From NCBI RefSeq assembly GCF_000153105.1, contig NZ_CH672376.1, forward strand, positions 3,425,148 to 3,489,147: 64,000 nt of DNA, in the 5' to 3' direction. This document shows, piece by piece, positions 1 to 64,000 of the stretch (position 1 is its first letter; each line of letters opens with the position of its first letter). The translations under genes and the position numbers were made by a program. This stretch comes from Blastopirellula marina DSM 3645. Its GTDB lineage: Bacteria > Planctomycetota > Planctomycetia > Pirellulales > Pirellulaceae. The notes beneath the pieces are model-generated. The model was not told where the DNA came from, searched no databases, and saw only the letters and a program-made list of their open reading frames with translations.

Positions 1-1791
1 CACATCGTAGGGCAACGTATGCTTGGCCGCTTTGGCAAGCGCCTGGGCGGCTTCGCGAAGTTGTCTGGCAAGCTCTTCGGCCGCGGCCTTATCTTCTTTT
101 GGGATCAGTCCTTTCTTGTTGGCGTTCTTCTCTTGCAACTCGCGCGCTTTCTGTCGCAGCTTTTCCAGCATTCGTTGGGCCTGACGGTATTTCGACATCA
201 ACACGTTAAGCCCCTCGCGCTGTCGGAGCATCTGTTCAAACTCTTGTTGCGAGATAATTCGCACCGTGACGACCGGCGTTTCCGCACTCTGCGCCGGATC
301 AGGATGATTGTCTTCGACACGAGCAAACAGTTTGATTTCGTCGCCGGACTCGAGACCATACGCCGCGAGCGGCAGATAGATCGTTTCGACTTTATTGGTC
401 GGCGCCGGCGTCAAAACGGGGATATCCAACGGTAGTGGTCGCGATCCGTTCAAGCTGCGATAGAGCGAGAACCGTGACACGCCGTAGTCATCCTCAGCAG
501 CAAGCTCGATCGGCAGATGCGCCGCCGGAGTCGCCAGCGATTTTGGCTGCGGTTTCAGGATCCGTACGAACGGGCGTTGATCCGCGATCAGCGTGATCGT
601 ACCGGCGACCGATTCACGCGACTCTTGGCCGTCAATGTCACGGACTCGCAGTTCAAATCTGCCGGCGGTTTGAATCGTCCATATTCCGGCGACCATCTCT
701 GGGTGCTCGGCCGACGGTTTCAGTTCCATGGTTTGGATCTGATCCCCCGAGAACACCGCAAGCGTTCCGCCGGCCAGAGGACGTTGACTGGTCGCGGTGA
801 ACTGAACCTGCGTTCCTGGCAAACCGGCGACCCCGGCGCGGGGAAGTGCGCCCCGGTAGCGACCGATCCCGCCGGCATATTCGGGCGGAGTGACCACTAC
901 CTGCACGGATTCAATTTCTGGCGCCGTTAAAATGCGAATGCGGTGCTTTTCGCTGCGAGCACGAAACGCTCGCACATAATATTCAGCCGGATCCATCAGC
1001 CGCGTCAGCACGGCGCGATAACTGCCATCGTTGTCGCGGAACATCGGGACCCGCTCTTCTTGCTCGGCGCGAACCAACACCAGCTCGACATCTTCTAGCG
1101 GCGTCGTCGCCGATTCGACAAAGATATCAAGCGAATCTCCGTAGCGAACGTCAGCATCCCCCGGCGTGACCTTCAGCAGCAAGTAAAAGGCCGGGGGCGC
1201 ATCGTCCCACGGATGTGCGAACCGTCGCCACTGTCCGGCTGCAAATTGCGACGCGAACAGCGCAACCATGGCAACGAGCAGAGTCATTACGAGCACGATC
1301 CCCCACGGTCGCGCCGCCGGTTTCCAGGGAACCGCCTGACGTAGTGAAATATGTTTGGCCAACACACCTGCGTTAGCAATCGCCAACTGGGCGAGCCCGG
1401 CTGTCGCGCGAAAATTTCCGCGCGTTCGCCCCGCATCCGCTTGTTGCAAATCCCAACCCGAAATCACCATGCCGCGGGCCTGGGCGGTTTCGTCCACCAA
1501 GCGCGCGGCTTTCGCTGGCGTGAAAGAGCGGAATCGCTGATAGATTAACACAATGGTAAGCGTGAGACCGACTATCGCAGCGATTCCGGGAACCGCTGCT
1601 CGCCAGACCGAGGTCAACTCAAACGCCAGATCGAGCCATACCGATATCAGCAACACGCCCAAGGCAGCCAACAATCCCCACGCCGCTGCCGCCAGCGCCG
1701 CGACTTCGCGATAGCGACGCGTCACTTGCCGCAACTTGACGCGAAGCGCCTGGCCGCTTGATTCGGGAGGAATTGGAGGTCGAGGATTCAT
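1..1791 (-). CDS. Large coiled-coil membrane protein (DUF4175-like), partial, module A
   Basis: Reading the minus strand from the ATG at 1791 gives 597 uninterrupted codons to the left edge, so the C-terminus is missing. Two hydrophobic segments lie near residues 35-85 and a third near 170-195. An extracytoplasmic beta-rich region with Ig-like spacing follows. The last visible part, from about residue 545, becomes charged and helical (E/K/Q/A-rich), the start of a coiled coil. The layout matches the complete 1240-residue protein of module B: short N-terminal membrane anchor, beta domains, long coiled coil. It starts 19 bp after the vWA gene upstream and is the fifth gene of module A. Function is unknown; in this type of cluster such proteins are taken as membrane-anchored partners of the vWA proteins (inference). 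The family label is by architecture only. Confidence 0.8.
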   Translation of the reverse strand, partial: MNPRPPIPPESSGQALRVKLRQVTRRYREVAALAAAAWGLLAALGVLLISVWLDLAFELTSVWRAAVPGIAAIVGLTLTIVLIYQRFRSFTPAKAARLVDETAQARGMVISGWDLQQADAGRTRGNFRATAGLAQLAIANAGVLAKHISLRQAVPWKPAARPWGIVLVMTLLVAMVALFASQFAAGQWRRFAHPWDDAPPAFYLLLKVTPGDADVRYGDSLDIFVESATTPLEDVELVLVRAEQEERVPMFRDNDGSYRAVLTRLMDPAEYYVRAFRARSEKHRIRILTAPEIESVQVVVTPPEYAGGIGRYRGALPRAGVAGLPGTQVQFTATSQRPLAGGTLAVFSGDQIQTMELKPSAEHPEMVAGIWTIQTAGRFELRVRDIDGQESRESVAGTITLIADQRPFVRILKPQPKSLATPAAHLPIELAAEDDYGVSRFSLYRSLNGSRPLPLDIPVLTPAPTNKVETIYLPLAAYGLESGDEIKLFARVEDNHPDPAQSAETPVVTVRIISQQEFEQMLRQREGLNVLMSKYRQAQRMLEKLRQKARELQEKNANKKGLIPKEDKAAAEELARQLREAAQALAKAAKHTLPYDV

Positions 1792-1810
1792 AGGTCAGCC
1801 GTACTTCGTG

Positions 1811-4072
1811 TTAGATGAGCCCTGACATGCGGCGAACGGCCCACGTACACCCCCACAGTCCAAACGACAACACTAGCACCCACCAGCGATCCCACGCAGA
1901 GGTACGAACGATTCGTTCTGGCCGATTGCGATCACGGTGCTCGACGAACGCTTGATGAAGCATCTCTGGCAATTGATCGACTGCATCCCCTTCCAACGCT
2001 TTGGCGCCGCTCCGTAGGGCCAAGTCTTGCATCGCCAACGGACGCGCGACCACATCTAGTCGCTCTTTCAAATTGCTGGTGACATCAAAACTGGTCTCCG
2101 CAGCCATTTCTGTTTCGGCGCCGGTCAATGCTCTCGCGGTATAGTGTCCCGGCGGCAGTCGGCCGAAACTAACCTGAAAAACGCCGCTCTCTTCGTCTCC
2201 AATCGGGACGATGGTCTGCGGTTTAGCGAGCGAATCGCTGATCAGCTGTACGTTGGGCGTCGATTTCCAGACGTCGGGTCGAAGCAGCAATGTGGCCGTC
2301 GCCGACTGGCTGGAACTGAGAGTGACAGCGTCGGTCCGGAGGGCGATCTGTTGATTCGGCAACAGGCCAGCATGCGAAACCAACCACCGCACCAAGCTGC
2401 GCCACAGTTGCGCATAGACCGCGTCTTGTTGCTGATGCTCTGGCGGTAGAAACGCCCAGCGCCACATGCCGGAGCCCTCAAGCACGACGACTCGCCCTCG
2501 TCCCGTTGGCCGGAAGGTGATCAGCGGAACCGCTTCCGCTTCGCCCGAGCTGGTGGCCAATACGGTGGTCAGCGGCTTCACATCCTCTGGCTTCGCTGAC
2601 ACGGCCAACGATGGCAACAACGCTAAATTCTGGCCCGTCTCCGGCAGCCATTGGGCCGATTCGCCCATGTCGGTCAGCGCCAGACGGAAGTGCGATTCTC
2701 GATCCGGCGACCACTCCACCGGCATCAGCGCCTCCAACTGTTGATTCAACTGCGACGCCGGCGCTCCGCGAAAACAGACGAGCGTGCCTTCGCTGGTGGT
2801 CAGCCAACTTTTTAGTTGTCGCAACGATTCGTCGGTCAGATAAGCTTCGGTGCTGCGGCCGAGCAGGATAATTTGAAATTGCGATAGGAACTCGGGGTCG
2901 GAAAGCACCTGGGACGCACCCTTGTGAATCTTCCACTGGTCACTGGAAACATTTGTTGGATCTGCTGACTCGGCGTCGGCTGTCATTGCAGAGGTACGTT
3001 GCACTTGACGCTGCAGAAAGCGGCCTGGCGCCATTTGTACGACGCTGGTCAATGCGACCGATGGATCGGCAGAGAGCGTGCGGATGAGAAACTTCGAATC
3101 CCAATACGGCTTTCCTTCCAACAGCAAAATCGACACCGGTTGATCGATCACTCGCAGTTGCAGCGTAGACGAGTTGTTTAAGTCGGTGACTTCGTTATCC
3201 AGCGGTTTGGCGGAAACGGCGTAGTTGTAGAGCCCGCTCTGCTTTTGCGAGACGTAGAACCGCTCTTCGATCGGCGTGTTATCGGTGAGTGAGACAACGC
3301 GGGACTCGACCGTTTCGCCGTTGCGCTGCAGCAAAAGCTCTGTCGTCTGAGGATTGCCGTAGCTGTGCGACAGGCGCACCGTGATCGGGACCTCTTGGTC
3401 GGCGAACGCCAACTCTTGCGACTGCCGTAATGAAATCTGCAGGTCGCGCACTCCGGCTTGCGTGCCGATCGTACGAACAAACAGCGGCGTGCTGAGCGCA
3501 TTGGCTCGCTCGCCAATCTTCCGCAGCGCAGCCGCCGAAGCGCCCGACGTATCAATCCCGTCGCTCAACACGAGCACCGCCTGACCGGGAGGACGATCTT
3601 CTCCCAACACTTGGTTCAAACTGCCGGCCAGATCGGTTACGCCGCCAACAGGGGTGAGCTGCGCGAGCGATTGCAGGTCCGTTGGCGAACTCGTCTGGTC
3701 AAACGCGCGAAGTCGAATTTCGTAATCCTCGCCTAGCTGGTCAACCACGCTTTGAGCGATCGCTTGTCCAACCGCCAAACGCGATTGACCAGTCGCGTTT
3801 CCATCGGCAGTCCCCATACTTGCCGAACGATCGATCAACACCGTCAGCAACGGTTTGCCCGGCGGGGGAGGACTGCGCCGTACCCAAATCGGATTTAGCA
3901 GAATCACCAGCGGGATCAGCATGCAAACGCCCATCCATCCCATCACCCAGGCCAGCCGACGCCGCGGAAGCTTGCTAGCGGTGCGCCGCGCGTAGACCAC
4001 CAGAATCGCCGCGGCGGCTATCGCCAGCGGCAACCAAAGTGCGAGCGGAATGTGAGGATCAAAACGGATCAA
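1811..4072 (-). CDS. vWA-domain membrane protein with C-terminal helix, module A
   Basis: 753 residues. Two N-terminal transmembrane segments (about 9-28 and 40-60) are followed by a von Willebrand A domain with a MIDAS-type DRSAS motif at 81-85, a TDLAG segment, and a LVLSDG strand carrying the third metal-site aspartate. A middle region resembles the glutamine-amidotransferase-like fold often fused in these proteins, then comes a beta-rich part and a last membrane helix near residues 730-748. The vWA domain would bind a divalent metal and a protein ligand; the protein is likely anchored with domains on the outer face. It follows the BatA/vWA gene by 27 bp and is the paralogue of the 792-residue protein of module B (DRSQS at 91-95). 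The role with MoxR is inferred from gene order. Confidence 0.85.
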   Translation of the reverse strand: MIRFDPHIPLALWLPLAIAAAAILVVYARRTASKLPRRRLAWVMGWMGVCMLIPLVILLNPIWVRRSPPPPGKPLLTVLIDRSASMGTADGNATGQSRLAVGQAIAQSVVDQLGEDYEIRLRAFDQTSSPTDLQSLAQLTPVGGVTDLAGSLNQVLGEDRPPGQAVLVLSDGIDTSGASAAALRKIGERANALSTPLFVRTIGTQAGVRDLQISLRQSQELAFADQEVPITVRLSHSYGNPQTTELLLQRNGETVESRVVSLTDNTPIEERFYVSQKQSGLYNYAVSAKPLDNEVTDLNNSSTLQLRVIDQPVSILLLEGKPYWDSKFLIRTLSADPSVALTSVVQMAPGRFLQRQVQRTSAMTADAESADPTNVSSDQWKIHKGASQVLSDPEFLSQFQIILLGRSTEAYLTDESLRQLKSWLTTSEGTLVCFRGAPASQLNQQLEALMPVEWSPDRESHFRLALTDMGESAQWLPETGQNLALLPSLAVSAKPEDVKPLTTVLATSSGEAEAVPLITFRPTGRGRVVVLEGSGMWRWAFLPPEHQQQDAVYAQLWRSLVRWLVSHAGLLPNQQIALRTDAVTLSSSQSATATLLLRPDVWKSTPNVQLISDSLAKPQTIVPIGDEESGVFQVSFGRLPPGHYTARALTGAETEMAAETSFDVTSNLKERLDVVARPLAMQDLALRSGAKALEGDAVDQLPEMLHQAFVEHRDRNRPERIVRTSAWDRWWVLVLSFGLWGCTWAVRRMSGLI

Positions 4073-4099
4073 GAGGACAAACCTTAAGCAGACGGAAAA

Positions 4100-6208
4100 T
4101 CAGGTTCGAAAAACCATTAACGTCGCTACCTCGGCCAGCAGACAAACGAGCACGCCAACAGCGAACCACTTCCACAAATCATGTTCCCAAGCCGCGCTCG
4201 CGCCTGGCGCCGAAAAATGCACTTCGTGTCCAGTGACCAGTCGGTCCAGCACTACATCGGCAGGCAATGTCGCCAGGTCGGCCTCTTCGGCAGGGATCGC
4301 GATCGCCGCCGCAAACAGCGTCTCGCGGTTGTCTTGGATTTGATAAACGCCTTGGACGTCGGGCGCGTCCCATTGCCAGAGCACGGAGTTGCCTTCGTCA
4401 AGCAGTCGTCCCAACGATTCGTCTGTCGCCGGCTGTACGTCGGAGTCGCGTACGATGCGGAGCGTATCGGCCGCGCGACCTGTATCAACTTGCGCCACCA
4501 GTTTTTCACCGCAAAGATACGTTTCTGATCCTGAGTCGGTTGCGAGCAGCTCTTGCACCAACTCGTCCAAAATGGGAACCAATGCACCGGTCTTCCAGAT
4601 GTTCGAGCTAGTCAAATCGGCGTTCACGATCGCTAGCGTTCCGCCGGAGACCGTCGACGCGACCACAATCGCCGGCGTATCGTCGCTATACATCGCTCGG
4701 ATCGAATCATCCGCCGCCGGATTGACGACCGAGCCCCCTTGAATGCTCAGTCCTCCACCAAATCGAAGCGGTTCGATAAGCGCCGGCAAACTATCGCCAA
4801 AGCTCGCGAGCGGCGGACGCGGAGATTCAAACGTCACCAGTCGTAGATCATGACGATCGGCCCCTGGGGCCGGCGGAGCAAAGCGAACCGCTAGCTCCAA
4901 CTGACTTGCTTCGACCAGCCGCGCTAGATTGACGGCGTCGATTGAGTCACTCGCGATATACAATAGCGAGCGTCCCCGCGTCAGTTGTCGAGCGATCACC
5001 TCCAAATGTTCCGGCGACAGTTGGCCGCAATCATTGATCACTATCAGGTCCGCATCGGTCAGCGACTGATTGTCGAGCAGGCGCGGCGGAATACGATGCA
5101 GTCGACTGGAAGCTGAGTCCCAATCGTCTTCCGGCGCCAAAGCAACGGCCAGAATATGACTCGATGACGTCCCCTCCCCTGTCTGTTGCGTAATCAGCAC
5201 ATATTGCGGCTCGCCGCGCAGCCGCGCCACGACGGGTCGCCAATCGTCGCCGGGTATCGTATCTTCCGAATCGACCAGCCGCACCTGTCCAGCAATCCAG
5301 CCGGTCATTCGAATCGGAATCTCCTGTTTCAACAGCGCTTCGTCCTGTGGATCGCAGACGCCGGAGAGACGATACGCGGCGTCGCCGATTTCGGCCTCGA
5401 CGATCAAGTTGCGACTGGTCGGACTGTAATTGCCGACGCGCACGGTCAACAGCACTCGATCTTGTCGCGCTCCTATTGGTTGACAAACGGCGCTCAAAAT
5501 CGCCAAGTTGTCTGGCGTCTCTTCCGCCGCCGTCGACTCCAACTGAATTTTCGTCGCCGGGGCAATTGCGTCAAAATTGGCTGCGCCCCAGCCGCTGCGT
5601 TGAAAATCGCTAATCACCACCAGTTCACGCCGACGCTGATCGTTTTCATCCAGTGGAGCAAGCTGACGAGCCGCTAGTTCAAGCGCCGCGTCCACCGCCA
5701 TCCGCTCTGGAAGGGCTGCGGCGCGGGATAGCTCTTCGCGAAGCGCCTCGAAGTTGGTAGAGACATTTTCGAAGACGGCGTGCGGCTGAGCGCCGGCGAT
5801 GATTAGATTGGTGCGCAGTCCGCTCCGATATTGCAGATAACGTTCCGCGATCGTCCGGGCACGCTCAACGCCAGGCGTATTGCCAGCGGTTGCGGCCATG
5901 CTTTGACTCACATCCAGCACCACAACGCGAACGGCGTCTCCGCCGTCATCGATAATCAGCGGCGGCTCGCCCCACTGCGGCCCGGCGAAGGCGGCGGTTA
6001 GTAACAAGATCGCGACACAACGCAGCGCAAGGATGATCCAATCACGCAGACGATGAGCGGCGCTGCGACTTTGCACCGCTTCACGGACAAATCGCAACGT
6101 CGAAAGCCGCATGACGACCGGTCGCGGTCGCGTAAGCCAATGAATAAGCACCGGCGCGGCGACGGCCAATAAGCCTAAACCGAAGATCCATGGCGCCGCG
6201 AAGGTCAT
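4100..6208 (-). CDS. BatA-domain/vWA membrane protein, module A
   Basis: I choose the ATG at 6208, giving 702 residues. A longer reading to 6328 would overlap the DUF58 gene by 79 bp and adds an unrelated 40-residue leader. From 6208 the protein starts directly with the aerotolerance BatA signature: a hydrophobic helix, then HWLTRPRP, then the helix ending in FAGPQW. The vWA MIDAS motif DVSQS is at 99-103, exactly the position of DHSAS in the 702-residue paralogue of module B, which supports this start. The middle is a beta-rich periplasmic-type region and the C-terminus a single membrane helix. BatA-family proteins work with MoxR ATPases in envelope stress and metal- or cofactor-loading systems; the substrate here is unknown. 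Confidence 0.87.
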   Translation of the reverse strand: MTFAAPWIFGLGLLAVAAPVLIHWLTRPRPVVMRLSTLRFVREAVQSRSAAHRLRDWIILALRCVAILLLTAAFAGPQWGEPPLIIDDGGDAVRVVVLDVSQSMAATAGNTPGVERARTIAERYLQYRSGLRTNLIIAGAQPHAVFENVSTNFEALREELSRAAALPERMAVDAALELAARQLAPLDENDQRRRELVVISDFQRSGWGAANFDAIAPATKIQLESTAAEETPDNLAILSAVCQPIGARQDRVLLTVRVGNYSPTSRNLIVEAEIGDAAYRLSGVCDPQDEALLKQEIPIRMTGWIAGQVRLVDSEDTIPGDDWRPVVARLRGEPQYVLITQQTGEGTSSSHILAVALAPEDDWDSASSRLHRIPPRLLDNQSLTDADLIVINDCGQLSPEHLEVIARQLTRGRSLLYIASDSIDAVNLARLVEASQLELAVRFAPPAPGADRHDLRLVTFESPRPPLASFGDSLPALIEPLRFGGGLSIQGGSVVNPAADDSIRAMYSDDTPAIVVASTVSGGTLAIVNADLTSSNIWKTGALVPILDELVQELLATDSGSETYLCGEKLVAQVDTGRAADTLRIVRDSDVQPATDESLGRLLDEGNSVLWQWDAPDVQGVYQIQDNRETLFAAAIAIPAEEADLATLPADVVLDRLVTGHEVHFSAPGASAAWEHDLWKWFAVGVLVCLLAEVATLMVFRT

Positions 6209-6249
6209 ACGTGTCTGTTCCGATCGAAGTTGCGATGTCGCGAGTAGGG

Positions 6250-7158
6250 TTATCCAGAGCGTTCCATCAAAAATCCGCCGAGCGATTCCAAATAGGGAAT
6301 CGAGGTCGAGATGCGGCGATAGTCGCAACCAGCGGCCAACGTCATCTGCCGGACCATCGCCTGATGGGCCGAAAATCGCCGTTGGTAATCGTCCCGAAAT
6401 TCATCCGGCGTACAACTCAACGATCCCCCTTTTTCCATCTCTTCAAACCGAAACGAGCTGCCTTGCGGCAACGTCTCTTCCTCGGGATGGATCAGGTGCA
6501 GCGTCAGAACTTCGAGACCACGATGGCGAAATAGTCGCAGCGCCGCGAAGGTCTCGTCCAAATCCTCCATCAAAAAGTCGGAGACGAACAGCAGCACGCC
6601 GCGTTGAGTCGTGCGCTCGAACAGTTCTCGTAAGCCTGGAGCCGATTGTGTGGTCGCTACGGTTTTGATCTGTTCGATCTGCTCCATGATCCGCATCACG
6701 TGCGCCGATGTGCCGCCTGGCGACAGATGATCTTCCAGACGCGACTTGAGCACCGCGAGTCCGACTTGATCCTGGCCGAGACTAATAATGTAGGAGAGCG
6801 CCGTTGTCAGAAATTGAGCGTATTCGAGCTTCGAACCTGTGCGCAACTTACTGCCCGAGAAAGCCATGCTTTCGCTCGCGTCGATGGCCAACATGCAGAC
6901 CAGGTTGGTTTCTTCCTGGTGGAGCCGGACAAAGCTTTTACCGGTACGCGCGAGCAGTTTCCAATCGAGTCGCCGGAGGTCTTCTCCACCGCTGTACTCA
7001 CGGAAGTCGACAAACTCGCCGGCGCCACCTTGTTGGCGCGATTTGTGTCGGCCGCTATACGAACCTTCGACGCGATGCGCCGTCGTGAATCGCATGTGCG
7101 CCAGCGCCGAAAGCGCGCGGCGATCGAAAAATCGCGATCCTTGTGCAAGCGATGTCAT
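6250..7158 (-). CDS. DUF58 domain protein, module A
   Basis: 302 residues, cytosolic, no membrane segment seen. It carries the DUF58 core: the FVDFREYSGGEDLRRLDWK region at about 49-67, then a vWA-like strand with DASES at 93-97. Its stop lies 41 bp before the BatA gene and its start overlaps the MoxR stop by 4 bp (ATGA), so MoxR and DUF58 are translationally coupled. DUF58 proteins are the usual second gene of MoxR operons and are thought to be the vWA-like cytosolic partner of the ATPase. A paralogue with the same context is at 19519-20502. Specific function not known. Confidence 0.9.
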   Translation of the reverse strand: MTSLAQGSRFFDRRALSALAHMRFTTAHRVEGSYSGRHKSRQQGGAGEFVDFREYSGGEDLRRLDWKLLARTGKSFVRLHQEETNLVCMLAIDASESMAFSGSKLRTGSKLEYAQFLTTALSYIISLGQDQVGLAVLKSRLEDHLSPGGTSAHVMRIMEQIEQIKTVATTQSAPGLRELFERTTQRGVLLFVSDFLMEDLDETFAALRLFRHRGLEVLTLHLIHPEEETLPQGSSFRFEEMEKGGSLSCTPDEFRDDYQRRFSAHQAMVRQMTLAAGCDYRRISTSIPYLESLGGFLMERSG

Positions 7159-8162
7159 CCGACGTCTTTCAACAGTCCCTCAATGATCTGCAGCGCAGTC
7201 ACCGAGTCGCCGATCGCGCGATGGTTGAGAATGATGCGATGCCGCAAAATCGGGCCTGCCACGCGCCGAACATCCTCTTCGGTCGGCGCCGTTCTTCCGT
7301 CGAGCAGCGCACACGCTTTGGCGGCTAGCACCAGATTTTGCGAGCCGCGGGGGCCGGCGCCCCACGAGACGTAATCGCGGACCATCGCCTGAGCTCGATC
7401 ATCTTCGGGCCGACTGCCACCGCACAACCGCACCGCATAGCTGGCGACATTCTTGGGGACCGGTACGGCCAGCACTAGATCGCGCAGTTCCAGAAATTCG
7501 TCTCGGTTGAGCGCCGCGGCCGGCATGACCATCGGCCCCGAGGTGGTCTTCAAGACGATCTCTTCTTCCTGCTCCGGTGTCGGATAGCCGAACCGGATCT
7601 CCATCATAAAACGGTCAAGCTGCGCCTCGGGCAGCGGATAGGTCCCTTCCTGCTCGATCGGGTTTTGCGTCGCGACCACCAAAAACGGCGACTCCAACGG
7701 ATAGGTTTGCCCACCTACGGAGACTTGTTGCTCGGCCATCGCTTCCAGCAGCGCCGATTGCGTCTTGGGCGCCGCACGATTGATTTCGTCCGCTAGCACC
7801 AAGTTGGAAAAAACCGGACCAGGCCGAAAGACCATTGTTGGACCTTGGTTCTCTTCTCCTCGGCCCAGCAGTTCATAGCCGGTCACGTCCGATGGCATTA
7901 AATCTGGAGTGAACTGAATCCGTGAAAACTTCCAGCCAAACGCCGACGCTAGCGCCTTGACCATCAAGGTCTTGGCCAGTCCCGGTACGCCGACCAGCAG
8001 CGCATGCGATCCAGTCAACGCACAGACCAACAGTTGATCGATCGAATCATCTTGACCAACCACCACCTGATGCAGACTCTCACGAATCGCCTGAACGCGC
8101 TGCGTAAAATCACCTAGCTTTTCGTCTGCTTCCGCTGCGGCGGAGACCGTAGCTTCACTCAT
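7155..8162 (-). CDS. MoxR-family AAA+ ATPase, module A
   Basis: 335 residues, the usual MoxR length. Walker A is GVPGLAKT at 58-65 and Walker B LADEIN at 123-128; the QNPIEQEGTYPLPEAQLDR sensor-1 region and the C-terminal lid are intact, so the enzyme should be active. MoxR ATPases act as chaperones that remodel or load metal/cofactor into partner proteins through vWA proteins. It is the first gene of module A; the start is supported by a strong GGAGAG ribosome site just upstream of the ATG (rightward, at about 8166-8171 on the plus strand). A 562-bp upstream region shared with the divergent MscS gene should hold the promoter. The paralogue is at 20502-21515. Confidence 0.95.
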   Translation of the reverse strand: MSEATVSAAAEADEKLGDFTQRVQAIRESLHQVVVGQDDSIDQLLVCALTGSHALLVGVPGLAKTLMVKALASAFGWKFSRIQFTPDLMPSDVTGYELLGRGEENQGPTMVFRPGPVFSNLVLADEINRAAPKTQSALLEAMAEQQVSVGGQTYPLESPFLVVATQNPIEQEGTYPLPEAQLDRFMMEIRFGYPTPEQEEEIVLKTTSGPMVMPAAALNRDEFLELRDLVLAVPVPKNVASYAVRLCGGSRPEDDRAQAMVRDYVSWGAGPRGSQNLVLAAKACALLDGRTAPTEEDVRRVAGPILRHRIILNHRAIGDSVTALQIIEGLLKDVG

Positions 8163-8724
8163 TGTCTCTCCTTGATTCCACGGCCGAAGATTAGATAGGA
8201 GGCCGAATGGATCGATCGAAGTGTCAGTTTAGCGCTGATGAAAAGGATCAGAAGCGTGACAAGATCGGAACCTAATATTTCACGCGAAACGCTTGCGCAC
8301 TTCACGAGTCTCCCGCAACCCGTCTGGTGGCATATTACCGCGCCGGAGGGGGCCCCGCAAACTTTTGGTTCGACAACTTCGCATTTTGAAGAACTCAAAT
8401 AAAAAACGGACAATTCGCCTTCATTTGCCACTTTGGAAAGAACTTGGTTCCGGTCACCGAACGGCTTGCCAATTCTTTCCAAGTCAGGCCGAGAGACTCC
8501 TGTAGAGAGATGAAGTATCCAAGCGCCGGCTTGGTGGACGTTTTAGAATAGATCGATGTGGAGAGCGGTCCGCTGGTTGCGTTTTCACGCTAAGATGGTG
8601 ACTTAGAAGATGTCAGATCGACGCACGCTATCCGGCGAATCGAGTAGACCCAGACGCCGCGTAGTCCGCTCGCTTTACGCCTGCCGACGGTAACGATTGA
8701 CTGATTTAGAAAGAGAGTATCCCT
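8163..8724. other. Intergenic region, divergent promoters expected
   Basis: 562 bp between the divergent MoxR and BON-MscS genes. Short open frames here have no coding character and no family I recognise. I did not find a convincing -35/-10 pair for either direction. The region must hold promoters for both transcripts, and it is AT-richer than the flanks around 8390-8415. Confidence 0.4.
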
Positions 8725-10206
8725 GTGCGGCGAACTGCCCCCACTGGTTATCGACAAAAATTACTTGCGGCGCTGTTAGTGCTTCCCCTAGGCATGCTGA
8801 CCGCGACGCTCGTCGCCCAAGCGCCGGCCGAAACGACCGGTCCAACCGACGCGCCAAATCAACAGAAGGCGCCCAATGAGGAAGAACTTTCGCTCGCGCC
8901 CGCCAAAGTCGACGTAAAACCAATTGCACGTGACGAAGAAATTCGCATGCGCCTCCAGAGCGTGCTGAACGCGACCGGCTGGTTCATGGAGCCCTTGGTG
9001 CGGGTCGAAGAAGGAGTCGTCTTTCTCAACGGTCAGGCGGAAACCGATGAACTCAAAAAATGGGCTGGCGATTTAGCCAGAAACACGCAAGATGTCGTCG
9101 CCGTGGCCAACCGCATGGACGTGCCGGAACCGTCGGTCTGGGATTTCGAACCTGCGTGGAACGGTCTGACGGTCTTATGGCGAGACATTATCCGCTCACT
9201 CCCTTTCGTTGCATTCGGACTGTGCATTTTGATCCTTTCGGTTGGGGCCGGCCTGCTCGCTACGCGCCTCGCGGGGTACCTACTTCACCAGCGAATTCGA
9301 GCGACCCTGCTGCGAAACGTCCTTGCCCGCGGATTGGGCGTAATCGCATTCCTTTGCGGCACGTACGTAGTCCTCAGGGTTTCTGGATTGACGCAACTCG
9401 CACTGACCGTCGTCGGCGGCACCGGCCTGATCGGGTTGGCCTTTGGAATCGCGTTTCGGGACATCACCGAAAACTTTCTGGCCAGCATCTTCTTAAGTAT
9501 GCAACAGCCATTCGAAACAGGCGACCTGGTCGACGTGGTTGGCGTGACAGGGTACGTGCAGCAGTTGAATGTCCGTACAACGATCTTGATGACGCTCGAC
9601 GGCAACTTGGTGCAAATCCCCAATGCGGCCGTTTACAAAAGCAACCTTCGCAATTTCACGGCCAACGCTAACCGGCGCGAAGATTTTGTCGTCGGCATCG
9701 GTTATGACGATTCGATCAACGAGGCTCAAGAAATCGCGCGGAAAGTGCTCGAAGAACATCCGGCCGTTCTAAATGACCCCGAGCCGTCCGTGCTTGCCGA
9801 TAGCTTAGGTGGAACGACCATCAACCTGCGTGTTTACTTTTGGATCAACGGCCGCGAACATAGTTGGTTGAAGGTGCGTTCGTCTGTAATCCGGCTGGTG
9901 AAGTCGGCATTTCAGGAACAGGGAATCTCAATGCCCGACGAAGCGCGCGAGGTCGTCTTTCCTAACGGAGTCCCCGTCACGATGCTCAACGGGACGCCGG
10001 GAGAGTCGCCCCGCGTCGAGCGAGTCCCCACTCCACCACCCACGAATGATCGCAACGAGACTGCGACCAAAGCGGAAGGTGGCCTATCCAGTGAAGCCGG
10101 CGTCATTAAAGAGCAGGCTCGCCAGGTTCAGCCGCTGAAAGACGAAGAGAATCTCCTGAAAGGTCCCACGAGCACTGCTTCGACCAAGCCCCCAGGGGCT
10201 TCGTAA
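8725..10206 (+). CDS. BON-domain mechanosensitive channel (MscS family)
   Basis: 493 residues, starting at GTG 8725 with a purine-rich AAGAGAG site 7 bp upstream. It has a signal-peptide-like N-terminus (about 1-33), an acidic linker, a BON-type domain (about 60-120; the VVFLNGQAETDELKKWAG pattern), transmembrane helices at about 155-180 and 195-215, and the pore-lining MscS helix and beta domain (about 215-340, with the GLAFGIAFRDITENFLAS signature). The last 100 residues are charged and low-complexity. MscS channels open on membrane tension and release solutes on osmotic downshock; the BON domain probably faces the periplasm and binds lipid or envelope material (inference). It is convergent with the C13-peptidase gene and divergent from module A. 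Confidence 0.9.
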   Translation: MRRTAPTGYRQKLLAALLVLPLGMLTATLVAQAPAETTGPTDAPNQQKAPNEEELSLAPAKVDVKPIARDEEIRMRLQSVLNATGWFMEPLVRVEEGVVFLNGQAETDELKKWAGDLARNTQDVVAVANRMDVPEPSVWDFEPAWNGLTVLWRDIIRSLPFVAFGLCILILSVGAGLLATRLAGYLLHQRIRATLLRNVLARGLGVIAFLCGTYVVLRVSGLTQLALTVVGGTGLIGLAFGIAFRDITENFLASIFLSMQQPFETGDLVDVVGVTGYVQQLNVRTTILMTLDGNLVQIPNAAVYKSNLRNFTANANRREDFVVGIGYDDSINEAQEIARKVLEEHPAVLNDPEPSVLADSLGGTTINLRVYFWINGREHSWLKVRSSVIRLVKSAFQEQGISMPDEAREVVFPNGVPVTMLNGTPGESPRVERVPTPPPTNDRNETATKAEGGLSSEAGVIKEQARQVQPLKDEENLLKGPTSTASTKPPGAS

Positions 10207-10331
10207 AACATCCGACGACAGAGCCGATAAAGTTTGTCACTGGCCCCAGGAGATCGCTCCGCGGTTCACCACCGAGCGGGAGCGTCACTATCGTGTCGCC
10301 CCGTTTTCCAGCGATGCCACGATCCAACGCT

Positions 10332-11318
10332 TTATTTCGGCTGTTCCATCGATTGATAGATTTTCGCCAACGGCAGGAGTATCGCTTCCAGGCGATTGAG
10401 ATATTCCCCTTCGGCAAGCTCCCCTTTCTGTTGACGGAGTTCGGCGAGTTGACGTTCAAGAGCGTCACGTTGCTCGCGCTGTTCTGCGGAGAGAACCAGC
10501 GCATCTTCTCCAGGGACAAGAATAAATTGGTTGGCGAAAGTACCGTCGGGCAAGGTCGCGTCTTTGGACCTCTTGATAAGGTGAATGCCGCGAAACCAAT
10601 CGGCCGGCGTCCCTTTGCCGTCGCCGTTGTCGTCGCCGTTGTCGTCGAGCAGCGAATGTTCGGTCGCTAAACGCGCGTCGGAGTCATAGTACTCTTGCGT
10701 TTGTTGGGCGGCGGCGAGCCAGGCTTCCAGCAGCGATGTTTGGCCATCTTTGTCGAGATCGCCGGCAGCGTCGCCGATTGCTTGGGAGAGGTATCCGCCA
10801 AAGCGAGCGAAGTTTTGCTCGTATCCGCTTTGAGTCGCCGCTAGGACAACCCGGTTCGCTTGGGCGAGCTCACTGACAAAAGGACCGCTAGCCGAGGCGC
10901 AGTTAATGATGGCCGTTCGACAAGAAAGAGGCGCCAGACGCTCGGCCAATTCGGTCGCCGTGATATCGGCGCCGCGGAGGTTGAATTTCGCTTTCTTGCC
11001 GTCAAACGTCCCGTGTCCAATCAGCACGACCCACAATGTCTCGGGAGGTTCTTTTGCGAGCGCAGCGAGCGTCTCGCGCAGGATCTCTCGATCTTCCTGC
11101 TTGGCGAGATCTGCGGAAGTGAGACCGATACACGTGAACGAACTCTCCCCTTTGGCGGTCGCTTCTTTCCAGCGATCGGCCCAGTTGGCGAACATTTCTG
11201 CGTACTGCGCTTCTCCCGGTTCGCCGACAACCACGATCACGGCAGTCGAAGGAGTCGGCTGGGCCGGCTCCGAATCGGCGCCAGACATCAGCGCACAGCA
11301 GGCGACAAACCACATCAT
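10332..11318 (-). CDS. Exported peptidase C13 / caspase-fold protein, module B
   Basis: I place the start at the ATG at 11318: it is preceded by AAGGA and begins 1 bp after the stop of the vWA gene (TAAGATG), whereas a longer reading would overlap that gene by 143 bp. This gives 328 residues. A short hydrophobic N-terminus (1-14) suggests export. The catalytic dyad pattern of clan CD is visible: a hydrophobic strand ending in IGHG (His102) and a second one ending in INCASASG (Cys140). Later comes a DLDKDGQTSLLE calcium-loop-like segment (187-198), an acidic DDNGDDNGDG stretch and a C-terminal coiled coil (about 275-320). It is the last gene of module B. Legumain/caspase-type peptidases cut after Asn or Asp/Arg; the substrate here is unknown. 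Confidence 0.78.
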   Translation of the reverse strand: MMWFVACCALMSGADSEPAQPTPSTAVIVVVGEPGEAQYAEMFANWADRWKEATAKGESSFTCIGLTSADLAKQEDREILRETLAALAKEPPETLWVVLIGHGTFDGKKAKFNLRGADITATELAERLAPLSCRTAIINCASASGPFVSELAQANRVVLAATQSGYEQNFARFGGYLSQAIGDAAGDLDKDGQTSLLEAWLAAAQQTQEYYDSDARLATEHSLLDDNGDDNGDGKGTPADWFRGIHLIKRSKDATLPDGTFANQFILVPGEDALVLSAEQREQRDALERQLAELRQQKGELAEGEYLNRLEAILLPLAKIYQSMEQPK

Positions 11319-11319
11319 C

Positions 11320-13698
11320 TTAGGCAAGTCCTTTCCATCGTCGAATTCCCCATTCCGATACCAACAGACCAACCGCCAGCAGAAAAACAGCCCAAGTGTG
11401 CCAAACCGCGTGAACTTTTGGTTCGACGATCGGAATGTCTCGTTCCGACAAGGTCCGCACAAAATTGTCCAGGTCGGCTAGATCGACGACTTCCCCGCCT
11501 GACTGCTGGGCGATCGTTTCTAGAAAGTCGCGATTCGGTTTCAAGGTCAGGAATTCTTCGCCGGCCGGTTCCGATACCCAACCGGTTGCCGTTTGTTGGA
11601 TTTCGCTGCCGTCGGGATTCCGAGCGGTCACCAGAGCGCGATACGCGCCCGGCGTGCGAGGAACGTAGTTGGCCGCATATTGCCCAGACACAGCATCCTT
11701 CGCTGCGGCGGTCAGCGTCAGCGTCTCCCCGTCCGGCGTGCTGACCTCGATCGTCACGCTGGCGTTGTCGAGCGGTTTGAAATTCTCGTCGTTAACCTCA
11801 ACGGCGATCTCGATCGGACGACTGGGATCGGCTTGCTGGCGAACCGCTTCGACCTTCACTCGCTGCGGAACGTCCCCCACTAGCCAGCGAACGGTCTGTC
11901 GCCAGGCTTTTTCGAGATCCTCGTTGTCGGGGGATTTTTGGTGCAATTTCCAACGCCACAAGTCGCCCATCAGCATCGCCGCCGTTCGTCCTTTTCCAAA
12001 TCGCTGGGTGACCAGCACGGGACGCGTCTCGCCTTGTTCGAGCGGCGCCGTCAACAACTGGGTCGCCCCCGGCTTGAGCGCGCCGACCGCATTCAGCGAG
12101 CGTAGTCGCGGCATCTCTTCCAGACGTTGCGCTTCTTCCTGCTCAGTCGCGCGGACGCGTACCCACGGTTCTAACAAGCCTTCGCGGGTCATCTCCAACG
12201 CAAACTCGGCTTGTTGCGGCGGTTTGGCGACGGCCGTTAGGTAGATCGGCAGCAGTTCGCCGATCGGCGTGCGATGGTAACCCCCTTCGCTGAACGACTC
12301 GATTCCGCCGAGCATCAAAAAGCCGCCGCCGCGGAGGCTGACGAAGTCTTGAACGAGCGACTTTTGATCCTGCGTAAAGAAGTCCGCTTCTAGATCGTCC
12401 AAGATCAGCGCGTGATACTCGAACAATTCGTCCGGCGATTTGGGAAAGCCGCCGGTTAACTCGCCCTGTTCAAGCTTTCCTACGCGCAGCAGCACCGCTT
12501 CGTCGTACTGTTCGACCTGCTCTTTCTGTTCGTCATCCGAGTTGGTGAAGATTCGGTTGGCGTTGGAGTCCTTATCGCGAAATTGAAATTTGGGCTCTCG
12601 TTTGGCGATGCGGACCAATGCGTCAAGTTTAATCTCGTCATCTCCGGCCAGCGCGCGATTCAAAAACTTGAATTCCCAGTTCGGTCGCCCTGACACGTAG
12701 AGCACTTTGTATGGGCCCTGACCTCGGTCGACGACCACCATTCGATTGTTGTTGAGCAGCGTCGCTTCGGAGCTTTTGCCCGTATCTTCAAACAATCCGG
12801 TCTCCGATTTCGCGAAGGCGCGGACCTGGTAAAAGAGAACTCCTCGCTGCGTCGGCTTGACCTGAAACCGGACCGAGAAGATTTGATCGTCGCGAATATC
12901 GCTGACCGTTTGCGTTTGCAGACGCTCTCCCTTGTCGTCGAGCAGTTCGACCTCGACCGACTTGCCGGCGAACCCAGCCCCTTCAATCTCGGCGGTAAGA
13001 GTGACCGGAGCGGCCTCGAAGTTGGTTTGACTTGCCGTCACCCGCCGCACGCCGATATCGTTGGCGGTTTGTTCGGCGCCCAGGATCACAGGAAAGATCG
13101 GCGGAAATTGGCTCCAGTCGATATTCGCCTCAGAAAGATCGGTTGCATTGCCGTCCGTAAAGAGCAGGATGCCGGCGATCGGCCGCTCGGCGTAACGATC
13201 GGCTACGGCGGAGAGTGAACTCACCATCGACGAAGACTCGCCGGCGGCGGCGAACTCTTGAAAATCGGCGACCGGAGCGAGTTGGTCGTCAAACTCGTAG
13301 CGACGGACGTCAAACTCTTGCCCCAAGCGAACTTGCCAGGCTTCGCTGCGATCGAGCCGCGCCTTCAGAAGGTCGGCCCGCGTCTTTGACTGACCGCGAT
13401 CGGAAACCTGCAGACTTTGCGAGCGGTCGGCGAGAATCGCGAACAGATTAGCGCCGGGAACCGGTTTCGATTCGCTCCGCATCGGCTCGACCAAGATCAT
13501 CGCCAACAGGGCGATCGCCAGAGTTTTCAGTGCGGCGCAGCTTAGCTTCAACCACAACGGCGCTGCGATCGTGCGATACGCCCAGACGATCAGTAAGAAC
13601 AGAGCGCCCCCGAGCAACCAGGCAGGAACCAACCAGTGTTGATCCGCCCAAACGTTCGGCCACTCAAGAATAAACTGCTCGCGAATCCAATCGCTCAT
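11320..13698 (-). CDS. vWA-domain membrane protein with Ig-like tail, module B
   Basis: 792 residues. Two N-terminal membrane helices (about 24-42 and 50-70) precede a vWA-type domain whose MIDAS reads DRSQS at 91-95. The rest is a glutamine-amidotransferase-like region with the segment LGGIESFSEGGYH, a beta-sandwich at about 640-720, and a C-terminal helix at about 763-783. It overlaps the upstream coiled-coil gene by 4 bp (ATGA) and is followed 1 bp later by the C13 peptidase. It is the paralogue of the 753-residue protein of module A, but here it lies after, not before, the coiled-coil gene. Probably anchored with its domains outside the cytoplasm. Confidence 0.85.
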   Translation of the reverse strand: MSDWIREQFILEWPNVWADQHWLVPAWLLGGALFLLIVWAYRTIAAPLWLKLSCAALKTLAIALLAMILVEPMRSESKPVPGANLFAILADRSQSLQVSDRGQSKTRADLLKARLDRSEAWQVRLGQEFDVRRYEFDDQLAPVADFQEFAAAGESSSMVSSLSAVADRYAERPIAGILLFTDGNATDLSEANIDWSQFPPIFPVILGAEQTANDIGVRRVTASQTNFEAAPVTLTAEIEGAGFAGKSVEVELLDDKGERLQTQTVSDIRDDQIFSVRFQVKPTQRGVLFYQVRAFAKSETGLFEDTGKSSEATLLNNNRMVVVDRGQGPYKVLYVSGRPNWEFKFLNRALAGDDEIKLDALVRIAKREPKFQFRDKDSNANRIFTNSDDEQKEQVEQYDEAVLLRVGKLEQGELTGGFPKSPDELFEYHALILDDLEADFFTQDQKSLVQDFVSLRGGGFLMLGGIESFSEGGYHRTPIGELLPIYLTAVAKPPQQAEFALEMTREGLLEPWVRVRATEQEEAQRLEEMPRLRSLNAVGALKPGATQLLTAPLEQGETRPVLVTQRFGKGRTAAMLMGDLWRWKLHQKSPDNEDLEKAWRQTVRWLVGDVPQRVKVEAVRQQADPSRPIEIAVEVNDENFKPLDNASVTIEVSTPDGETLTLTAAAKDAVSGQYAANYVPRTPGAYRALVTARNPDGSEIQQTATGWVSEPAGEEFLTLKPNRDFLETIAQQSGGEVVDLADLDNFVRTLSERDIPIVEPKVHAVWHTWAVFLLAVGLLVSEWGIRRWKGLA

Positions 13699-16600
13699 TC
13701 ACTGCTCCCCAAGCGTTCGTAATAGCGACGAACGGCATTCTCGTATTGCGCAGGAACAGGATCTTTGTCGATCGGAACCCTCGCGTCGTCGGCGGTCCGC
13801 TTGAGCAGCTCTTCCGCGACTCGGTTTTGGAGTCGGGTCAACGGTTTGGAGATCTTTTCCTGGATGATGTCCCACTGCGGCGCTTCGGACTGACCCTTGA
13901 TCTCACGACGAATCTCGCGGGCTTCATCCCGAATGCGAGCCGCTTCCGCTCGCAGTTGCGGATCGTCAACGATCTCTTCGACATCACGAAGCCGATCGGA
14001 CCAGTCGATGAAATCATCGCCGGAAAAAGGAGAATTCGGCTGAAAGCCCCCCTGCTGTAAGAACCGATCCAGTCCGCCGCCAGGCGATGCGTCCTGACTG
14101 CCCGACTGACCTTGTCCTGGTTGTTGTCCTGGTTGTTGTCCTGGTTGTTGTCCTGGTTGTTGTCCTGGTTGTTGTCCTGGTTGTTGTCCTGGTTGTTGTC
14201 CTGGTTGTTGGCCCGGTTGTTGGCCTGGTTGTTGGCCCGGTTGTTGGCCCGGTTGTTGGCCCGGTTGTTGGCCCGGTTGTTGGCCCGGTTGTTGGCCCGG
14301 TTGTTGGCCCGGTTGTTGGCCCGGTTGTTGGCCCGGTTGTTGTTCACCTGGTTCGCCGGATGGTTGCGTCTCTTGCGGTGGCTGTTCCTCTCGATTTTGG
14401 CCGGGTTGGTTCGGCTCGCGTCCTGCGGCGCGGGTGATCTCTCCTTCAAGGTCTTCGTTCAGTTGCTCGAGTTCACGCAATGCTCGCCGCAGCGTTTCGG
14501 TCTCGTCCCCGAGAATCTGCTCGGCGGCCTGCTGGACTCCTTCGGCAAGTTGACCGATGCTCTCCCGCGCTTGCGCTTCCTGTCGGATCGAGTCTTCCAA
14601 AAATCCGCGCCGCAGCGAAGACTCGGCGGCGTCGAGCGCTTTCTGCGGATCTGTCTTGCGGGTGTCGCGGATCGATTCGTAAAGTTTTTCGGCCAACAGC
14701 GGTTGCGAATCCTCGGCCTCTTCGATCGTTTCTCGCATCTGATTCAAGAGCTGCTCCAGCCGCTGCTGTTGCTCGCCAAGTTGCGATTGCGTCTCTTCAC
14801 GTTGCCCCGATTCGCGCAGCGAGTTTTCCTCTTCTTCGCCGCCGCTACGGAGTTGCTCGAGCTGTTCCGCCAGTTTTTCTTCTTCCTGCATCAGATCTTC
14901 CGCTTGCTGTTGCAGATCGCGGACCTGTTGCTGAAATTCTCCGGATGAGCGTTTTTGAAATTCATCTTGCAACTCGTTGAGTTCGCTCTGAGCGCGAGTT
15001 CCGGCGTTTGCGGCCTGCGTGACCATCTGTTCTTGCAACGCATCAACCGACTGTCGGACGTTTTCACGCGCCTCTTCCAATTGCTGGCGTTGCTCGGCCA
15101 TCCGCTCCTGATTTTCAGGCTCCTCCATTCGCTGCTGCAACTCTTCGGTATCGCGGAGAATCTCCTCTTGTTCTTCCCGTAAGCGTTTCAGCTGTCGCTC
15201 GGCCTCGGCGCGCTCTTCCGCAGTCTCGGCCGCTTCAAGCGCCCCTTGCTGTTCTTTGATCCGTTCGTTGAGGTCGTTTTGTCGCTGCGAAAGTTCCTTC
15301 AACCGGTTCAGAATCTGCCGATCTTCGCGGGCCTCTTGCTGTTGCTCGGTTTGGGCCTGCTCTTGTTGGGCATAGCGGTTTTCGTCTTCCTTCAGCTGCA
15401 ACTGCTGTAGTTGTTGCTGCGAACGACTGCTCTGCGATTGCTGAGACTGACTGGACTGCTGCGATTGGCTCGACTCGACGACCTCGTGTTCGCGTGCTCG
15501 CAGGCGGAGCAAACTTTGATAGGCGGCTTGTTCGTGACCAAGCGCCGGCTGAAGTTCCGATATTTTGGGCCCGCCTGCCGCCGCTTCCAGGGTAGAAATC
15601 GCTTGCAGCATCGACTTTTTCACCTGCCCGACATGCTCGAGCGACTGCGAATCTTGCAGATTTTGCTCTAATTCGGCGACGAGAGCGAGCGCCTCTTGTT
15701 GCGATTCGACTAGCAGTTGCAGGTCGCCGCTAAACTGTGATGTTGGTTGGTCGCGACTCTCGCGACGAATCACTTTCCAGGTCGCGTTGATGATTTGCTT
15801 TTGCAGTTCGGCCAGCTCTTGCGCCTGCTCGGCGTTCCGGCCCCCTTGTTGTTGCTGCTGTTGCTGCGAGCCTTCCGGGGGTTGGTCTCCTTGGCGAAAG
15901 ATTTCCTCGAAGGGGCGAACCTCGGCGAAGAAGAGATCGCTGGACGTTCGGCGACTCTCGCCGCTGGGACCAATGTCTTCGGCCCAGAAGTACCACGAAA
16001 GAAGTTGATCCGGCTCGGCGTCCAACTCCTCAAAAGCCAGCAGATGCTCGGCCTGAATCCGATCTTTGGTCGGAAACTCTTCACCGAGCAGTACTTCGCG
16101 CTCGAGCTTGCCGGGAATCGAATAGCTGACGCCGACGCGCTGGAGACCAAAGTCGTCCCAAGCGGAAGCGGCCAAATCAACTTCCTCGATCGGAGACACC
16201 TCCATGTCGCGGGCCGGCTGAGCGAGCTTGATATCGGGAGGGCGATTCGCAATCATGACGACACGAAAATCGGCCGGATGCTTGTCGGTTCGCCCTGCGT
16301 CGTCGGTCAATCGCAGCGCCAGTTGACGGGACCTATCGACGACAAACGTCACCGCATAGGTCAGCGGATCGGCTGGGTCGATCTCGAGCGCGAGAATTTC
16401 TTCCCCGGCTTTCGTCTCTTCGACAAACTGGGCGCTGACCAGCGGTTTGTTGACGTGACACAAAATGGTCAACTCGGTCCCTTCGACTGCCGAAACGCGG
16501 CGCGTATCCTGCACTAACTTTTCGGCTTGGCCAGTGTAGCTGGGGAAGACCAGCTTGGCGTCTGCCTGCAGCAGCTGCGGATACTCAAAGACTGTCACTG

Positions 16601-17417
16601 CATAATCGGGCGTGACTTGATCGCCGAAGGCGACCCGATAACGGAGCGGCTCGGCGACGGCGGCGATTCGTCCGCCGAACAACGGATCATCCAGCGATTG
16701 CGACATCGCGACGGAATGCTCTTGGCCATCCTGCGTCGTATATCGAAGCGTCGCTTCCGGCGGCAAGCGATCGGCGAACCGCGCAAGCACCAGCAGACTA
16801 GCTCCCTTCTCGACTTCGGTGTCGCCAGGTTCAATGCTTGCTTCGTATTCGGTTCCGCTTAGCACCACGTCGCCAAATTGGAGGGTTGCGTCAGGATTTT
16901 TCGCAATCAGGTCGACGTTGAGCGATTGAAGTGCGGCGACAGCGACGATTAACAGCACGCAGCCGCTCACCGCCCAACAGCGCGCCATCCCCATCTGCGT
17001 GCGGGAGATCAAGTTTCGCCAGTCGTGACGCAGCGCATGGTGCAGCGACTTATCCACAACGGCGCGTTGTAAATAGCCCAAACCTTGCGTCGAAACATGC
17101 GGGTCCTGCTCGACCGCGGTCAATAAGGCCGAGTTGAGTTGCGGGAACCGCGTTTCAATCTGCTGCGCCAAGCGGCGCACGTTCCTCCCCGAGGCGATGC
17201 CGACGATCATCGCGACAAGCGAACCGACCACCGCCGTGATCATGGCGAGCGGTATTATCCCTTCTACCACCAGGCCGTAGTATTTGCTGATCCCATACAC
17301 GACGCCTAATAGCGCCGCGATCGAAAGCAGGACGAACCCCACGCCGCACCAGATGCGAAAGAGACGTAACCGCCGGGCGACGCCTTGCAATTGGCCATTG
17401 AGCTGACGATCCATCAT
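13695..17417 (-). CDS. Giant coiled-coil membrane protein (DUF4175-like) with QQPG repeat, module B
   Basis: 1240 residues. N-terminal helices at about 20-45 and 50-75 and a third at about 145-165 anchor it; beta-rich domains fill about 180-500. From about 520 to 990 it is a Q/E/R-rich coiled coil with many LQQ and EEA heptads. Next comes a pure QQPG tandem array (about 1026-1101), then a structured, charged C-terminus. Both ends overlap neighbours by 4 bp (BatA/vWA upstream, vWA downstream). It corresponds to the truncated protein at the left window edge. The long coil plus proline-rich spacer suggests a structural or scaffolding part spanning the envelope (inference). Enzymatic motifs were not seen. 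Confidence 0.85.
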   Translation of the reverse strand: MMDRQLNGQLQGVARRLRLFRIWCGVGFVLLSIAALLGVVYGISKYYGLVVEGIIPLAMITAVVGSLVAMIVGIASGRNVRRLAQQIETRFPQLNSALLTAVEQDPHVSTQGLGYLQRAVVDKSLHHALRHDWRNLISRTQMGMARCWAVSGCVLLIVAVAALQSLNVDLIAKNPDATLQFGDVVLSGTEYEASIEPGDTEVEKGASLLVLARFADRLPPEATLRYTTQDGQEHSVAMSQSLDDPLFGGRIAAVAEPLRYRVAFGDQVTPDYAVTVFEYPQLLQADAKLVFPSYTGQAEKLVQDTRRVSAVEGTELTILCHVNKPLVSAQFVEETKAGEEILALEIDPADPLTYAVTFVVDRSRQLALRLTDDAGRTDKHPADFRVVMIANRPPDIKLAQPARDMEVSPIEEVDLAASAWDDFGLQRVGVSYSIPGKLEREVLLGEEFPTKDRIQAEHLLAFEELDAEPDQLLSWYFWAEDIGPSGESRRTSSDLFFAEVRPFEEIFRQGDQPPEGSQQQQQQQGGRNAEQAQELAELQKQIINATWKVIRRESRDQPTSQFSGDLQLLVESQQEALALVAELEQNLQDSQSLEHVGQVKKSMLQAISTLEAAAGGPKISELQPALGHEQAAYQSLLRLRAREHEVVESSQSQQSSQSQQSQSSRSQQQLQQLQLKEDENRYAQQEQAQTEQQQEAREDRQILNRLKELSQRQNDLNERIKEQQGALEAAETAEERAEAERQLKRLREEQEEILRDTEELQQRMEEPENQERMAEQRQQLEEARENVRQSVDALQEQMVTQAANAGTRAQSELNELQDEFQKRSSGEFQQQVRDLQQQAEDLMQEEEKLAEQLEQLRSGGEEEENSLRESGQREETQSQLGEQQQRLEQLLNQMRETIEEAEDSQPLLAEKLYESIRDTRKTDPQKALDAAESSLRRGFLEDSIRQEAQARESIGQLAEGVQQAAEQILGDETETLRRALRELEQLNEDLEGEITRAAGREPNQPGQNREEQPPQETQPSGEPGEQQPGQQPGQQPGQQPGQQPGQQPGQQPGQQPGQQPGQQPGQQPGQQPGQQPGQQPGQQPGQQPGQQPGQQPGQQPGQGQSGSQDASPGGGLDRFLQQGGFQPNSPFSGDDFIDWSDRLRDVEEIVDDPQLRAEAARIRDEAREIRREIKGQSEAPQWDIIQEKISKPLTRLQNRVAEELLKRTADDARVPIDKDPVPAQYENAVRRYYERLGSSE
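14115..14342 (-). repeat. 19-copy 12-bp tandem repeat encoding QQPG
   Basis: Nineteen in-frame 12-bp units, each coding Gln-Gln-Pro-Gly. Read on the plus strand, units 1-8 are TCCTGGTTGTTG; unit 9 is GCCCGGTTGTTG; unit 10 is GCCTGGTTGTTG; units 11-19 are again GCCCGGTTGTTG. The protein repeat is perfect while the DNA falls into two homogeneous blocks, which points to recent unit-by-unit expansion by slippage. Copy number probably varies between strains, always in frame. Open frames on the other strand across the array are shadows. Confidence 0.97.
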
Positions 17418-19522
17418 GCGAGGTCTCCCATGACCTGAACAGGTTGACGACTTCTACGAGCTGCGAGCCATGTTTCGACCCCCAACAAGATCAGCACGGC
17501 GACGATGAGCCACTTCCAGATCTTCTGACGGTTTTCAAGTTCGAGATCGCGGAGCTGTCGCATCCGATCGAGCTGCGTGGTTTGCGACGGCGCAGCGCCT
17601 AGCGCGATATCAAACTGCTCCAGCCGCTGGAGATCGAGCGGATCGGTTTCGCTTTCGCTATCTGCGACATTGACCGCAAACTTTGTTTCCTGACCTTCGT
17701 CCAGCAGCGAGTAGATGCCGGGAACAAGGGTCGCCGCGAAAACGGTATCTTGCTCAGCCAATTCTATCTTGTCGCCAGTCGGCGTTTGCACGACTCGTTT
17801 CCCTAGGGCTGTCGGCAACGGTACAGGTTGATTGACGACGTACGATTGCGACGCGAGACGCCCTTTGGCGGCCAGTTCCAACCAACGTGACAGCAACGGT
17901 AAAAACTTGGTGGAAAGCGCCAATTGACTATCCGCGCGACTCCAACCGGCGCTCATCACGTACAACGTTCCCTCGCCGCGCTGGATCGACCACAATGCAG
18001 GCGTATCATCACTGAAACGTGCGATGACAGCGGCGCCTTTAACCTCGTCCAGGTTAACTTGTCGATGCCGCCAGAACCGAATCTTCGTGAAATCGTTGTA
18101 GCGGGCGCCCGCGAACGGAACGAACAGCGGATGCTGGAAATCAACATATCCCAGCAGAGCGAATGAATCTTTCGCCGCGCTATTCTGGTCGCTGGGCGGC
18201 AAAAGTTGGACCCCGCCTAACCAGGCGCCCATTTCACGGACCATGTCGTCGCTGCTAAGTACGACCAGCGCGTCTCCTCCTTGCTCTAAAAACTTGTTGA
18301 CGCCATCTTGCTGCGTCTGGCTCAGCGAGTGAGCGATCACTGCGAAGTAGGGGGCCGCGTCAATCTCCCAGTTCGGCATTGCTTCGGTCTCGACTGCCGC
18401 GATTTCTATTTTGCGAGCAGGGGTTTCGTCGAAGGCTCGGCTGAGATAGAACCGCATCTGTTCAGGATCGTCTGCTGCGTCTGAGCCAAAATAGGCCAGG
18501 CTGATTTGTTCCTGAACTGCGGGGACCTGATAAAAGGTATTGTCGAAGTCGAGCCCCGGTCCGTCGCCGCGAAGCAGCAAGCGATCGGGCGACGAGCTGC
18601 CGATCTCCAACGGAACGTCCAAGACCAGGCTTTCGCCTGGCGGCACATAAAACGAAACAGGCCGCGATCGATCTTCGGCGCCGTCTTTCCAGACGACCTC
18701 GAACTGTTCGATCTGGGAACCGGCGACGTTTCGGACGCGAACGCGCGGAACTCGCTCGCCGTCGGTCTCTTCCTCTTGCGACGCGATAAGACGGACACGA
18801 GCGTTCGAGATGTCAGCGGGAATGACGTTGTGAACCTCCAAACGGACCGACTCGGGCCATTGGCTTGTCTGTAACGCATCCAATTGCGAGCCGGCCTGCA
18901 CGTCGCCTACCAGAACGATCTGCAGCGCGGCGTGCGTTTGGTGCAGGTCGTCAGCGGATTCCAATCGCTCGGCCACGCCGAGCAAAGCGGATCCTAAATC
19001 GCTCGCTCCCCAGGTAGGCGATAGTTCGGCCAGTTTGTTGCGAACCAGTTGACGACGTTGGTTTTGATCAAACCCGGCCAAGCTCTCCGGCGCAACGAGC
19101 ATTTCCAGCTTTTCGTCAAAGGCGAACAACGAGACTTCGTCGGTCGGTTCGAGTCCGTCGATTACTTCCTTCGCCGCGGTGATCGCATCGTCCCAGACCG
19201 CGCCTCGACGCATGCTGGCGCTGTGATCGACCAGGATCGCCACATGCCGCTGCGGCGCGTCGCTGAGTGATAATTCGGCCTGGGTCCGGAAATAGGGGCG
19301 CGTGAAGGCAAACGCTAACAGCAAGATCGCCAGCGCTCGCAACAGCAGCAGCAACCATTCATCCAACCGACTGCGGCGCGTTAACCGCGGCGGCGAAGGC
19401 TGAAGAAACATCAGCGAACTAAATTCGTACCGAGCTTTGGGCGTCCGCCGGATCAAGTGAAACAACAGCGGCGCCGCGATGGTCAACGCACCCAGCAGAA
19501 ATGCTCCGTACAGCAAACTCAT
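17414..19522 (-). CDS. BatA-domain/vWA membrane protein, module B
   Basis: 702 residues, the same length as its module A paralogue. N-terminal BatA domain: membrane helix 5-23, FHLIRRTPKAR, second helix about 55-73. The vWA MIDAS DHSAS is at 99-103, with later threonine and aspartate positions present (GASDLGSAL; VLVGDVQAG). A beta-rich region follows and a C-terminal helix lies at about 674-690. It overlaps the DUF58 gene upstream and the coiled-coil gene downstream by 4 bp each. Expected to be a membrane partner through which the MoxR ATPase acts on an envelope target; the target is not known. Confidence 0.88.
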   Translation of the reverse strand: MSLLYGAFLLGALTIAAPLLFHLIRRTPKARYEFSSLMFLQPSPPRLTRRSRLDEWLLLLLRALAILLLAFAFTRPYFRTQAELSLSDAPQRHVAILVDHSASMRRGAVWDDAITAAKEVIDGLEPTDEVSLFAFDEKLEMLVAPESLAGFDQNQRRQLVRNKLAELSPTWGASDLGSALLGVAERLESADDLHQTHAALQIVLVGDVQAGSQLDALQTSQWPESVRLEVHNVIPADISNARVRLIASQEEETDGERVPRVRVRNVAGSQIEQFEVVWKDGAEDRSRPVSFYVPPGESLVLDVPLEIGSSSPDRLLLRGDGPGLDFDNTFYQVPAVQEQISLAYFGSDAADDPEQMRFYLSRAFDETPARKIEIAAVETEAMPNWEIDAAPYFAVIAHSLSQTQQDGVNKFLEQGGDALVVLSSDDMVREMGAWLGGVQLLPPSDQNSAAKDSFALLGYVDFQHPLFVPFAGARYNDFTKIRFWRHRQVNLDEVKGAAVIARFSDDTPALWSIQRGEGTLYVMSAGWSRADSQLALSTKFLPLLSRWLELAAKGRLASQSYVVNQPVPLPTALGKRVVQTPTGDKIELAEQDTVFAATLVPGIYSLLDEGQETKFAVNVADSESETDPLDLQRLEQFDIALGAAPSQTTQLDRMRQLRDLELENRQKIWKWLIVAVLILLGVETWLAARRSRQPVQVMGDLA

Positions 19523-20501
19523 GACGAGCCTCCTGCCGGCCTTCTTTGCCGAACGGCGCCGCGACCTCGTTTCATGCGATCGGCAAGCAGATCAAAGAGG
19601 ATCAACTCGAGCGGTCGATCGATCGAGATTTGATGCAATTCAATCCCCAGCTGATTGCAAATCGTCTGCACCGCGCCGGCATGTTCTTGAAACGCCGACA
19701 GATAGTTTTCTCGTGCGGCGTCGGGATCAATGTAAAGGTCGCGTCCCGATTCGATGTCGTGAAACATCGCCGGCTTATCGAAGCGGAAATCGATTTCTCG
19801 TGGATCCAACACGCGAAGGAGAATGACTTCGTGCCCTCGCGTCCGTAGGTAGCTAAGATTCTTTTGGAGCGATCCAATCGGCGTAAGCAAATCCGAGATC
19901 AGGACAACCACTCCCCGCTTGGCGACGGTCGCGGCGACCTGCTCTAGCGGCTTCTCAATATTGGTCGCCGTGCCGGCGGGTGCGCGTTCCAAGCTCATCA
20001 TCAGTTGGTGAATTTGCCCAGGACGAAACCGAGGAGGTATCAGGTCAAGGATCGTCTCGTCGAATGTCAGCAAACCGACCGCGTCACGCTGCAGCGAGAG
20101 GAAGTAGGCGATCGTCGCCGCCGCCGTCTTCGCATAGTCGGCCTTGTTGTAGCCAACGGTGCCGTAGGTCATCGAACGACTCAGATCCACCAGCAAATGG
20201 CAGCGCAGATTCGTCTCGTCCTCAAAGCATTTGATGAAATAACGGTCGGACCGCGCAAAGAGCTTCCAATCGAGAAAGCGAGGATCATCCCCCGGTGAGT
20301 ATTGGCGATATTCGGTAAACTCGACCGAAAACCCGTGATAGGGCGAACGATGCAGTCCTGATAAAAAACCTTCGACAATCGCCCGCGCGCGGAGTTCGAG
20401 GTTCTTCATTCGCATTAACGAACCGGGATCGATGAACGAAGATTTTTTTCGTCCCGCGCCGGTGTTGGATCCGTTTTCCATGGGAATGGATGCGCTGCTC
20501 A

Positions 20502-20502
<1 letters not shown>
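19519..20502 (-). CDS. DUF58 domain protein, module B
   Basis: 327 residues from the ATG at 20502, which shares one base with the MoxR stop (TGATG); a TTG one codon earlier is also possible. The DUF58 core is clear: GFSVEFTEYRQYSPGDDPR at about 57-75, LDWKLFARSDRY, then the vWA-like DLSRS at 106-110. The N-terminal 25 residues are polar and low-complexity, unlike the module A paralogue. No membrane segment. Coupled to MoxR upstream and BatA/vWA downstream by overlaps. Confidence 0.9.
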
Positions 20503-21515
<1,013 letters not shown>

Positions 21516-21577
21516 GATGGATGGACTTTCTCGCTGATGTCAAAGGAGGAGGATCGCGCGACTGCGGCAAAGCCGGT

Positions 21578-22414
21578 TTAGTGCGTCATCGCGTAGGTAA
21601 TGATGTTGATTCCTAGGGGATAGGCGAAACGCTCCGAGTATTCTTTGAAGTAGGTCGGGTCGACTCCTTCTTCTTCCCAGCCGTCTCCCAAGTCGGTGTT
21701 ATGGCAAATGATCGCCATCATCCGCCCTTTGTCGTCAAAGATGCCTTTATAGTGCGCCTCTTGGGCATCAGGGCGCTCCGTCCGTCGTCCCCCCATCCAA
21801 GCGCCGATGCTGATGATCATCGGTTTTTCCTGTAGGTCGTAGACGAGATGAAAAATGTCATGCTCCAGCGGCAGTTCTTCCGGCTCACGATCCGGAAAAA
21901 CTCGCTTGATGTTCTGATAGAAGTTGTCCCACTCTTGCTCTCCCCAAAAGTCATCCACCATCAGGAAGCCGCCGTTCAGTAGGTAGCGACGCAGCCCGCG
22001 GACTTCGTCGTCTGATAGCAGCATGTCGCCCGGTTCGACCAGATAGAGAAACGGATAGTCCGACAGTTTTTCGTCGGTCAGCTCGACGATTACGCTCTGA
22101 GGGTGGACTTCCATCGAAGTCAGCTCGCGCAAGCGATGAGGGAGATTCAAATCACTTTCGGGAAAGTCGACCGCCCACTTGTCGCGCCAACCGTAAGAGC
22201 TGTATTTGACCCGCGCAAAGCGGAACGCGTCATGCTGGAAATGCTCGTCAATTTCCCAATCATTTTTCGCGCCGAACTCCGGCGGACTGCCGCGAAATCC
22301 CCGGCGGCCCCCCAATCGCGCGCCTGGCCCAAACTGAGCAAAGACGACGCCTGCGATGATTGCGACGACGGCCATCGCCAGAGACCACCGTATCCATGTT
22401 TTTTTCAAGATCAT
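21578..22414 (-). CDS. DUF4159 domain protein, exported, module B
   Basis: 278 residues. A signal-anchor lies at about 9-27 and a short G/R-rich stretch follows. The DUF4159 core runs from about residue 60 to the end: FRFARVKYSSYGW, the PFLYLVEPGDM segment, the LRRYLLNGGFLMVDDFWG segment and an HNTDLGDGWEEE segment near the end. DUF4159 proteins have a glutamine-amidotransferase-like (flavodoxin-type) fold and are regular partners of MoxR/BatA clusters; no enzymatic function is established. It overlaps the TPR-peptidase gene by 4 bp (ATGA). Confidence 0.9.
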   Translation of the reverse strand: MILKKTWIRWSLAMAVVAIIAGVVFAQFGPGARLGGRRGFRGSPPEFGAKNDWEIDEHFQHDAFRFARVKYSSYGWRDKWAVDFPESDLNLPHRLRELTSMEVHPQSVIVELTDEKLSDYPFLYLVEPGDMLLSDDEVRGLRRYLLNGGFLMVDDFWGEQEWDNFYQNIKRVFPDREPEELPLEHDIFHLVYDLQEKPMIISIGAWMGGRRTERPDAQEAHYKGIFDDKGRMMAIICHNTDLGDGWEEEGVDPTYFKEYSERFAYPLGINIITYAMTH

Positions 22415-25068
22415 TCGACCTCTTCCGTTGATGGCGCAGGGTCTGTGGCAGGCGTTTCATCGCTGGTCTCCGTCAGCGAAAGCAGCAGTTGGTGCGCCTC
22501 GCGATAGCGGGGAGCTTCGGCCAGCGCCAATAAGACTTGTTTGCGAGCCTCTTCGAGCCGTCCCGCTTGTTCCAGCAATCGAGCGGCCTGAAAATGAATG
22601 TCGGCGGGGTCATAGGGATCCATCCGTGAGAGCGCCTGCAAACCGTCGATCGCCGCAGCTCGGTCGCCGCAGCGCTGGCCGGCCAGCGCTAGTAACCGAT
22701 GCGGTTCTGGGATCAGCGGATTAACCGCTAGGATTCGCTTCGCATCGACGACGACGGCCCCCCAGTCCTTTTGCTCTTCATGCAGTTGGGCCAAGCGTCG
22801 ATAGACCGCGACACTATCGGCGCTGAGCTCCGCCAATTGTTCTAACACTGCGATCTCCTGTTGGGTATCGCTCATTTCGCGAGAAATCTTCGCTTTCAAC
22901 GGCAGGCCGCTCCCCTCGCCGGCATAGTTTGGCGCTAATTCCAGCAGTCGCTCGATTGGCTCCTGCGCCTCTTGCCATTTTTCCTCGTTGATCAGGGCCA
23001 GCGCATATTGTTGCAAACCCTTGAAGTTGTCGGGGTGCTCCGCAAGCCAATCTTTCCAGGTCGCCGCATCCGCCCTGGCCGGCAGTTCTTCCTCCGCAAA
23101 ATCGGCTCCAGCGGCGAACGCATTGGCCCGCTCTTGAATATATTGCTCGAAGCCTGCGTCGATCGCGTCTAAGGGCGCCGCATGCCGCGCGATCGCGTCG
23201 TTGATTTGCAGCCCTTTTCCGAGGTCGTCAAGGATCGCACGCAGCGCGTCGATCCCAAATTGATCGACGATAAACTCCACGACGAGCGACGATTCGTAGT
23301 AGGCGAACATCAAATGAGCGGCGCTGGCAGGACGGAGAAACGCACCGCTCAGTTCGCTGACCGGCGTCAGGTCGTCGCTGAGGATCATTTTCCGATAGGT
23401 AGGCGACATCGACTGTCCCCACGAGCGATCTCGCAAACCTTCTTCATAGACCGAAATACCTTCGCTCAACCAGCGCGGCATCTTATTACGGGTCTTGGTC
23501 AAGGTGACGACATGACAAAACTCGTGCCACAAGACGGCCTCCCAATTAGAAGGGGTATTCCCTTGTGATGCTGGTGAGTTCATTGTGATCACGCTGCCAA
23601 AACAGACTCCCAAAAATCCGGCGCCGCCCGGCAAGCCAAACGTCCGGATCGCAAAGTCCTGCTGGCGCGGAAAAATCTCGATCGCGACCGTTTCCGGCAG
23701 TTCGACCTCATACTTTTCGCAGAGCACCTGTTTCGCTTCGCGCAACAGTTCCAGTACCCGCGGCCCATAGATCTCGGCTTCTTGGGCGTCCATTCGCACG
23801 ACGAAACCGTCGCTGATTAACGTGCGGTATTTCGCCATATGCTCATGCAGGGTCGAGAGATTATGCGCGACCACGTTGTAGTTGTCGGCGTCAAAAACCT
23901 CTTCGGCCAGTTTCCAGCCTGCTTCTTCTTCTCCCAGGCGCAGCAGATCATTGGACAGCTCCATTTTGGCCGGTAGATAGTCGGAGTCGAACGTCAGCGC
24001 TTGGCGCTGCGCGGCGGCGGCTTCGGCAAAGCGATATTTCTGCGCGAGGAACTTGCCGATCAGATAGTCGACGTCGGGGTTGTCGGTCCAATGTTGGAGG
24101 GCCTTGGCCCGCGCCTGAGTCTCTTGTTCAGAATCGCTACTTAAATGGGCCAACACGGCGCGAATCGCCCAGGCTTTCGGCTGGACAGGATTGATCTTGA
24201 GCACCTGCTCTAGCAATTTTTCAGTCTCTTCGTAGCGCTCGGCTTGAAGATGTTCTTCCGCCGCCAAAAGTAGGCTTGGTACATGATGCGGATTGATTGC
24301 GAGCGCCTCGTTCAGATACTGCTCCGCTTTTTTCGAATCGCTTGGCTCAAACGACCGCGCTAGGCCGTAGAGGATCCGTGGGTTGTCAGGATCAATTTTT
24401 AGGGCGTTTTGAAAATCTTCGGCGGCCAAGGCAAAGTCATTCTTGGCCAGCGCCAGTTCCGCCGCGGTGATGTAGGCGCCTGCATAACGGGGAGCACGTT
24501 GCTGAACCTGCTTGAAGAGCGTCGTCCGAATCTGTTTAGGATCGGCCCCAATTTCGAGGAAGAATTGCCCAATGACGACCATGTCTTCAGGAGAGCGATA
24601 GCGGCCGCTCGACCGTTCGACCTCGGCGGCGATCTCGGCGAGCACTTCTTTCGCTTTGGCCGATTCTCCTTGAAAACGGCGAACGTCACGCTCGATCCAG
24701 CGAAGACGAATACTGTACGTATTGACCTTTTTCGCCTCTTCCAGCGTCTGCACCGCATCGGCATAGCGGCCTAGGATTAGTTCGCTTTCCAGTTTCAGTA
24801 GTCGCCACTCTTCTGAGAACGTCCCCTCGGCGATTTCCGCACCCGCTGCGTCCACGCACTTCGCGTATTGACCGGTGCGAAACAATTCCTTGGCCTCGGC
24901 CAACGTTTCCGCCGCGCAACTCTGCGACAGGAAAGAGAGTCCTGCTACCGCCAACCCCCAACCGAACATTCGGGACAGCCGAAAAAATCTCGACCCTCGA
25001 CTGCTGCTCAACTTTTCCAAAACCGGCTCCTTCGCGAACTTTTGGACGAACCGCGACGATGACGCCAT
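22411..25068 (-). CDS. TPR protein with MA-type HExxH metallopeptidase domain, module B
   Basis: I choose the ATG at 25068 (885 residues); a longer reading would start at TTG 25146 and adds a leader with no support. A hydrophobic segment ending at a cysteine (about 34-52) suggests export, possibly as a lipoprotein. Residues about 55-400 are TPR-like repeats. The peptidase site is HEFCH at 515-519 with a downstream SEGISVYEEG supplying the third ligand, the gluzincin pattern of the peptidase MA family. More TPR-like helices fill about 640-870. It heads module B and overlaps DUF4159 by 4 bp. The metal and catalytic residues are intact, so an active zinc peptidase is likely; the substrate is unknown. 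Start choice is moderate. Confidence 0.83.
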   Translation of the reverse strand: MASSSRFVQKFAKEPVLEKLSSSRGSRFFRLSRMFGWGLAVAGLSFLSQSCAAETLAEAKELFRTGQYAKCVDAAGAEIAEGTFSEEWRLLKLESELILGRYADAVQTLEEAKKVNTYSIRLRWIERDVRRFQGESAKAKEVLAEIAAEVERSSGRYRSPEDMVVIGQFFLEIGADPKQIRTTLFKQVQQRAPRYAGAYITAAELALAKNDFALAAEDFQNALKIDPDNPRILYGLARSFEPSDSKKAEQYLNEALAINPHHVPSLLLAAEEHLQAERYEETEKLLEQVLKINPVQPKAWAIRAVLAHLSSDSEQETQARAKALQHWTDNPDVDYLIGKFLAQKYRFAEAAAAQRQALTFDSDYLPAKMELSNDLLRLGEEEAGWKLAEEVFDADNYNVVAHNLSTLHEHMAKYRTLISDGFVVRMDAQEAEIYGPRVLELLREAKQVLCEKYEVELPETVAIEIFPRQQDFAIRTFGLPGGAGFLGVCFGSVITMNSPASQGNTPSNWEAVLWHEFCHVVTLTKTRNKMPRWLSEGISVYEEGLRDRSWGQSMSPTYRKMILSDDLTPVSELSGAFLRPASAAHLMFAYYESSLVVEFIVDQFGIDALRAILDDLGKGLQINDAIARHAAPLDAIDAGFEQYIQERANAFAAGADFAEEELPARADAATWKDWLAEHPDNFKGLQQYALALINEEKWQEAQEPIERLLELAPNYAGEGSGLPLKAKISREMSDTQQEIAVLEQLAELSADSVAVYRRLAQLHEEQKDWGAVVVDAKRILAVNPLIPEPHRLLALAGQRCGDRAAAIDGLQALSRMDPYDPADIHFQAARLLEQAGRLEEARKQVLLALAEAPRYREAHQLLLSLTETSDETPATDPAPSTEEVE

Positions 25069-25514
25069 TGTAGAAGGCTGGATTCGGGATAGACAAGAAA
25101 TATTCGCCCATAACAGCGCCTGACCGGCAATAAAAAAGGGGCGCAAAACGAGGATCTCGTCCGATGGGAGGGGAAATCAAGAAAGCGACTCTGGACTTCC
25201 GCAGAGCGGCGCGCCTGTTTAAGTGGGACAAGACATGTTGCCTTTGCAACCTGTTGACTCACTATCCTGCTATCTCATGGACCAGCGGAATGTTGACTAC
25301 CGGCGGAGCTGGCCGAATGAGGGAACCTCGATGTGAAGCAGGAGAAACGTTCCTGCGCATCTGATTGTTGATTAACCTTGATTGAGTTTATCGACTCGAA
25401 GCAATCTCCCGAAGAGTAACCTAGGCCGCTAAGCTCCGGCAACGTCGCGACACTCCAATCATCAACTGTAAAAAGGATTGGCGAAATGCAAGAGCGCAAT
25501 AGAAAGGCGTTTCT
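25069..25514. other. Intergenic region between module B and the XylR-type regulator
   Basis: 446 bp separating divergent transcripts. The only structure I see is a 5-bp stem with a 4-base loop at 25237-25250 (GTTGC CTTT GCAAC). I found no convincing -35/-10 pair. The last 15 bp hold the AGAAAGG ribosome site of the regulator gene. Confidence 0.4.
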
Positions 25515-26678
25515 TTGAATAGTTCACTACGGGTAGCGCTGTTAATCGAGACCTCGCGAGAGTATGGCCGCGGCTTGCTGCGCGGGATTAGTCGTTTTCA
25601 AAGGGAACATGGGCCTTGGTCGATCTACTTTCAGCCGCGTGGCGCCAACGAACCGGTCCCCACGTGGCTAGCAAATTGGAATGGAGATGGGATCCTAGCG
25701 CGAGTCGAGGACCGTCGAATGGCGCAGGCGATTCAAAAGACCGGCGTTCCCGCGGTTGACTTGCGTTTCGCGGTTCCCAACCTGAAAATGCCTGGCGTGG
25801 GAGTCGACAATCTCGCTCTCGTCAGCCTAGCGCTGGATCACTTCCTGGATCGTGGATTTACCCGGTTCGCTTTTTGCGGATATCCCACCGGGGAATTTAT
25901 TTGGATGGATCTGCGCGCCAAGCTGTTTCACGATCTCGTGGTCCAAAAGGGATATCGTTGTGAAGTTTTTCCGCAAGATCTCAAAATTGCGAAACCACGA
26001 ACTTGGGAGCAAGATCAGCGACAACTCGTTCGTTGGATTCGAAAATTAGAGAAGCCAGTAGCGATCATGGCCTGCAACGATAGTCGCGGGCAACAACTCT
26101 TAGACGCATGTCGTCGCGCCGAAGCGGATGTCCCGAATGATCTATCGGTATTGGGAGTCGACAATGACGAATTCCTGTGCGGACTTTCGACTCCCCCCTT
26201 GAGCAGCATCGATATCAATACGGAACGCATCGGCTATTACGCGGCCGAACTTCTGCAATCGCTGATGAACGGGGCTCCAGCTCCCTCGGAGCCAGTCTTG
26301 TTTCCGGCGGAGGCCGTCATTGCCCGCAGGTCGACGGATAGTTTCGCGGTCGAAGACGAAGAGTTTGCCGCCGTACTGCGGTACTTTCGCGAGAATGCCT
26401 GCCAGGGGATCCGGATGGCTGATATCACCAAAGCCACCGGGATGGAGCGGCGGACTCTTGAGCGACGCATGAAGTCGACCCTCGGGCGTTCGCCAAAAGA
26501 CGAACTGATCCGGATCAAGATCGAAGAGTCTCGGCGTCTGTTGGTCCGGACCGATATGTCGATCAAAAATATCGCCCAAGCCGCCGGATTCTCCAATAGC
26601 CGTTACTTCAGTCGCGTGTTTCAATCGCGAGTCGGAACCACTCCCCTCGCCTATCGCAAATCAACCCACGAGGGGTAG
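25515..26678 (+). CDS. XylR-type AraC-family transcriptional regulator
   Basis: 387 residues, TTG start at 25515 preceded by AGAAAGG with 7-base spacing. Residues about 5-275 form a LacI/periplasmic-binding-type sugar-sensing domain (VALLIETSREYGRGLLRGI start; LGVDNDEFLCGLSTPPLSS near 215-233). Residues about 285-385 are two helix-turn-helix motifs of the AraC type, with the SNSRYFSRVFQSRVGTTP signature in the second. This is the architecture of XylR of E. coli, in which the sugar binds the N-terminal domain and switches the DNA-binding domain. It is followed by epimerase, lyase and esterase genes that it probably controls. The effector cannot be told from sequence. Confidence 0.9.
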   Translation: MNSSLRVALLIETSREYGRGLLRGISRFQREHGPWSIYFQPRGANEPVPTWLANWNGDGILARVEDRRMAQAIQKTGVPAVDLRFAVPNLKMPGVGVDNLALVSLALDHFLDRGFTRFAFCGYPTGEFIWMDLRAKLFHDLVVQKGYRCEVFPQDLKIAKPRTWEQDQRQLVRWIRKLEKPVAIMACNDSRGQQLLDACRRAEADVPNDLSVLGVDNDEFLCGLSTPPLSSIDINTERIGYYAAELLQSLMNGAPAPSEPVLFPAEAVIARRSTDSFAVEDEEFAAVLRYFRENACQGIRMADITKATGMERRTLERRMKSTLGRSPKDELIRIKIEESRRLLVRTDMSIKNIAQAAGFSNSRYFSRVFQSRVGTTPLAYRKSTHEG

Positions 26679-26874
26679 TCGCTGAACGTTGTGCTTCGTC
26701 CCCTGGGTTGTCGCAAAAGTGCACCCATTTGTTCCTTTTATGGACTACGTCCCATTGGGATGACGTCTAGAATATTTGGAATAGCGAATTCACATTCGTA
26801 CGCGCATTCGATCCTCTTCAATGCTTCGGAAGAAATTGCATTTCCCCTCCCCGAAATACGCCAACAATTCATCC

Positions 26875-27927
26875 ATGCCAATGACTCTTTGGAACACCAT
26901 CCCCGATACGATCGAGAACGAGTCGCAACTGAACGAGGTTCTGACCAGGCCATCGCCAGAATTGGTGGAAATGATGCGCGGCCTGGACGGGGACCTGTTG
27001 ATTCTCGGCGCCGGTGGAAAAATGGGGCCCTCTTTGGCCCTGCGGGCTCAGAGAGCGATCGATGAGGCTCAATGTTCTACCAGCATCGTCGCCGCGAGTC
27101 GGTTTTCTGATCCGGCTTCCCGTGAGATGCTGCAGACGGCAGGCATCCGTACGGAAAGCGTTGACCTGCTCGACCGCGATTCGCTGGCGCGCCTTCCCGA
27201 TGCACAAAACATTGTTTATCTGGTCGGTTGCAAGTTCGGAACGAGCAGTAACCCGGCGCAGACTTGGGCGATCAACACGTTGGTTCCTGGACATGCGATG
27301 GAGCGATATCCAAACGCAAGGTTCGTCACTCTGTCGACGGGAAACGTCTACCCGTTGATGCCGTCCTCCGGCAAAGGCGCAGCCGAATCGCAGCCGCTGG
27401 GCCCCATCGGCGAATATGCCAACGCCGCAGTCGCACGAGAGCGCATTTTTGAGTATTGGTCGCGTCAAACGGGCGCGGCCATTACGCAGATTCGGTTGAA
27501 CTATGCGACCGATCTTCGCTACGGCGTGTTGACCGATATCGCCCTTCAACTCGCTGCAGAACAGCCGATCAATGTGACGCAAGGCTATCTCAACTGTATT
27601 TGGCAAGGGGATGCGAACGACGCGATATTGCGGTCGTTAGCCCTGGCCGAATCTCCGCCGCGCGTCATGAATTTGACAGGTCCTGAGAAAGTTTCGGTAA
27701 GATCCGTCGCAGAAACTTTGGGGCGACTCTTGAATCGGCCGGTCCGGTTCACCGGAACCGAAGCCCCCAACGCTCTGTTGAGCGACTCAACTCAATACTG
27801 CCGCGTATTGGGAAAACCCCTCGTGTCCATCGATACCATCATTCGCTGGCTGGCGCATTGGATCCATATAAATGGTCGGCTACTCAACAAGCCCACCCAT
27901 TTTGAGGTGCGTGATGGAGTCTTCTAA
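26875..27927 (+). CDS. NAD-dependent epimerase/dehydratase-family protein
   Basis: 350 residues from the ATG at 26875; a longer reading from 26821 adds an unrelated leader. The Rossmann fold is seen as LLILGAGGKMGPSLA at about 38-52, with the expected following strands (SIVAASRF; NIVYLVGCKFG). In the usual active-site helix the sequence is GEYANAAVARERIF: the tyrosine is there, but the lysine expected four residues later is alanine. This may make it a non-canonical or substrate-binding family member. Overlaps the next gene by 14 bp, so the two are cotranscribed. Sugar substrate not known. Confidence 0.8.
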   Translation: MPMTLWNTIPDTIENESQLNEVLTRPSPELVEMMRGLDGDLLILGAGGKMGPSLALRAQRAIDEAQCSTSIVAASRFSDPASREMLQTAGIRTESVDLLDRDSLARLPDAQNIVYLVGCKFGTSSNPAQTWAINTLVPGHAMERYPNARFVTLSTGNVYPLMPSSGKGAAESQPLGPIGEYANAAVARERIFEYWSRQTGAAITQIRLNYATDLRYGVLTDIALQLAAEQPINVTQGYLNCIWQGDANDAILRSLALAESPPRVMNLTGPEKVSVRSVAETLGRLLNRPVRFTGTEAPNALLSDSTQYCRVLGKPLVSIDTIIRWLAHWIHINGRLLNKPTHFEVRDGVF

Positions 27928-29053
27928 AGCATCCTCTCTGACGAGCCTTCCCTCCTCACAAAAGAAGGCGACGCTGGAAAATGGGAGCTATCCGATGCCG
28001 GCAAATTGGGTTGTCGAAACGCTCCGCGCCGGAATCGCAATTCCGGCGCATCCGTTGGCGCTAACCGATCAGTTGAAGCTGGATGATCGCAAGCAACGTG
28101 GACTATCCCGCTATTACCATGCGGCCGGCGCCAAAGGCCTGGCCGTGGGAGTTCATACGACGCAATTTGAAATTCGTCAACCAAAGCATGCCTTGCTGCA
28201 ACCGGTGCTAGAGCTTGCCCAGGAAACGATCCGCGCTTGCGACGAAAAGCAGGGACGCAAAACGGTGTTAATCGCCGGGGTCTGTGGTGCTGCGCGCCAG
28301 GCGATCGAAGAAGCGCGGCTGGCGCGTGAACTCGGATACCATCTCGGAATGATTTCGCTCTCGGCGCTTCCCGACTTAGATGATCGGGCATTAGTCGAAC
28401 ATTGCCGAGCGATCGCCCATGAGATTCCGATATTTGGATTCTATCTGCAAACTGCCGTAGGGGGACGAAAACTGTCGGTCGACTTTTGGCGGAGTCTGGC
28501 CCTGATTCCTAATCTCATTGGAATTAAGATCGCCCCATTCGACCGCTATAAAACTCTGGATGTCCTCCAGGCCGTTGCGGAATCGGGCCGCGGTGACGAG
28601 ATCGTGTTGTACACCGGCAATGATGATAATATCGTCCTGGACCTGCTCACAAGATATACGTTCCGCAACAATGACCGCCTGCAAAGCTTGCGAATTGTCG
28701 GCGGACTGTTAGGGCATTGGGCCTGTTGGACCAAGAGAGCCGTCGAACTCTTAGAGAAATGCAAGCAGACCTGGGATCAGCCGGACGTCGCTTCCGAGTT
28801 ATTGACGCTGGCCGGCCAAGTCACCGATTGCAATGCGGCGTTGTTTGACGCCAAAAATGACTTTCACGGCTGCATTCCCGGCGTTCACTATGTTTTGCAG
28901 CAGCAAGGCCTGTTGGCCAATCTCCATTGTCTCGATCCCCAAGTTGGACTATCGCCCGGTCAGCGCGAGGAGATCAATCGCGTTCGCGCCGCCTATCCCC
29001 ATTTGATCGATGATCTCTTTGTGGCGGAAAACCGCGATGTATGGCTAGCCTGA
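27914..29053 (+). CDS. DHDPS/NAL-family lyase (class I aldolase fold)
   Basis: 379 residues. The ATG at 27914 has GAGGTG upstream; the longer reading from 27872 would overlap the epimerase gene by 56 bp. The TIM-barrel family of dihydrodipicolinate synthase and N-acetylneuraminate lyase is indicated by the Schiff-base lysine in NLIGIKIAPFDRYK (Lys205) and a tyrosine in FGFYLQTAVGG (Tyr177). The usual GTTGE signature is not obvious and the barrel begins later than normal, so it is a divergent member. Placed between a sugar regulator, an epimerase and an esterase, it is probably a keto-acid sugar aldolase or dehydratase. Confidence 0.82.
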   Translation: MESSKASSLTSLPSSQKKATLENGSYPMPANWVVETLRAGIAIPAHPLALTDQLKLDDRKQRGLSRYYHAAGAKGLAVGVHTTQFEIRQPKHALLQPVLELAQETIRACDEKQGRKTVLIAGVCGAARQAIEEARLARELGYHLGMISLSALPDLDDRALVEHCRAIAHEIPIFGFYLQTAVGGRKLSVDFWRSLALIPNLIGIKIAPFDRYKTLDVLQAVAESGRGDEIVLYTGNDDNIVLDLLTRYTFRNNDRLQSLRIVGGLLGHWACWTKRAVELLEKCKQTWDQPDVASELLTLAGQVTDCNAALFDAKNDFHGCIPGVHYVLQQQGLLANLHCLDPQVGLSPGQREEINRVRAAYPHLIDDLFVAENRDVWLA

Positions 29054-29266
29054 TCCGTTCGCGCCGGCGTCGACGCAGAAATCGCGCGGAAAGAGAATTT
29101 GTCCGGCATCGTCAAATTGCGGGAAGTATTGAAGTAAACTAGGATCGAAGATGGGCGGATGCAGTGGAGCGGCTTCGATTCATTGCGTGCCTTTCCACCG
29201 CTCGCACACCTAGCTGCCGCCTTCCATTCCTCTCCCCCTCCCTCCTTTCCTTCTCTGGAGCCGTTT

Positions 29267-31345
29267 ATGCCGTCCGGGACATCGCGTCGTCAGTTTCTCC
29301 ATTCCGCCTCCGTCGCCACCCTAGGAGCAGCGATCGCACAGCAGTGGTGGGCCAGCGGAGCTGTCGCCCAGCCGCAGCCGACAGAAATGGCGCCGCTCAA
29401 CCGGTTTCCCCGGATGATGCAGGAGTACTACGTCGACCGGATGCGCGCGTTTCACGACAAACGTATCACACGGCTAGACGCGATTGAAACCAAGGAAGAC
29501 GCCATCGCGTATGTGAAGTCGTGCCAAGAACGCGTTCGAGAATGCTTGGGCCCCCAACCAGAGCGGACTCCGCTCAAACCGCAGATCACGGGAGTTATCG
29601 AGCGGGACGGATATCGCATTGAAAAATTGATCTTTGAAAGCCGCCCCGGTTTTTTCGTCACGTCTAACCTGTACGTCCCCACGAATATCGAAGGGCCGCG
29701 TCCCGCGGTGGTTGGCACGTGCGGACATTCGCACAACGGCAAAGCCGAAGCAGCCTATCAGTCGTTCTCGCAAGGGCTCGCTAGAAAAGGCTATGTCTGC
29801 TTGATCTTCGATCCCATCGGACAAGGAGAGCGACTTCAGTATGTCAATGAACATCTCAAATCGCATGTCGGCGTCGGGGTTCAAGAACATCTGCTGGCCG
29901 GAAATCAAAAGTTTTTGGTGGGCGAATCGTTCAGCATGTGGCGCGCCTGGGACGGCATGCGGGCGCTCGACTATCTACTGACGCGCGACGAAGTCGACCC
30001 GGCGCAGATCGGCGTGACAGGCAACTCAGGCGGCGGCACGATGACCACGTTGCTCAGCGGGATCGACCCACGCTGGGCGATGTCGGCTCCGTCCTGTTAT
30101 GTAACCTCATTCGTCCGAAACCTGGAGAATGAGTTGCCCGCCGATACCGAACAATGTCCTCCCAACGCGCTCGCGCTGGGACTCGATCATGAGGACTTTT
30201 TGGCCGCCCTGGCTCCCAAACCGGTGATTATTCTGGCCAAGGAACAAGATTTCTTCGACGTTCGCGGCGCTGAAGCGGCTTACGTTCGACTCAAACGTCT
30301 GTACGGAAAGTTGGGAAAAGAAGAGAACATTGGACTTTTTGTCGGCCCCACGCGTCACGGATTCACGCAAGAGAATCGCGAAGCAATGTATGGCTGGTTC
30401 AACGGCGTGACCGGAATTGACAACGGACCGGCCGAGCCTGACTTGACGATCGAAAAGGACGAAACTCTCTGGTGCGTTCCCGAAGGCCAGGTCAGTCAGC
30501 TGAACTCAAAGACGGTTCAGCAGTTTACCCGAGAGAAGGCGCAGACGCTCGCCCAACAGCGAGGCGAAGTCGCTGCTCATGAACTAAAAACGTTGGTAAA
30601 ACATTGGCTCGGCGATCGAAATCCGCCCACCGACCCGCACTATCGAATTCTCCGCAATCGGCGTGATCGCCAGTATCCGCGCAAGTATTTTGCGTCCTAT
30701 GCCGTTGAGTCCGAGCCCGGCGTCCAGGCAATCGTCTATCGGATCAGTGACGATTGGCACTTCTCACGCCCGGCCAAAGGCTCGAAGCAGGCCGTCTTGT
30801 ACGTATCACATCACTCGGCGGATGCGGAGCTGCGCGAGAATGAGTTGCTCGCCCAAACTATCGGCGAAAATCCAAACGTGCCGGTCTACACGCTCGATGT
30901 CCGCGGCGTAGGAGAATCACAGCCCAATACGGCCGATGTGAACTCCTACCTCAGCGCCTACGGTTGCGACTTTCTCTACGCAATTCATGGAGTCATGTTC
31001 GGCGACGCTTATCCACGTCAGCGGACGTTCGATGTGCTGACGGTGTTGAACTGGTTAAATACATTCGATCATCAAGAGATTCACCTGATCGCCAACGGCT
31101 GGGGAGCCATCCCGTCCACGTTCGCCGCGGTTCTCCACCCCAGCGTCAAACGGGTCACGCTGCAGCACGCGCTGACATCGTACACGGACCTCGCCGCCGC
31201 CGAGGACTACGAGTGGCCGCTCTCAGCCATGACGCCCGACATCCTTCAACAGTTTGATCTGCCAGATTGCTATCGATATCTAAAATCGAAAGGGTTGAAA
31301 CAAATTGACCCCTGGGGCCCCAAGGCAGGCAAAATGGACTCCTGA
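29267..31345 (+). CDS. Tat-exported acetylxylan-esterase-like protein with degenerate second hydrolase domain
   Basis: 692 residues from the ATG at 29267 (TGGAG upstream); a longer reading from 29159 is not supported. The N-terminus is a Tat signal with SRRQFLH. The first domain (about 50-400) is an alpha/beta hydrolase of the acetylxylan esterase/cephalosporin deacetylase type: nucleophile elbow GNSGGG (Ser254), a following aspartate in DFFDVRG and a histidine in TRHGF. A second hydrolase-like fold follows (about 480-670; YTLDVRGVGESQ), but the elbow reads IANGWGAIP without serine, so this half is probably inactive. The protein is exported folded and should remove acyl groups from polysaccharides. 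Encoded 213 bp after the lyase gene. Confidence 0.85.
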   Translation: MPSGTSRRQFLHSASVATLGAAIAQQWWASGAVAQPQPTEMAPLNRFPRMMQEYYVDRMRAFHDKRITRLDAIETKEDAIAYVKSCQERVRECLGPQPERTPLKPQITGVIERDGYRIEKLIFESRPGFFVTSNLYVPTNIEGPRPAVVGTCGHSHNGKAEAAYQSFSQGLARKGYVCLIFDPIGQGERLQYVNEHLKSHVGVGVQEHLLAGNQKFLVGESFSMWRAWDGMRALDYLLTRDEVDPAQIGVTGNSGGGTMTTLLSGIDPRWAMSAPSCYVTSFVRNLENELPADTEQCPPNALALGLDHEDFLAALAPKPVIILAKEQDFFDVRGAEAAYVRLKRLYGKLGKEENIGLFVGPTRHGFTQENREAMYGWFNGVTGIDNGPAEPDLTIEKDETLWCVPEGQVSQLNSKTVQQFTREKAQTLAQQRGEVAAHELKTLVKHWLGDRNPPTDPHYRILRNRRDRQYPRKYFASYAVESEPGVQAIVYRISDDWHFSRPAKGSKQAVLYVSHHSADAELRENELLAQTIGENPNVPVYTLDVRGVGESQPNTADVNSYLSAYGCDFLYAIHGVMFGDAYPRQRTFDVLTVLNWLNTFDHQEIHLIANGWGAIPSTFAAVLHPSVKRVTLQHALTSYTDLAAAEDYEWPLSAMTPDILQQFDLPDCYRYLKSKGLKQIDPWGPKAGKMDS

Positions 31346-31552
31346 TGTGCGGCGCCCCGAAGCGGTCAGTTTAAGGGTATGAAGGATTCGTCGTTACTAT
31401 CGATCGCGGCGATTCGGACTCTCCAATTGCCAATTTCATCGCGGCCTGATTATCCTAGATATAAGACGCTTGGTAATTTCACAGAGAAAACTTCGCTTGT
31501 CTCCCTAGGCGACGAAGTTTCCGTACCCCAACTCTTTTTTCCGGTCGCCATT

Positions 31553-32113
31553 TTGACGAAGAGTGACGTAACTCAGATCCTGAATGCGCTCCATCAAGGA
31601 GAGCGGATTGCGGCGGAGCAGTTGTTGCCGCTCGTCTATGAAGAATTGCGGAAGCTGGCCGGCAGCAAGATGGCGCAGGAAGTCGTCGATCACACATTAC
31701 AGCCAACCGCACTGGTGCACGAAGCCTATTTGCGTCTCGTCGGGAATGGAGGAAACTGGGAAAATCGTGGCCATTTTTTTGCGGCGGCCGCCGAAGCGAT
31801 GCGTCGCATTCTGATCGAGGAGGCGCGACGGCGGGCCAGCATCAAGCGGGGAGGCGATCGCGCCATTGTAGAACTGCCCGACAACCTGATCGGCGACCGT
31901 CAAAACCAGAGCGAATCAATTCTGGCCCTCGACGAGGCGCTGCAGAAGTTGGAAGTCGCCGATCCTGACTCCTACAAGCTGGTGATGCTACGTTATTTTG
32001 GCGGGCTCACCGTAGACGAGGCGGCCGCTGCTTTGGGGGTTTCTCCCCGCACCGCCAAACGCCACTGGAGTTTCGCTCGGGCCTGGTTGCAGCGAGAAAT
32101 CGAGCGAAACTGA
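31553..32113 (+). CDS. ECF RNA polymerase sigma factor, planctomycete type, kinase-linked
   Basis: The family-like sequence begins at the TTG at 31553, giving 186 residues, the usual length; the frame is open back to an ATG at 31379, but those 58 residues have no sigma-factor character and no good ribosome site. Region 2 is seen as LVYEELRKLAGSKM through GHFFAAAAEAMRRILIEEARRR; region 4 is LRYFGGLTVDEAAAALGVSPRTAKRHW. It directs RNA polymerase to a specific promoter set. The downstream Ser/Thr kinase begins 125 bp later, the arrangement known for planctomycete ECF-STK groups. I am unsure of the start. Confidence 0.85.
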   Translation: MTKSDVTQILNALHQGERIAAEQLLPLVYEELRKLAGSKMAQEVVDHTLQPTALVHEAYLRLVGNGGNWENRGHFFAAAAEAMRRILIEEARRRASIKRGGDRAIVELPDNLIGDRQNQSESILALDEALQKLEVADPDSYKLVMLRYFGGLTVDEAAAALGVSPRTAKRHWSFARAWLQREIERN

Positions 32114-32238
32114 GACGATCGGCATGTTTTCTGGCACTCCCTCTCCCTGCTTTTCGCATTGCTAATTGGACGGTTCCAGCAGGAGCCAGCCCGTCTCTTC
32201 GCCGTTCGAATTCCTTGCGTGAAGAATCAGCCGTTTCG

Positions 32239-34644
32239 ATGACCATCGAGCGAGAAAAGTCGATCTTTTTAGCGGCGCTGGAGCATTCCAGCGACCGTGA
32301 GAGGGCCGAATTTCTCGTTCAACAATGCCAGGGCGATCTGGCCATGCAAGCGTCGATCGAACAGCTGATCGCCGCGCATGACCGGTCGGTCAACGTGCTC
32401 GACCAGGAAACCGACGACCGCGTCTATCTCCAGCAACAAGTCAAATCGGCCGCGAAGGCGATCGCTTTGAACGCGAACTGGGGAAGCGACAACTCGGGGC
32501 CCGCGCTCGAGTCGGATGCGGCGGAGCACGAATTTATTGACAACTACTTGCTGCTGGAGAAATTGGGCGAAGGGGGATTTGGTCAGGTTTACGTCGCCGA
32601 GCAAAGAGTCCCCGTCCGCCGTCGCGTCGCGATCAAACTGTTGAAATCGGGTCTGCTGTCTCGCGACTCTGTCGCCCGATTTGAAGCCGAGCGTCAAGCT
32701 TTGGCGATGATGGATCATCCGAACATCGCGCGCATCTTCGATGCAGGGACGACGGCGGCGGATCAGCCTTACTTTGTGATGGAACTGGTGCGCGGCGTCC
32801 ATATCACCACGTTTTGTCAGCAGCAAAGCATGCCGGTCGGTGGACGTCTGCGACTGTTTGTCGACGTTTGCCATGCCGTTCAGCACGCGCATCAAAAAGG
32901 GATTATTCATCGCGACTTGAAACCGTCGAACGTGTTGGTGACGCTGCACGACGTCGCGCCAGTCGCCAAGGTGATCGATTTTGGCGTGGCGAAGGCGCTC
33001 AACGAGCCTTTGACCGAGAAAACGATCTATACTCGCTTCGCCCAGATGATCGGCACGCCGATGTACATGAGCCCCGAGCAAGCCGAAATGAATGCGCTGG
33101 ATGTCGATACGCGAAGCGACATCTATTCGTTAGGCGTTCTACTGTACGAACTGCTGACAGAAACAACGCCTTTCGATCAAAAACGTCTGCAAACCGCGAC
33201 GTTTGACGAGATGCGACGGATGATTCGCGAAGAAGACCCGCCGCGCCCCAGTGCGCGTCTCACGGCCTGTAATCAAGCGGCGGCGATGGTCCGCGATCCC
33301 AGAGCGCTGAACCTGCGCTCTCGCGCCAGTGAACTGCGAGGGGATCTTGATTGGATCGTGATGAAGGCGCTCGAGAAGGATCGCCGCCGCCGGTACGAAA
33401 CGGCCTCGGATTTGGCGCGCGACGTCCAGCGATATCTTGATCAACAGCCCGTGGTGGCGCGTCCTCCCTCACATTGGTATCGTCTGACGCGATTCGCGCG
33501 GCGCAACAAGGTCGCCTTTGTATCGACCCTGCTGATTCTGTTGTCATTGATCGGCGGCACGGTGATCAGCACCTGGCAAGCGATCGTCGCCACCCAGGCG
33601 CAGCGCGAAACTGAAAAGTTTCGCCAAGAAGCGGTCGCTTCGGTCGAGCATTTGAAAGAGGCGAACGTTTTGCTGGATAGCGCTCGGGCCAATACGGACG
33701 AGCAACGTTGGGCGTTGGCGCAAGCTCAATACACGAGAGCGACGCAGTTGCAGCCGCAGCATTATCTGACTTGGTCTGGCCGAGGTTCGTTGTACGCTCG
33801 CGTCGGCGCCTTCAATGCGTCGGCGGCGGACTACGCTCGGGCGCTTTCTTTAGGAGCCCCTGCAAATAATCCGGCTTGGTGGGGAGTCCCGCAGCTTTGT
33901 CTGCACGCAAACGATCAAACCGCTTATTTGAATATCTGTCGGGAACTGCGGAGCCAATTGGCGACGACCGACGACCATGGCCAAGTCGCGTTTAATATTC
34001 GCGGCCTCTGCCTACGTCCGTTGGGCGACGACGAAGCGCGTTTGCTTACCAAGCGGATGGACGCAATTTTACAAAGCGAGGAAGATCACCCGTGGATGCG
34101 TGGGCTTCCCTTCGCGGACGATCATCCTTCTCCCCCGCGAGACCATGGTCACTTTCCGATGCCCTTTGCGGGCGGAGGACCTCCCGGCTTTCGCGGTCCC
34201 CCAGGTATGATGCGCGAAATCGGTATTTATGTCACCGGCCTGGCCTACTACCGCAGTGGGCAGCCAGCACGAGCAATCGAACTGCTCCAAGAGTTTGCCG
34301 ACGCCGAGCATGACCACCCGCTCAGCGATTTGGCGTCGCCCGTTTTGGCCCTCGCGCAGCATGAATTAGGCGACCGCGACGCGGCGTTGGAAGCTTTGGA
34401 AAAGTCGCAGCAGATTATCGATCGCTGGCTCGACAATAGGGTCGTCGATTCAACCGAATCGGGAACAATTCCATGGTTTGACTTTTTGGAAATGAATATT
34501 CTTCACCGCGAGGCGTTTCAAAAGATCTACGACAGACCGTTGGCTCAAGATCGGCGATTCGAGCTGATTGAATCCCACGCTCGAGCCTTGCTGATGGGCG
34601 GCAACGCGACCGATGCGCCAACGCTTTCTCCCGCTCGCAGGTAA
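32239..34644 (+). CDS. Membrane-anchored Ser/Thr protein kinase with TPR-like sensor
   Basis: 801 residues from ATG 32239 (a TTG at 32215 is possible). About 1-100 is a helical N-terminal region. The kinase domain (about 104-400) has an intact glycine loop GEGGFGQVY, VAIK lysine, HRDLKPSN catalytic loop, DFG and APE-like MSPEQA. A membrane helix lies at about 435-460, followed by an extracytoplasmic helical TPR-like region with a short G/P/H-rich insert near residues 640-660. It is a eukaryotic-type Hanks kinase that phosphorylates Ser/Thr; the neighbouring sigma factor is the likely partner. Length and topology fit planctomycete STK families. Confidence 0.92.
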   Translation: MTIEREKSIFLAALEHSSDRERAEFLVQQCQGDLAMQASIEQLIAAHDRSVNVLDQETDDRVYLQQQVKSAAKAIALNANWGSDNSGPALESDAAEHEFIDNYLLLEKLGEGGFGQVYVAEQRVPVRRRVAIKLLKSGLLSRDSVARFEAERQALAMMDHPNIARIFDAGTTAADQPYFVMELVRGVHITTFCQQQSMPVGGRLRLFVDVCHAVQHAHQKGIIHRDLKPSNVLVTLHDVAPVAKVIDFGVAKALNEPLTEKTIYTRFAQMIGTPMYMSPEQAEMNALDVDTRSDIYSLGVLLYELLTETTPFDQKRLQTATFDEMRRMIREEDPPRPSARLTACNQAAAMVRDPRALNLRSRASELRGDLDWIVMKALEKDRRRRYETASDLARDVQRYLDQQPVVARPPSHWYRLTRFARRNKVAFVSTLLILLSLIGGTVISTWQAIVATQAQRETEKFRQEAVASVEHLKEANVLLDSARANTDEQRWALAQAQYTRATQLQPQHYLTWSGRGSLYARVGAFNASAADYARALSLGAPANNPAWWGVPQLCLHANDQTAYLNICRELRSQLATTDDHGQVAFNIRGLCLRPLGDDEARLLTKRMDAILQSEEDHPWMRGLPFADDHPSPPRDHGHFPMPFAGGGPPGFRGPPGMMREIGIYVTGLAYYRSGQPARAIELLQEFADAEHDHPLSDLASPVLALAQHELGDRDAALEALEKSQQIIDRWLDNRVVDSTESGTIPWFDFLEMNILHREAFQKIYDRPLAQDRRFELIESHARALLMGGNATDAPTLSPARR

Positions 34645-34732
34645 TGTTGGCACCTTTTCTAGCCCAATCTCGCATTGAACTCTGACTGTCGACGGTCGCT
34701 TTTGACGTTTGTCCGGACCAGCCGAGAGAGAT

Positions 34733-35704
34733 ATGCAGGAATTTGCAGGCCAGGGTTTCGATCGCGCCGCTCCAAATCCAATCGACAATCAGGTGATTCC
34801 TGACCTTACGGCGTCACTAATCAATCACCTGAAAATGCGTTGTCTTGTAACGCACGTTTCGGATCTGCAGCCAGCTGCGCCGCTGACGCTGACACTCGCA
34901 GCGCCGATGTTTCACTATGTAGTCTCGGGACGTTGCCAGGTCGAACTGTCAGATCAATCCCCTGCAGTTCTCAGCGCAGGCGATCTGATTGTCGATTTTC
35001 GCAACGTTCGACAGGTCTTGCGCTCGTTTGGCGAATCTGCCGAAAGTCCCTTCGGAGAGCCGCAACCGCGCTATAACCGGATCCTATCAGGCCGGATCCA
35101 TTCGAGCGGCATCGAGATTTTACCGGGGCTTTGCAACGTTCCCCACAGCATCTTTCGTGCGGCTGAATGGGGAGATGATGGGCTCTTAGGACGGATTCTG
35201 CCGTTGATCACTCCCGAGCTAATCGGCGATCGGCAAGGAGGGATCGCCGTGGTCAACTTGATGCTGACCTTGGTGATTGTGGAAATCCTGCGCGAGCAGT
35301 TAACGACGCTGCGAGCTGACTCGACTGGCTGGCTGAAAGCGTTTCAGGATGAAGCGATCAGTCCGATCCTAGCAGCCATGCTGCGACAGCCGGAATACCC
35401 TTGGTCGGTCGAACGCTTGGCGGCCGTCAATTGCATGGCTCGCTCGACCTTTGCGCGCCGATTTCGCGAGGTGGTCGGCGAAGCTCCCATGGATGTGCTA
35501 ACCACGATTCGGATGCAAATTGCCATCGATCTGGTCAAGGCCGGCGCCAACTTGAAGGACATTGCTCGTCGTGTCGGATATGGTTCGATCCAGTCGTTAA
35601 CTTCCGCATTTCGACGAAGATTTGGCGTTTCGCCGGCACAGTTTCGCAGCAATCTGCGCGGGCCGACATCCGATCTACTCTTCTCGTCCTGGCCGCAGGA
35701 CTAG
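34733..35704 (+). CDS. AraC-family regulator with cupin-like N-terminal domain
   Basis: 323 residues from the ATG at 34733, preceded by GAGAGAG. The N-terminal half (about 20-190) has a cupin-like ligand domain of the AraC_6 type (MFHYVVSGRCQVEL; LSAGDLIV). The C-terminal ~100 residues are the AraC double helix-turn-helix: WSVERLAAVNCMARSTFARRF and LKDIARRVGYGSIQSLTSAFRRRFGVSP. Probably responds to a small molecule. The target is not clear because it ends convergently against the next gene: both stops share the CTAG at 35701-35704. Confidence 0.88.
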   Translation: MQEFAGQGFDRAAPNPIDNQVIPDLTASLINHLKMRCLVTHVSDLQPAAPLTLTLAAPMFHYVVSGRCQVELSDQSPAVLSAGDLIVDFRNVRQVLRSFGESAESPFGEPQPRYNRILSGRIHSSGIEILPGLCNVPHSIFRAAEWGDDGLLGRILPLITPELIGDRQGGIAVVNLMLTLVIVEILREQLTTLRADSTGWLKAFQDEAISPILAAMLRQPEYPWSVERLAAVNCMARSTFARRFREVVGEAPMDVLTTIRMQIAIDLVKAGANLKDIARRVGYGSIQSLTSAFRRRFGVSPAQFRSNLRGPTSDLLFSSWPQD

Positions 35705-36258
35705 GCGACTTCGTCTAGGCCCAATAAACCGGATACCAGCAGGTCCGAGATCTTGCTGGTCGTTTCGGAGTCGTCACTTTCGGATAGTCGCTCCAGCAGA
35801 TCCTGAAGAGTTTCCAACAACGTCGATTCCGTATCGGTCTCGTCTGCGCTCTCTTCGGACGTCGCGCCTGCTGGTGGTCCGCCACCGCGCGGCCCCCCAG
35901 GCGGTCTTCCACCGGTCGGCGGCCCGCCGACTGGCGCTCCACCAGCAGGCGCACCTTCGGTAGATCCCAGACGGCCTGCTAATTCCTCGGCATCTAATCC
36001 GTACTCTTCGAACACGCTGGCAATGGTTTGTTGGACCGCGGTCGCATCGGGGCGCCCTTCGCTGGAGTCAAACAACGCCGATAAAGCGTCAACCAGATCG
36101 TTTTCCAGCGAAGCCTGATCTTCCGAGCTGAGCCCTTCCGATTCTAAAACGTCGCCCAGCTGTTGTTGCAGCCCCGCTGGACGGGAAGATTTTTGACTGC
36201 CGTCGGTCGCCTGTAAGTTGTAGATGGACGCTGACTGCGCGCCTTGGATGGTTGTCAT
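35701..36258 (-). CDS. Acidic protein with Gly/Pro-rich linker, function unknown
   Basis: 185 residues, acidic (many E/D/S). Two helical halves (about 28-97 and 140-185) flank a Gly/Pro/Ala-rich linker (about 98-133) with GG-P spacing. No signal peptide, membrane segment or metal site seen. The first half has EF-hand-like helices but no canonical calcium loop. The start at 36258 has a weak GAGA site. I do not recognise the family. The coding character is good and the orientation is opposite to both neighbours. Confidence 0.65.
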   Translation of the reverse strand: MTTIQGAQSASIYNLQATDGSQKSSRPAGLQQQLGDVLESEGLSSEDQASLENDLVDALSALFDSSEGRPDATAVQQTIASVFEEYGLDAEELAGRLGSTEGAPAGGAPVGGPPTGGRPPGGPRGGGPPAGATSEESADETDTESTLLETLQDLLERLSESDDSETTSKISDLLVSGLLGLDEVA

Positions 36259-36547
36259 GTCGGATCTCGCTTCAATCTTGCGAAGTTACGAATGGAGCCC
36301 CACGCATCAGATTGAAATGCATGGATCGTCTACTTACTAAGATCGGACATTCACCATGCCGAGCGTAGCATCCAGCGTCTCAAACTGCATCGCTAGAGTC
36401 TCATTCAACGACATTTCGGAGAGTTCGGCGATTTCGGCGGCGCCAAGTTTCGCAAAAGCGTTGGCACGATCGACGCGTTAATCTCGCATTGGAGGTTGTG
36501 AGTCATTCTTCTCCCCTTGTCACTCAAACTGGGAGCCGCTTTTTCCC

Positions 36548-38683
36548 ATGGCCTACCGTACTCCTGCAGTCATCACTCTTCTCGTGCTGGCCTTGTTATC
36601 GCGCGGCGCCAACGCCGAAACGACCAGCGATCCACCTTTGAAAGCCCCCCGGGACGGCGTCTCGCTCCACAAGCCGACGGCGCTTCCCGGCTATTCATTA
36701 ATCGCTCCGTTGAATTCGACGAGCACCTATCTCGTGGATATGGATGGGCGAGTCGTCCATCAATGGAAAAGCGATTTCACGCCGGCATTGAGCGCCTACC
36801 TGTTAGAAAACGGTCACCTACTTCGCCCCGCCGCGCAGCGCGGCGGCGGCTTTGGCGGACCAGGCGCCGGCGGTCGAATTCAAGAATTTGATTGGGACGG
36901 AGAATTGGTTTGGGACTACTCCTTTGCAGGAAGCAAGCTGCGTCCTCATCACGACATCTGCCCGTTACCCAACGGCAACGTTTTGGTCGTCGCCTCCGAC
37001 CCCAAGACCGCCGAAGAATCGCTCGCCATGGGCCGCCGCGCCGAGCTCGTCACCGAGCAACTTTTGCCTGACTGCATTCTTGAAATTAAGCCAACCGGCC
37101 CAACGACCGGTGAGATCGTTTGGCGATGGCGCGCCTGGGATCACTTGGTGCAGGACGCCGATCCGTTGAAGCCTGGGTATGGAGATGTTTCTGAACATCC
37201 CGAGTTGATCGACGTCAACTTCTCGACCGCGATGATGGACCGCATGATGCAAGATCCCGCCCAGCTCGCAAAACTCCGTTCGCTCGGCTATGTCGGCGGC
37301 GGAACGGCCGCAGACAAGCCGGCCGGCGGGGAAGCAAAGCAGCGAGAATCAGGTCGCGATCCGCAGCCCGACGATCAACGTCCAGGTCACGATGGGCACG
37401 GGCCAAGGGGCGGCGACTGGATGCACGTCAACTCGGTGGCGTACAACCAGAAATTGGATCAAATCATGATCAGCGTGCATGAGTTCAGCGAAGTTTGGAT
37501 CATTGACCATAGCACCACGACGAAGGAAGCCGCCGCGCATTCCGGCGGCAAGAGCGGCCGCGGCGGCGATTTGCTCTATCGCTGGGGGAACCCCCGCGTC
37601 TATCGATCAGGATCGAACGTCGATCAGCGACTCTTCGCGCAGCATTGTGCGCACTGGATCGCGGATGGACTTCCCGGCGCCGGCGATATGCTCGTTTTTA
37701 ACAACGGTCTGGGACGTCAGGATGGTGCGTATTCCAGCGTCGACCAAATTGTCTTGCCGCTCAACCGTCAGGGACTGTACGACAAAGAAGAATATTTGGC
37801 CTATGGCCCGACGGAAGCGAAGTGGACCTTCCATGATCCGGCCAAATCCGATTTTTACTCGATGATGATCTCGGGAGCGCAACGTTTGTCCAACGGCAAT
37901 ACGTTTGTTTGCTCCGGCGCCCAAGCGATGCTCTTTGAAGTAACGCCGGATAACGAAGTTGTCTGGGTGCTCAAAGTTCCCGGCGGCGGAATGGGTGGGC
38001 CTGGAGAAATGCGGCCGGGCCAGCTGGTCCCAGAGTTTCTCGCACGTGACTTGGCCATTTCTGACGAACAGCAATCGACGATTCTCAAGTTGCAAACGAA
38101 GGTTGACGCCAAGCTAGAAACCCTCCTTTCAGACGACCAGCGCAAATCGTTGCAACAGCCGCCGATGCTTGGCTTCGCTGGTCCAGGCGGACCTCGAGCT
38201 CCCGGCGGCGGACCTGGCGCTCCTGGAGGGCGACGTGGATTTCAACCGCCGACGATCGGTGAGGTGATCCCTCGCTTCGTTTTAGCAGGACTAGATCTCA
38301 ACGAGGATCAAACGGAAGAATTGCAGCAACTGCAACGCCAAGTTGATCAACAACTCGCCGCCGTTTGGACCGACAAACAGAAGGCCACCTTGCAAGAGAT
38401 GGAACAACGATTCGCCGGCGGACCAGCTAACGGCCCGCTAGGTGGCTTTGGTCCCCCTCCCGGAATGCGCCCGCGTGGCGGAGATCGACAAGGTCGCCCC
38501 GATCGCGGCGGACCGGGTGGTCGCGGCGGCGGCCCCGGCGGCGTCTTCCGCGTCTATCGCTACGGAATGGACTACGCCGCGTTTGCTGGTAAAGATCTGG
38601 CGCCGCGCAAGTTGTTAACCGAAGAGATGGCCCCGGCCAGTGAGCCAAGCCAACGCGGTCCAGGGCAGCGACCTTCCAACTAG
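36548..38683 (+). CDS. Arylsulfotransferase-like secreted protein with Spy-like repeats
   Basis: 711 residues. Signal peptide at 1-20 (ending near NAE). The core (about 30-480) has the arylsulfotransferase beta-propeller pattern: TSTYLVDMDGRVVHQWKS, RPHHDICPLPNGNVLVV, DWMHVNSVAYN, and LSNGNTFVCSGAQAMLFEVT. Histidines in HHD and HVNS correspond to conserved sites. The tail (about 500-690) has two helical units of the pattern LTxxQ/DEQ...LQ...L (SDEQQSTILKLQ; NEDQTEELQQLQ), each reading like a Spy/CpxP repeat and joined by Gly/Pro-rich linkers. PQQ-free, cofactor-independent transfer of sulfate between aryl groups is the family activity; the donor here is unknown. A GGGAG site is 12 bp before the ATG. 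Confidence 0.8.
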   Translation: MAYRTPAVITLLVLALLSRGANAETTSDPPLKAPRDGVSLHKPTALPGYSLIAPLNSTSTYLVDMDGRVVHQWKSDFTPALSAYLLENGHLLRPAAQRGGGFGGPGAGGRIQEFDWDGELVWDYSFAGSKLRPHHDICPLPNGNVLVVASDPKTAEESLAMGRRAELVTEQLLPDCILEIKPTGPTTGEIVWRWRAWDHLVQDADPLKPGYGDVSEHPELIDVNFSTAMMDRMMQDPAQLAKLRSLGYVGGGTAADKPAGGEAKQRESGRDPQPDDQRPGHDGHGPRGGDWMHVNSVAYNQKLDQIMISVHEFSEVWIIDHSTTTKEAAAHSGGKSGRGGDLLYRWGNPRVYRSGSNVDQRLFAQHCAHWIADGLPGAGDMLVFNNGLGRQDGAYSSVDQIVLPLNRQGLYDKEEYLAYGPTEAKWTFHDPAKSDFYSMMISGAQRLSNGNTFVCSGAQAMLFEVTPDNEVVWVLKVPGGGMGGPGEMRPGQLVPEFLARDLAISDEQQSTILKLQTKVDAKLETLLSDDQRKSLQQPPMLGFAGPGGPRAPGGGPGAPGGRRGFQPPTIGEVIPRFVLAGLDLNEDQTEELQQLQRQVDQQLAAVWTDKQKATLQEMEQRFAGGPANGPLGGFGPPPGMRPRGGDRQGRPDRGGPGGRGGGPGGVFRVYRYGMDYAAFAGKDLAPRKLLTEEMAPASEPSQRGPGQRPSN

Positions 38684-38781
38684 GTGCGCGGTGATCGAAT
38701 CCCCAGATCCCCGCGGCACGTTGGTTGTTGCCCCGATCGTCGTGCCGTGGGGTCATTTTTTTCGCATCTCGGGAGCGTCTC

Positions 38782-40932
38782 ATGTCATTCGGTTTTTTGC
38801 CAATCATGAACCATCACATCAGCATGATCTCGTTTTCGCTGATCGCGTACATCGGGCCCGGCGCAGGATTCGCTTTGGCAGGCTCTTTTATGGCTGTATT
38901 TGGCGCCGTCGTCTCGGCGATCTCGATGGTCCTGCTTTGGCCTTTGCGACGCGTCTTGCGAGTCCTGCTACGGAAACGACCGCCGCGCAAACCGCGATTT
39001 CAACGCGTCGTCATCTTGGGGCTGGACGGTCTGGATCACAAACTCACGCAGCAAATGCTTGCAGCCGGCAAGCTTCCGAATCTCGCCAAGCTCCAAGCAA
39101 CGGGGAGCTTCCAATCGTTACGAAGCACGTTGCCGCCGATTTCGCCTGTCGCGTGGTCCACGTTTCAAACCGGCGTGAATCCTGGCAAGCACAACATCTT
39201 TGATTTTCTAACGCCGGATGAAACAACCTATCAACCGAAGCTCAGCTCGGTAGAAATTCGTTCCGCCAGCAAGAGCATCGGGCTTGGTCCACTCCGATGG
39301 AACTACTCAAAGCCAGATGTGAGGATGCTACGTAAGAGCAAGCCCTTTTGGAGTCTGCTAAGCGACTACGGCGTCTTCAACTCCATCATTCGCGTGCCGA
39401 TTACTTTTCCGCCCGAAAAACTTCGCGGGGTGCAGTTGTCCGCGATGTGCGTGCCTGACTTGCGGGGAACGCAAGGAACCTTCTCGCAATATACGACGCA
39501 AGCTCGTGAAGACCGGCTCAAGACCGGCGGTGAAGTGCATTACGTCCAACGCCATGGAGACCGCCTGGATTGTCACCTGTTGGGACCGCCCAGCAGCAAC
39601 CCACGTGACAAGGGTGCGTTGAAATTGCCGTTCCAGCTGCGGATCATCGATAAAAATTCGGCCTGGTTAACCATCGGCGGCGCCAAGCATCGACTCACCC
39701 AAGGGGAATACACCGATTGGATCCAAGTTTCGTTTCGCGCCAGTTGGGCCGTTTCGGTGCACGGCGTCTGTCGATTTATGCTGTTAAGCACCGAACCGGA
39801 TTTCGAGCTTTATGTCACGCCGATCAATATTGATCCCGAGCATCCCGCGATGGCGATCGGCTACCCGGCGGTTTATCCGATCTATCTGGCCAAACGCCAA
39901 GGTCCCTATGCGACATTAGGGTTAGCGGAAGATACATGGGGATTGAGCGAGCAAGTTCTCAACGACGAACACTTTCTGCGTCAGTGCATGGACATTGATG
40001 TCGAACGGGAAACGATGTTCTTCGACAGCCTAGACAAGGTTCGCCAAGGGCTGTGCGTCTGCGTCTTTGACGGCGTCGATCGAATGCAACACATGTTCTG
40101 GCGATACCACGACAAGTCTCACCCAGCTCGACCGGCGATCATTCCGCCGGTGCTCGAAGACGCAGTCGAAGACCTTTACGCTCGCATGGATGAGCTCGTC
40201 GGTCGCACCCTCGACAAGTGTGCAGGGACCGACACCATGCTCATGGTCCTGTCGGATCACGGTTTCAATACTTTTCGACGCGGCGTCGATCTCAATCGCT
40301 GGTTGGAGGAAAACGGCTATCTGGTCGTGGATGATGCGCGCCGCGGAGAAGACTATCTCGCTGGCGTCGATTGGTCTCGAACGAAAGCCTTCGCGATCGG
40401 ACTGACCGGCATCTTTATCAATCTACGCGGTAAGTTTGAGCAAGGAGTGGTCGCGCCGGGCGAAGAGGCCGAAGCGTTGCGTGCACAAATCGCCCAGCAA
40501 CTTGCTCAAGCAACCGATCCGCAGACCGATGTGAAAGCGGTTCGCCGAGTCTACGAAGCGGTGAAAGCCTATCGCGGACCGTACAAAGAGAACGCCCCCG
40601 ATCTGATCGTCGGTTACGAGAGTGGTTATCGCGTTTCGTGGGACGCAGCGGTCGGACGAACCAGCCGCGAAATCTTTCACGACAACACCAAGGCTTGGAG
40701 CGGCGACCACTGCGTCGATCCCGCCGTCGTGCCAGGCGTGCTGTTTTGCAATCATGCGATCAGCACGCAAACGCCGCGATTACTCGATCTCGCGCCCACC
40801 GTGCTCGACCTGTTCGGCTGTCCCATTCCCGACTACATGGATGGCGAGCCGCTGACGTTTGAGGAAGCACAAATTCCAACCGCCGAGTTCACCCCTGCTC
40901 CGATCGAAACTCCCCAAAAGGTGGCCTCATGA
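38782..40932 (+). CDS. Alkaline phosphatase superfamily protein (COG3379-like), membrane-anchored
   Basis: 716 residues from the ATG at 38782, with GGGAG 7 bp upstream; a TTG at 38725 is possible but less likely. The N-terminus has the AYIGPGAGFA helix and a second hydrophobic segment (about 10-60), then a basic stretch. The phosphohydrolase domain follows: ILGLDGLDHKL (metal-site Asp), SPVAWSTF with the likely nucleophile serine, GKHNIFDF, and LSDHGF with two further ligands near residue 490. Late ligands are in WSGDHC. It is followed by the next gene with a 4-bp overlap (ATGA), so the pair is coupled. The substrate is a phosphate ester or phosphonate; not known. Confidence 0.85.
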   Translation: MSFGFLPIMNHHISMISFSLIAYIGPGAGFALAGSFMAVFGAVVSAISMVLLWPLRRVLRVLLRKRPPRKPRFQRVVILGLDGLDHKLTQQMLAAGKLPNLAKLQATGSFQSLRSTLPPISPVAWSTFQTGVNPGKHNIFDFLTPDETTYQPKLSSVEIRSASKSIGLGPLRWNYSKPDVRMLRKSKPFWSLLSDYGVFNSIIRVPITFPPEKLRGVQLSAMCVPDLRGTQGTFSQYTTQAREDRLKTGGEVHYVQRHGDRLDCHLLGPPSSNPRDKGALKLPFQLRIIDKNSAWLTIGGAKHRLTQGEYTDWIQVSFRASWAVSVHGVCRFMLLSTEPDFELYVTPINIDPEHPAMAIGYPAVYPIYLAKRQGPYATLGLAEDTWGLSEQVLNDEHFLRQCMDIDVERETMFFDSLDKVRQGLCVCVFDGVDRMQHMFWRYHDKSHPARPAIIPPVLEDAVEDLYARMDELVGRTLDKCAGTDTMLMVLSDHGFNTFRRGVDLNRWLEENGYLVVDDARRGEDYLAGVDWSRTKAFAIGLTGIFINLRGKFEQGVVAPGEEAEALRAQIAQQLAQATDPQTDVKAVRRVYEAVKAYRGPYKENAPDLIVGYESGYRVSWDAAVGRTSREIFHDNTKAWSGDHCVDPAVVPGVLFCNHAISTQTPRLLDLAPTVLDLFGCPIPDYMDGEPLTFEEAQIPTAEFTPAPIETPQKVAS

Positions 40933-42974
40933 CGCAATCCGCTAACAACTCCGTTTCGCGACGAGCGATTCTGCAAGGAGCGGCGGCAACAGCCGGCGTC
41001 GGCGCGCTTGGCGCCACGTCGTACTGGTTGGGCGGGGTCAATCGCGTCTCGCGCAGCTTCGGCAAAAAAGTGATTGTGATCGGTGTGGACGGAATGGATC
41101 CGCGACTCTGTCGCAGCCTCATGAATTCAGGAAAGATGCCGAACATGAAGCGGATGGCGGCGGTCGGCGGCTTCAGCAATTTGGCGACCAGTTGCCCGCC
41201 GCAAAGCCCCGTCGCATGGGCGAACTTTATCAACGGCGCTGGCCCCGGTTCGCACGGGATTTTTGATTTTATCCATCGTCACCCACACGATCAGTGCGTC
41301 CCCTTCTACTCGGCGGCGGAGACGCTTCCCGGCGACGGCTTTGTCGAATTGGGGGAACATCGTCTGCAACTAGACTTTTGGCCGTTCAACCATGAGCCGC
41401 CCAAAACGGTCTTGCGTCGCCAGGGGGTTCCTTTCTGGGATTTTCTCGACAAACAGCGAATCACATCCGTCTTTTACGACTTGCCGTCCAACTATCCCCC
41501 CAGTCCGTCGCAGTACGGATATCATCGCTGCGTCTGCGGAATGGGGACGCCTGACATGCAGGGGACGTATGGAACGTATCAATACTTCAGCGAGGATTCG
41601 CCGGCGAGCGGCCTTGATGAAGGTGGAGGAAAACGATCGAAAATCGCCTTTGAAAACGGCTCGGCTCGCGTCACGCTAATCGGTCCTGAAAACAGCATGC
41701 TCAAACATCCGACTCCGATTACAGTCGACGTCGACGTGCATCGAGATAGCGCCTCCAGCACGGTTCTCCTGGAAGTACAAGGACAGAAAATCATGCTAAA
41801 ACCGGGCGAATGGAGTCGCTGGACGAAGCTGGATTTCAGCATCTCCACTCCGCGTCCTTTGCCCAGCCAGCATGCCAACGGGATCTGTCGGTTCTTTCTA
41901 CAAGAATCGGGCCCCAATTTTCGCTTGTATGTGACTCCGATCAATGTCGACCCGTCAAATCCGGCAGTTCAACTATCGGAGCCGTCGAACTTTATCGAAG
42001 ATGTCTCGCAAGATCTTGGATTGTTCTACACGACCGGTTTTCAAGAGGATCACAAAGCGAGATCGAACGGCGTCTTCAACGACGACGAGTTCCGGCGCCA
42101 AGCGACCAGCGTTCTGGAAGAGCGTCTCACGCTGTTTGAGTATGCGGTCGAAAACTATGACGACGGTTTGCTGTTCTTCTACTTCTCCAGTAGCGATCTC
42201 CAATCGCACATGTTTTGGTGGGACGCCGACGAAGATCCGCAACATCCAACAAGATCGTCCCCCGAAGCGGCGAGTCGATTTCAGTACGTCAAAGAATTGT
42301 ATCAGCGACTGGATGGAATTATCGGCGATATCTACGACCGTTACGGCGACAAAGCGACGATCTACATCATGAGCGATCATGGATTCGCTAATTTTGGCCG
42401 CCAGTTCAATGTCAATTCTTGGCTGCGCGATTTTGGATATTTGAATCCGCGCGAGTGCGCGTCGATCCTGACCGACGCCGATTGGTCGCGCACGCGCGCC
42501 TATGGTCTGGGCATCAATGGACTCTATTTGAACCTCAAAGGTCGCGAGCGAGACGGGATCGTGGAACCCGGCGAAGAGCAGGAAAAGCTGACGCGACAAT
42601 TGATCGCGCGACTGAAATCCGTTCGTGACTTCAACGGGAAACAAGTCATCCGCAACGTCTATCGGGCCAGCGAAATCTATGCTGGCAATGCGACCGCGCT
42701 GGCGCCTGATCTGATCATCGGCTATGCCCGCGGTTATCGGGCCTCGTGGGAGACCTGCCTGGGCGAGCTGACGCCGGATGTCCTGCTTGATAACACGTCG
42801 GCCTGGAGCGCCGATCATTGCGCCGACGCTCTAGAAGTCCCCGGCATCCTCTGCTGCAACAAACCGATCCATTCCGCAAATCCTTCGCTGACCGATATCG
42901 CGCCGTCGATTCTGGCTGACTTTGGGATCCAAACGCCTGCCACGATGACGGGCCGCAGCGTCTTTACGACCTAA
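40929..42974 (+). CDS. Alkaline phosphatase superfamily protein (COG3379-like), Tat-exported
   Basis: 681 residues. N-terminal SRRAILQG with a following hydrophobic stretch is a Tat signal. The catalytic pattern repeats that of the preceding gene: VIGVDGMDPRL, SPVAWANF, GSHGIFDF, MSDHGF, and WSADHC near the end. The two proteins are diverged paralogues; one is held in the membrane and the other exported folded by Tat, which suggests work on the same type of substrate in the envelope. Overlap of 4 bp with the upstream gene. Possible alternatives: phosphodiesterase, phosphonate hydrolase or phosphotransferase. Confidence 0.87.
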   Translation: MTQSANNSVSRRAILQGAAATAGVGALGATSYWLGGVNRVSRSFGKKVIVIGVDGMDPRLCRSLMNSGKMPNMKRMAAVGGFSNLATSCPPQSPVAWANFINGAGPGSHGIFDFIHRHPHDQCVPFYSAAETLPGDGFVELGEHRLQLDFWPFNHEPPKTVLRRQGVPFWDFLDKQRITSVFYDLPSNYPPSPSQYGYHRCVCGMGTPDMQGTYGTYQYFSEDSPASGLDEGGGKRSKIAFENGSARVTLIGPENSMLKHPTPITVDVDVHRDSASSTVLLEVQGQKIMLKPGEWSRWTKLDFSISTPRPLPSQHANGICRFFLQESGPNFRLYVTPINVDPSNPAVQLSEPSNFIEDVSQDLGLFYTTGFQEDHKARSNGVFNDDEFRRQATSVLEERLTLFEYAVENYDDGLLFFYFSSSDLQSHMFWWDADEDPQHPTRSSPEAASRFQYVKELYQRLDGIIGDIYDRYGDKATIYIMSDHGFANFGRQFNVNSWLRDFGYLNPRECASILTDADWSRTRAYGLGINGLYLNLKGRERDGIVEPGEEQEKLTRQLIARLKSVRDFNGKQVIRNVYRASEIYAGNATALAPDLIIGYARGYRASWETCLGELTPDVLLDNTSAWSADHCADALEVPGILCCNKPIHSANPSLTDIAPSILADFGIQTPATMTGRSVFTT

Positions 42975-43003
42975 AACCAACTGCACTGTGACTGGAGACG
43001 AAC

Positions 43004-43189
43004 ATGGCGAAAGTAATGCTCGACAACAATCTGTACGATCGCGCCAAACAGGCCGCGGCCAAGAATGGCTATAGCAGCGTTGATGAATTGATCGCGACGG
43101 CTGTCGAAAACGAGATCAAACGGATCGGTGAGGCCGACGCCGAAAAGCAGGTCGCCGATCAACTACGAGGCCTGGGCTACATTGAGTGA
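43004..43189 (+). CDS. Small ribbon-helix-helix-like protein, unknown role
   Basis: 61 residues. The pattern is a short beta-like start (MAKVMLDNN), then two helices (LYDRAKQAAAKNGY; SVDELIATAVENEIKR), which resembles small RHH-type DNA-binding antitoxins. There is no toxin gene next to it: upstream is a phosphohydrolase and downstream a membrane protein starting 4 bp after the stop. Position inside the operon and the coding character support it as real. Function is inferred from fold resemblance only. Confidence 0.6.
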   Translation: MAKVMLDNNLYDRAKQAAAKNGYSSVDELIATAVENEIKRIGEADAEKQVADQLRGLGYIE

Positions 43190-43193
43190 TTCT

Positions 43194-44027
43194 ATGCTGA
43201 CGCAGATCGTGGTCTGGTTAAATCAATGGGCGAACGGGATCGCCGGACTCGTGCTGCGCCCAGTCAGTTGGACGCCGGGGTGGGTTTCGACCACCGTAAT
43301 CGGCGCCCTCGCAGGCGTCGCGATGCTGATCGTCTTCAAGTACACGTCGCATCAATCGGCGATAAAACGGACGCGCAATCAAATCAAGGCCAATCTGCTG
43401 GCCTTATCGCTGTTCAAGGATGATTTGCGAGTCGGCCTGCGCGCCCAGGGAAGCCTGCTTCTCGGCGCCGGCCAACTGCTGGGGCTTTCGCTGGCGCCGA
43501 TGTTGGTCATGTTGATTCCAACTTGCCTCTTGTTGGGTCAATTGGCGCTGTGGTACCAAGCGAAGCCCTTGGCAGTTGGCGAAGAAGCGATTGTCACGCT
43601 CCATACGGCGCACGATCCTGATAGCGTCGCCAACGTACAAATCGCGGCGGCGCCGTTCTTTGAGGTCGCCAAGGGGCCCGTACGTGCGCCCGCCGACGAC
43701 TTCGTCAGTTGGCAATTAAGGGGGCTACAGCCGGGGACTCATGAAATCACATTTGAGCTTGCCGACCAACAATTCACCAAACAATTCTCGGTAGGCGACG
43801 GCTACATGCCGATCAGTCTGCTGCGACCGGCGTGGAACTGGAGCGAGGTATTGCTGCATCCTCGCGAAGCTCCCTTTGGCGCCGCTTCGCCTGTGCAATC
43901 CATTGAAATCGTCTATCCCGATCGCGACTCGTGGACCAGCGGAACGGATAGCTGGCTGATCTATTGGTTTTTGATTTCGATGGTCGCCGCGTTCGCCGCT
44001 CGTCCCTTTCTGAATGTCAATATTTAG
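43194..44027 (+). CDS. Oxa1/EMC3-like or unassigned integral membrane protein
   Basis: 277 residues from the ATG at 43194; the longer reading from 43128 overlaps the small gene. Membrane segment 1 (about 28-50) is followed by a basic, helical hairpin (about 52-86), then a long hydrophobic hairpin (about 88-121), a beta-rich external domain (about 125-240) and a C-terminal helix (about 255-270). Helix, coil with charged hairpin, then two helices is reminiscent of the EMC3/TMCO1 (DUF106) members of the YidC/Oxa1 superfamily, but I am unsure. It sits between the phosphohydrolase pair and a sulfotransferase. Confidence 0.6.
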   Translation: MLTQIVVWLNQWANGIAGLVLRPVSWTPGWVSTTVIGALAGVAMLIVFKYTSHQSAIKRTRNQIKANLLALSLFKDDLRVGLRAQGSLLLGAGQLLGLSLAPMLVMLIPTCLLLGQLALWYQAKPLAVGEEAIVTLHTAHDPDSVANVQIAAAPFFEVAKGPVRAPADDFVSWQLRGLQPGTHEITFELADQQFTKQFSVGDGYMPISLLRPAWNWSEVLLHPREAPFGAASPVQSIEIVYPDRDSWTSGTDSWLIYWFLISMVAAFAARPFLNVNI

Positions 44028-44063
44028 TCCTCGCTACTCGCACTGCGATTCAGGTGAAACAGC

Positions 44064-44648
44064 ATGTTCGACTCGACTGAAATTACCATTGTTTCGGGGC
44101 TTCCCCGCTCGGGCACGTCGCTGATGATGCAGATGCTTGATCGCGGAGGGATCCCGGCGTTGACCGACGAAATCCGTACGGCCGATACCGACAACCCCCA
44201 AGGCTACTTCGAATACGAACGCGTTAAACAGACGAGAGATGATCCCTCTTGGCTGGATCACGCCGATGGCAAAGTCGTAAAAATGGTCTCGTCGCTCCTC
44301 TACGATCTACCGACTACGCACTCTTGCCGCGTCCTCTTCATGCGGCGCGACATCGACGAGATTCTCGATTCGCAAGAGAAGATGCTCACGCGACTGGGTC
44401 GACCAGCCGCGCGCCGTGAGGATATCAAACAGGCGTTCTCCGTCCATCTCGATCGGCTATTGCAATGGCTGCCGACGCAAGAACATCTACAAGTGCTGCA
44501 AGTGAGCTACAACGATCTCTTCGTTTCACCGAACGAAGAGATTGGGAAAGTGACGCGTTTTCTCGATCGCGAATTGGATTTGCCGGCGATGGTCGACGTG
44601 ATCGATCCCGGCCTATATCGCAATCGTAGTTCCGATATTTCTGTCTGA
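44064..44648 (+). CDS. Sulfotransferase family protein
   Basis: 194 residues, shorter than many members. The 5'-phosphosulfate-binding loop VSGLPRSGTSLM is at about 11-22; the 3' side is seen as RVLFMRRDIDEI (about 92-103). These are the two PAPS-binding signatures of the sulfotransferase fold. It transfers a sulfate from PAPS to a hydroxyl or amine, probably on a surface glycan or lipid; its location beside a sulfate-ester enzyme gene at 36548 fits. AGGTGAAAC precedes the ATG. Confidence 0.87.
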   Translation: MFDSTEITIVSGLPRSGTSLMMQMLDRGGIPALTDEIRTADTDNPQGYFEYERVKQTRDDPSWLDHADGKVVKMVSSLLYDLPTTHSCRVLFMRRDIDEILDSQEKMLTRLGRPAARREDIKQAFSVHLDRLLQWLPTQEHLQVLQVSYNDLFVSPNEEIGKVTRFLDRELDLPAMVDVIDPGLYRNRSSDISV

Positions 44649-44695
44649 GATTGAGCGGCAAGACAAACGTAACTGCATGTGGTCGGTTTGTCGAA

Positions 44696-44713
44696 AGCGG
44701 CACAAGCGCCGCT
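44696..44713. terminator. Possible terminator hairpin between convergent genes
   Basis: AGCGGC, loop ACAAGC, GCCGCT: a perfect 6-bp GC-rich stem in the 76-bp gap between the convergent sulfotransferase and SGNH genes. It is followed on the plus strand by CCCCCTTTT, a weak T-run. No other hairpin is seen in the gap. Confidence 0.35.
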
Positions 44714-44724
44714 GCTTCCCCCTT

Positions 44725-45573
44725 TTACTCCGTTTTCCGCTTGCGCAGGTCATCGGTCAGGTACTTCGCCGTTTCTACGGCAATCACGTTGTACCCGGCG
44801 AGATTGGGATGGCGATCGCCGTACCAACCTGGCAGATGCCCAAATATTCCGTCAAGTTCGTTATCGAGGACCACGACGTGTCCACCATGAACGTAAGGGG
44901 CGACAAAGGCATGATAGTTCGAGGGCACCTTCTCGACAGAATAACGCCGGTAGCTCAGCGAATTGACGCCGTGCACTTGGAGAGCTTTGCCGTACAGCGG
45001 ATAGATGTCGAACACCGGAAGCTGTTCTTTCTCCGCCACTTGGCGAACGCGCGAGTTGATCTCTTGGCTGACCTCCGCTTTACTGAAGGGAGTCACCGTC
45101 ATCAGAACAATTTGGGCGTCCGGGTGATTCTTGCGAATCCGCGCGATCAACCCGTGAAAGTCGAGGGGGAAGTTCGTCGCAAAATCCTCTCGACGCGCGT
45201 AATCGTTGATGCCATACCGAATGAAGATGTAATCAATCCCCGGTAGTTCGGCAACTTCCCTGTCGTATCGACCTGAATTGACGAATCGATCGATCGTATC
45301 GCCGCTCTGGCCGTTGTTGATGACATGCGTCGGGGGAAGATCCCCTTCCGCTTCCAACAATTGTTCGATCACTTGCTCTAACTGAGGCGCCGCCGGCTTG
45401 ATCAGACGAGGAATGGAGCCTTCGGTAGTACTATCGCCGAGCAACAGAATCTGCAGCTTCCCGCCGTGCTCGGCCTGTGCCGTAAGCGAGAGCCCGGAAA
45501 CGATAACGATCGCGGCCAGCAGCATTAGCAGCTTAGGAAGATGGAATCTGATCACAGGAAAACGATGAATCAT
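44725..45573 (-). CDS. Exported SGNH/GDSL hydrolase
   Basis: 282 residues from the ATG at 45573. The open frame continues upstream for 112 codons but that part is not family-like, and a TATAAT box lies inside it. Signal peptide at about 10-34. SGNH blocks: GDSTTEG with Ser48, a NNGQSGDT glycine block, YGINDY with the asparagine, and DRHPN with Asp253/His255. These are the catalytic residues of carbohydrate de-acetylases. It is separated by 314 bp from the Gfo/Idh gene, so it may have its own promoter. A role in deacetylating the substrate of the sugar locus is inferred from the neighbourhood. Confidence 0.88.
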   Translation of the reverse strand: MIHRFPVIRFHLPKLLMLLAAIVIVSGLSLTAQAEHGGKLQILLLGDSTTEGSIPRLIKPAAPQLEQVIEQLLEAEGDLPPTHVINNGQSGDTIDRFVNSGRYDREVAELPGIDYIFIRYGINDYARREDFATNFPLDFHGLIARIRKNHPDAQIVLMTVTPFSKAEVSQEINSRVRQVAEKEQLPVFDIYPLYGKALQVHGVNSLSYRRYSVEKVPSNYHAFVAPYVHGGHVVVLDNELDGIFGHLPGWYGDRHPNLAGYNVIAVETAKYLTDDLRKRKTE

Positions 45574-45887
45574 CCGTCTCGTCTTTCTTGAAAATTGCGT
45601 CTCGAAATCGTTGAACATCGGAAGCGAAGTGACGATTATACGACAATTAGCACTGATCGGCCTCGCCCGAGGTGCAACCGCAATGGAGGGCGCCGCTGCG
45701 AGGCGATGGTCTTTCCGTTCTTCGACGAATCGACAGATCGTTTGTCGAGTCGTCAAAAGATGACGGTCGGTTGACTGCAAGTTGAGCTCAAGCGGCTCAA
45801 ACAAATCTACTGAGAACTCGTGACGAGACGCTGAAATGGATCGACCATTGTTACCGATGATGATCTTGATTTCCTCGACACCGGCGA
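45574..45887. other. Intergenic region before the SGNH gene
   Basis: 314 bp between the Gfo/Idh stop and the SGNH start on the minus strand. The frame is open here but carries no homology I recognise. The only signal is the TATAAT box noted separately. Confidence 0.4.
45635..45640 (-). promoter_or_regulatory. Candidate -10 box upstream of SGNH gene
   Basis: A perfect TATAAT on the minus strand, about 62 bp before the chosen ATG. No good -35 at 16-18 bp (the region is GC-rich). It would place transcription start near 45628 and exclude an upstream start at 45618, supporting the 45573 start. Confidence 0.35.
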
Positions 45888-46904
45888 CTAAATCTCGATC
45901 TGGACGCATTGGCCCGTCCGGCAGCTTTCGGCCTCAGCTTCGCTTAAACGGAGCGTCTCTGCGGCATCGGCCAGCGAAATGCGGTCGGAAGGGATCCCGC
46001 GCTGGATACAGTCAATGAAGTGCGCTAACTCCAGTTCGTATCCCATTGCTGCGCTAAGTGGGATTGATTGCTTGCCGGCGTCGGGCGTCGTCAGTTCAAC
46101 CTTTGGCGAATCGCAGAGACGATAAACTGCCGTCGCCTGTTCAAAATTGACCAGATACTCCATTTCAAAGCCGAAGCCCTGCGACATCGACCAAGCCCCT
46201 TCCGCCGAGACGATCGCCATGTTGTCGTAGTGATATTGCGTTAGGACATGGTCTATATGCGTCGTGTGCCGCGAATAACCGCTGCTAGAAACGGCTTTCG
46301 GCATGCCAAACAAATAGCGAACGAAATCCGAGTCATGGATATGCAGGTCCAACAGCGCTCCCCCTGAGGCTTTTCCGTCGCTATAAAACGGACCGCCAGG
46401 GAACTGCGTAATCCGACGAAATGAAGCCGATTGGACGGCGCCATAGCGCTGACTGTCGACCGCCTCTTTTAACCAGTCCCAGCCAGGCCAAAATCGCATG
46501 CACATGGCGCAAAACGAAAGCCCTGGCGATTTCTCCGCTTGTTGAGCCAAGCAAAGCGCCTCGGCGTAGGATCGCGCCAGCGGCTTCTCGATAATCAGAT
46601 GCTTTCCAGCTTCCAATGTCAGCGCCCCCAGTCGAGCGTGCGCCGGCGTCGGCAAACAGAGATCAACAATATCGACGTCAGCGTCGGCAATCAAATCGCA
46701 TCCGTCGGCGTATTGCTTTACGGTGGAGAAATCAAATCCCCCTTGCGATTGTCCTTCGATATTTCCCGCCGCGGTTGTCCGCCCGCAGCGGCGATCTTTA
46801 TCGAGATCGGCCACAGCGACGACGCAGACGTCCGTTCGCTTTCGATAAACGTCCAGATGGGTTGCGCCCATCATTCCTAAACCAACGACGCCGACTTTTA
46901 ACAT
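45888..46904 (-). CDS. Gfo/Idh/MocA-family oxidoreductase
   Basis: 338 residues from the ATG at 46904; the longer frame to 47126 overlaps the isomerase gene and starts with an arginine-rich non-homologous stretch. N-terminal Rossmann signature GVVGLGMMGATH, the EKPLARS motif near residue 105 with the conserved lysine, and GGALLDLHIHDSDFVRYLFG (about 182-201) with histidines typical of the sugar-oxidising family. NAD(P)-dependent dehydrogenase of a sugar or cyclitol. Third sugar enzyme in a minus-strand run; 56 bp after the isomerase. Confidence 0.92.
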   Translation of the reverse strand: MLKVGVVGLGMMGATHLDVYRKRTDVCVVAVADLDKDRRCGRTTAAGNIEGQSQGGFDFSTVKQYADGCDLIADADVDIVDLCLPTPAHARLGALTLEAGKHLIIEKPLARSYAEALCLAQQAEKSPGLSFCAMCMRFWPGWDWLKEAVDSQRYGAVQSASFRRITQFPGGPFYSDGKASGGALLDLHIHDSDFVRYLFGMPKAVSSSGYSRHTTHIDHVLTQYHYDNMAIVSAEGAWSMSQGFGFEMEYLVNFEQATAVYRLCDSPKVELTTPDAGKQSIPLSAAMGYELELAHFIDCIQRGIPSDRISLADAAETLRLSEAEAESCRTGQCVQIEI

Positions 46905-46960
46905 GCTTCTGCTTCGTCCTAGGACTAACTTGGGATAGAGAACAAATATTTCAAAGACGT

Positions 46961-47815
46961 TTATGCGGCGACCTGACGCACCAACCCGTTTAACGCCGCG
47001 GCAGTCCGTCGCAATCGATCTTCTTTGAACGGAAGCATCTCGGCGACGATCGTGGAGTCGTAACCGATGTCGCACAGCGCAGCGATCGTTTCGACAAGCG
47101 GCACGTCTCCTTCGTCTAACTCGCAAAATTCATAACTGCCGCAAAAATCAAACTGATCGCGATACCCTTTGACATGCACGCGTTTTATTCGCGAGCCTAG
47201 CAGATGGATCCAGTCCGGCGGATATTGTTGATAGCCAAGCAAATTTCCTGCGTCAAAATAGACCCCCAAACGATCGCTGGCGAAACTATCGACAAAGTCC
47301 CTTAGCTCGAGCGGAGAATAGAGGAATCCGTTCCAGACGTTTTCGACGCAGAGATCGACACCCACTTTTTCCGCCGTTTCGAGCAGGCGGCGCACCGCGA
47401 CCTCAGCGCGTTGGTAGGCGTGATCGTAGCGAACGCGTTCGCCCGGCGAGATGGGACTCGTGACGATGGCCGGCACAAACAGCATCGCCTGACATCCCAG
47501 CCAGGCGGCTCGTTGCAGCGCTTTTTCATGCAGTTCGATCGCCAGGCGGCGAATCCCCTCATCGTGGCTAGCGGGATTGCAGCCCCAACTCATACCGCTT
47601 GCGATCGTTTCGACGATGACGCCGGAGTCTTCGATTTCACGACGAATTTGTTCGCATTCGGCTTGCGACAAGTCGACGTGCAAAGTTCCGCCGGGGCTGA
47701 TTGCTAACTCCAGCGCGTCAAATTGATGCTGCTTCGCCAATTGCAGCGCCGTCGCTATGTCACAAGTTCCCGCCAGTCCGTCAGGCATCGACCAATAGCT
47801 AATTCCGGTTAACAA
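46961..47815 (-). CDS. Sugar phosphate isomerase/epimerase-like TIM barrel protein
   Basis: 284 residues, TTG start at 47815 (AAGGGGAAG site upstream). The N-terminus MLTGISYWSMPDGLAG and the strand pattern LELAISPGG, LCVENVWNG, GVYFDAGN and RVHVKGYRD are those of the AP endonuclease 2 / xylose-isomerase-like superfamily. Metal ligands are expected at the glutamate in ENVWNG, the aspartate in DAGN, and the histidine in VHVKGYR. It starts 11 bp after the symporter stop. Substrate sugar not known. Confidence 0.88.
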   Translation of the reverse strand: MLTGISYWSMPDGLAGTCDIATALQLAKQHQFDALELAISPGGTLHVDLSQAECEQIRREIEDSGVIVETIASGMSWGCNPASHDEGIRRLAIELHEKALQRAAWLGCQAMLFVPAIVTSPISPGERVRYDHAYQRAEVAVRRLLETAEKVGVDLCVENVWNGFLYSPLELRDFVDSFASDRLGVYFDAGNLLGYQQYPPDWIHLLGSRIKRVHVKGYRDQFDFCGSYEFCELDEGDVPLVETIAALCDIGYDSTIVAEMLPFKEDRLRRTAAALNGLVRQVAA

Positions 47816-47826
47816 ACTTCTTCCCC

Positions 47827-49422
47827 TTATCGTTGGGAGGCCGCGGTTGTAGAAACGTCAGACGACAGCGCAGCGGATTCGCTCCGCTTCGGGCCGCTGG
47901 TGACGAACGACACCAGCATTCCGACCGCAATGTTGGTCGATAGCGAGAGGGGAGCGATCCATTGAAAACTGATCGGATCGCCACCGTTTGTGGAAGAGGC
48001 GCCAAAGATAGGCCCAGCAAAGGCCGATAAAATTGCCGCCAGCGTGCCGCATATCGCGCCTGCCCAGACGCCATACGCGTTGGCGAAAGGGACGAACAAC
48101 GCAAAAAAGAAGAGACAAAACAGAGTCGGAGCCAGCAGATTCGCCGTCTTGCTGGTCACCACCGTGATGTTCCCAGGCACGCTTCCCACTTGCGAACTTC
48201 CGAGCACGACCAGCACGCCGACGACCAGCGCGATCCCTTGAGCGAGCCGCAAATGGCCTCGTTCGGTGCTCGGTTTGCAATCGAAGCGGTCGAAAAAGTC
48301 GGTGATCGTTACGGCCGCGATGGAGTTGACGCCTGAATCGAGGCTGGACATCGCGGCCGCAAACATCGCCGCAACGACGAGACCCGCGATCCCCATCGGC
48401 AGTTCGTGGGCGATAAACCAAGGAAAGACGTTATCGGCGCCTTCGGGCGATAACAAATCAATCGGAATCCGTGCATGAAAGATTCGGCAATAAGAGAGCA
48501 TCGCAAAGCCGGCCAAACCTAGCATTAAGCTGACGATCGTTGCGGCGATCGCTTGATAGGCCGATGCGCGGCGAGCACTGCTCGCATCTTTGGTAGACAT
48601 GAAGCGTTGGATCGCAGTTTGATCTCCGCCTGACGTGCAAACTAAAAACATCCAGGTCGAGAGGATTGTGCCGAACACGGTGACGCGCGTCGACGGATCG
48701 AAACTATAAAGGGGTTGCTGATCCCAGTGCGGCTCCCAACCGGTCGGCAGCCATTGCAATCCTCCGACGCGATAAGTGATGACTCCCAACACGCACAATA
48801 CTCCAACCAGCAAAAACAAAGCTTGTAAAAAGTCGGTAATAATGACCGCGCGAAATCCGCCCAGCGACGTATACAGGACTGTCGCTAGGCCAGTCGTAAC
48901 GACCAGGGCCGGTATCCATGCGTCGCCGATTCCCAGCATCACCGTCATTGTTTTGGCGGAGAGATACACCAACAGCGACATCCAAATAATGCGCAGAATG
49001 ATAAACAACGCCGCGCCCAGCATGCGGACGCTGCCGCCGAGCTTCGTCTCTAGCAATTCGTAGGCGCTGGTGACGCGTTGCCGCATGTAGATCGGCAACA
49101 GGACGTACCCGATGAAGACATAGGCCAGCGGATACGCAAATATCCGTGTCATATAAACAGGGCCCTTGCCGATGATCTCGCCAGGCATCGACAAGTAAGA
49201 GATCGTGCTGAGCAGCGTCACAAACAACGAAACGCCGATCAACATCGGGCTGGTATGGCCCGACCCAATGAAATATTCCTGAGCCGATTCGTTGCGTCGC
49301 CCGACGTACCAGCCAATCGCGATCACCACTAGGCCGTAGATCGCGATCACGCTCCAATCGCCCCAGCCCAAACCTCCTGCAGTCGCCGTGCCTACACCCA
49401 AAATTAGCGGATAAATTGACAT
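47827..49422 (-). CDS. Sodium:solute symporter (SSS family)
   Basis: 531 residues from the ATG at 49422; a GTG at 49434 is also possible. About 13 transmembrane segments, with the LSTISYLSMPGEIIGKG start region and GIAGLVVAAMFAAAMSSLDSGVNS, the signature region of sodium/solute symporters, near residue 330. Likely imports the sugar acid or sialic-acid-like substrate using the sodium gradient. The isomerase gene follows 11 bp after its stop. Confidence 0.92.
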   Translation of the reverse strand: MSIYPLILGVGTATAGGLGWGDWSVIAIYGLVVIAIGWYVGRRNESAQEYFIGSGHTSPMLIGVSLFVTLLSTISYLSMPGEIIGKGPVYMTRIFAYPLAYVFIGYVLLPIYMRQRVTSAYELLETKLGGSVRMLGAALFIILRIIWMSLLVYLSAKTMTVMLGIGDAWIPALVVTTGLATVLYTSLGGFRAVIITDFLQALFLLVGVLCVLGVITYRVGGLQWLPTGWEPHWDQQPLYSFDPSTRVTVFGTILSTWMFLVCTSGGDQTAIQRFMSTKDASSARRASAYQAIAATIVSLMLGLAGFAMLSYCRIFHARIPIDLLSPEGADNVFPWFIAHELPMGIAGLVVAAMFAAAMSSLDSGVNSIAAVTITDFFDRFDCKPSTERGHLRLAQGIALVVGVLVVLGSSQVGSVPGNITVVTSKTANLLAPTLFCLFFFALFVPFANAYGVWAGAICGTLAAILSAFAGPIFGASSTNGGDPISFQWIAPLSLSTNIAVGMLVSFVTSGPKRSESAALSSDVSTTAASQR

Positions 49423-49490
49423 CAATCTGCACACTACCCCGGCTTAAGAGTTGGAGTGGAACGTTCTTATGGCGTCATTTCTGGATTAGG

Positions 49491-50660
49491 TTAGCGGACG
49501 TCGTTCCAGGCAAATTCCAAGCGAATCAGGTCGGGATGGGAACTTTTGTCCGAACGCCGATAAGTGATGACGTTGAACAATTCCTCGCCATCCCGCTTCA
49601 GGAAGTAATGCATCGCATAGTAACCGTCGGTGATTTTCTCGTCCGACGCTGGATCGAGACGCACGCGCTGCTCGACGGTCAACGATTCTTCATCGATCCG
49701 GAAAAGGGCCAGTTCCATCTTGCCGTTTATAAAATTACGCCCCAGCAGATAAAGATCGCCATCCTTGCGGATGAAGCGAGGGCGACCGAGATGACTTTCG
49801 AACTCGGCGTACTGCGTTGTTAAATCGTTTGACTTTTGTTCCTGAAAATTTCGGTCGACGCGATGAAGTCGAAACTTGCCGTCGTAGCCGCGCGTTCCCA
49901 CCAGGAATCCGTCACCCGATTCAATCAAGCAGCTTTCGTTGATCAGGATATCGCCGAACGCTTGATTGAGATCGCGGATATGCGACCAAACGTCTTTCTC
50001 TTCGTCGTACGACAATACCGCCACCGTGCCGTAAATCCGCTTTCCTTGGTCGTCGAACATCGAGTTTCGCGCGGACAATTCAGGAAACGTCATCGCTAAA
50101 ACGTACGTCTTTTCAGACGACTCGACAGCGTCAAACACGTAGCCATATTCCACCCCATCGATCGGCCCCCAGGGCTTCATCTCGGTGAACGTCTTCCCTT
50201 CGTCATCACTAACGGCATAATAGACGCCGACGCGATGGTGTCGATTTTGTCCCTTGTCTTTCGCGATCTTTTGCATGTCGACAAAGCTGCCGATTCGTCC
50301 GCTCGGAAAACGAATCCATTCGCCCATCTGATAAATCAGTTGAGGGTCGCTTCCCAGGATCTGCCGCGATTTCACTCGATTTTGGATCGGATCAAAACGC
50401 ACGATCTCGAGCGGAGCCCCGTTATCTTGAGAGTGCCGACGTCCCCGCTTGTAGGAAATCAAGATGTCTCCGCCGCGGGTCTCGGTCAGAGCGGGAAACG
50501 CTAGGTAAGCGTTCTCTTTGGCGGCGGCGAACGACTTGGAATCGAGCACCTTCTGCTCTGATAGCGCCGCGGGCGACTTAGAAGGAATCTGCGCCGATAC
50601 TGGCTGCGCGTAGCAGGTGAGCGTCGCGAGTAACGCGAAGAAATACGGTTTTAGAATCAT
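49491..50660 (-). CDS. Exported sialidase-like (BNR/Asp-box) protein
   Basis: 389 residues. Signal peptide at 1-24 (VSAQ). The six-bladed propeller pattern is supported by an Asp-box SDDEGKTF (about 151-158), by RPRFIRKDGDLYLLGRN (about 291-307), and by an arginine in LISYKRGRRH. I cannot confirm all three arginine-triad residues. It is classed as exo-alpha-sialidase or a close BNR protein that binds or releases a glycan. In this locus it likely supplies substrate for the symporter and for the aldolase on the other strand. Confidence 0.78.
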   Translation of the reverse strand: MILKPYFFALLATLTCYAQPVSAQIPSKSPAALSEQKVLDSKSFAAAKENAYLAFPALTETRGGDILISYKRGRRHSQDNGAPLEIVRFDPIQNRVKSRQILGSDPQLIYQMGEWIRFPSGRIGSFVDMQKIAKDKGQNRHHRVGVYYAVSDDEGKTFTEMKPWGPIDGVEYGYVFDAVESSEKTYVLAMTFPELSARNSMFDDQGKRIYGTVAVLSYDEEKDVWSHIRDLNQAFGDILINESCLIESGDGFLVGTRGYDGKFRLHRVDRNFQEQKSNDLTTQYAEFESHLGRPRFIRKDGDLYLLGRNFINGKMELALFRIDEESLTVEQRVRLDPASDEKITDGYYAMHYFLKRDGEELFNVITYRRSDKSSHPDLIRLEFAWNDVR

Positions 50661-50687
50661 AAGTTGATCTCTTTAAGAAACGTGTTA

Positions 50688-51611
50688 TTAGGGCTGCAAT
50701 ACCGTTTTGACTTCTTGTCCATTTCGACTCGCGGTCGCTTTGTAGACCCCAAAGTCAACGGTTTCCGGAACAAAACGAACGGCGCCGTCGCACATCAAAA
50801 AGTGCGTTCCGCCTGGATGCTGGCTGCCGAAACTAACATTATTGAAATTGCCGGAGACGGCCGGCGTGATATTGATTCCGTCGACGATGTTTTTGCACGA
50901 GGAACAGGCCGAACCGCCGCACCCACGGACCCACATCCGATAAACGGTCGCTGCGTCGTTCCAGGAGAGTTCACCCAGCGCGAACGTGCTGGATGTCCCA
51001 TCAGTAATGTCCCGAAATTTGATCGAACTCAGATCGAAGAAAACACCTTGACGACCGAATCCTCCATTGGAAGAAACGCCGTCTTCAGTTTCATAATTGT
51101 CGCCTGACTCTGCGTTTACCCCCTTGGGCCCCATCACGCCGTAATAGTGCATCGTATGGAGCCTGGGATTGTCATACGCCAAAGCTCCGCCGGATACCGT
51201 TTCGTCGTATTCTCTGGTTGAGCTGGGACAAAGAAAAGCGTCGACTCTTATCGCGGCATGGTCTTTCTCGGTAAGGTAGCTGTTCCCGGAAAAATCGATC
51301 GTATCCTGCACCGTTTTTTGTTCGATGTAAGGCAACAGAAAAGTGTGGAGGGATAGTTGATTGGACCTACCAGTCCAGGTCGTACTGCTATTGCCTCCCG
51401 GAGGAAATGTAAGATGGACGTCGTGATAGTTGTGGATAGCAAGACCAAGCTGCTTTAGATTGTTCGTACACGACATTCGACGAGCCGCTTCACGCGCTTG
51501 TTGCACGGCCGGCAGCAAGAGCGCAATCAGGATGCCGATAATCGCAATCACGACTAGTAGTTCCACGAGCGTAAACCCCGTAGGGCCGCTACGCCGAGTC
51601 TGATTAAACAT
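50688..51611 (-). CDS. DUF1559 pseudopilin-like protein
   Basis: 307 residues from the ATG at 51611 (GGGAGAG upstream); the longer frame to 51803 overlaps the lipoprotein gene and has no homology. Prepilin cleavage motif [16 protein letters not shown] at about 11-26 with the glutamate at +5, then a hydrophobic helix and the typical [17 protein letters not shown]. The C-terminal [12 protein letters not shown] corresponds to the H-X9-DG tail of planctomycete DUF1559. Function unknown; likely exposed on the cell surface or in a pseudopilus. Its place within a sugar operon suggests a role in substrate binding (inference). Confidence 0.93.
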
Positions 51612-51772
51612 GGATGACTCTCCCAGCGATGAAAAGGATTTTACGAGTCGCCGGATTCGTCGCCAAAGACGGCATTCTCGCTTAAAAATAGCAGCGGATG
51701 GACGTGCGCTTTGAACAGATGGCAATGCTTCTTCGCCGTTTATCTTGGTTTGTTTGGGCATGGTCGTTCGCA

Positions 51773-52216
51773 TTAACGAACGGGGAGCTGCGGCACCTCC
51801 CAATCAATCTTTATGTCTTCGTTTAGCACTTCTAGCTTCGTTTCCCATGGAGCGAACAGCGGCTTTCCTTCCGGCGCTTGAATCCCTGCGTCGTCGGTGT
51901 ATGTTTCTCCATCCGCGCCGATCACTTTGACGATTTGCGGGCCGGAGAGCACCCCCTTTCCCCCATCGAAACCGGTGTCAAAGTGGCCGTCTCGAATTCG
52001 GGCAACACCTTGTGGACCGCTATTCCCCAAAGCGGCGTCAGGGCTAAACGTGATCAGACCGGCCGGTATCGGATTGCCTTGAAAGGTGATGTCGCCTGAA
52101 ACTCGAAATCGCAACGGGCCCTCGGTTTGCGAACCGCATCCCAAGGAAATCAGGCAGAACAGCAACAACGCCGAACCGCTGGCGACGGGGCGAATCGATT
52201 GCAGAAAGTAAGCCAT
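51773..52216 (-). CDS. Predicted lipoprotein, transthyretin-like family
   Basis: 147 residues. The lipobox LISLGC is at about 22-27, so it is anchored to a membrane. The remainder is beta-rich with the segment [20 protein letters not shown], a pattern of the small planctomycete lipoproteins found beside DUF1559 proteins. An AGGAG ribosome site lies over the GntR stop codon (AGGAGAATAAGCATG), so the two genes are translationally linked. Confidence 0.8.
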
Positions 52217-52218
52217 GC

Positions 52219-52899
52219 TTATTCTCCTAGATCTGTTTCGATTGCCGCCCGAATGACTCGATCTGCAGATCGCAGGATATGCAGCCGCGCCTGAGATTCG
52301 GCTTCGTCCGGCTGATGCGTCTCGATAAATTTCACCAATGCACGGTGATCTGCGAGCGCGAGTCGCTGGTGAGACTTCAAATCCTCGACGGATAACTCAC
52401 TGCGACTTCGTTTGCGTGAGAGCACGTAAAACACGTAGAAGCACTCGTGCAGTAAGCTCTTCAGCGCTCGATCATAACGATCGTTGCGGCACGACTCGGC
52501 CAAGGCCTCGTGAAATCGTCGATCCAACGATCCCCATCGACCCGACTTGTCTTCTTCGAGCGTCGCTTCCATTTCGTCGCAAATGATTGAGAGCCGCAAC
52601 ACGTCGGCAAGACTTGCCGACAACGCCGCCGCTCGCGCGATGCCCCCTTCGATCGTCGCTCGATAGTCGTAGAGTTGGCGGATCTCGTCGGCCGAATAAC
52701 GCCGCATGCGAACCCCCTCTCCTTTTCGGCCCCCTTCCAGGCTTCCTTGAGCGACGAGCTTGGTCAGCGTTTCCCGAACCGGCACTCGACTGACCCCCAG
52801 GCGCGTCGCCAAATTTCGCTCGATCAGATTGCTTCCGGTCTCAAATTCTCCCGAGAAGATCAGATCCGACAGCTTGTCGTATACCTCGTTATCCCACAT
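52219..52899 (-). CDS. GntR-family regulator, FadR (FCD) type
   Basis: 226 residues. The N-terminal winged helix (about 1-70) contains the GSNLIERNLATRLGVSRVPVRETLTKLVAQGSL pattern; the helical effector domain of the FCD kind (about 78-220) has DRRFHEALAESCRNDRYDR, with the histidine and aspartate positions that bind metal and sugar acids in this class. Members repress sugar-acid catabolic genes. It is first in the minus-strand run and divergent from the aldolase gene. The operator and promoter just upstream suggest autorepression (see that entry). Confidence 0.93.
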   Translation of the reverse strand: MWDNEVYDKLSDLIFSGEFETGSNLIERNLATRLGVSRVPVRETLTKLVAQGSLEGGRKGEGVRMRRYSADEIRQLYDYRATIEGGIARAAALSASLADVLRLSIICDEMEATLEEDKSGRWGSLDRRFHEALAESCRNDRYDRALKSLLHECFYVFYVLSRKRSRSELSVEDLKSHQRLALADHRALVKFIETHQPDEAESQARLHILRSADRVIRAAIETDLGE

Positions 52900-52930
52900 G
52901 AAAAACCTGCTTTCGTTGTGACGGTCGGCG

Positions 52931-52955
52931 CTGATTTGTACTTTGTTAAAATCAG
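52931..52955. promoter_or_regulatory. Inverted repeat in the GntR/aldolase control region
   Basis: CTGATTT at 52931-52937 and AAATCAG at 52949-52955: perfect 7-bp arms with an 11-bp spacer. It lies just downstream of the candidate -10 of the GntR gene. May be a second regulatory site; no known matching consensus. Confidence 0.35.
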
Positions 52956-52982
52956 ACTATCACCTGGTATACCAAATGTCAA
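52954..52982 (-). promoter_or_regulatory. Candidate GntR promoter with TGGTATACCA operator
   Basis: On the minus strand a perfect TTGACA (52982-52977) is followed, 17 bp later, by TAGTCT (52959-52954; three matches to TATAAT). The perfect 10-bp palindrome TGGTATACCA (52965-52974) lies between them. The motif fits the FadR-subfamily operator TNGTNNNACNA in form. The plus-strand aldolase gene starts 77 bp beyond the palindrome, so one repressor could silence both divergent transcripts. Confidence 0.55.
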
Positions 52983-53050
52983 CACAGTATTCCATTGTCC
53001 TCCAAGACTGATTAAGATGCACCTGTTAGCCACATTTTGGAGCATCGAGA

Positions 53051-54010
53051 ATGACGCAGATTTCCCCTTCTGGTCCCCCCCTACCTTTCCCCGCGCCGCA
53101 TTCGCCCGATGTGGTCGCCGCTATGGTCACGCCCTGCAAGGAACCTGGCGAAGTAGATCCGTCGGCGATGCGACGCCTCGCCGAACTCGTCTCGTCGCAA
53201 GGATGCGACGGGCTGTTCGTCCTTGGGTCGACCGGCGAGATGATCCTGCTCGATGAGTCGGACCGTCGCGCGATCGTTACTGCGGCCGCCGAAGGCGCCG
53301 CTGGCGCGGCGGCGGTGATGGTCGGCGTCGGCGGCTATGGCGTCAAGCAGGCGATTCGCTTCGCTCGGTTCGCCCAGCAAGATGGCGCTGACTACGCAAT
53401 TGCGATGGCGCCATTTTTTCAACGGCTTAGCCAGGCGGAACTGCTGGGCTATTTCGTCGAACTGGCCGAACAGTCTCCTTTGCCGATCGGCATCTATCAT
53501 CATTTGCGAATGACCACTTCGGTCGACGTCGAAACGTTCGGCGAATTGGCGAGTCACCCCAACATTCTGTTGTGCAAAGACACGAGCAATGATCTGAACC
53601 GAATGCGGCAGTTATTGGCGGCGACTGAAGGCCAGAACTTTCGCGTCCTGCAAGGAATCGAGATGCTGATCCTCGATAGCCTCAACGCGGGCGCTCACGG
53701 TTGCGTTTCGGCGCTCGCCGGCATCGCTCCGCAGTGGCATCGCACGCTGATCGACTCCTTCAAGTCGGGCAATACCGAGAACGCACAGGCATCGCATGCA
53801 CAAATTGCGGAGTTGACGCAACTGTTTCAGATTCCCGAGATTCGGATCTCGCTGGCTCATCAAGTCCACGCGCTCAAGCATTCCGCCAAGTCGCTCGGTT
53901 TATTCGAGCGATCCGCCAGCATGCTCACCAAGTTTCAAGCGACGCGAGAGTTTGAACAAGCGATCGAGAACATCTTATTGCAATCAGGGCTGCTGACCCT
54001 GGCCAAATAA
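53051..54010 (+). CDS. DHDPS/N-acetylneuraminate lyase-family aldolase
   Basis: 319 residues; GGAG precedes the ATG. TIM barrel with GSTGEM at 59-64 (the GTTGE-type motif), the catalytic tyrosine in GIYHH (Tyr149) and the Schiff-base lysine in LLCKDTSN (Lys176). Cleaves a 2-keto sugar acid such as N-acetylneuraminate or 2-keto-3-deoxygluconate to pyruvate plus an aldehyde, or catalyses a related condensation; the substrate cannot be assigned. First plus-strand gene of the divergent locus. The FAD oxidoreductase follows 21 bp later. Confidence 0.92.
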   Translation: MTQISPSGPPLPFPAPHSPDVVAAMVTPCKEPGEVDPSAMRRLAELVSSQGCDGLFVLGSTGEMILLDESDRRAIVTAAAEGAAGAAAVMVGVGGYGVKQAIRFARFAQQDGADYAIAMAPFFQRLSQAELLGYFVELAEQSPLPIGIYHHLRMTTSVDVETFGELASHPNILLCKDTSNDLNRMRQLLAATEGQNFRVLQGIEMLILDSLNAGAHGCVSALAGIAPQWHRTLIDSFKSGNTENAQASHAQIAELTQLFQIPEIRISLAHQVHALKHSAKSLGLFERSASMLTKFQATREFEQAIENILLQSGLLTLAK

Positions 54011-54031
54011 TCTCCAAGACGCGGATTCCCC

Positions 54032-55903
54032 ATGAACGAAAACGCTTGCAATGCAACGATTAAGACGAGCCAAGTCGACGTCGACGTACTCGTCGCGGGC
54101 GGAGGCCCCGCTGGAATCGCAGCGGCGATTGCGGCCGCCCGGTGCGGCGCGACGGTCGCCCTTTGCCAAGACCGACCAATGCTTGGTGGAAACGCTTCGA
54201 GCGAAATTCGCATGCACATCGTCGGCGCTGACTGTAGCGGAAAACGAGGGGCCGAATTGACGACTGAAGCGCGCGAAGGGGGCATTATCGAGGAGATTCG
54301 TTTAGAAGCGGCTGCTCGCAACGCGCAGCGTTCTTCGTCGATGTTCGACCTGATACTTTACGAGAAGTGCAAAGCCGAGCCTAAGCTGCGGCTGTTTCTC
54401 AATACGACCGTGATTGGGGCCAAGACTTCCGGCGGGATCGTCCGCCAGGCGATCGCGCAGCGGCAATCGACCGAGGAGCAGTTTGTGATAACCGCCAAGG
54501 TGTTTATTGACTGCACCGGGGACGGACGGTTAGGCGTTGAAGCGGGCGCTGCGTTCCGTGAAGGGAGAGAAAGCAGCGACGAATTTGGCGAGTCGCTCGC
54601 CGTGCAGGAAGCGGACCAGCGCAGACTAGGCTCGACGATCATGTTTCAAGCGCGTCGTCATGATCGCCCGATGCCGTTTACGCCTCCAGCGTCGGCGCGT
54701 CGCTTTTCTGAGCAAGACTTGCGTTTAAGACCGCATGCCGAAAGCGAACTCGATCGCGGGCTCGAGTATGGCTATTGGTGGGTCGAGTGGGGAGGCTGTC
54801 TCGACACGATTCGGGATAACGAACAAATCCGCGACGAACTGCTCAGCATCGTGATGGGAGTCTGGGACCATGTAAAAAACGGCGGCGATCACGGCGCCGA
54901 AAATTGGGCGTTGGAATGGTTTGGATTTGTCCCTGGCAAACGTGAGAGCCGTCGCTTTACAGGGCGTACGACGCTGTCGGAAACCGACGTGATGCGTTCT
55001 CGTCGCATGCCGGATGCGATCGCTTTCGGCGGGTGGCCGATCGACGTTCATCCGCCGGAAGGAGTCGACGCACCGGACGAACCTCCCTGTACGCAGCACG
55101 ACGTTCCGGCGCTGTACGATATTCCCTTGCGGTGTTGCGTGAGCGGCAACTTGCGCAATTTGATGTTTGCAGGGCGAAATATTTCGGCCACGCATATCGC
55201 ATTTGCTTCGACACGCGTGATGGCGACCTGCGCAGCGATGGGCCAAGGAGTGGGAACCGCGGCGGCGATCGCCTGTGATCGGCGACAAGACCCCGCCGAC
55301 CTGTTTGATTCGCCAACATCGATCCAACAGATTCAACAGCGTTTGCTCCGTGACGACGCTTACTTGATCGGCGTGAAAAATGAAGACGACCACGATCTTG
55401 CTCGCTTGGCGACTTTCACGGCCAGCAGCGAGATTTCGCCAAACTCCGTGCGATGGATTACTTCCGGACAAACGCGATCGGTCCATGGCGACGACGGCGC
55501 GCCGGCAGATCGAGCTAATCCTGGAGTCCATCGTTGGAGGAGCAACCCGCTTGATTCGTTTCCCGTTTCGCTAGAAATGAGTTGGCCACAACCGATTCGC
55601 GCCGCCAACGTCCGCATTATTTTCGACTCTGGATTACATCGCGTGCTGACTTTCAGTCTAGCCGACGCTTATACAGAGAAAATGAAATGGGGCGTTCCTC
55701 AACCAGAGTTGGTTCGCGATTATCGCATCGAGGTGCGCCGCGATCACGTTTGGAGCGTCGTCGCCGAGATCCGCGATAACTACCAGCGTTTGCGAGACCA
55801 TTCACTTGATCAGGCGGCGTTTGACGCGTTGCGATTAACGATTGATAAAACCAACGGAATCGATCATGCCCGAGTTTGCGAAATCCGAGTCGAACAAGCG
55901 TAG
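54032..55903 (+). CDS. FAD-dependent oxidoreductase (FAD_oxidored family)
   Basis: 623 residues. The FAD fold is VDVLVAGGGPAGIAAAIAAARCG at about 17-39 and then LGGNASSEIRMH at about 52-63. A C-terminal part (about 470-620) is beta-rich and may be a carbohydrate-binding or jelly-roll domain. Family members in planctomycetes are predicted to oxidise sugars or xanthan-type substrates. No signal peptide seen. It lies 21 bp after the aldolase, and the HEAT-esterase gene follows 48 bp later. Confidence 0.87.
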   Translation: MNENACNATIKTSQVDVDVLVAGGGPAGIAAAIAAARCGATVALCQDRPMLGGNASSEIRMHIVGADCSGKRGAELTTEAREGGIIEEIRLEAAARNAQRSSSMFDLILYEKCKAEPKLRLFLNTTVIGAKTSGGIVRQAIAQRQSTEEQFVITAKVFIDCTGDGRLGVEAGAAFREGRESSDEFGESLAVQEADQRRLGSTIMFQARRHDRPMPFTPPASARRFSEQDLRLRPHAESELDRGLEYGYWWVEWGGCLDTIRDNEQIRDELLSIVMGVWDHVKNGGDHGAENWALEWFGFVPGKRESRRFTGRTTLSETDVMRSRRMPDAIAFGGWPIDVHPPEGVDAPDEPPCTQHDVPALYDIPLRCCVSGNLRNLMFAGRNISATHIAFASTRVMATCAAMGQGVGTAAAIACDRRQDPADLFDSPTSIQQIQQRLLRDDAYLIGVKNEDDHDLARLATFTASSEISPNSVRWITSGQTRSVHGDDGAPADRANPGVHRWRSNPLDSFPVSLEMSWPQPIRAANVRIIFDSGLHRVLTFSLADAYTEKMKWGVPQPELVRDYRIEVRRDHVWSVVAEIRDNYQRLRDHSLDQAAFDALRLTIDKTNGIDHARVCEIRVEQA

Positions 55904-55951
55904 CCGCACATATTTCTCTTTTCTTCATTCGCCTTATCTTGGAGAATCAAT

Positions 55952-57706
55952 ATGACGACGCCGCGATTCATTTTGATTTGTTTGATCGCATCGTCCGGTT
56001 GGGACGGCCTTCTTGTCACGACCTCCAGGGCAATGGCCGACGAGACAAACAGTCGCCAAACATGTCTATCGATCTTACAAACGGCGTTGAAATCGGACCA
56101 ATTTTGGCCGGCGATGCATGCGGCTGAAGGACTCACGGCGGTCGGTCATCACGCCGAAGTGAGCAAACATTTGAAACAGCGCTGGAAATCGACCCACGAT
56201 GACCAGCAGCAGTGCGGAATCGCGCGCGAGTTGGTGCGTGCTGGCGATAACTCTTTTGTTGGCATGCTAAGTTACCGCCTTGCCGACCCCGCATCGACAG
56301 GGCGAGTTCACGCTGCCGAAAGTCTCTTTAAGCTGGGATTGCTCGGCGATAAAGCGACGCTCCGCCGTGCCGCCAAGTCGGAAGATCAGGGACTCCGACA
56401 AATGTCATTGGCCGCGCTGGCCCGCTCCGGCGACATCGTCGCACATCAGCAAATCTTGGACGATTTAAAAGCCCAAAACGAGACCATTCGCCGCCGCGCC
56501 GCGTGGATCCTTGGGGTGATCGGAAATGAGCAGGATCGCCAAGCGGTGCAGAACGCTGCCCGAGAAGATGCGGAGCCTCTCGAGAAAGCAGAGTTCGATC
56601 ATACGCTAGTGACGCTAGGCGACGAACAAGCAATGGCGTCGCTGAATGATCATCTGACGAGCGATGTGGCCGCAATTCGCGCCAACGCCGCCTACTATGC
56701 TGGAGCCGCTCGACTGGTCCAGACCGAGCCGACGCTCTTGGCGTTGCTGAATGATCCTGTTGCGGACGTCAAAATTAGGGCGGCCGCCAGTTGGCTGCAA
56801 CTCCAAGACCAGGAACAACCGCCGAAGACGATAACGCCCCAATCAGCGGCGCCAGACTACCTGCGATTGGCGGCCGCAAAGATGGAGCCGAATCAAAAGA
56901 TCCTCTATCAAACGATCGGCGATCAATCGCTGAAGTTACACTTGTTTACGCCGCCTGAGTGGAAGAAATCCGATTCGCGGCCTTGTCTGATCACGATTCA
57001 CGGAGGCGGATGGACCGGTGGGGAACCGCGGCGAATGTATCCATTTTGCGATTATTTCGCCCACAGAGGGATGGTCGCTATAAGCATCGAGTATCGACTT
57101 CTAAATCCCCGTCGCGGCGTGACCGTATTCGACTCGGTACGTGATGCGCGTTCCGCCGTCCGATATATTCGCGGTCATGCAAAAGAGCTAGGAATTGATC
57201 CGCAGCAGATCGTCGCTTGCGGGGCTTCGGCCGGCGGACACCTTGCCGTCGGCGCCGCCCTTTTCGACCAAGTCGACGAGGATTCGTCGGCGATTCAGGT
57301 TGCTGCGACGCCTGATGCGCTGGCGCTGTTGTTTCCCGTTATCGACACCTCCCCCGCCGGATATGGCTCTGCAAAACTTGGCGATCGCTGGAGAGAGCTG
57401 TCCCCAGCAGACAACGTCCGCGCCGATCTTCCGCCGACGATTATGCTGCATGGAACCGGCGATACCGTGACCCCCTTCGCTGGCGTCAAAAAATTTCACC
57501 TCGCAATGAACGAAGCGGGGAATCGCTGCGATCTACACGTCAACAAAGCAGGCAGGCACGGCTATCTGATGTTTGACCTTGGCCTGTATTACGAAGCGCT
57601 GCAACAACTCAATACGTTTTTGACAAGTCTCAAATTCTTGCCCTACGACGACTCGGCGATACGATCTTCCAGCAAGCGCAGCGTTCCCGCATCTCCTTCG
57701 GAATAA
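55952..57706 (+). CDS. HEAT-repeat protein fused to an alpha/beta hydrolase (esterase)
   Basis: 584 residues; GGAG precedes the ATG. A signal peptide (about 1-28) and a HEAT-like helical domain (about 30-290) are followed by an esterase of the BD-FAE/hormone-sensitive-lipase kind. It has HGGGW starting at His350, the elbow GASAGG with Ser426, a D in HGTGDTVTPF, and RHGYL near 545. The helical domain may bind the substrate or a partner protein. The last ~20 residues run antisense into a degenerate dehydrogenase remnant, so the natural C-terminus may be shorter in relatives. Confidence 0.85.
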   Translation: MTTPRFILICLIASSGWDGLLVTTSRAMADETNSRQTCLSILQTALKSDQFWPAMHAAEGLTAVGHHAEVSKHLKQRWKSTHDDQQQCGIARELVRAGDNSFVGMLSYRLADPASTGRVHAAESLFKLGLLGDKATLRRAAKSEDQGLRQMSLAALARSGDIVAHQQILDDLKAQNETIRRRAAWILGVIGNEQDRQAVQNAAREDAEPLEKAEFDHTLVTLGDEQAMASLNDHLTSDVAAIRANAAYYAGAARLVQTEPTLLALLNDPVADVKIRAAASWLQLQDQEQPPKTITPQSAAPDYLRLAAAKMEPNQKILYQTIGDQSLKLHLFTPPEWKKSDSRPCLITIHGGGWTGGEPRRMYPFCDYFAHRGMVAISIEYRLLNPRRGVTVFDSVRDARSAVRYIRGHAKELGIDPQQIVACGASAGGHLAVGAALFDQVDEDSSAIQVAATPDALALLFPVIDTSPAGYGSAKLGDRWRELSPADNVRADLPPTIMLHGTGDTVTPFAGVKKFHLAMNEAGNRCDLHVNKAGRHGYLMFDLGLYYEALQQLNTFLTSLKFLPYDDSAIRSSSKRSVPASPSE

Positions 57707-57825
57707 CGGCGCATTTTGATGACGAACAATCGACCGTCGACATCAAACGCCGCGGCGACTGGATTAACGACCACCGGTCAAGATGCCGCCTGTTCGATTC
57801 GAAAACGCTTGGCGATCTGAAACGA
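57664..57825 (-). pseudogene. Remnant of PVC-type membrane-bound dehydrogenase
   Basis: On the minus strand from about 57825 the translation reads SFQIAKRFRIEQAAS, then a stop (TGA at 57780-57778), then PVVVNPVAAAFDVDGRLFV, IKMRRYSEGDAGTLRLLED. This follows the family consensus for the N-terminal region of the planctomycete membrane-bound dehydrogenases (F-x-IA-x-GFRIE-x-AA-x-EP-L-V-x-x-PVAxAFDEDGRLFVVEM-x-x-Y). The stop replaces the glutamate of EP. Similarity ends after LED; no full gene is next to it. It is a dead fragment, antisense to the esterase tail. Confidence 0.7.
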
Positions 57826-57912
57826 CTTTAAAGGGAGGTCGGGTTTCCGAGAGCGAGACTCTTGCTTTAGCGATGTAAATGGCCGCGTGAAAAACGACAT
57901 CGTGAGGAGCCG

Positions 57913-58110
57913 TCAATTCTGACTTTTCCGATCGCCGGTCCGATTGGCTTCGGCCGTCTTACGTCTCCGCATCCAGGTCGCTTTGTTGATCGCCAGCCGC
58001 TGGTAACCTCCTGCCGACGACTTGCCCGCACCGCTCGACAATTTGTGACGATAGGCGCCCTTAGATCCGCTGCGAGGGGGGTTCCGATAAAACATCACGC
58101 AGCAGGACAT
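57913..58110 (-). CDS. Possible small basic protein, unassigned
   Basis: 65 codons, ATG at 58110, stop at 57913. Composition is very basic (K/R-rich) with no membrane segment; codon third-position usage looks coding. No family recognised; I see no ribosome site. It may instead be an extra frame in the region before the ECF gene. Confidence 0.25.
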   Translation of the reverse strand: MSCCVMFYRNPPRSGSKGAYRHKLSSGAGKSSAGGYQRLAINKATWMRRRKTAEANRTGDRKSQN

Positions 58111-58145
58111 CTATCCCCCCATTTTGCCCACTCCAGCCAAAACTC

Positions 58146-58154
58146 TGGTATCAT
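58146..58154 (+). promoter_or_regulatory. Candidate extended -10 box of the ECF gene
   Basis: TGGTATCAT: an extended -10 (TG, then TATCAT) with TTGCCC 19 bp upstream. It would give a start near 58161 and a 75-base leader. Spacing of 19 is poor, so weak support. Confidence 0.3.
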
Positions 58155-58236
58155 AGAAGGCGTGAACCTATCGGGCGCGTGCAGCTGCCCGACGCTTCAA
58201 TGCGCTACAGAGCATGCTGAGTTGGGAGAAATAGAG

Positions 58237-58878
58237 ATGGCGGCGGAAGACGAAGATACCATCAATCTGAAAGTACTTCAGGGCGTGCGCGACGGAAGTA
58301 AGACTTCTGTAAATGTCGTTGTCGACAAATATTTTTCTCGAATCGTGAGAGCTGCTGAGAAGAGGATCAGTGCAGGAAAGCAACGAGCGGCCGACGGAGA
58401 TGATGTCGCAGCGAGCGTGTTTGAAAGTCTCTGGAAACGGTCAGACCGCGGTGATTTTTCCGACTCTGATTTCAAAGACGCCGATGAACTTTGGGGCTAT
58501 CTCTCGAGAATGGCACGCAGCAAAGTGGTTGATCACATCCGCCGAGAGAACGCTGCAAAACGGGGCGGAGGTAAAGTCCGCGGCGAATCGGTTTTCTTAG
58601 TGCGAGGCACTGACGGCGCCTGCGGAATTGAAGCGGTCGCCCCCAGTCATTTTTCACCCGATGAGCTGGCCGAATTCTCCGAGTGGCAAGGTCAACTTCT
58701 CGACGCATTGCAAGAAGAACGACTTCGGGAGATCGCGACGATGCGACTGGAAGGATACGACACGGAGGAAATTGGTGAATCGGTCGGATTGAGCACGCGA
58801 TCGATTCGACGAAAGCTCGTACTCATCCGCGATATCTGGAAACACCTGCTAGAGAAGCAACTTGCCACGCAGAGTTAA
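58237..58878 (+). CDS. ECF RNA polymerase sigma factor
   Basis: 213 residues from the ATG at 58237 (GGGAGAA upstream); a longer frame from 58045 lacks homology. Region 2 is seen at about 40-100 (ADGDDVAASVFESLWKR; LWGYLSRMARSKVVDHIRRE) and region 4 near the C-terminus (MRLEGYDTEEIGESVGLSTRSIRRKL). It is unlike the first ECF factor of the window. The kinase gene begins 74 bp later, the second ECF-kinase pair here. Confidence 0.88.
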   Translation: MAAEDEDTINLKVLQGVRDGSKTSVNVVVDKYFSRIVRAAEKRISAGKQRAADGDDVAASVFESLWKRSDRGDFSDSDFKDADELWGYLSRMARSKVVDHIRRENAAKRGGGKVRGESVFLVRGTDGACGIEAVAPSHFSPDELAEFSEWQGQLLDALQEERLREIATMRLEGYDTEEIGESVGLSTRSIRRKLVLIRDIWKHLLEKQLATQS

Positions 58879-58952
58879 ACCTGCGGTTTCGAGCAAACAA
58901 AACTGCGACGGGTGCGATTTTTACGTCGGCGACATCAAGGGGAATCCGGCAC

Positions 58953-61900
58953 GTGACTGATCATTTCGACCAGACCGAATACTCTTCTGACGATGTCGAG
59001 AACAAAATCGCCATGGCTCGTCTCGTGGATCGCCTTAGTGATGAGTTTGAGGAATCCTGGTCGCTGGGGCATAAGCCCAGGATCTCGAATTACCTTCAAC
59101 GGGTCTCCCCACAACAACAGCGTCTGCTCTTTCGGCAGCTACTTGAAATAGAGCTGGAATTGCGAATCGAAGCGGGCGAACGTCCAGCGCTGGAACAATA
59201 TCTTACCGACTATCATGAACTGGAGGAGATTGTCCGACAGTCCTTTCAGGATCACACAATTCAGTCGTTCAATGCAGCGGCGTCGACGGTCTCGATTAGC
59301 GTCGAAACCCAAAACCAGCTTGCTTCAACTCCAGCTTCGCTTCCTTTACCGCGGCAATTTGGCGACTACGAACTGCTAAAGATTCTCGGCCAAGGGGGGA
59401 TGGGCGTCGTCTATCAGGCCAAACAACGCACCGCCGGGGGACGTATTGTCGCGCTGAAGTTGATCCGGCCAGATCAGATCTCTCATTTGCAGCCCGATCA
59501 ACAAGCTCACCTCTTGGAACGTTTTCGTCGCGAAGTTACCGCGGCTTCCAAGATCGAAAACGACAATGTTGTGACGGTCTATGACGTTGGTGAAGTGCTT
59601 GGGCAAGCCTTTTACTCCATGCAATACGTCGCAGGGGTCAGCCTCCGTGAGAAATTGGGGGACGGTCCGCTCGAACCAAAACTTGCGGCGCAGTTTTCAC
59701 AGCAAATTGGCTGGGCGCTCGCTGGCGCCCATGCGATCGGAATTTTGCACCGAGACGTGAAACCCCACAATGCGATGCTCGACTCCAAGACGCATCGAGT
59801 CCTATTAACCGACTTTGGCTTAGCCAAATTGATGGAGGAAGATCAACAACTAACGGCGACGTCTGACGTCATGGGCTCTCCTCCTTACATGTCGCCGGAA
59901 CAAACCCGCGACATGAGCCGGATTACCGAGTCGAGCGACATCTATAGTCTGGGCGCAACGCTCTACCATTTGATCACCGGGCGACCGCCGTTTCAGGCCG
60001 CAAACGCTACAGCTACGATGATTCAAATCCAATCGGAAGAACCGGTGAGCCCACGAACGCTTAACCCGGCGATTCCCAAGGACCTAGAAACGATCACGCT
60101 GAAATGCTTGGCCAAAGACCCTTCGCAACGTTATCTGTCCGCAGAGGAAGTTGCCGATGAATTGGGTCGCTATTTGCGGGGCGAAGCGATCTTGGCTTCG
60201 CCTATTACGCTCGCGGCGCGGAGCTGGCGTTGGTGTCGTCGTAATCCGACCATCGCCAGTCTGATGGCGACCATTTTGTTCTTGTTGATCGCCGGAATCA
60301 CGATCTCGACGACATTCGCCACGATCGCTACGCAGCGTCTCGCCCTGATCAATCAACAGAATCTTGATTTGAAGAGTTCTCGCGACACGGCCGAAGAGCA
60401 AGCGGTGCTTGCAAAGCAAGGTTTTGGCGCCGCTCGTGAATCGGTGGCGAAATACTTCACGCAAATCAGTGAGGACCCTCGCCTGCGTTCGGAGGGACTC
60501 GAAGACCTGAGACGCGACCTAATGCTGGATGCATTGCAATACTACCGCTCCTTTGTCGACGCGTACGATGACGACCCTGCGCTGAAGCTGGAATTCGCCA
60601 GGGCGAACTTCCGCTTGGGGATTATCTATAGCGAGCTGAGTGATACCGACCAAGCGAACAAAGCTTTCCGTGATTCGTTGGCGATGTTAACAGCCATCCG
60701 GAAGAGCTCGCCTGGTGACCTTGAAATTGCGCTGGATTCGATTCGCGTGAGGCTTCATTGGGCCAAGTTAAAGCAGGACAGTTTTGAGTTCGCAGCTGCG
60801 AACTCACTGCTGAATGAAGCGCTAGTGCCTTTGAATCTGCCATTCCAGCCGAATGATCAACTCAACTATCAAATCTTGAAGTGCCGCGCCTTCAGAATGT
60901 TGGGAAAGTTTGATCAGGCCGTATCGATCGCCGACCGCTTAGAACCGCTGCCGGGAACCGAGCAAATGGTCCGTGCGACTCAGGCCGGCAGCAAATTTGA
61001 CAAAGGCGTGGCGCTCTTGGGATCCGCCCAGAAAATCATTTCTTTGCATGCGGATCGGCCCGCCTTTCAATTGGCGGAATCGGACAAACGCAAATTGCAA
61101 GAGGCCAAGCTCTCGCTTGACGACGCGTTACAAATCTACTCAGGACTCGCCATCCAGGACGCGCTGACGTATGACTTCCCGTTGGCCGAGTGCCATAGGA
61201 ATCTGGCGATTGTTTCCTATCCTCTGGCGAAAACAAGGGAAGCGGAAGGTCATTTCCTGAAGAGCCGGCAAATCTATACGGCTCGGATGTTACGCCATCC
61301 GGAAGTCGCCGCCATCAAAGCGCCGGTGGTCGAAATCACGTTAGAGTTGGCGCTCTTTTATGCAGCCAATGATCGACGTAACAACGCCCAAGAATCGTTC
61401 ACAAGCGCCCTGCGGATGGCGAACGATCTGAAAATAGCTGCGGCGGAGAACGTGCGCTTTCGCAGATTGCGAGCGGAGGTTCTCATGAACTTCGGCTGTT
61501 ACCTTTATATGAAAGGGATTTCCACTTCTGAGGCCAAAGAGCATTTGCTTGAAGCACTGAAGATTAGCGATGCGCTTCAAGAAAAGGCGAACGATAAACA
61601 GGATTTCCGTCCTCTACTTGCCGAAATCCATGCCCAACTTGCTGGGCTCTATTATCATTCCCAAGAAACCTCGCTCTCAATCCGGCATGCGAAGCGGTCC
61701 ATTCAAGAGGCTCGCAAAATTCAATCGACTGAACTCTCGCCGCATCGTGCGACGACCGACTCCGGCGTTCGGCTATCCGTCCATGCGAGTTCGCCGCAGC
61801 TTCTCTTGATGTATCAAACGCTCCGTGGCGCGGCGAATTTGGCCCCTAATTTGGCCGAGGTTGGTAAAGCCATTTTGTCCAATCGAATGCAGGATGCAAA

Positions 61901-64000
61901 TGCGATGCTCAATCAGCATCTCGCCAATTGCGAAAATCGTGGACAAACGCATCACGATCTAGCGGCCGCATTGTTGAGCGCGCTGGGGGAAGAGAGCTCG
62001 AGCGAACTGGCGCAGCGCTGCTTAAGACAGGCGGTCTTTCATTATGAGCAAGCCGACCGAGAAGGTTTTTTTGACGATGCGCAGTCCATTCGAAAAATTC
62101 TGTCTCAACTTGATGATGCGACGCAAACGTTTCCACTGTTGCAGTCGCTCCAGAGGCGTTTTCAAGCCAGAATCGATCCGTTTCCGGGACTTCTGGACCG
62201 GCCGTTCATCGCCAATGGGCTCGTAACGCAAGTTGCAGGAAGCGCCCCGCTATCTGATAAATTTTCAATCGCCCTGCATCCTGACTCAACGCGTGTCGCG
62301 TTAGCATTTGACAAGCAAATCAAGATCTATTCGCTTCCCGACTTTCACCTAGAACGCGTGCTGGCAAATCATCCCACCGAAATCTCAGCGCTAGACTGGC
62401 ATCCCAAACAGGAGGTTCTTGCCACAGGCGATATACGCGGAGACTTGCGGATCTGGGACATTCAGACCAACAAGGCGATATTGATTAAGACTGCTCATAC
62501 GAAACGGATACGCTCGCTTGCCTGGAGTCATTCAGGGGAATTATTGGCCAGCGGCGGCGACTGGGAGGACCACATGGCGGCCGTCTGGACATTGACCGGT
62601 GAGCCACGCATCCGCGTTCGTCAAGGCTCGTCCGTATCACAAATTTCGTGGCATCCCTCGGATCAATCATTCGTTACGGGCGGCGCTAGCGGCTATTTTC
62701 AAAGCTGGAATCTTGAGAATGGATCCCATCTCTTCGAAGGACATCATCCCACTAGTATTGGCGCGACCGCATATAGTCCGAACGGCGAGTGGTTAGCCGT
62801 CGCCGGTGGGAATAACGGTACAGACAATTCGATTCATATCTGGAACGCCGCAAACTGGACAGAAAACCAGGTGCTGTCTGGACATATCCGTCAAGTAAAT
62901 GGCCTGGCCTGGAGTCCCGACAGCCAGCATCTCGTTAGCGCCGGACAAGATGCAAAGGCGCGTCTGTGGGAACTTGTTAACGGCAATAAGTTGAAATCGA
63001 TGTATCATCGTTCTCCGATCGGGTTGTGTCCTGTCATCAGTGTAGTTTGGAGCCGCGATGGCGAGTCGATTCTCTCAACGGGAATAGACGGCTGCCGCCA
63101 GTGGGACGCTTCCGGCGTTGAAAGAAGCCACCTCAAGAATCCGTTGATATGTGATTGTCCTTCTACGATGGACACCAACAATTCCGCCGACGGGCTGATC
63201 GCTGTAGGGGTGAGTAGACAGGTCCGATTTTGGTCAAATGACCATCACAATAAGCTGTTCGATTCACTCGAGACAGCCGCCGACATCACTGATCTTGCGA
63301 TCAGTGAGGACCAAAAATTATTAGCGGTCAACTACCACGATCGATCACCTGCTATCTATCGAATTGCCGATGCGGAACTTTTGGCCGAGTTCGATCAATA
63401 TCACGACATCGCCGACATCGCGTGGGATACCACGGGGAATCTCTTATTGGCCCGCAAAAATGGCCAGATCACATTTGGCAAATTCTATGAAATGGAGATC
63501 GCGAAATCGGTCGATCTTCAGGAACCGATCCGCAGCTTCACTGTTTCGCCCGATGGCGCCCACATTGCGGTACGTACGGCCTCTCAAAAGATCATTGTGC
63601 TGCCAGCCGATGGCGGGAAACGACATGCCGAGTTCCCCGATTCCCATTCCTCCTGTTGGTCGGCCGATGGAAAACGTCTGGCCATTGGAACCCGCACAGG
63701 GGTACTACTTATTGATACGGCTACGTGGAAAACTAACTGCGAACTATCAGGCGGAGCGGGGTTAATTCGAGCCGTCTCTTTTCATCCCGATGGAACACAA
63801 GTCGTCGCTTCGGATGGAAGATCCGTACTGCGATGGTCAACGTCGGGTGAAGCGTGGCCCGAACTCGTCTCCTATGATCGCCGGATTTCTCAAATGGTCT
63901 GGCTCAAAAACTCGACAAAACTCGCTCTCCTGGATGAACAAGGAATATTGCATGTGCCAGACCTCGACGATCCCCAGCAAAGTTGGATAGCGCTGGAATT
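58953..64000 (+). CDS. Giant Ser/Thr protein kinase with TPR-like and WD40-like domains, partial
   Basis: GTG at 58953 (AAGGGG site upstream); 1682 complete codons to the right edge with no stop, so the C-terminus is missing. Residues 1-140 are helical. The kinase (about 140-430) has GQGGMGVVYQAK (146-157), the VALK lysine, HRDVKPHN (from 266), DFG and MSPEQ, so it is active. A membrane helix is at about 435-455. About 480-1080 is a helical TPR-like region. From about 1100 a WD40 propeller begins: repeated H-x-x-x-I-x-x-L-x-W and WD/WN ends (LRIWDIQTN; IHIWNAANW; ARLWELVNG). Likely signals with the ECF factor upstream; the external domains would sense a protein or ligand. Confidence 0.93.
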   Translation, partial: MTDHFDQTEYSSDDVENKIAMARLVDRLSDEFEESWSLGHKPRISNYLQRVSPQQQRLLFRQLLEIELELRIEAGERPALEQYLTDYHELEEIVRQSFQDHTIQSFNAAASTVSISVETQNQLASTPASLPLPRQFGDYELLKILGQGGMGVVYQAKQRTAGGRIVALKLIRPDQISHLQPDQQAHLLERFRREVTAASKIENDNVVTVYDVGEVLGQAFYSMQYVAGVSLREKLGDGPLEPKLAAQFSQQIGWALAGAHAIGILHRDVKPHNAMLDSKTHRVLLTDFGLAKLMEEDQQLTATSDVMGSPPYMSPEQTRDMSRITESSDIYSLGATLYHLITGRPPFQAANATATMIQIQSEEPVSPRTLNPAIPKDLETITLKCLAKDPSQRYLSAEEVADELGRYLRGEAILASPITLAARSWRWCRRNPTIASLMATILFLLIAGITISTTFATIATQRLALINQQNLDLKSSRDTAEEQAVLAKQGFGAARESVAKYFTQISEDPRLRSEGLEDLRRDLMLDALQYYRSFVDAYDDDPALKLEFARANFRLGIIYSELSDTDQANKAFRDSLAMLTAIRKSSPGDLEIALDSIRVRLHWAKLKQDSFEFAAANSLLNEALVPLNLPFQPNDQLNYQILKCRAFRMLGKFDQAVSIADRLEPLPGTEQMVRATQAGSKFDKGVALLGSAQKIISLHADRPAFQLAESDKRKLQEAKLSLDDALQIYSGLAIQDALTYDFPLAECHRNLAIVSYPLAKTREAEGHFLKSRQIYTARMLRHPEVAAIKAPVVEITLELALFYAANDRRNNAQESFTSALRMANDLKIAAAENVRFRRLRAEVLMNFGCYLYMKGISTSEAKEHLLEALKISDALQEKANDKQDFRPLLAEIHAQLAGLYYHSQETSLSIRHAKRSIQEARKIQSTELSPHRATTDSGVRLSVHASSPQLLLMYQTLRGAANLAPNLAEVGKAILSNRMQDANAMLNQHLANCENRGQTHHDLAAALLSALGEESSSELAQRCLRQAVFHYEQADREGFFDDAQSIRKILSQLDDATQTFPLLQSLQRRFQARIDPFPGLLDRPFIANGLVTQVAGSAPLSDKFSIALHPDSTRVALAFDKQIKIYSLPDFHLERVLANHPTEISALDWHPKQEVLATGDIRGDLRIWDIQTNKAILIKTAHTKRIRSLAWSHSGELLASGGDWEDHMAAVWTLTGEPRIRVRQGSSVSQISWHPSDQSFVTGGASGYFQSWNLENGSHLFEGHHPTSIGATAYSPNGEWLAVAGGNNGTDNSIHIWNAANWTENQVLSGHIRQVNGLAWSPDSQHLVSAGQDAKARLWELVNGNKLKSMYHRSPIGLCPVISVVWSRDGESILSTGIDGCRQWDASGVERSHLKNPLICDCPSTMDTNNSADGLIAVGVSRQVRFWSNDHHNKLFDSLETAADITDLAISEDQKLLAVNYHDRSPAIYRIADAELLAEFDQYHDIADIAWDTTGNLLLARKNGQITFGKFYEMEIAKSVDLQEPIRSFTVSPDGAHIAVRTASQKIIVLPADGGKRHAEFPDSHSSCWSADGKRLAIGTRTGVLLIDTATWKTNCELSGGAGLIRAVSFHPDGTQVVASDGRSVLRWSTSGEAWPELVSYDRRISQMVWLKNSTKLALLDEQGILHVPDLDDPQQSWIALE

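Follow-up and report, generated by a model that had tools for sequence, protein, structure and literature searches.

Gene content of the two modules

The window analysed here is a 64,000-nucleotide stretch of the Blastopirellula marina DSM 3645 genome (an assembly of 6.66 Mb in three contigs), corresponding to positions 3425148-3489147 of contig C2. The genome has 12 MoxR genes, and the window includes two MoxR-vWA modules, termed A and B. Module B (window 25068-10332) consists of eight genes, all on the minus strand. The first (22411..25068) encodes a TPR protein with a gluzincin metallopeptidase domain (Peptidase_MA_2; Pfam E 3.6e-12) and a signal-like N-terminus; its open reading frame opens at 25146, and the ATG at 25068 is taken as the start. 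The next three genes encode a DUF4159 protein with a hydrophobic N-terminal anchor (21578..22414; Pfam E 7e-53), a MoxR AAA+ ATPase (20502..21515; AAA_3 E 4.2e-63), and a DUF58 (vWA) protein without a TM segment (19519..20505; Pfam E 8.6e-50; DxSxS at residue 107). The fifth product combines a BatA N-terminal double anchor, a vWA domain, and a C-terminal TM segment (17414..19522; BatA E 2.7e-14, TIGR02226 E 1.5e-21; DxSxS at 99). The sixth is a Q/E-rich coiled-coil membrane protein with three TM-like segments, which is DUF4175-like by a match below the cut-off (13695..17417; E 2e-5), and the seventh is a membrane protein with vWA, GATase1-like, and Ig-like domains (11320..13698; GATase1_like E 1.8e-7, Filamin E 9e-7; DxSxS at 91). 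The eighth gene (10332..11318) encodes a caspase-fold (C13-like) protein with a signal-like N-terminus, whose structural model finds caspases as its best Foldseek matches. An NCBIfam scan gave only the BatA anchor above cut-off; the remaining matches were TPR, AAA, and coiled-coil look-alikes below it.

Adjacent genes of module B overlap by four bases at five of the seven junctions, and one gap, between the DUF4159 and MoxR genes, measures 62 bases; the caspase-fold gene probably starts at an ATG one base past the preceding stop, within a longer open frame. As judged from the sequence, the junctions are operon-like. A gene for an XylR-like AraC-family regulator (25515-26678) lies divergent from module B, and a gene for a BON-domain MscS-type mechanosensitive channel (8725-10206), on the opposite strand, separates the two modules.

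Module A, also on the minus strand, encodes a MoxR AAA+ ATPase (7155..8162; AAA_3 E 8.3e-61), a DUF58 protein (6250..7158; Pfam E 6e-38), a BatA/vWA protein (4100..6208; BatA E 2e-16; DxSxS at 99), a vWA/GATase-like membrane protein (1811..4072), and a coiled-coil protein (1..1791) whose 3' part lies off the window. The module is cut by the left window edge and runs on with genes for a DUF4159 protein of 242 aa, a tetraheme cytochrome, a thioredoxin+HEAT protein with the thioredoxin motif CPWC, and a SIMPL protein. The cytochrome (L013:8041-9417) is of the c554 type, with four CxxCH motifs and, on our reading, a lipoprotein-like N-terminus; by eye, a GDTHG stretch near that N-terminus, ahead of the CxxCH motifs, resembles a metallophosphoesterase motif.

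The gene content and order given for the two modules in the preliminary description, made from the sequence alone, are borne out, as is the exchange of position between the vWA and coiled-coil genes. Two entries need amendment: DUF4159, correctly listed for module B, is not confined to it, as module A also has a DUF4159 gene, outside the window; and the second vWA protein of module B does have a vWA domain but also, by Pfam, a GATase1-like domain, with the vWA protein of module A as its homologue (22.5% identity over 817 columns, E 2.6e-28). Both modules keep an intact DxSxS motif in their DUF58, BatA, and vWA/GATase proteins.

Apart from A and B, MoxR and DUF58 genes stand with genes of the BatA or vWA/GATase type at no fewer than five loci of the genome (L015, L017, L018, L021, and L022). 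L015 also has, divergent from its MoxR-DUF58-BatA-vWA/GATase module, a gene whose product, about 810 residues long, has two DUF4159 domains (L015:8406-10838; genome C2:583-586 kb). About 0.7 kb past the right window edge lies a Bat operon (L014:3866-13334; genome C2:3489866-3499334) with MoxR, DUF58, DUF4381, BatA/vWA, vWA, TPR, and BatD+TPR genes; together with modules A and B it makes three MoxR-vWA systems inside about 80 kb.

Motifs, folds, and predicted topology of the module B proteins were compared across relatives. In the TPR peptidase, H541, E542, and H545 of an HExxH motif and a downstream glutamate, E562 (numbering of the 911-residue frame), are invariant in 13 of 13 sequences, and the protein is probably an active gluzincin. 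The caspase-fold protein has no Pfam family match by sequence; its model (mean pLDDT 73.5) has caspases as the best PDB matches (probability 1.00, E 8.6e-6, target TM about 0.5). The candidate catalytic histidine is kept in all 43 rows of the alignment and the cysteine in 30 (one cysteine-less genome being counted twice); the cysteine is replaced in the other 13 by alanine (5), threonine (5), serine (2), or asparagine (1). The earlier label of C13 peptidase is thus right as to fold and holds for the window protein, which has both residues, but it does not extend to the family as an enzyme, since the His-Cys dyad is not kept across it. The DUF4159 protein of module B (DUF4159_B) resembles PDB entry 4i66 (Hoch_4089), both as a model (Foldseek E 4.5e-12) and by sequence profile (E 3.8e-11); 4i66 is an uncharacterised protein of the same fold and suggests no function. 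In the GATase1-like domain, inspection by eye finds the nucleophile-elbow cysteine absent in 13 rows and the elbow GGGxxMLGG in 13 of 13; a lone cysteine near the elbow, in L058, is off position by eye. The DxSxS motif of the vWA/GATase protein is degraded in two distant relatives of module B, L064 and L068.

Topology was assessed with a simple hydropathy scan and charge. All 13 BatA proteins of module B relatives have two N-terminal hydrophobic segments, and 11 of them have a further segment at the C-terminus; the charged loop between the first two segments predicts that the vWA domain should face outwards, and the charge bias is weaker for the vWA/GATase protein of module B. An N-terminal hydrophobic segment exceeds the threshold in all 13 DUF4159 proteins; among the TPR peptidases it does so in 8 of 13, and among the caspase-fold proteins in 6 of 13. 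The N-terminal segments of the window's own TPR peptidase and caspase-fold protein fall below this threshold, and their export is read by eye; both proteins are likely exported.

Relationship between modules A and B

Modules A and B share paralogous MoxR-vWA cores, as the preliminary description had proposed; its further suggestion, a duplication that left the two side by side, is contradicted by the tree test that it had itself named, in which the two fall into separate clades. Between A and B, identity is 47% for MoxR, 30% for DUF58, 29% for DUF4159, and 20-23% for the coiled-coil and vWA/GATase proteins; the MoxR of module B is nearer to those of L015, L017, and L018 (53-55%). Both BatA proteins do have 702 residues with DxSxS from residue 99, but they are similar only in patches (24-34% identity) and the BatA_B relatives range from 694 to 772 aa, so that the shared length is probably coincidence. 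Trees of MoxR (72 rows) and DUF58 (59 rows) came from a quick IQ-TREE search with SH-aLRT support only, and several long branches were flagged; 30 of the 45 MoxR matches in G121, G205, and G024 gave loci and were entered. In both trees the module B sequence of the window groups with rows of several planctomycete families in a starred B clade; the module A sequence groups with G024 and G171 in another clade, likewise starred.

Genes of module A are absent from the 19-19.5 kb downstream of module B in G121, of the same genus, and G205, of the same family (upstream, 1-2 kb were covered), which indicates that adjacency of A and B is not general. The trees, the identities, and the 19 kb downstream of module B in G121, in which no A genes lie, rule out a local tandem duplication. 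The vWA/GATase gene precedes the coiled-coil gene in module A and its A-like relatives, where both were seen, and follows it in the relatives of module B; by this comparison the swapped gene order is old. From their sequences, A and B are best described as two gene sets of old origin, each inherited on its own, that are both built on one ATP-driven membrane core.

Module A in its cytochrome-bearing form occurs in three of the 246 genomes of the phylum: that of the window, G024, and G171 (cytochrome E <1e-80); the vWA/GATase gene of G171 reads as two frames. Weaker relatives of this cytochrome are frequent, occurring at E 1e-10 in 141 of the 246 genomes, and A-like core modules without a cytochrome are found at L071, L073, L076, L078, and L079. 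Overall and third-position G+C are similar in A and B, and composition is mute on a recent horizontal arrival of A.

Conservation and co-inheritance of module B

Orthologues of DUF4159_B at E <1e-80 are present in 16 of the 246 phylum genomes, its own included. At 12 of the 15 loci fetched, all eight genes are found in the same order and on the same strand; the other three belong to one genus (G024, G137, and G194). A wider search of GTDB-derived genome contigs returned at least 562 relatives of DUF4159_B, of which the best 80 were used; these are mostly from planctomycetes, with five from Verrucomicrobia, Opitutae or Opitutaceae, and two labelled just 'bacterium'. Among these best 80 of at least 562, MoxR follows DUF4159_B as the next gene at 70 of the 76 loci that could be tested, a distance rule places the TPR peptidase gene immediately upstream of DUF4159_B at 64 of 77, and the run from MoxR to vWA/GATase is complete at 40 of the 50 loci with at least 9 kb downstream. 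The six loci without MoxR behind DUF4159_B count against a single unit, as do 11 of the 13 upstream misses (of 77), in which a TPR-peptidase match is missing altogether, again within the best 80 of at least 562; the other two (L082 and L149) have a match that the distance rule rejected. The caspase-fold gene was found in 35 of 36 genomes drawn from the best 80 of at least 562, just past the vWA/GATase gene in 32 of the 35 as judged by coordinates, with the same contig confirmed for 27 of the 32. The clustering of DUF4159, TPR peptidase, and caspase-fold genes, which the preliminary description had proposed to check, is a feature of the conserved module B.

Co-occurrence was examined for five of the genes across one set of 128 class genomes. 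The TPR peptidase is present in 57, DUF4159_B in 57, MoxR_B in 56, vWA/GATase_B in 57, and the caspase-fold gene in 58; 55 genomes have all five, 70 have none, and three (G361, G376, and G377), all drafts of 490-980 contigs, have some. Fisher tests between pairs of three of these genes give p <1e-33, with the reservation that the genomes are related and their counts do not stand for independent events. Several family groups (f1, f87, f89, f94, and f95) include both positive and negative genomes. At the thresholds used, MoxR_B, vWA/GATase, and the caspase-fold gene each have one match per positive genome. Absence of the tested genes from 70 of the 128 genomes counts against the explanation favoured below, and so do the extra copies of DUF4159_B in 3 of 57 genomes.

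These counts depend on thresholds (E 1e-60, 1e-100, and 1e-162) chosen after the gap between orthologues and paralogues had been seen. Before counting, TPR-peptidase rows below 600 bits were dropped, including all those of 26 genomes with a sole match of 206-267 bits, as were one of two TPR-peptidase fragments in G353 and weaker extra DUF4159 copies in G376, G388, and G386. The class sample overlaps that of the named genomes; the caspase-fold genes of G247 and G319, for example, occupy the same place in both. The matches of 206-267 bits belong to a distant TPR-gluzincin family in 26 class genomes without the module B TPR peptidase (G284, G295, G310, and others).

In 42 of the 55 genomes with all five genes, these are clustered on a single strand within 20 kb, always in the same order. 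Among the other 13, some cases are probably contig breaks, but scattering is certain on the single-contig genomes G024 and G331, in which several genes are dispersed and all five kept, G339 (TPR peptidase only), and G366 (caspase-fold gene only). In G331 the coiled-coil, vWA/GATase, and caspase-fold genes stay together, with MoxR apart from them. By the look of it, G137, G194, and G323 are scattered too, with all five genes kept; G024, G137, and G194 are one genus and are counted once. BatA_B, tested in 14 genomes, is kept in seven of the seven with moved genes (534-755 bits) and is missing from the five module-negative genomes tested, in which the best match scores 84 bits. On this genomic evidence planctomycetes either have or lack the tested module B genes as a set, even when these are scattered on the chromosome. 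Scattering without loss distinguishes shared function from mere neighbourhood, and retention of the gene set after its neighbourhood is lost argues for shared function.

Candidate functions of module B

In agreement with the preliminary view that module B belongs to no named system, none was found in the literature searched (titles and abstract openings, with most subscription papers outside), which gave no description of module B and no mention of DUF4159. The main texts of essential-gene papers on Planctopirus limnophila (PMC10632474) and Verrucomicrobium (PMC12283558) did not contain the terms MoxR or von Willebrand.

Several known systems share parts with it. RavA-ViaA and CoxD-CoxE likewise consist of a MoxR ATPase and a vWA partner that act on a complex. 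To our knowledge neither includes a membrane-anchored vWA protein or a DUF4159/GATase-like set. In Rhizobium leguminosarum, the MRP-type MoxR protein RL3499 is important for membrane integrity and morphology according to one report (PMC3893208), and another (PMC5118466) lists both RL3499 and RL3500 as impaired in growth on complex medium. The likeness to module B is that of an MRP-type MoxR in a conserved operon, RL3499-RL3502; by analogy of family, not compared sequence, module B is possibly its planctomycete counterpart. The partners encoded in that operon are presumably DUF58, DUF4159, and GATase-like proteins, and we know of no TPR metallopeptidase or caspase-fold protein there, unlike in module B.

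The favoured reading of module B, given a little under an even chance, is one functional unit: a machine of the inner membrane, driven by an AAA+ ATPase, that serves assembly or quality control of the planctomycete envelope and is akin to Bat but distinct from it. An envelope role is preferred on account of the probably exported parts and the reports linking RL3499 to membrane integrity and cell shape. In such a machine, MoxR and DUF58 would work in the cytosol; the BatA, coiled-coil, and vWA/GATase-like proteins would cross the membrane, with MIDAS-vWA faces and catalytically dead GATase-like faces exposed on its outer side; and DUF4159 would serve on that side, along with the TPR metallopeptidase and the caspase-fold protein, as recognition or processing parts. 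ATP hydrolysis by MoxR would remodel the complex, so that envelope proteins are matured or cleared. Module A would be a distant relative with the same core and different clients (the tetraheme cytochrome and the thioredoxin/HEAT protein). A bolder version, to which we give clearly less than even credence, makes module B an obligate ATP-powered envelope machine of Planctomycetota that goes beyond Bat and the rhizobial operon, with an active periplasmic metallopeptidase as cutter and the caspase-fold protein, a peptide-binding pseudo-peptidase whose catalytic cysteine has been lost repeatedly, as reader in MoxR-driven remodelling, and with six tested parts so interdependent that chromosomes with a broken-up operon retain them all.

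The chief rival, which we regard as unlikely, is that the MoxR/vWA core matures a periplasmic metalloenzyme in the manner of CoxD/MoxR, its client being the zinc metallopeptidase in B and the tetraheme cytochrome c in A. Against such a role, zinc peptidases seldom depend on an insertase, and cytochrome c has a maturation route of its own; each module does hold one metalloprotein gene, of different kinds, and MoxR proteins are described as maturation chaperones, with CoxD acting in metal-cluster assembly (PMC3893208). Also against it, A-like cores without the cytochrome exist (L071, L073, L076, L078, and L079), and the 11 of 77 testable loci, from the best 80 of at least 562, have no TPR-peptidase match upstream of DUF4159. 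The presence of MoxR, DUF58, a BatA domain, and TPRs, common to Bat operons (PMC11834572) and to the module genes, could instead make module B a divergent Bat (aerotolerance) operon. This is distinctly improbable, and the coexistence of both systems largely refutes it: the BatD domain expected of a Bat operon was not found in the scanned A and B proteins, the same genome has a separate operon about 0.7 kb past the right window edge (L014) that includes BatD and TPR genes along with two vWA genes, and the MoxR of that operon lies outside the tree group that holds A and B.

Many envelope genes cluster, and physical clustering of independent envelope genes without shared function would account for DUF4159_B being without MoxR behind it at 6 of 76 testable loci among the best 80 of at least 562; this too is very unlikely, given that the tested genes are kept together in content even after chromosomal scattering. 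Least credible is a MoxR-vWA conflict or immunity system with a caspase-like effector, similar to the ternary systems of Kaur and colleagues. In those systems, MoxR-vWA pairs and caspase-like domains co-occur, planctomycetes included, and about 70% of the caspases in effector position are inactive (PMC7159879). Module B differs in its probably exported parts, its conserved gene order, and the lack of a third component: VMAP, iSTAND, an FtsH pair, or a beta-propeller is named in neither the Pfam nor the PADLOC output for the module proteins. The caspase-fold gene is separate and unfused to vWA, the gene order is fixed and extra copies are few, and PADLOC matches none of ten proteins (eight of B and two of A); with this result and a single gene order wherever the genes cluster, the conflict-type reading raised in the preliminary description is unsupported. 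The bpMoxR Pfam model scores above cut-off on the A and B MoxR proteins (43-44 bits) and also on that of the Bat operon (57), and is non-discriminating. As to the patchy, diversifying gene content of such systems, module B is fixed in content and order, though missing from 70 of 128 class genomes, and cytochrome-bearing module A is patchy, with 3 of 246 genomes.

Module B bears on a wider matter: MoxR-vWA systems are widespread and their targets mostly unknown, and here the parts list is fixed by evolution. The list includes a caspase-fold protein whose importance, in some lineages, seems not to depend on protease activity. The long-open question of what membrane MoxR-vWA operons do would now be testable in genetically tractable planctomycetes.

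Beyond the planctomycetes, a DUF4159 match is present in the alphaproteobacterium Caulobacter vibrioides. A tblastn search of plasmids with two DUF4159 proteins gave no rhizobial record, and only Gemmatirosa and Corynebacterium records; on the Corynebacterium plasmid (L238; NZ_CP015623.1) the DUF4159 gene, some 205 codons long, stands alone in an odd place, amid mobile-element and resistance genes.
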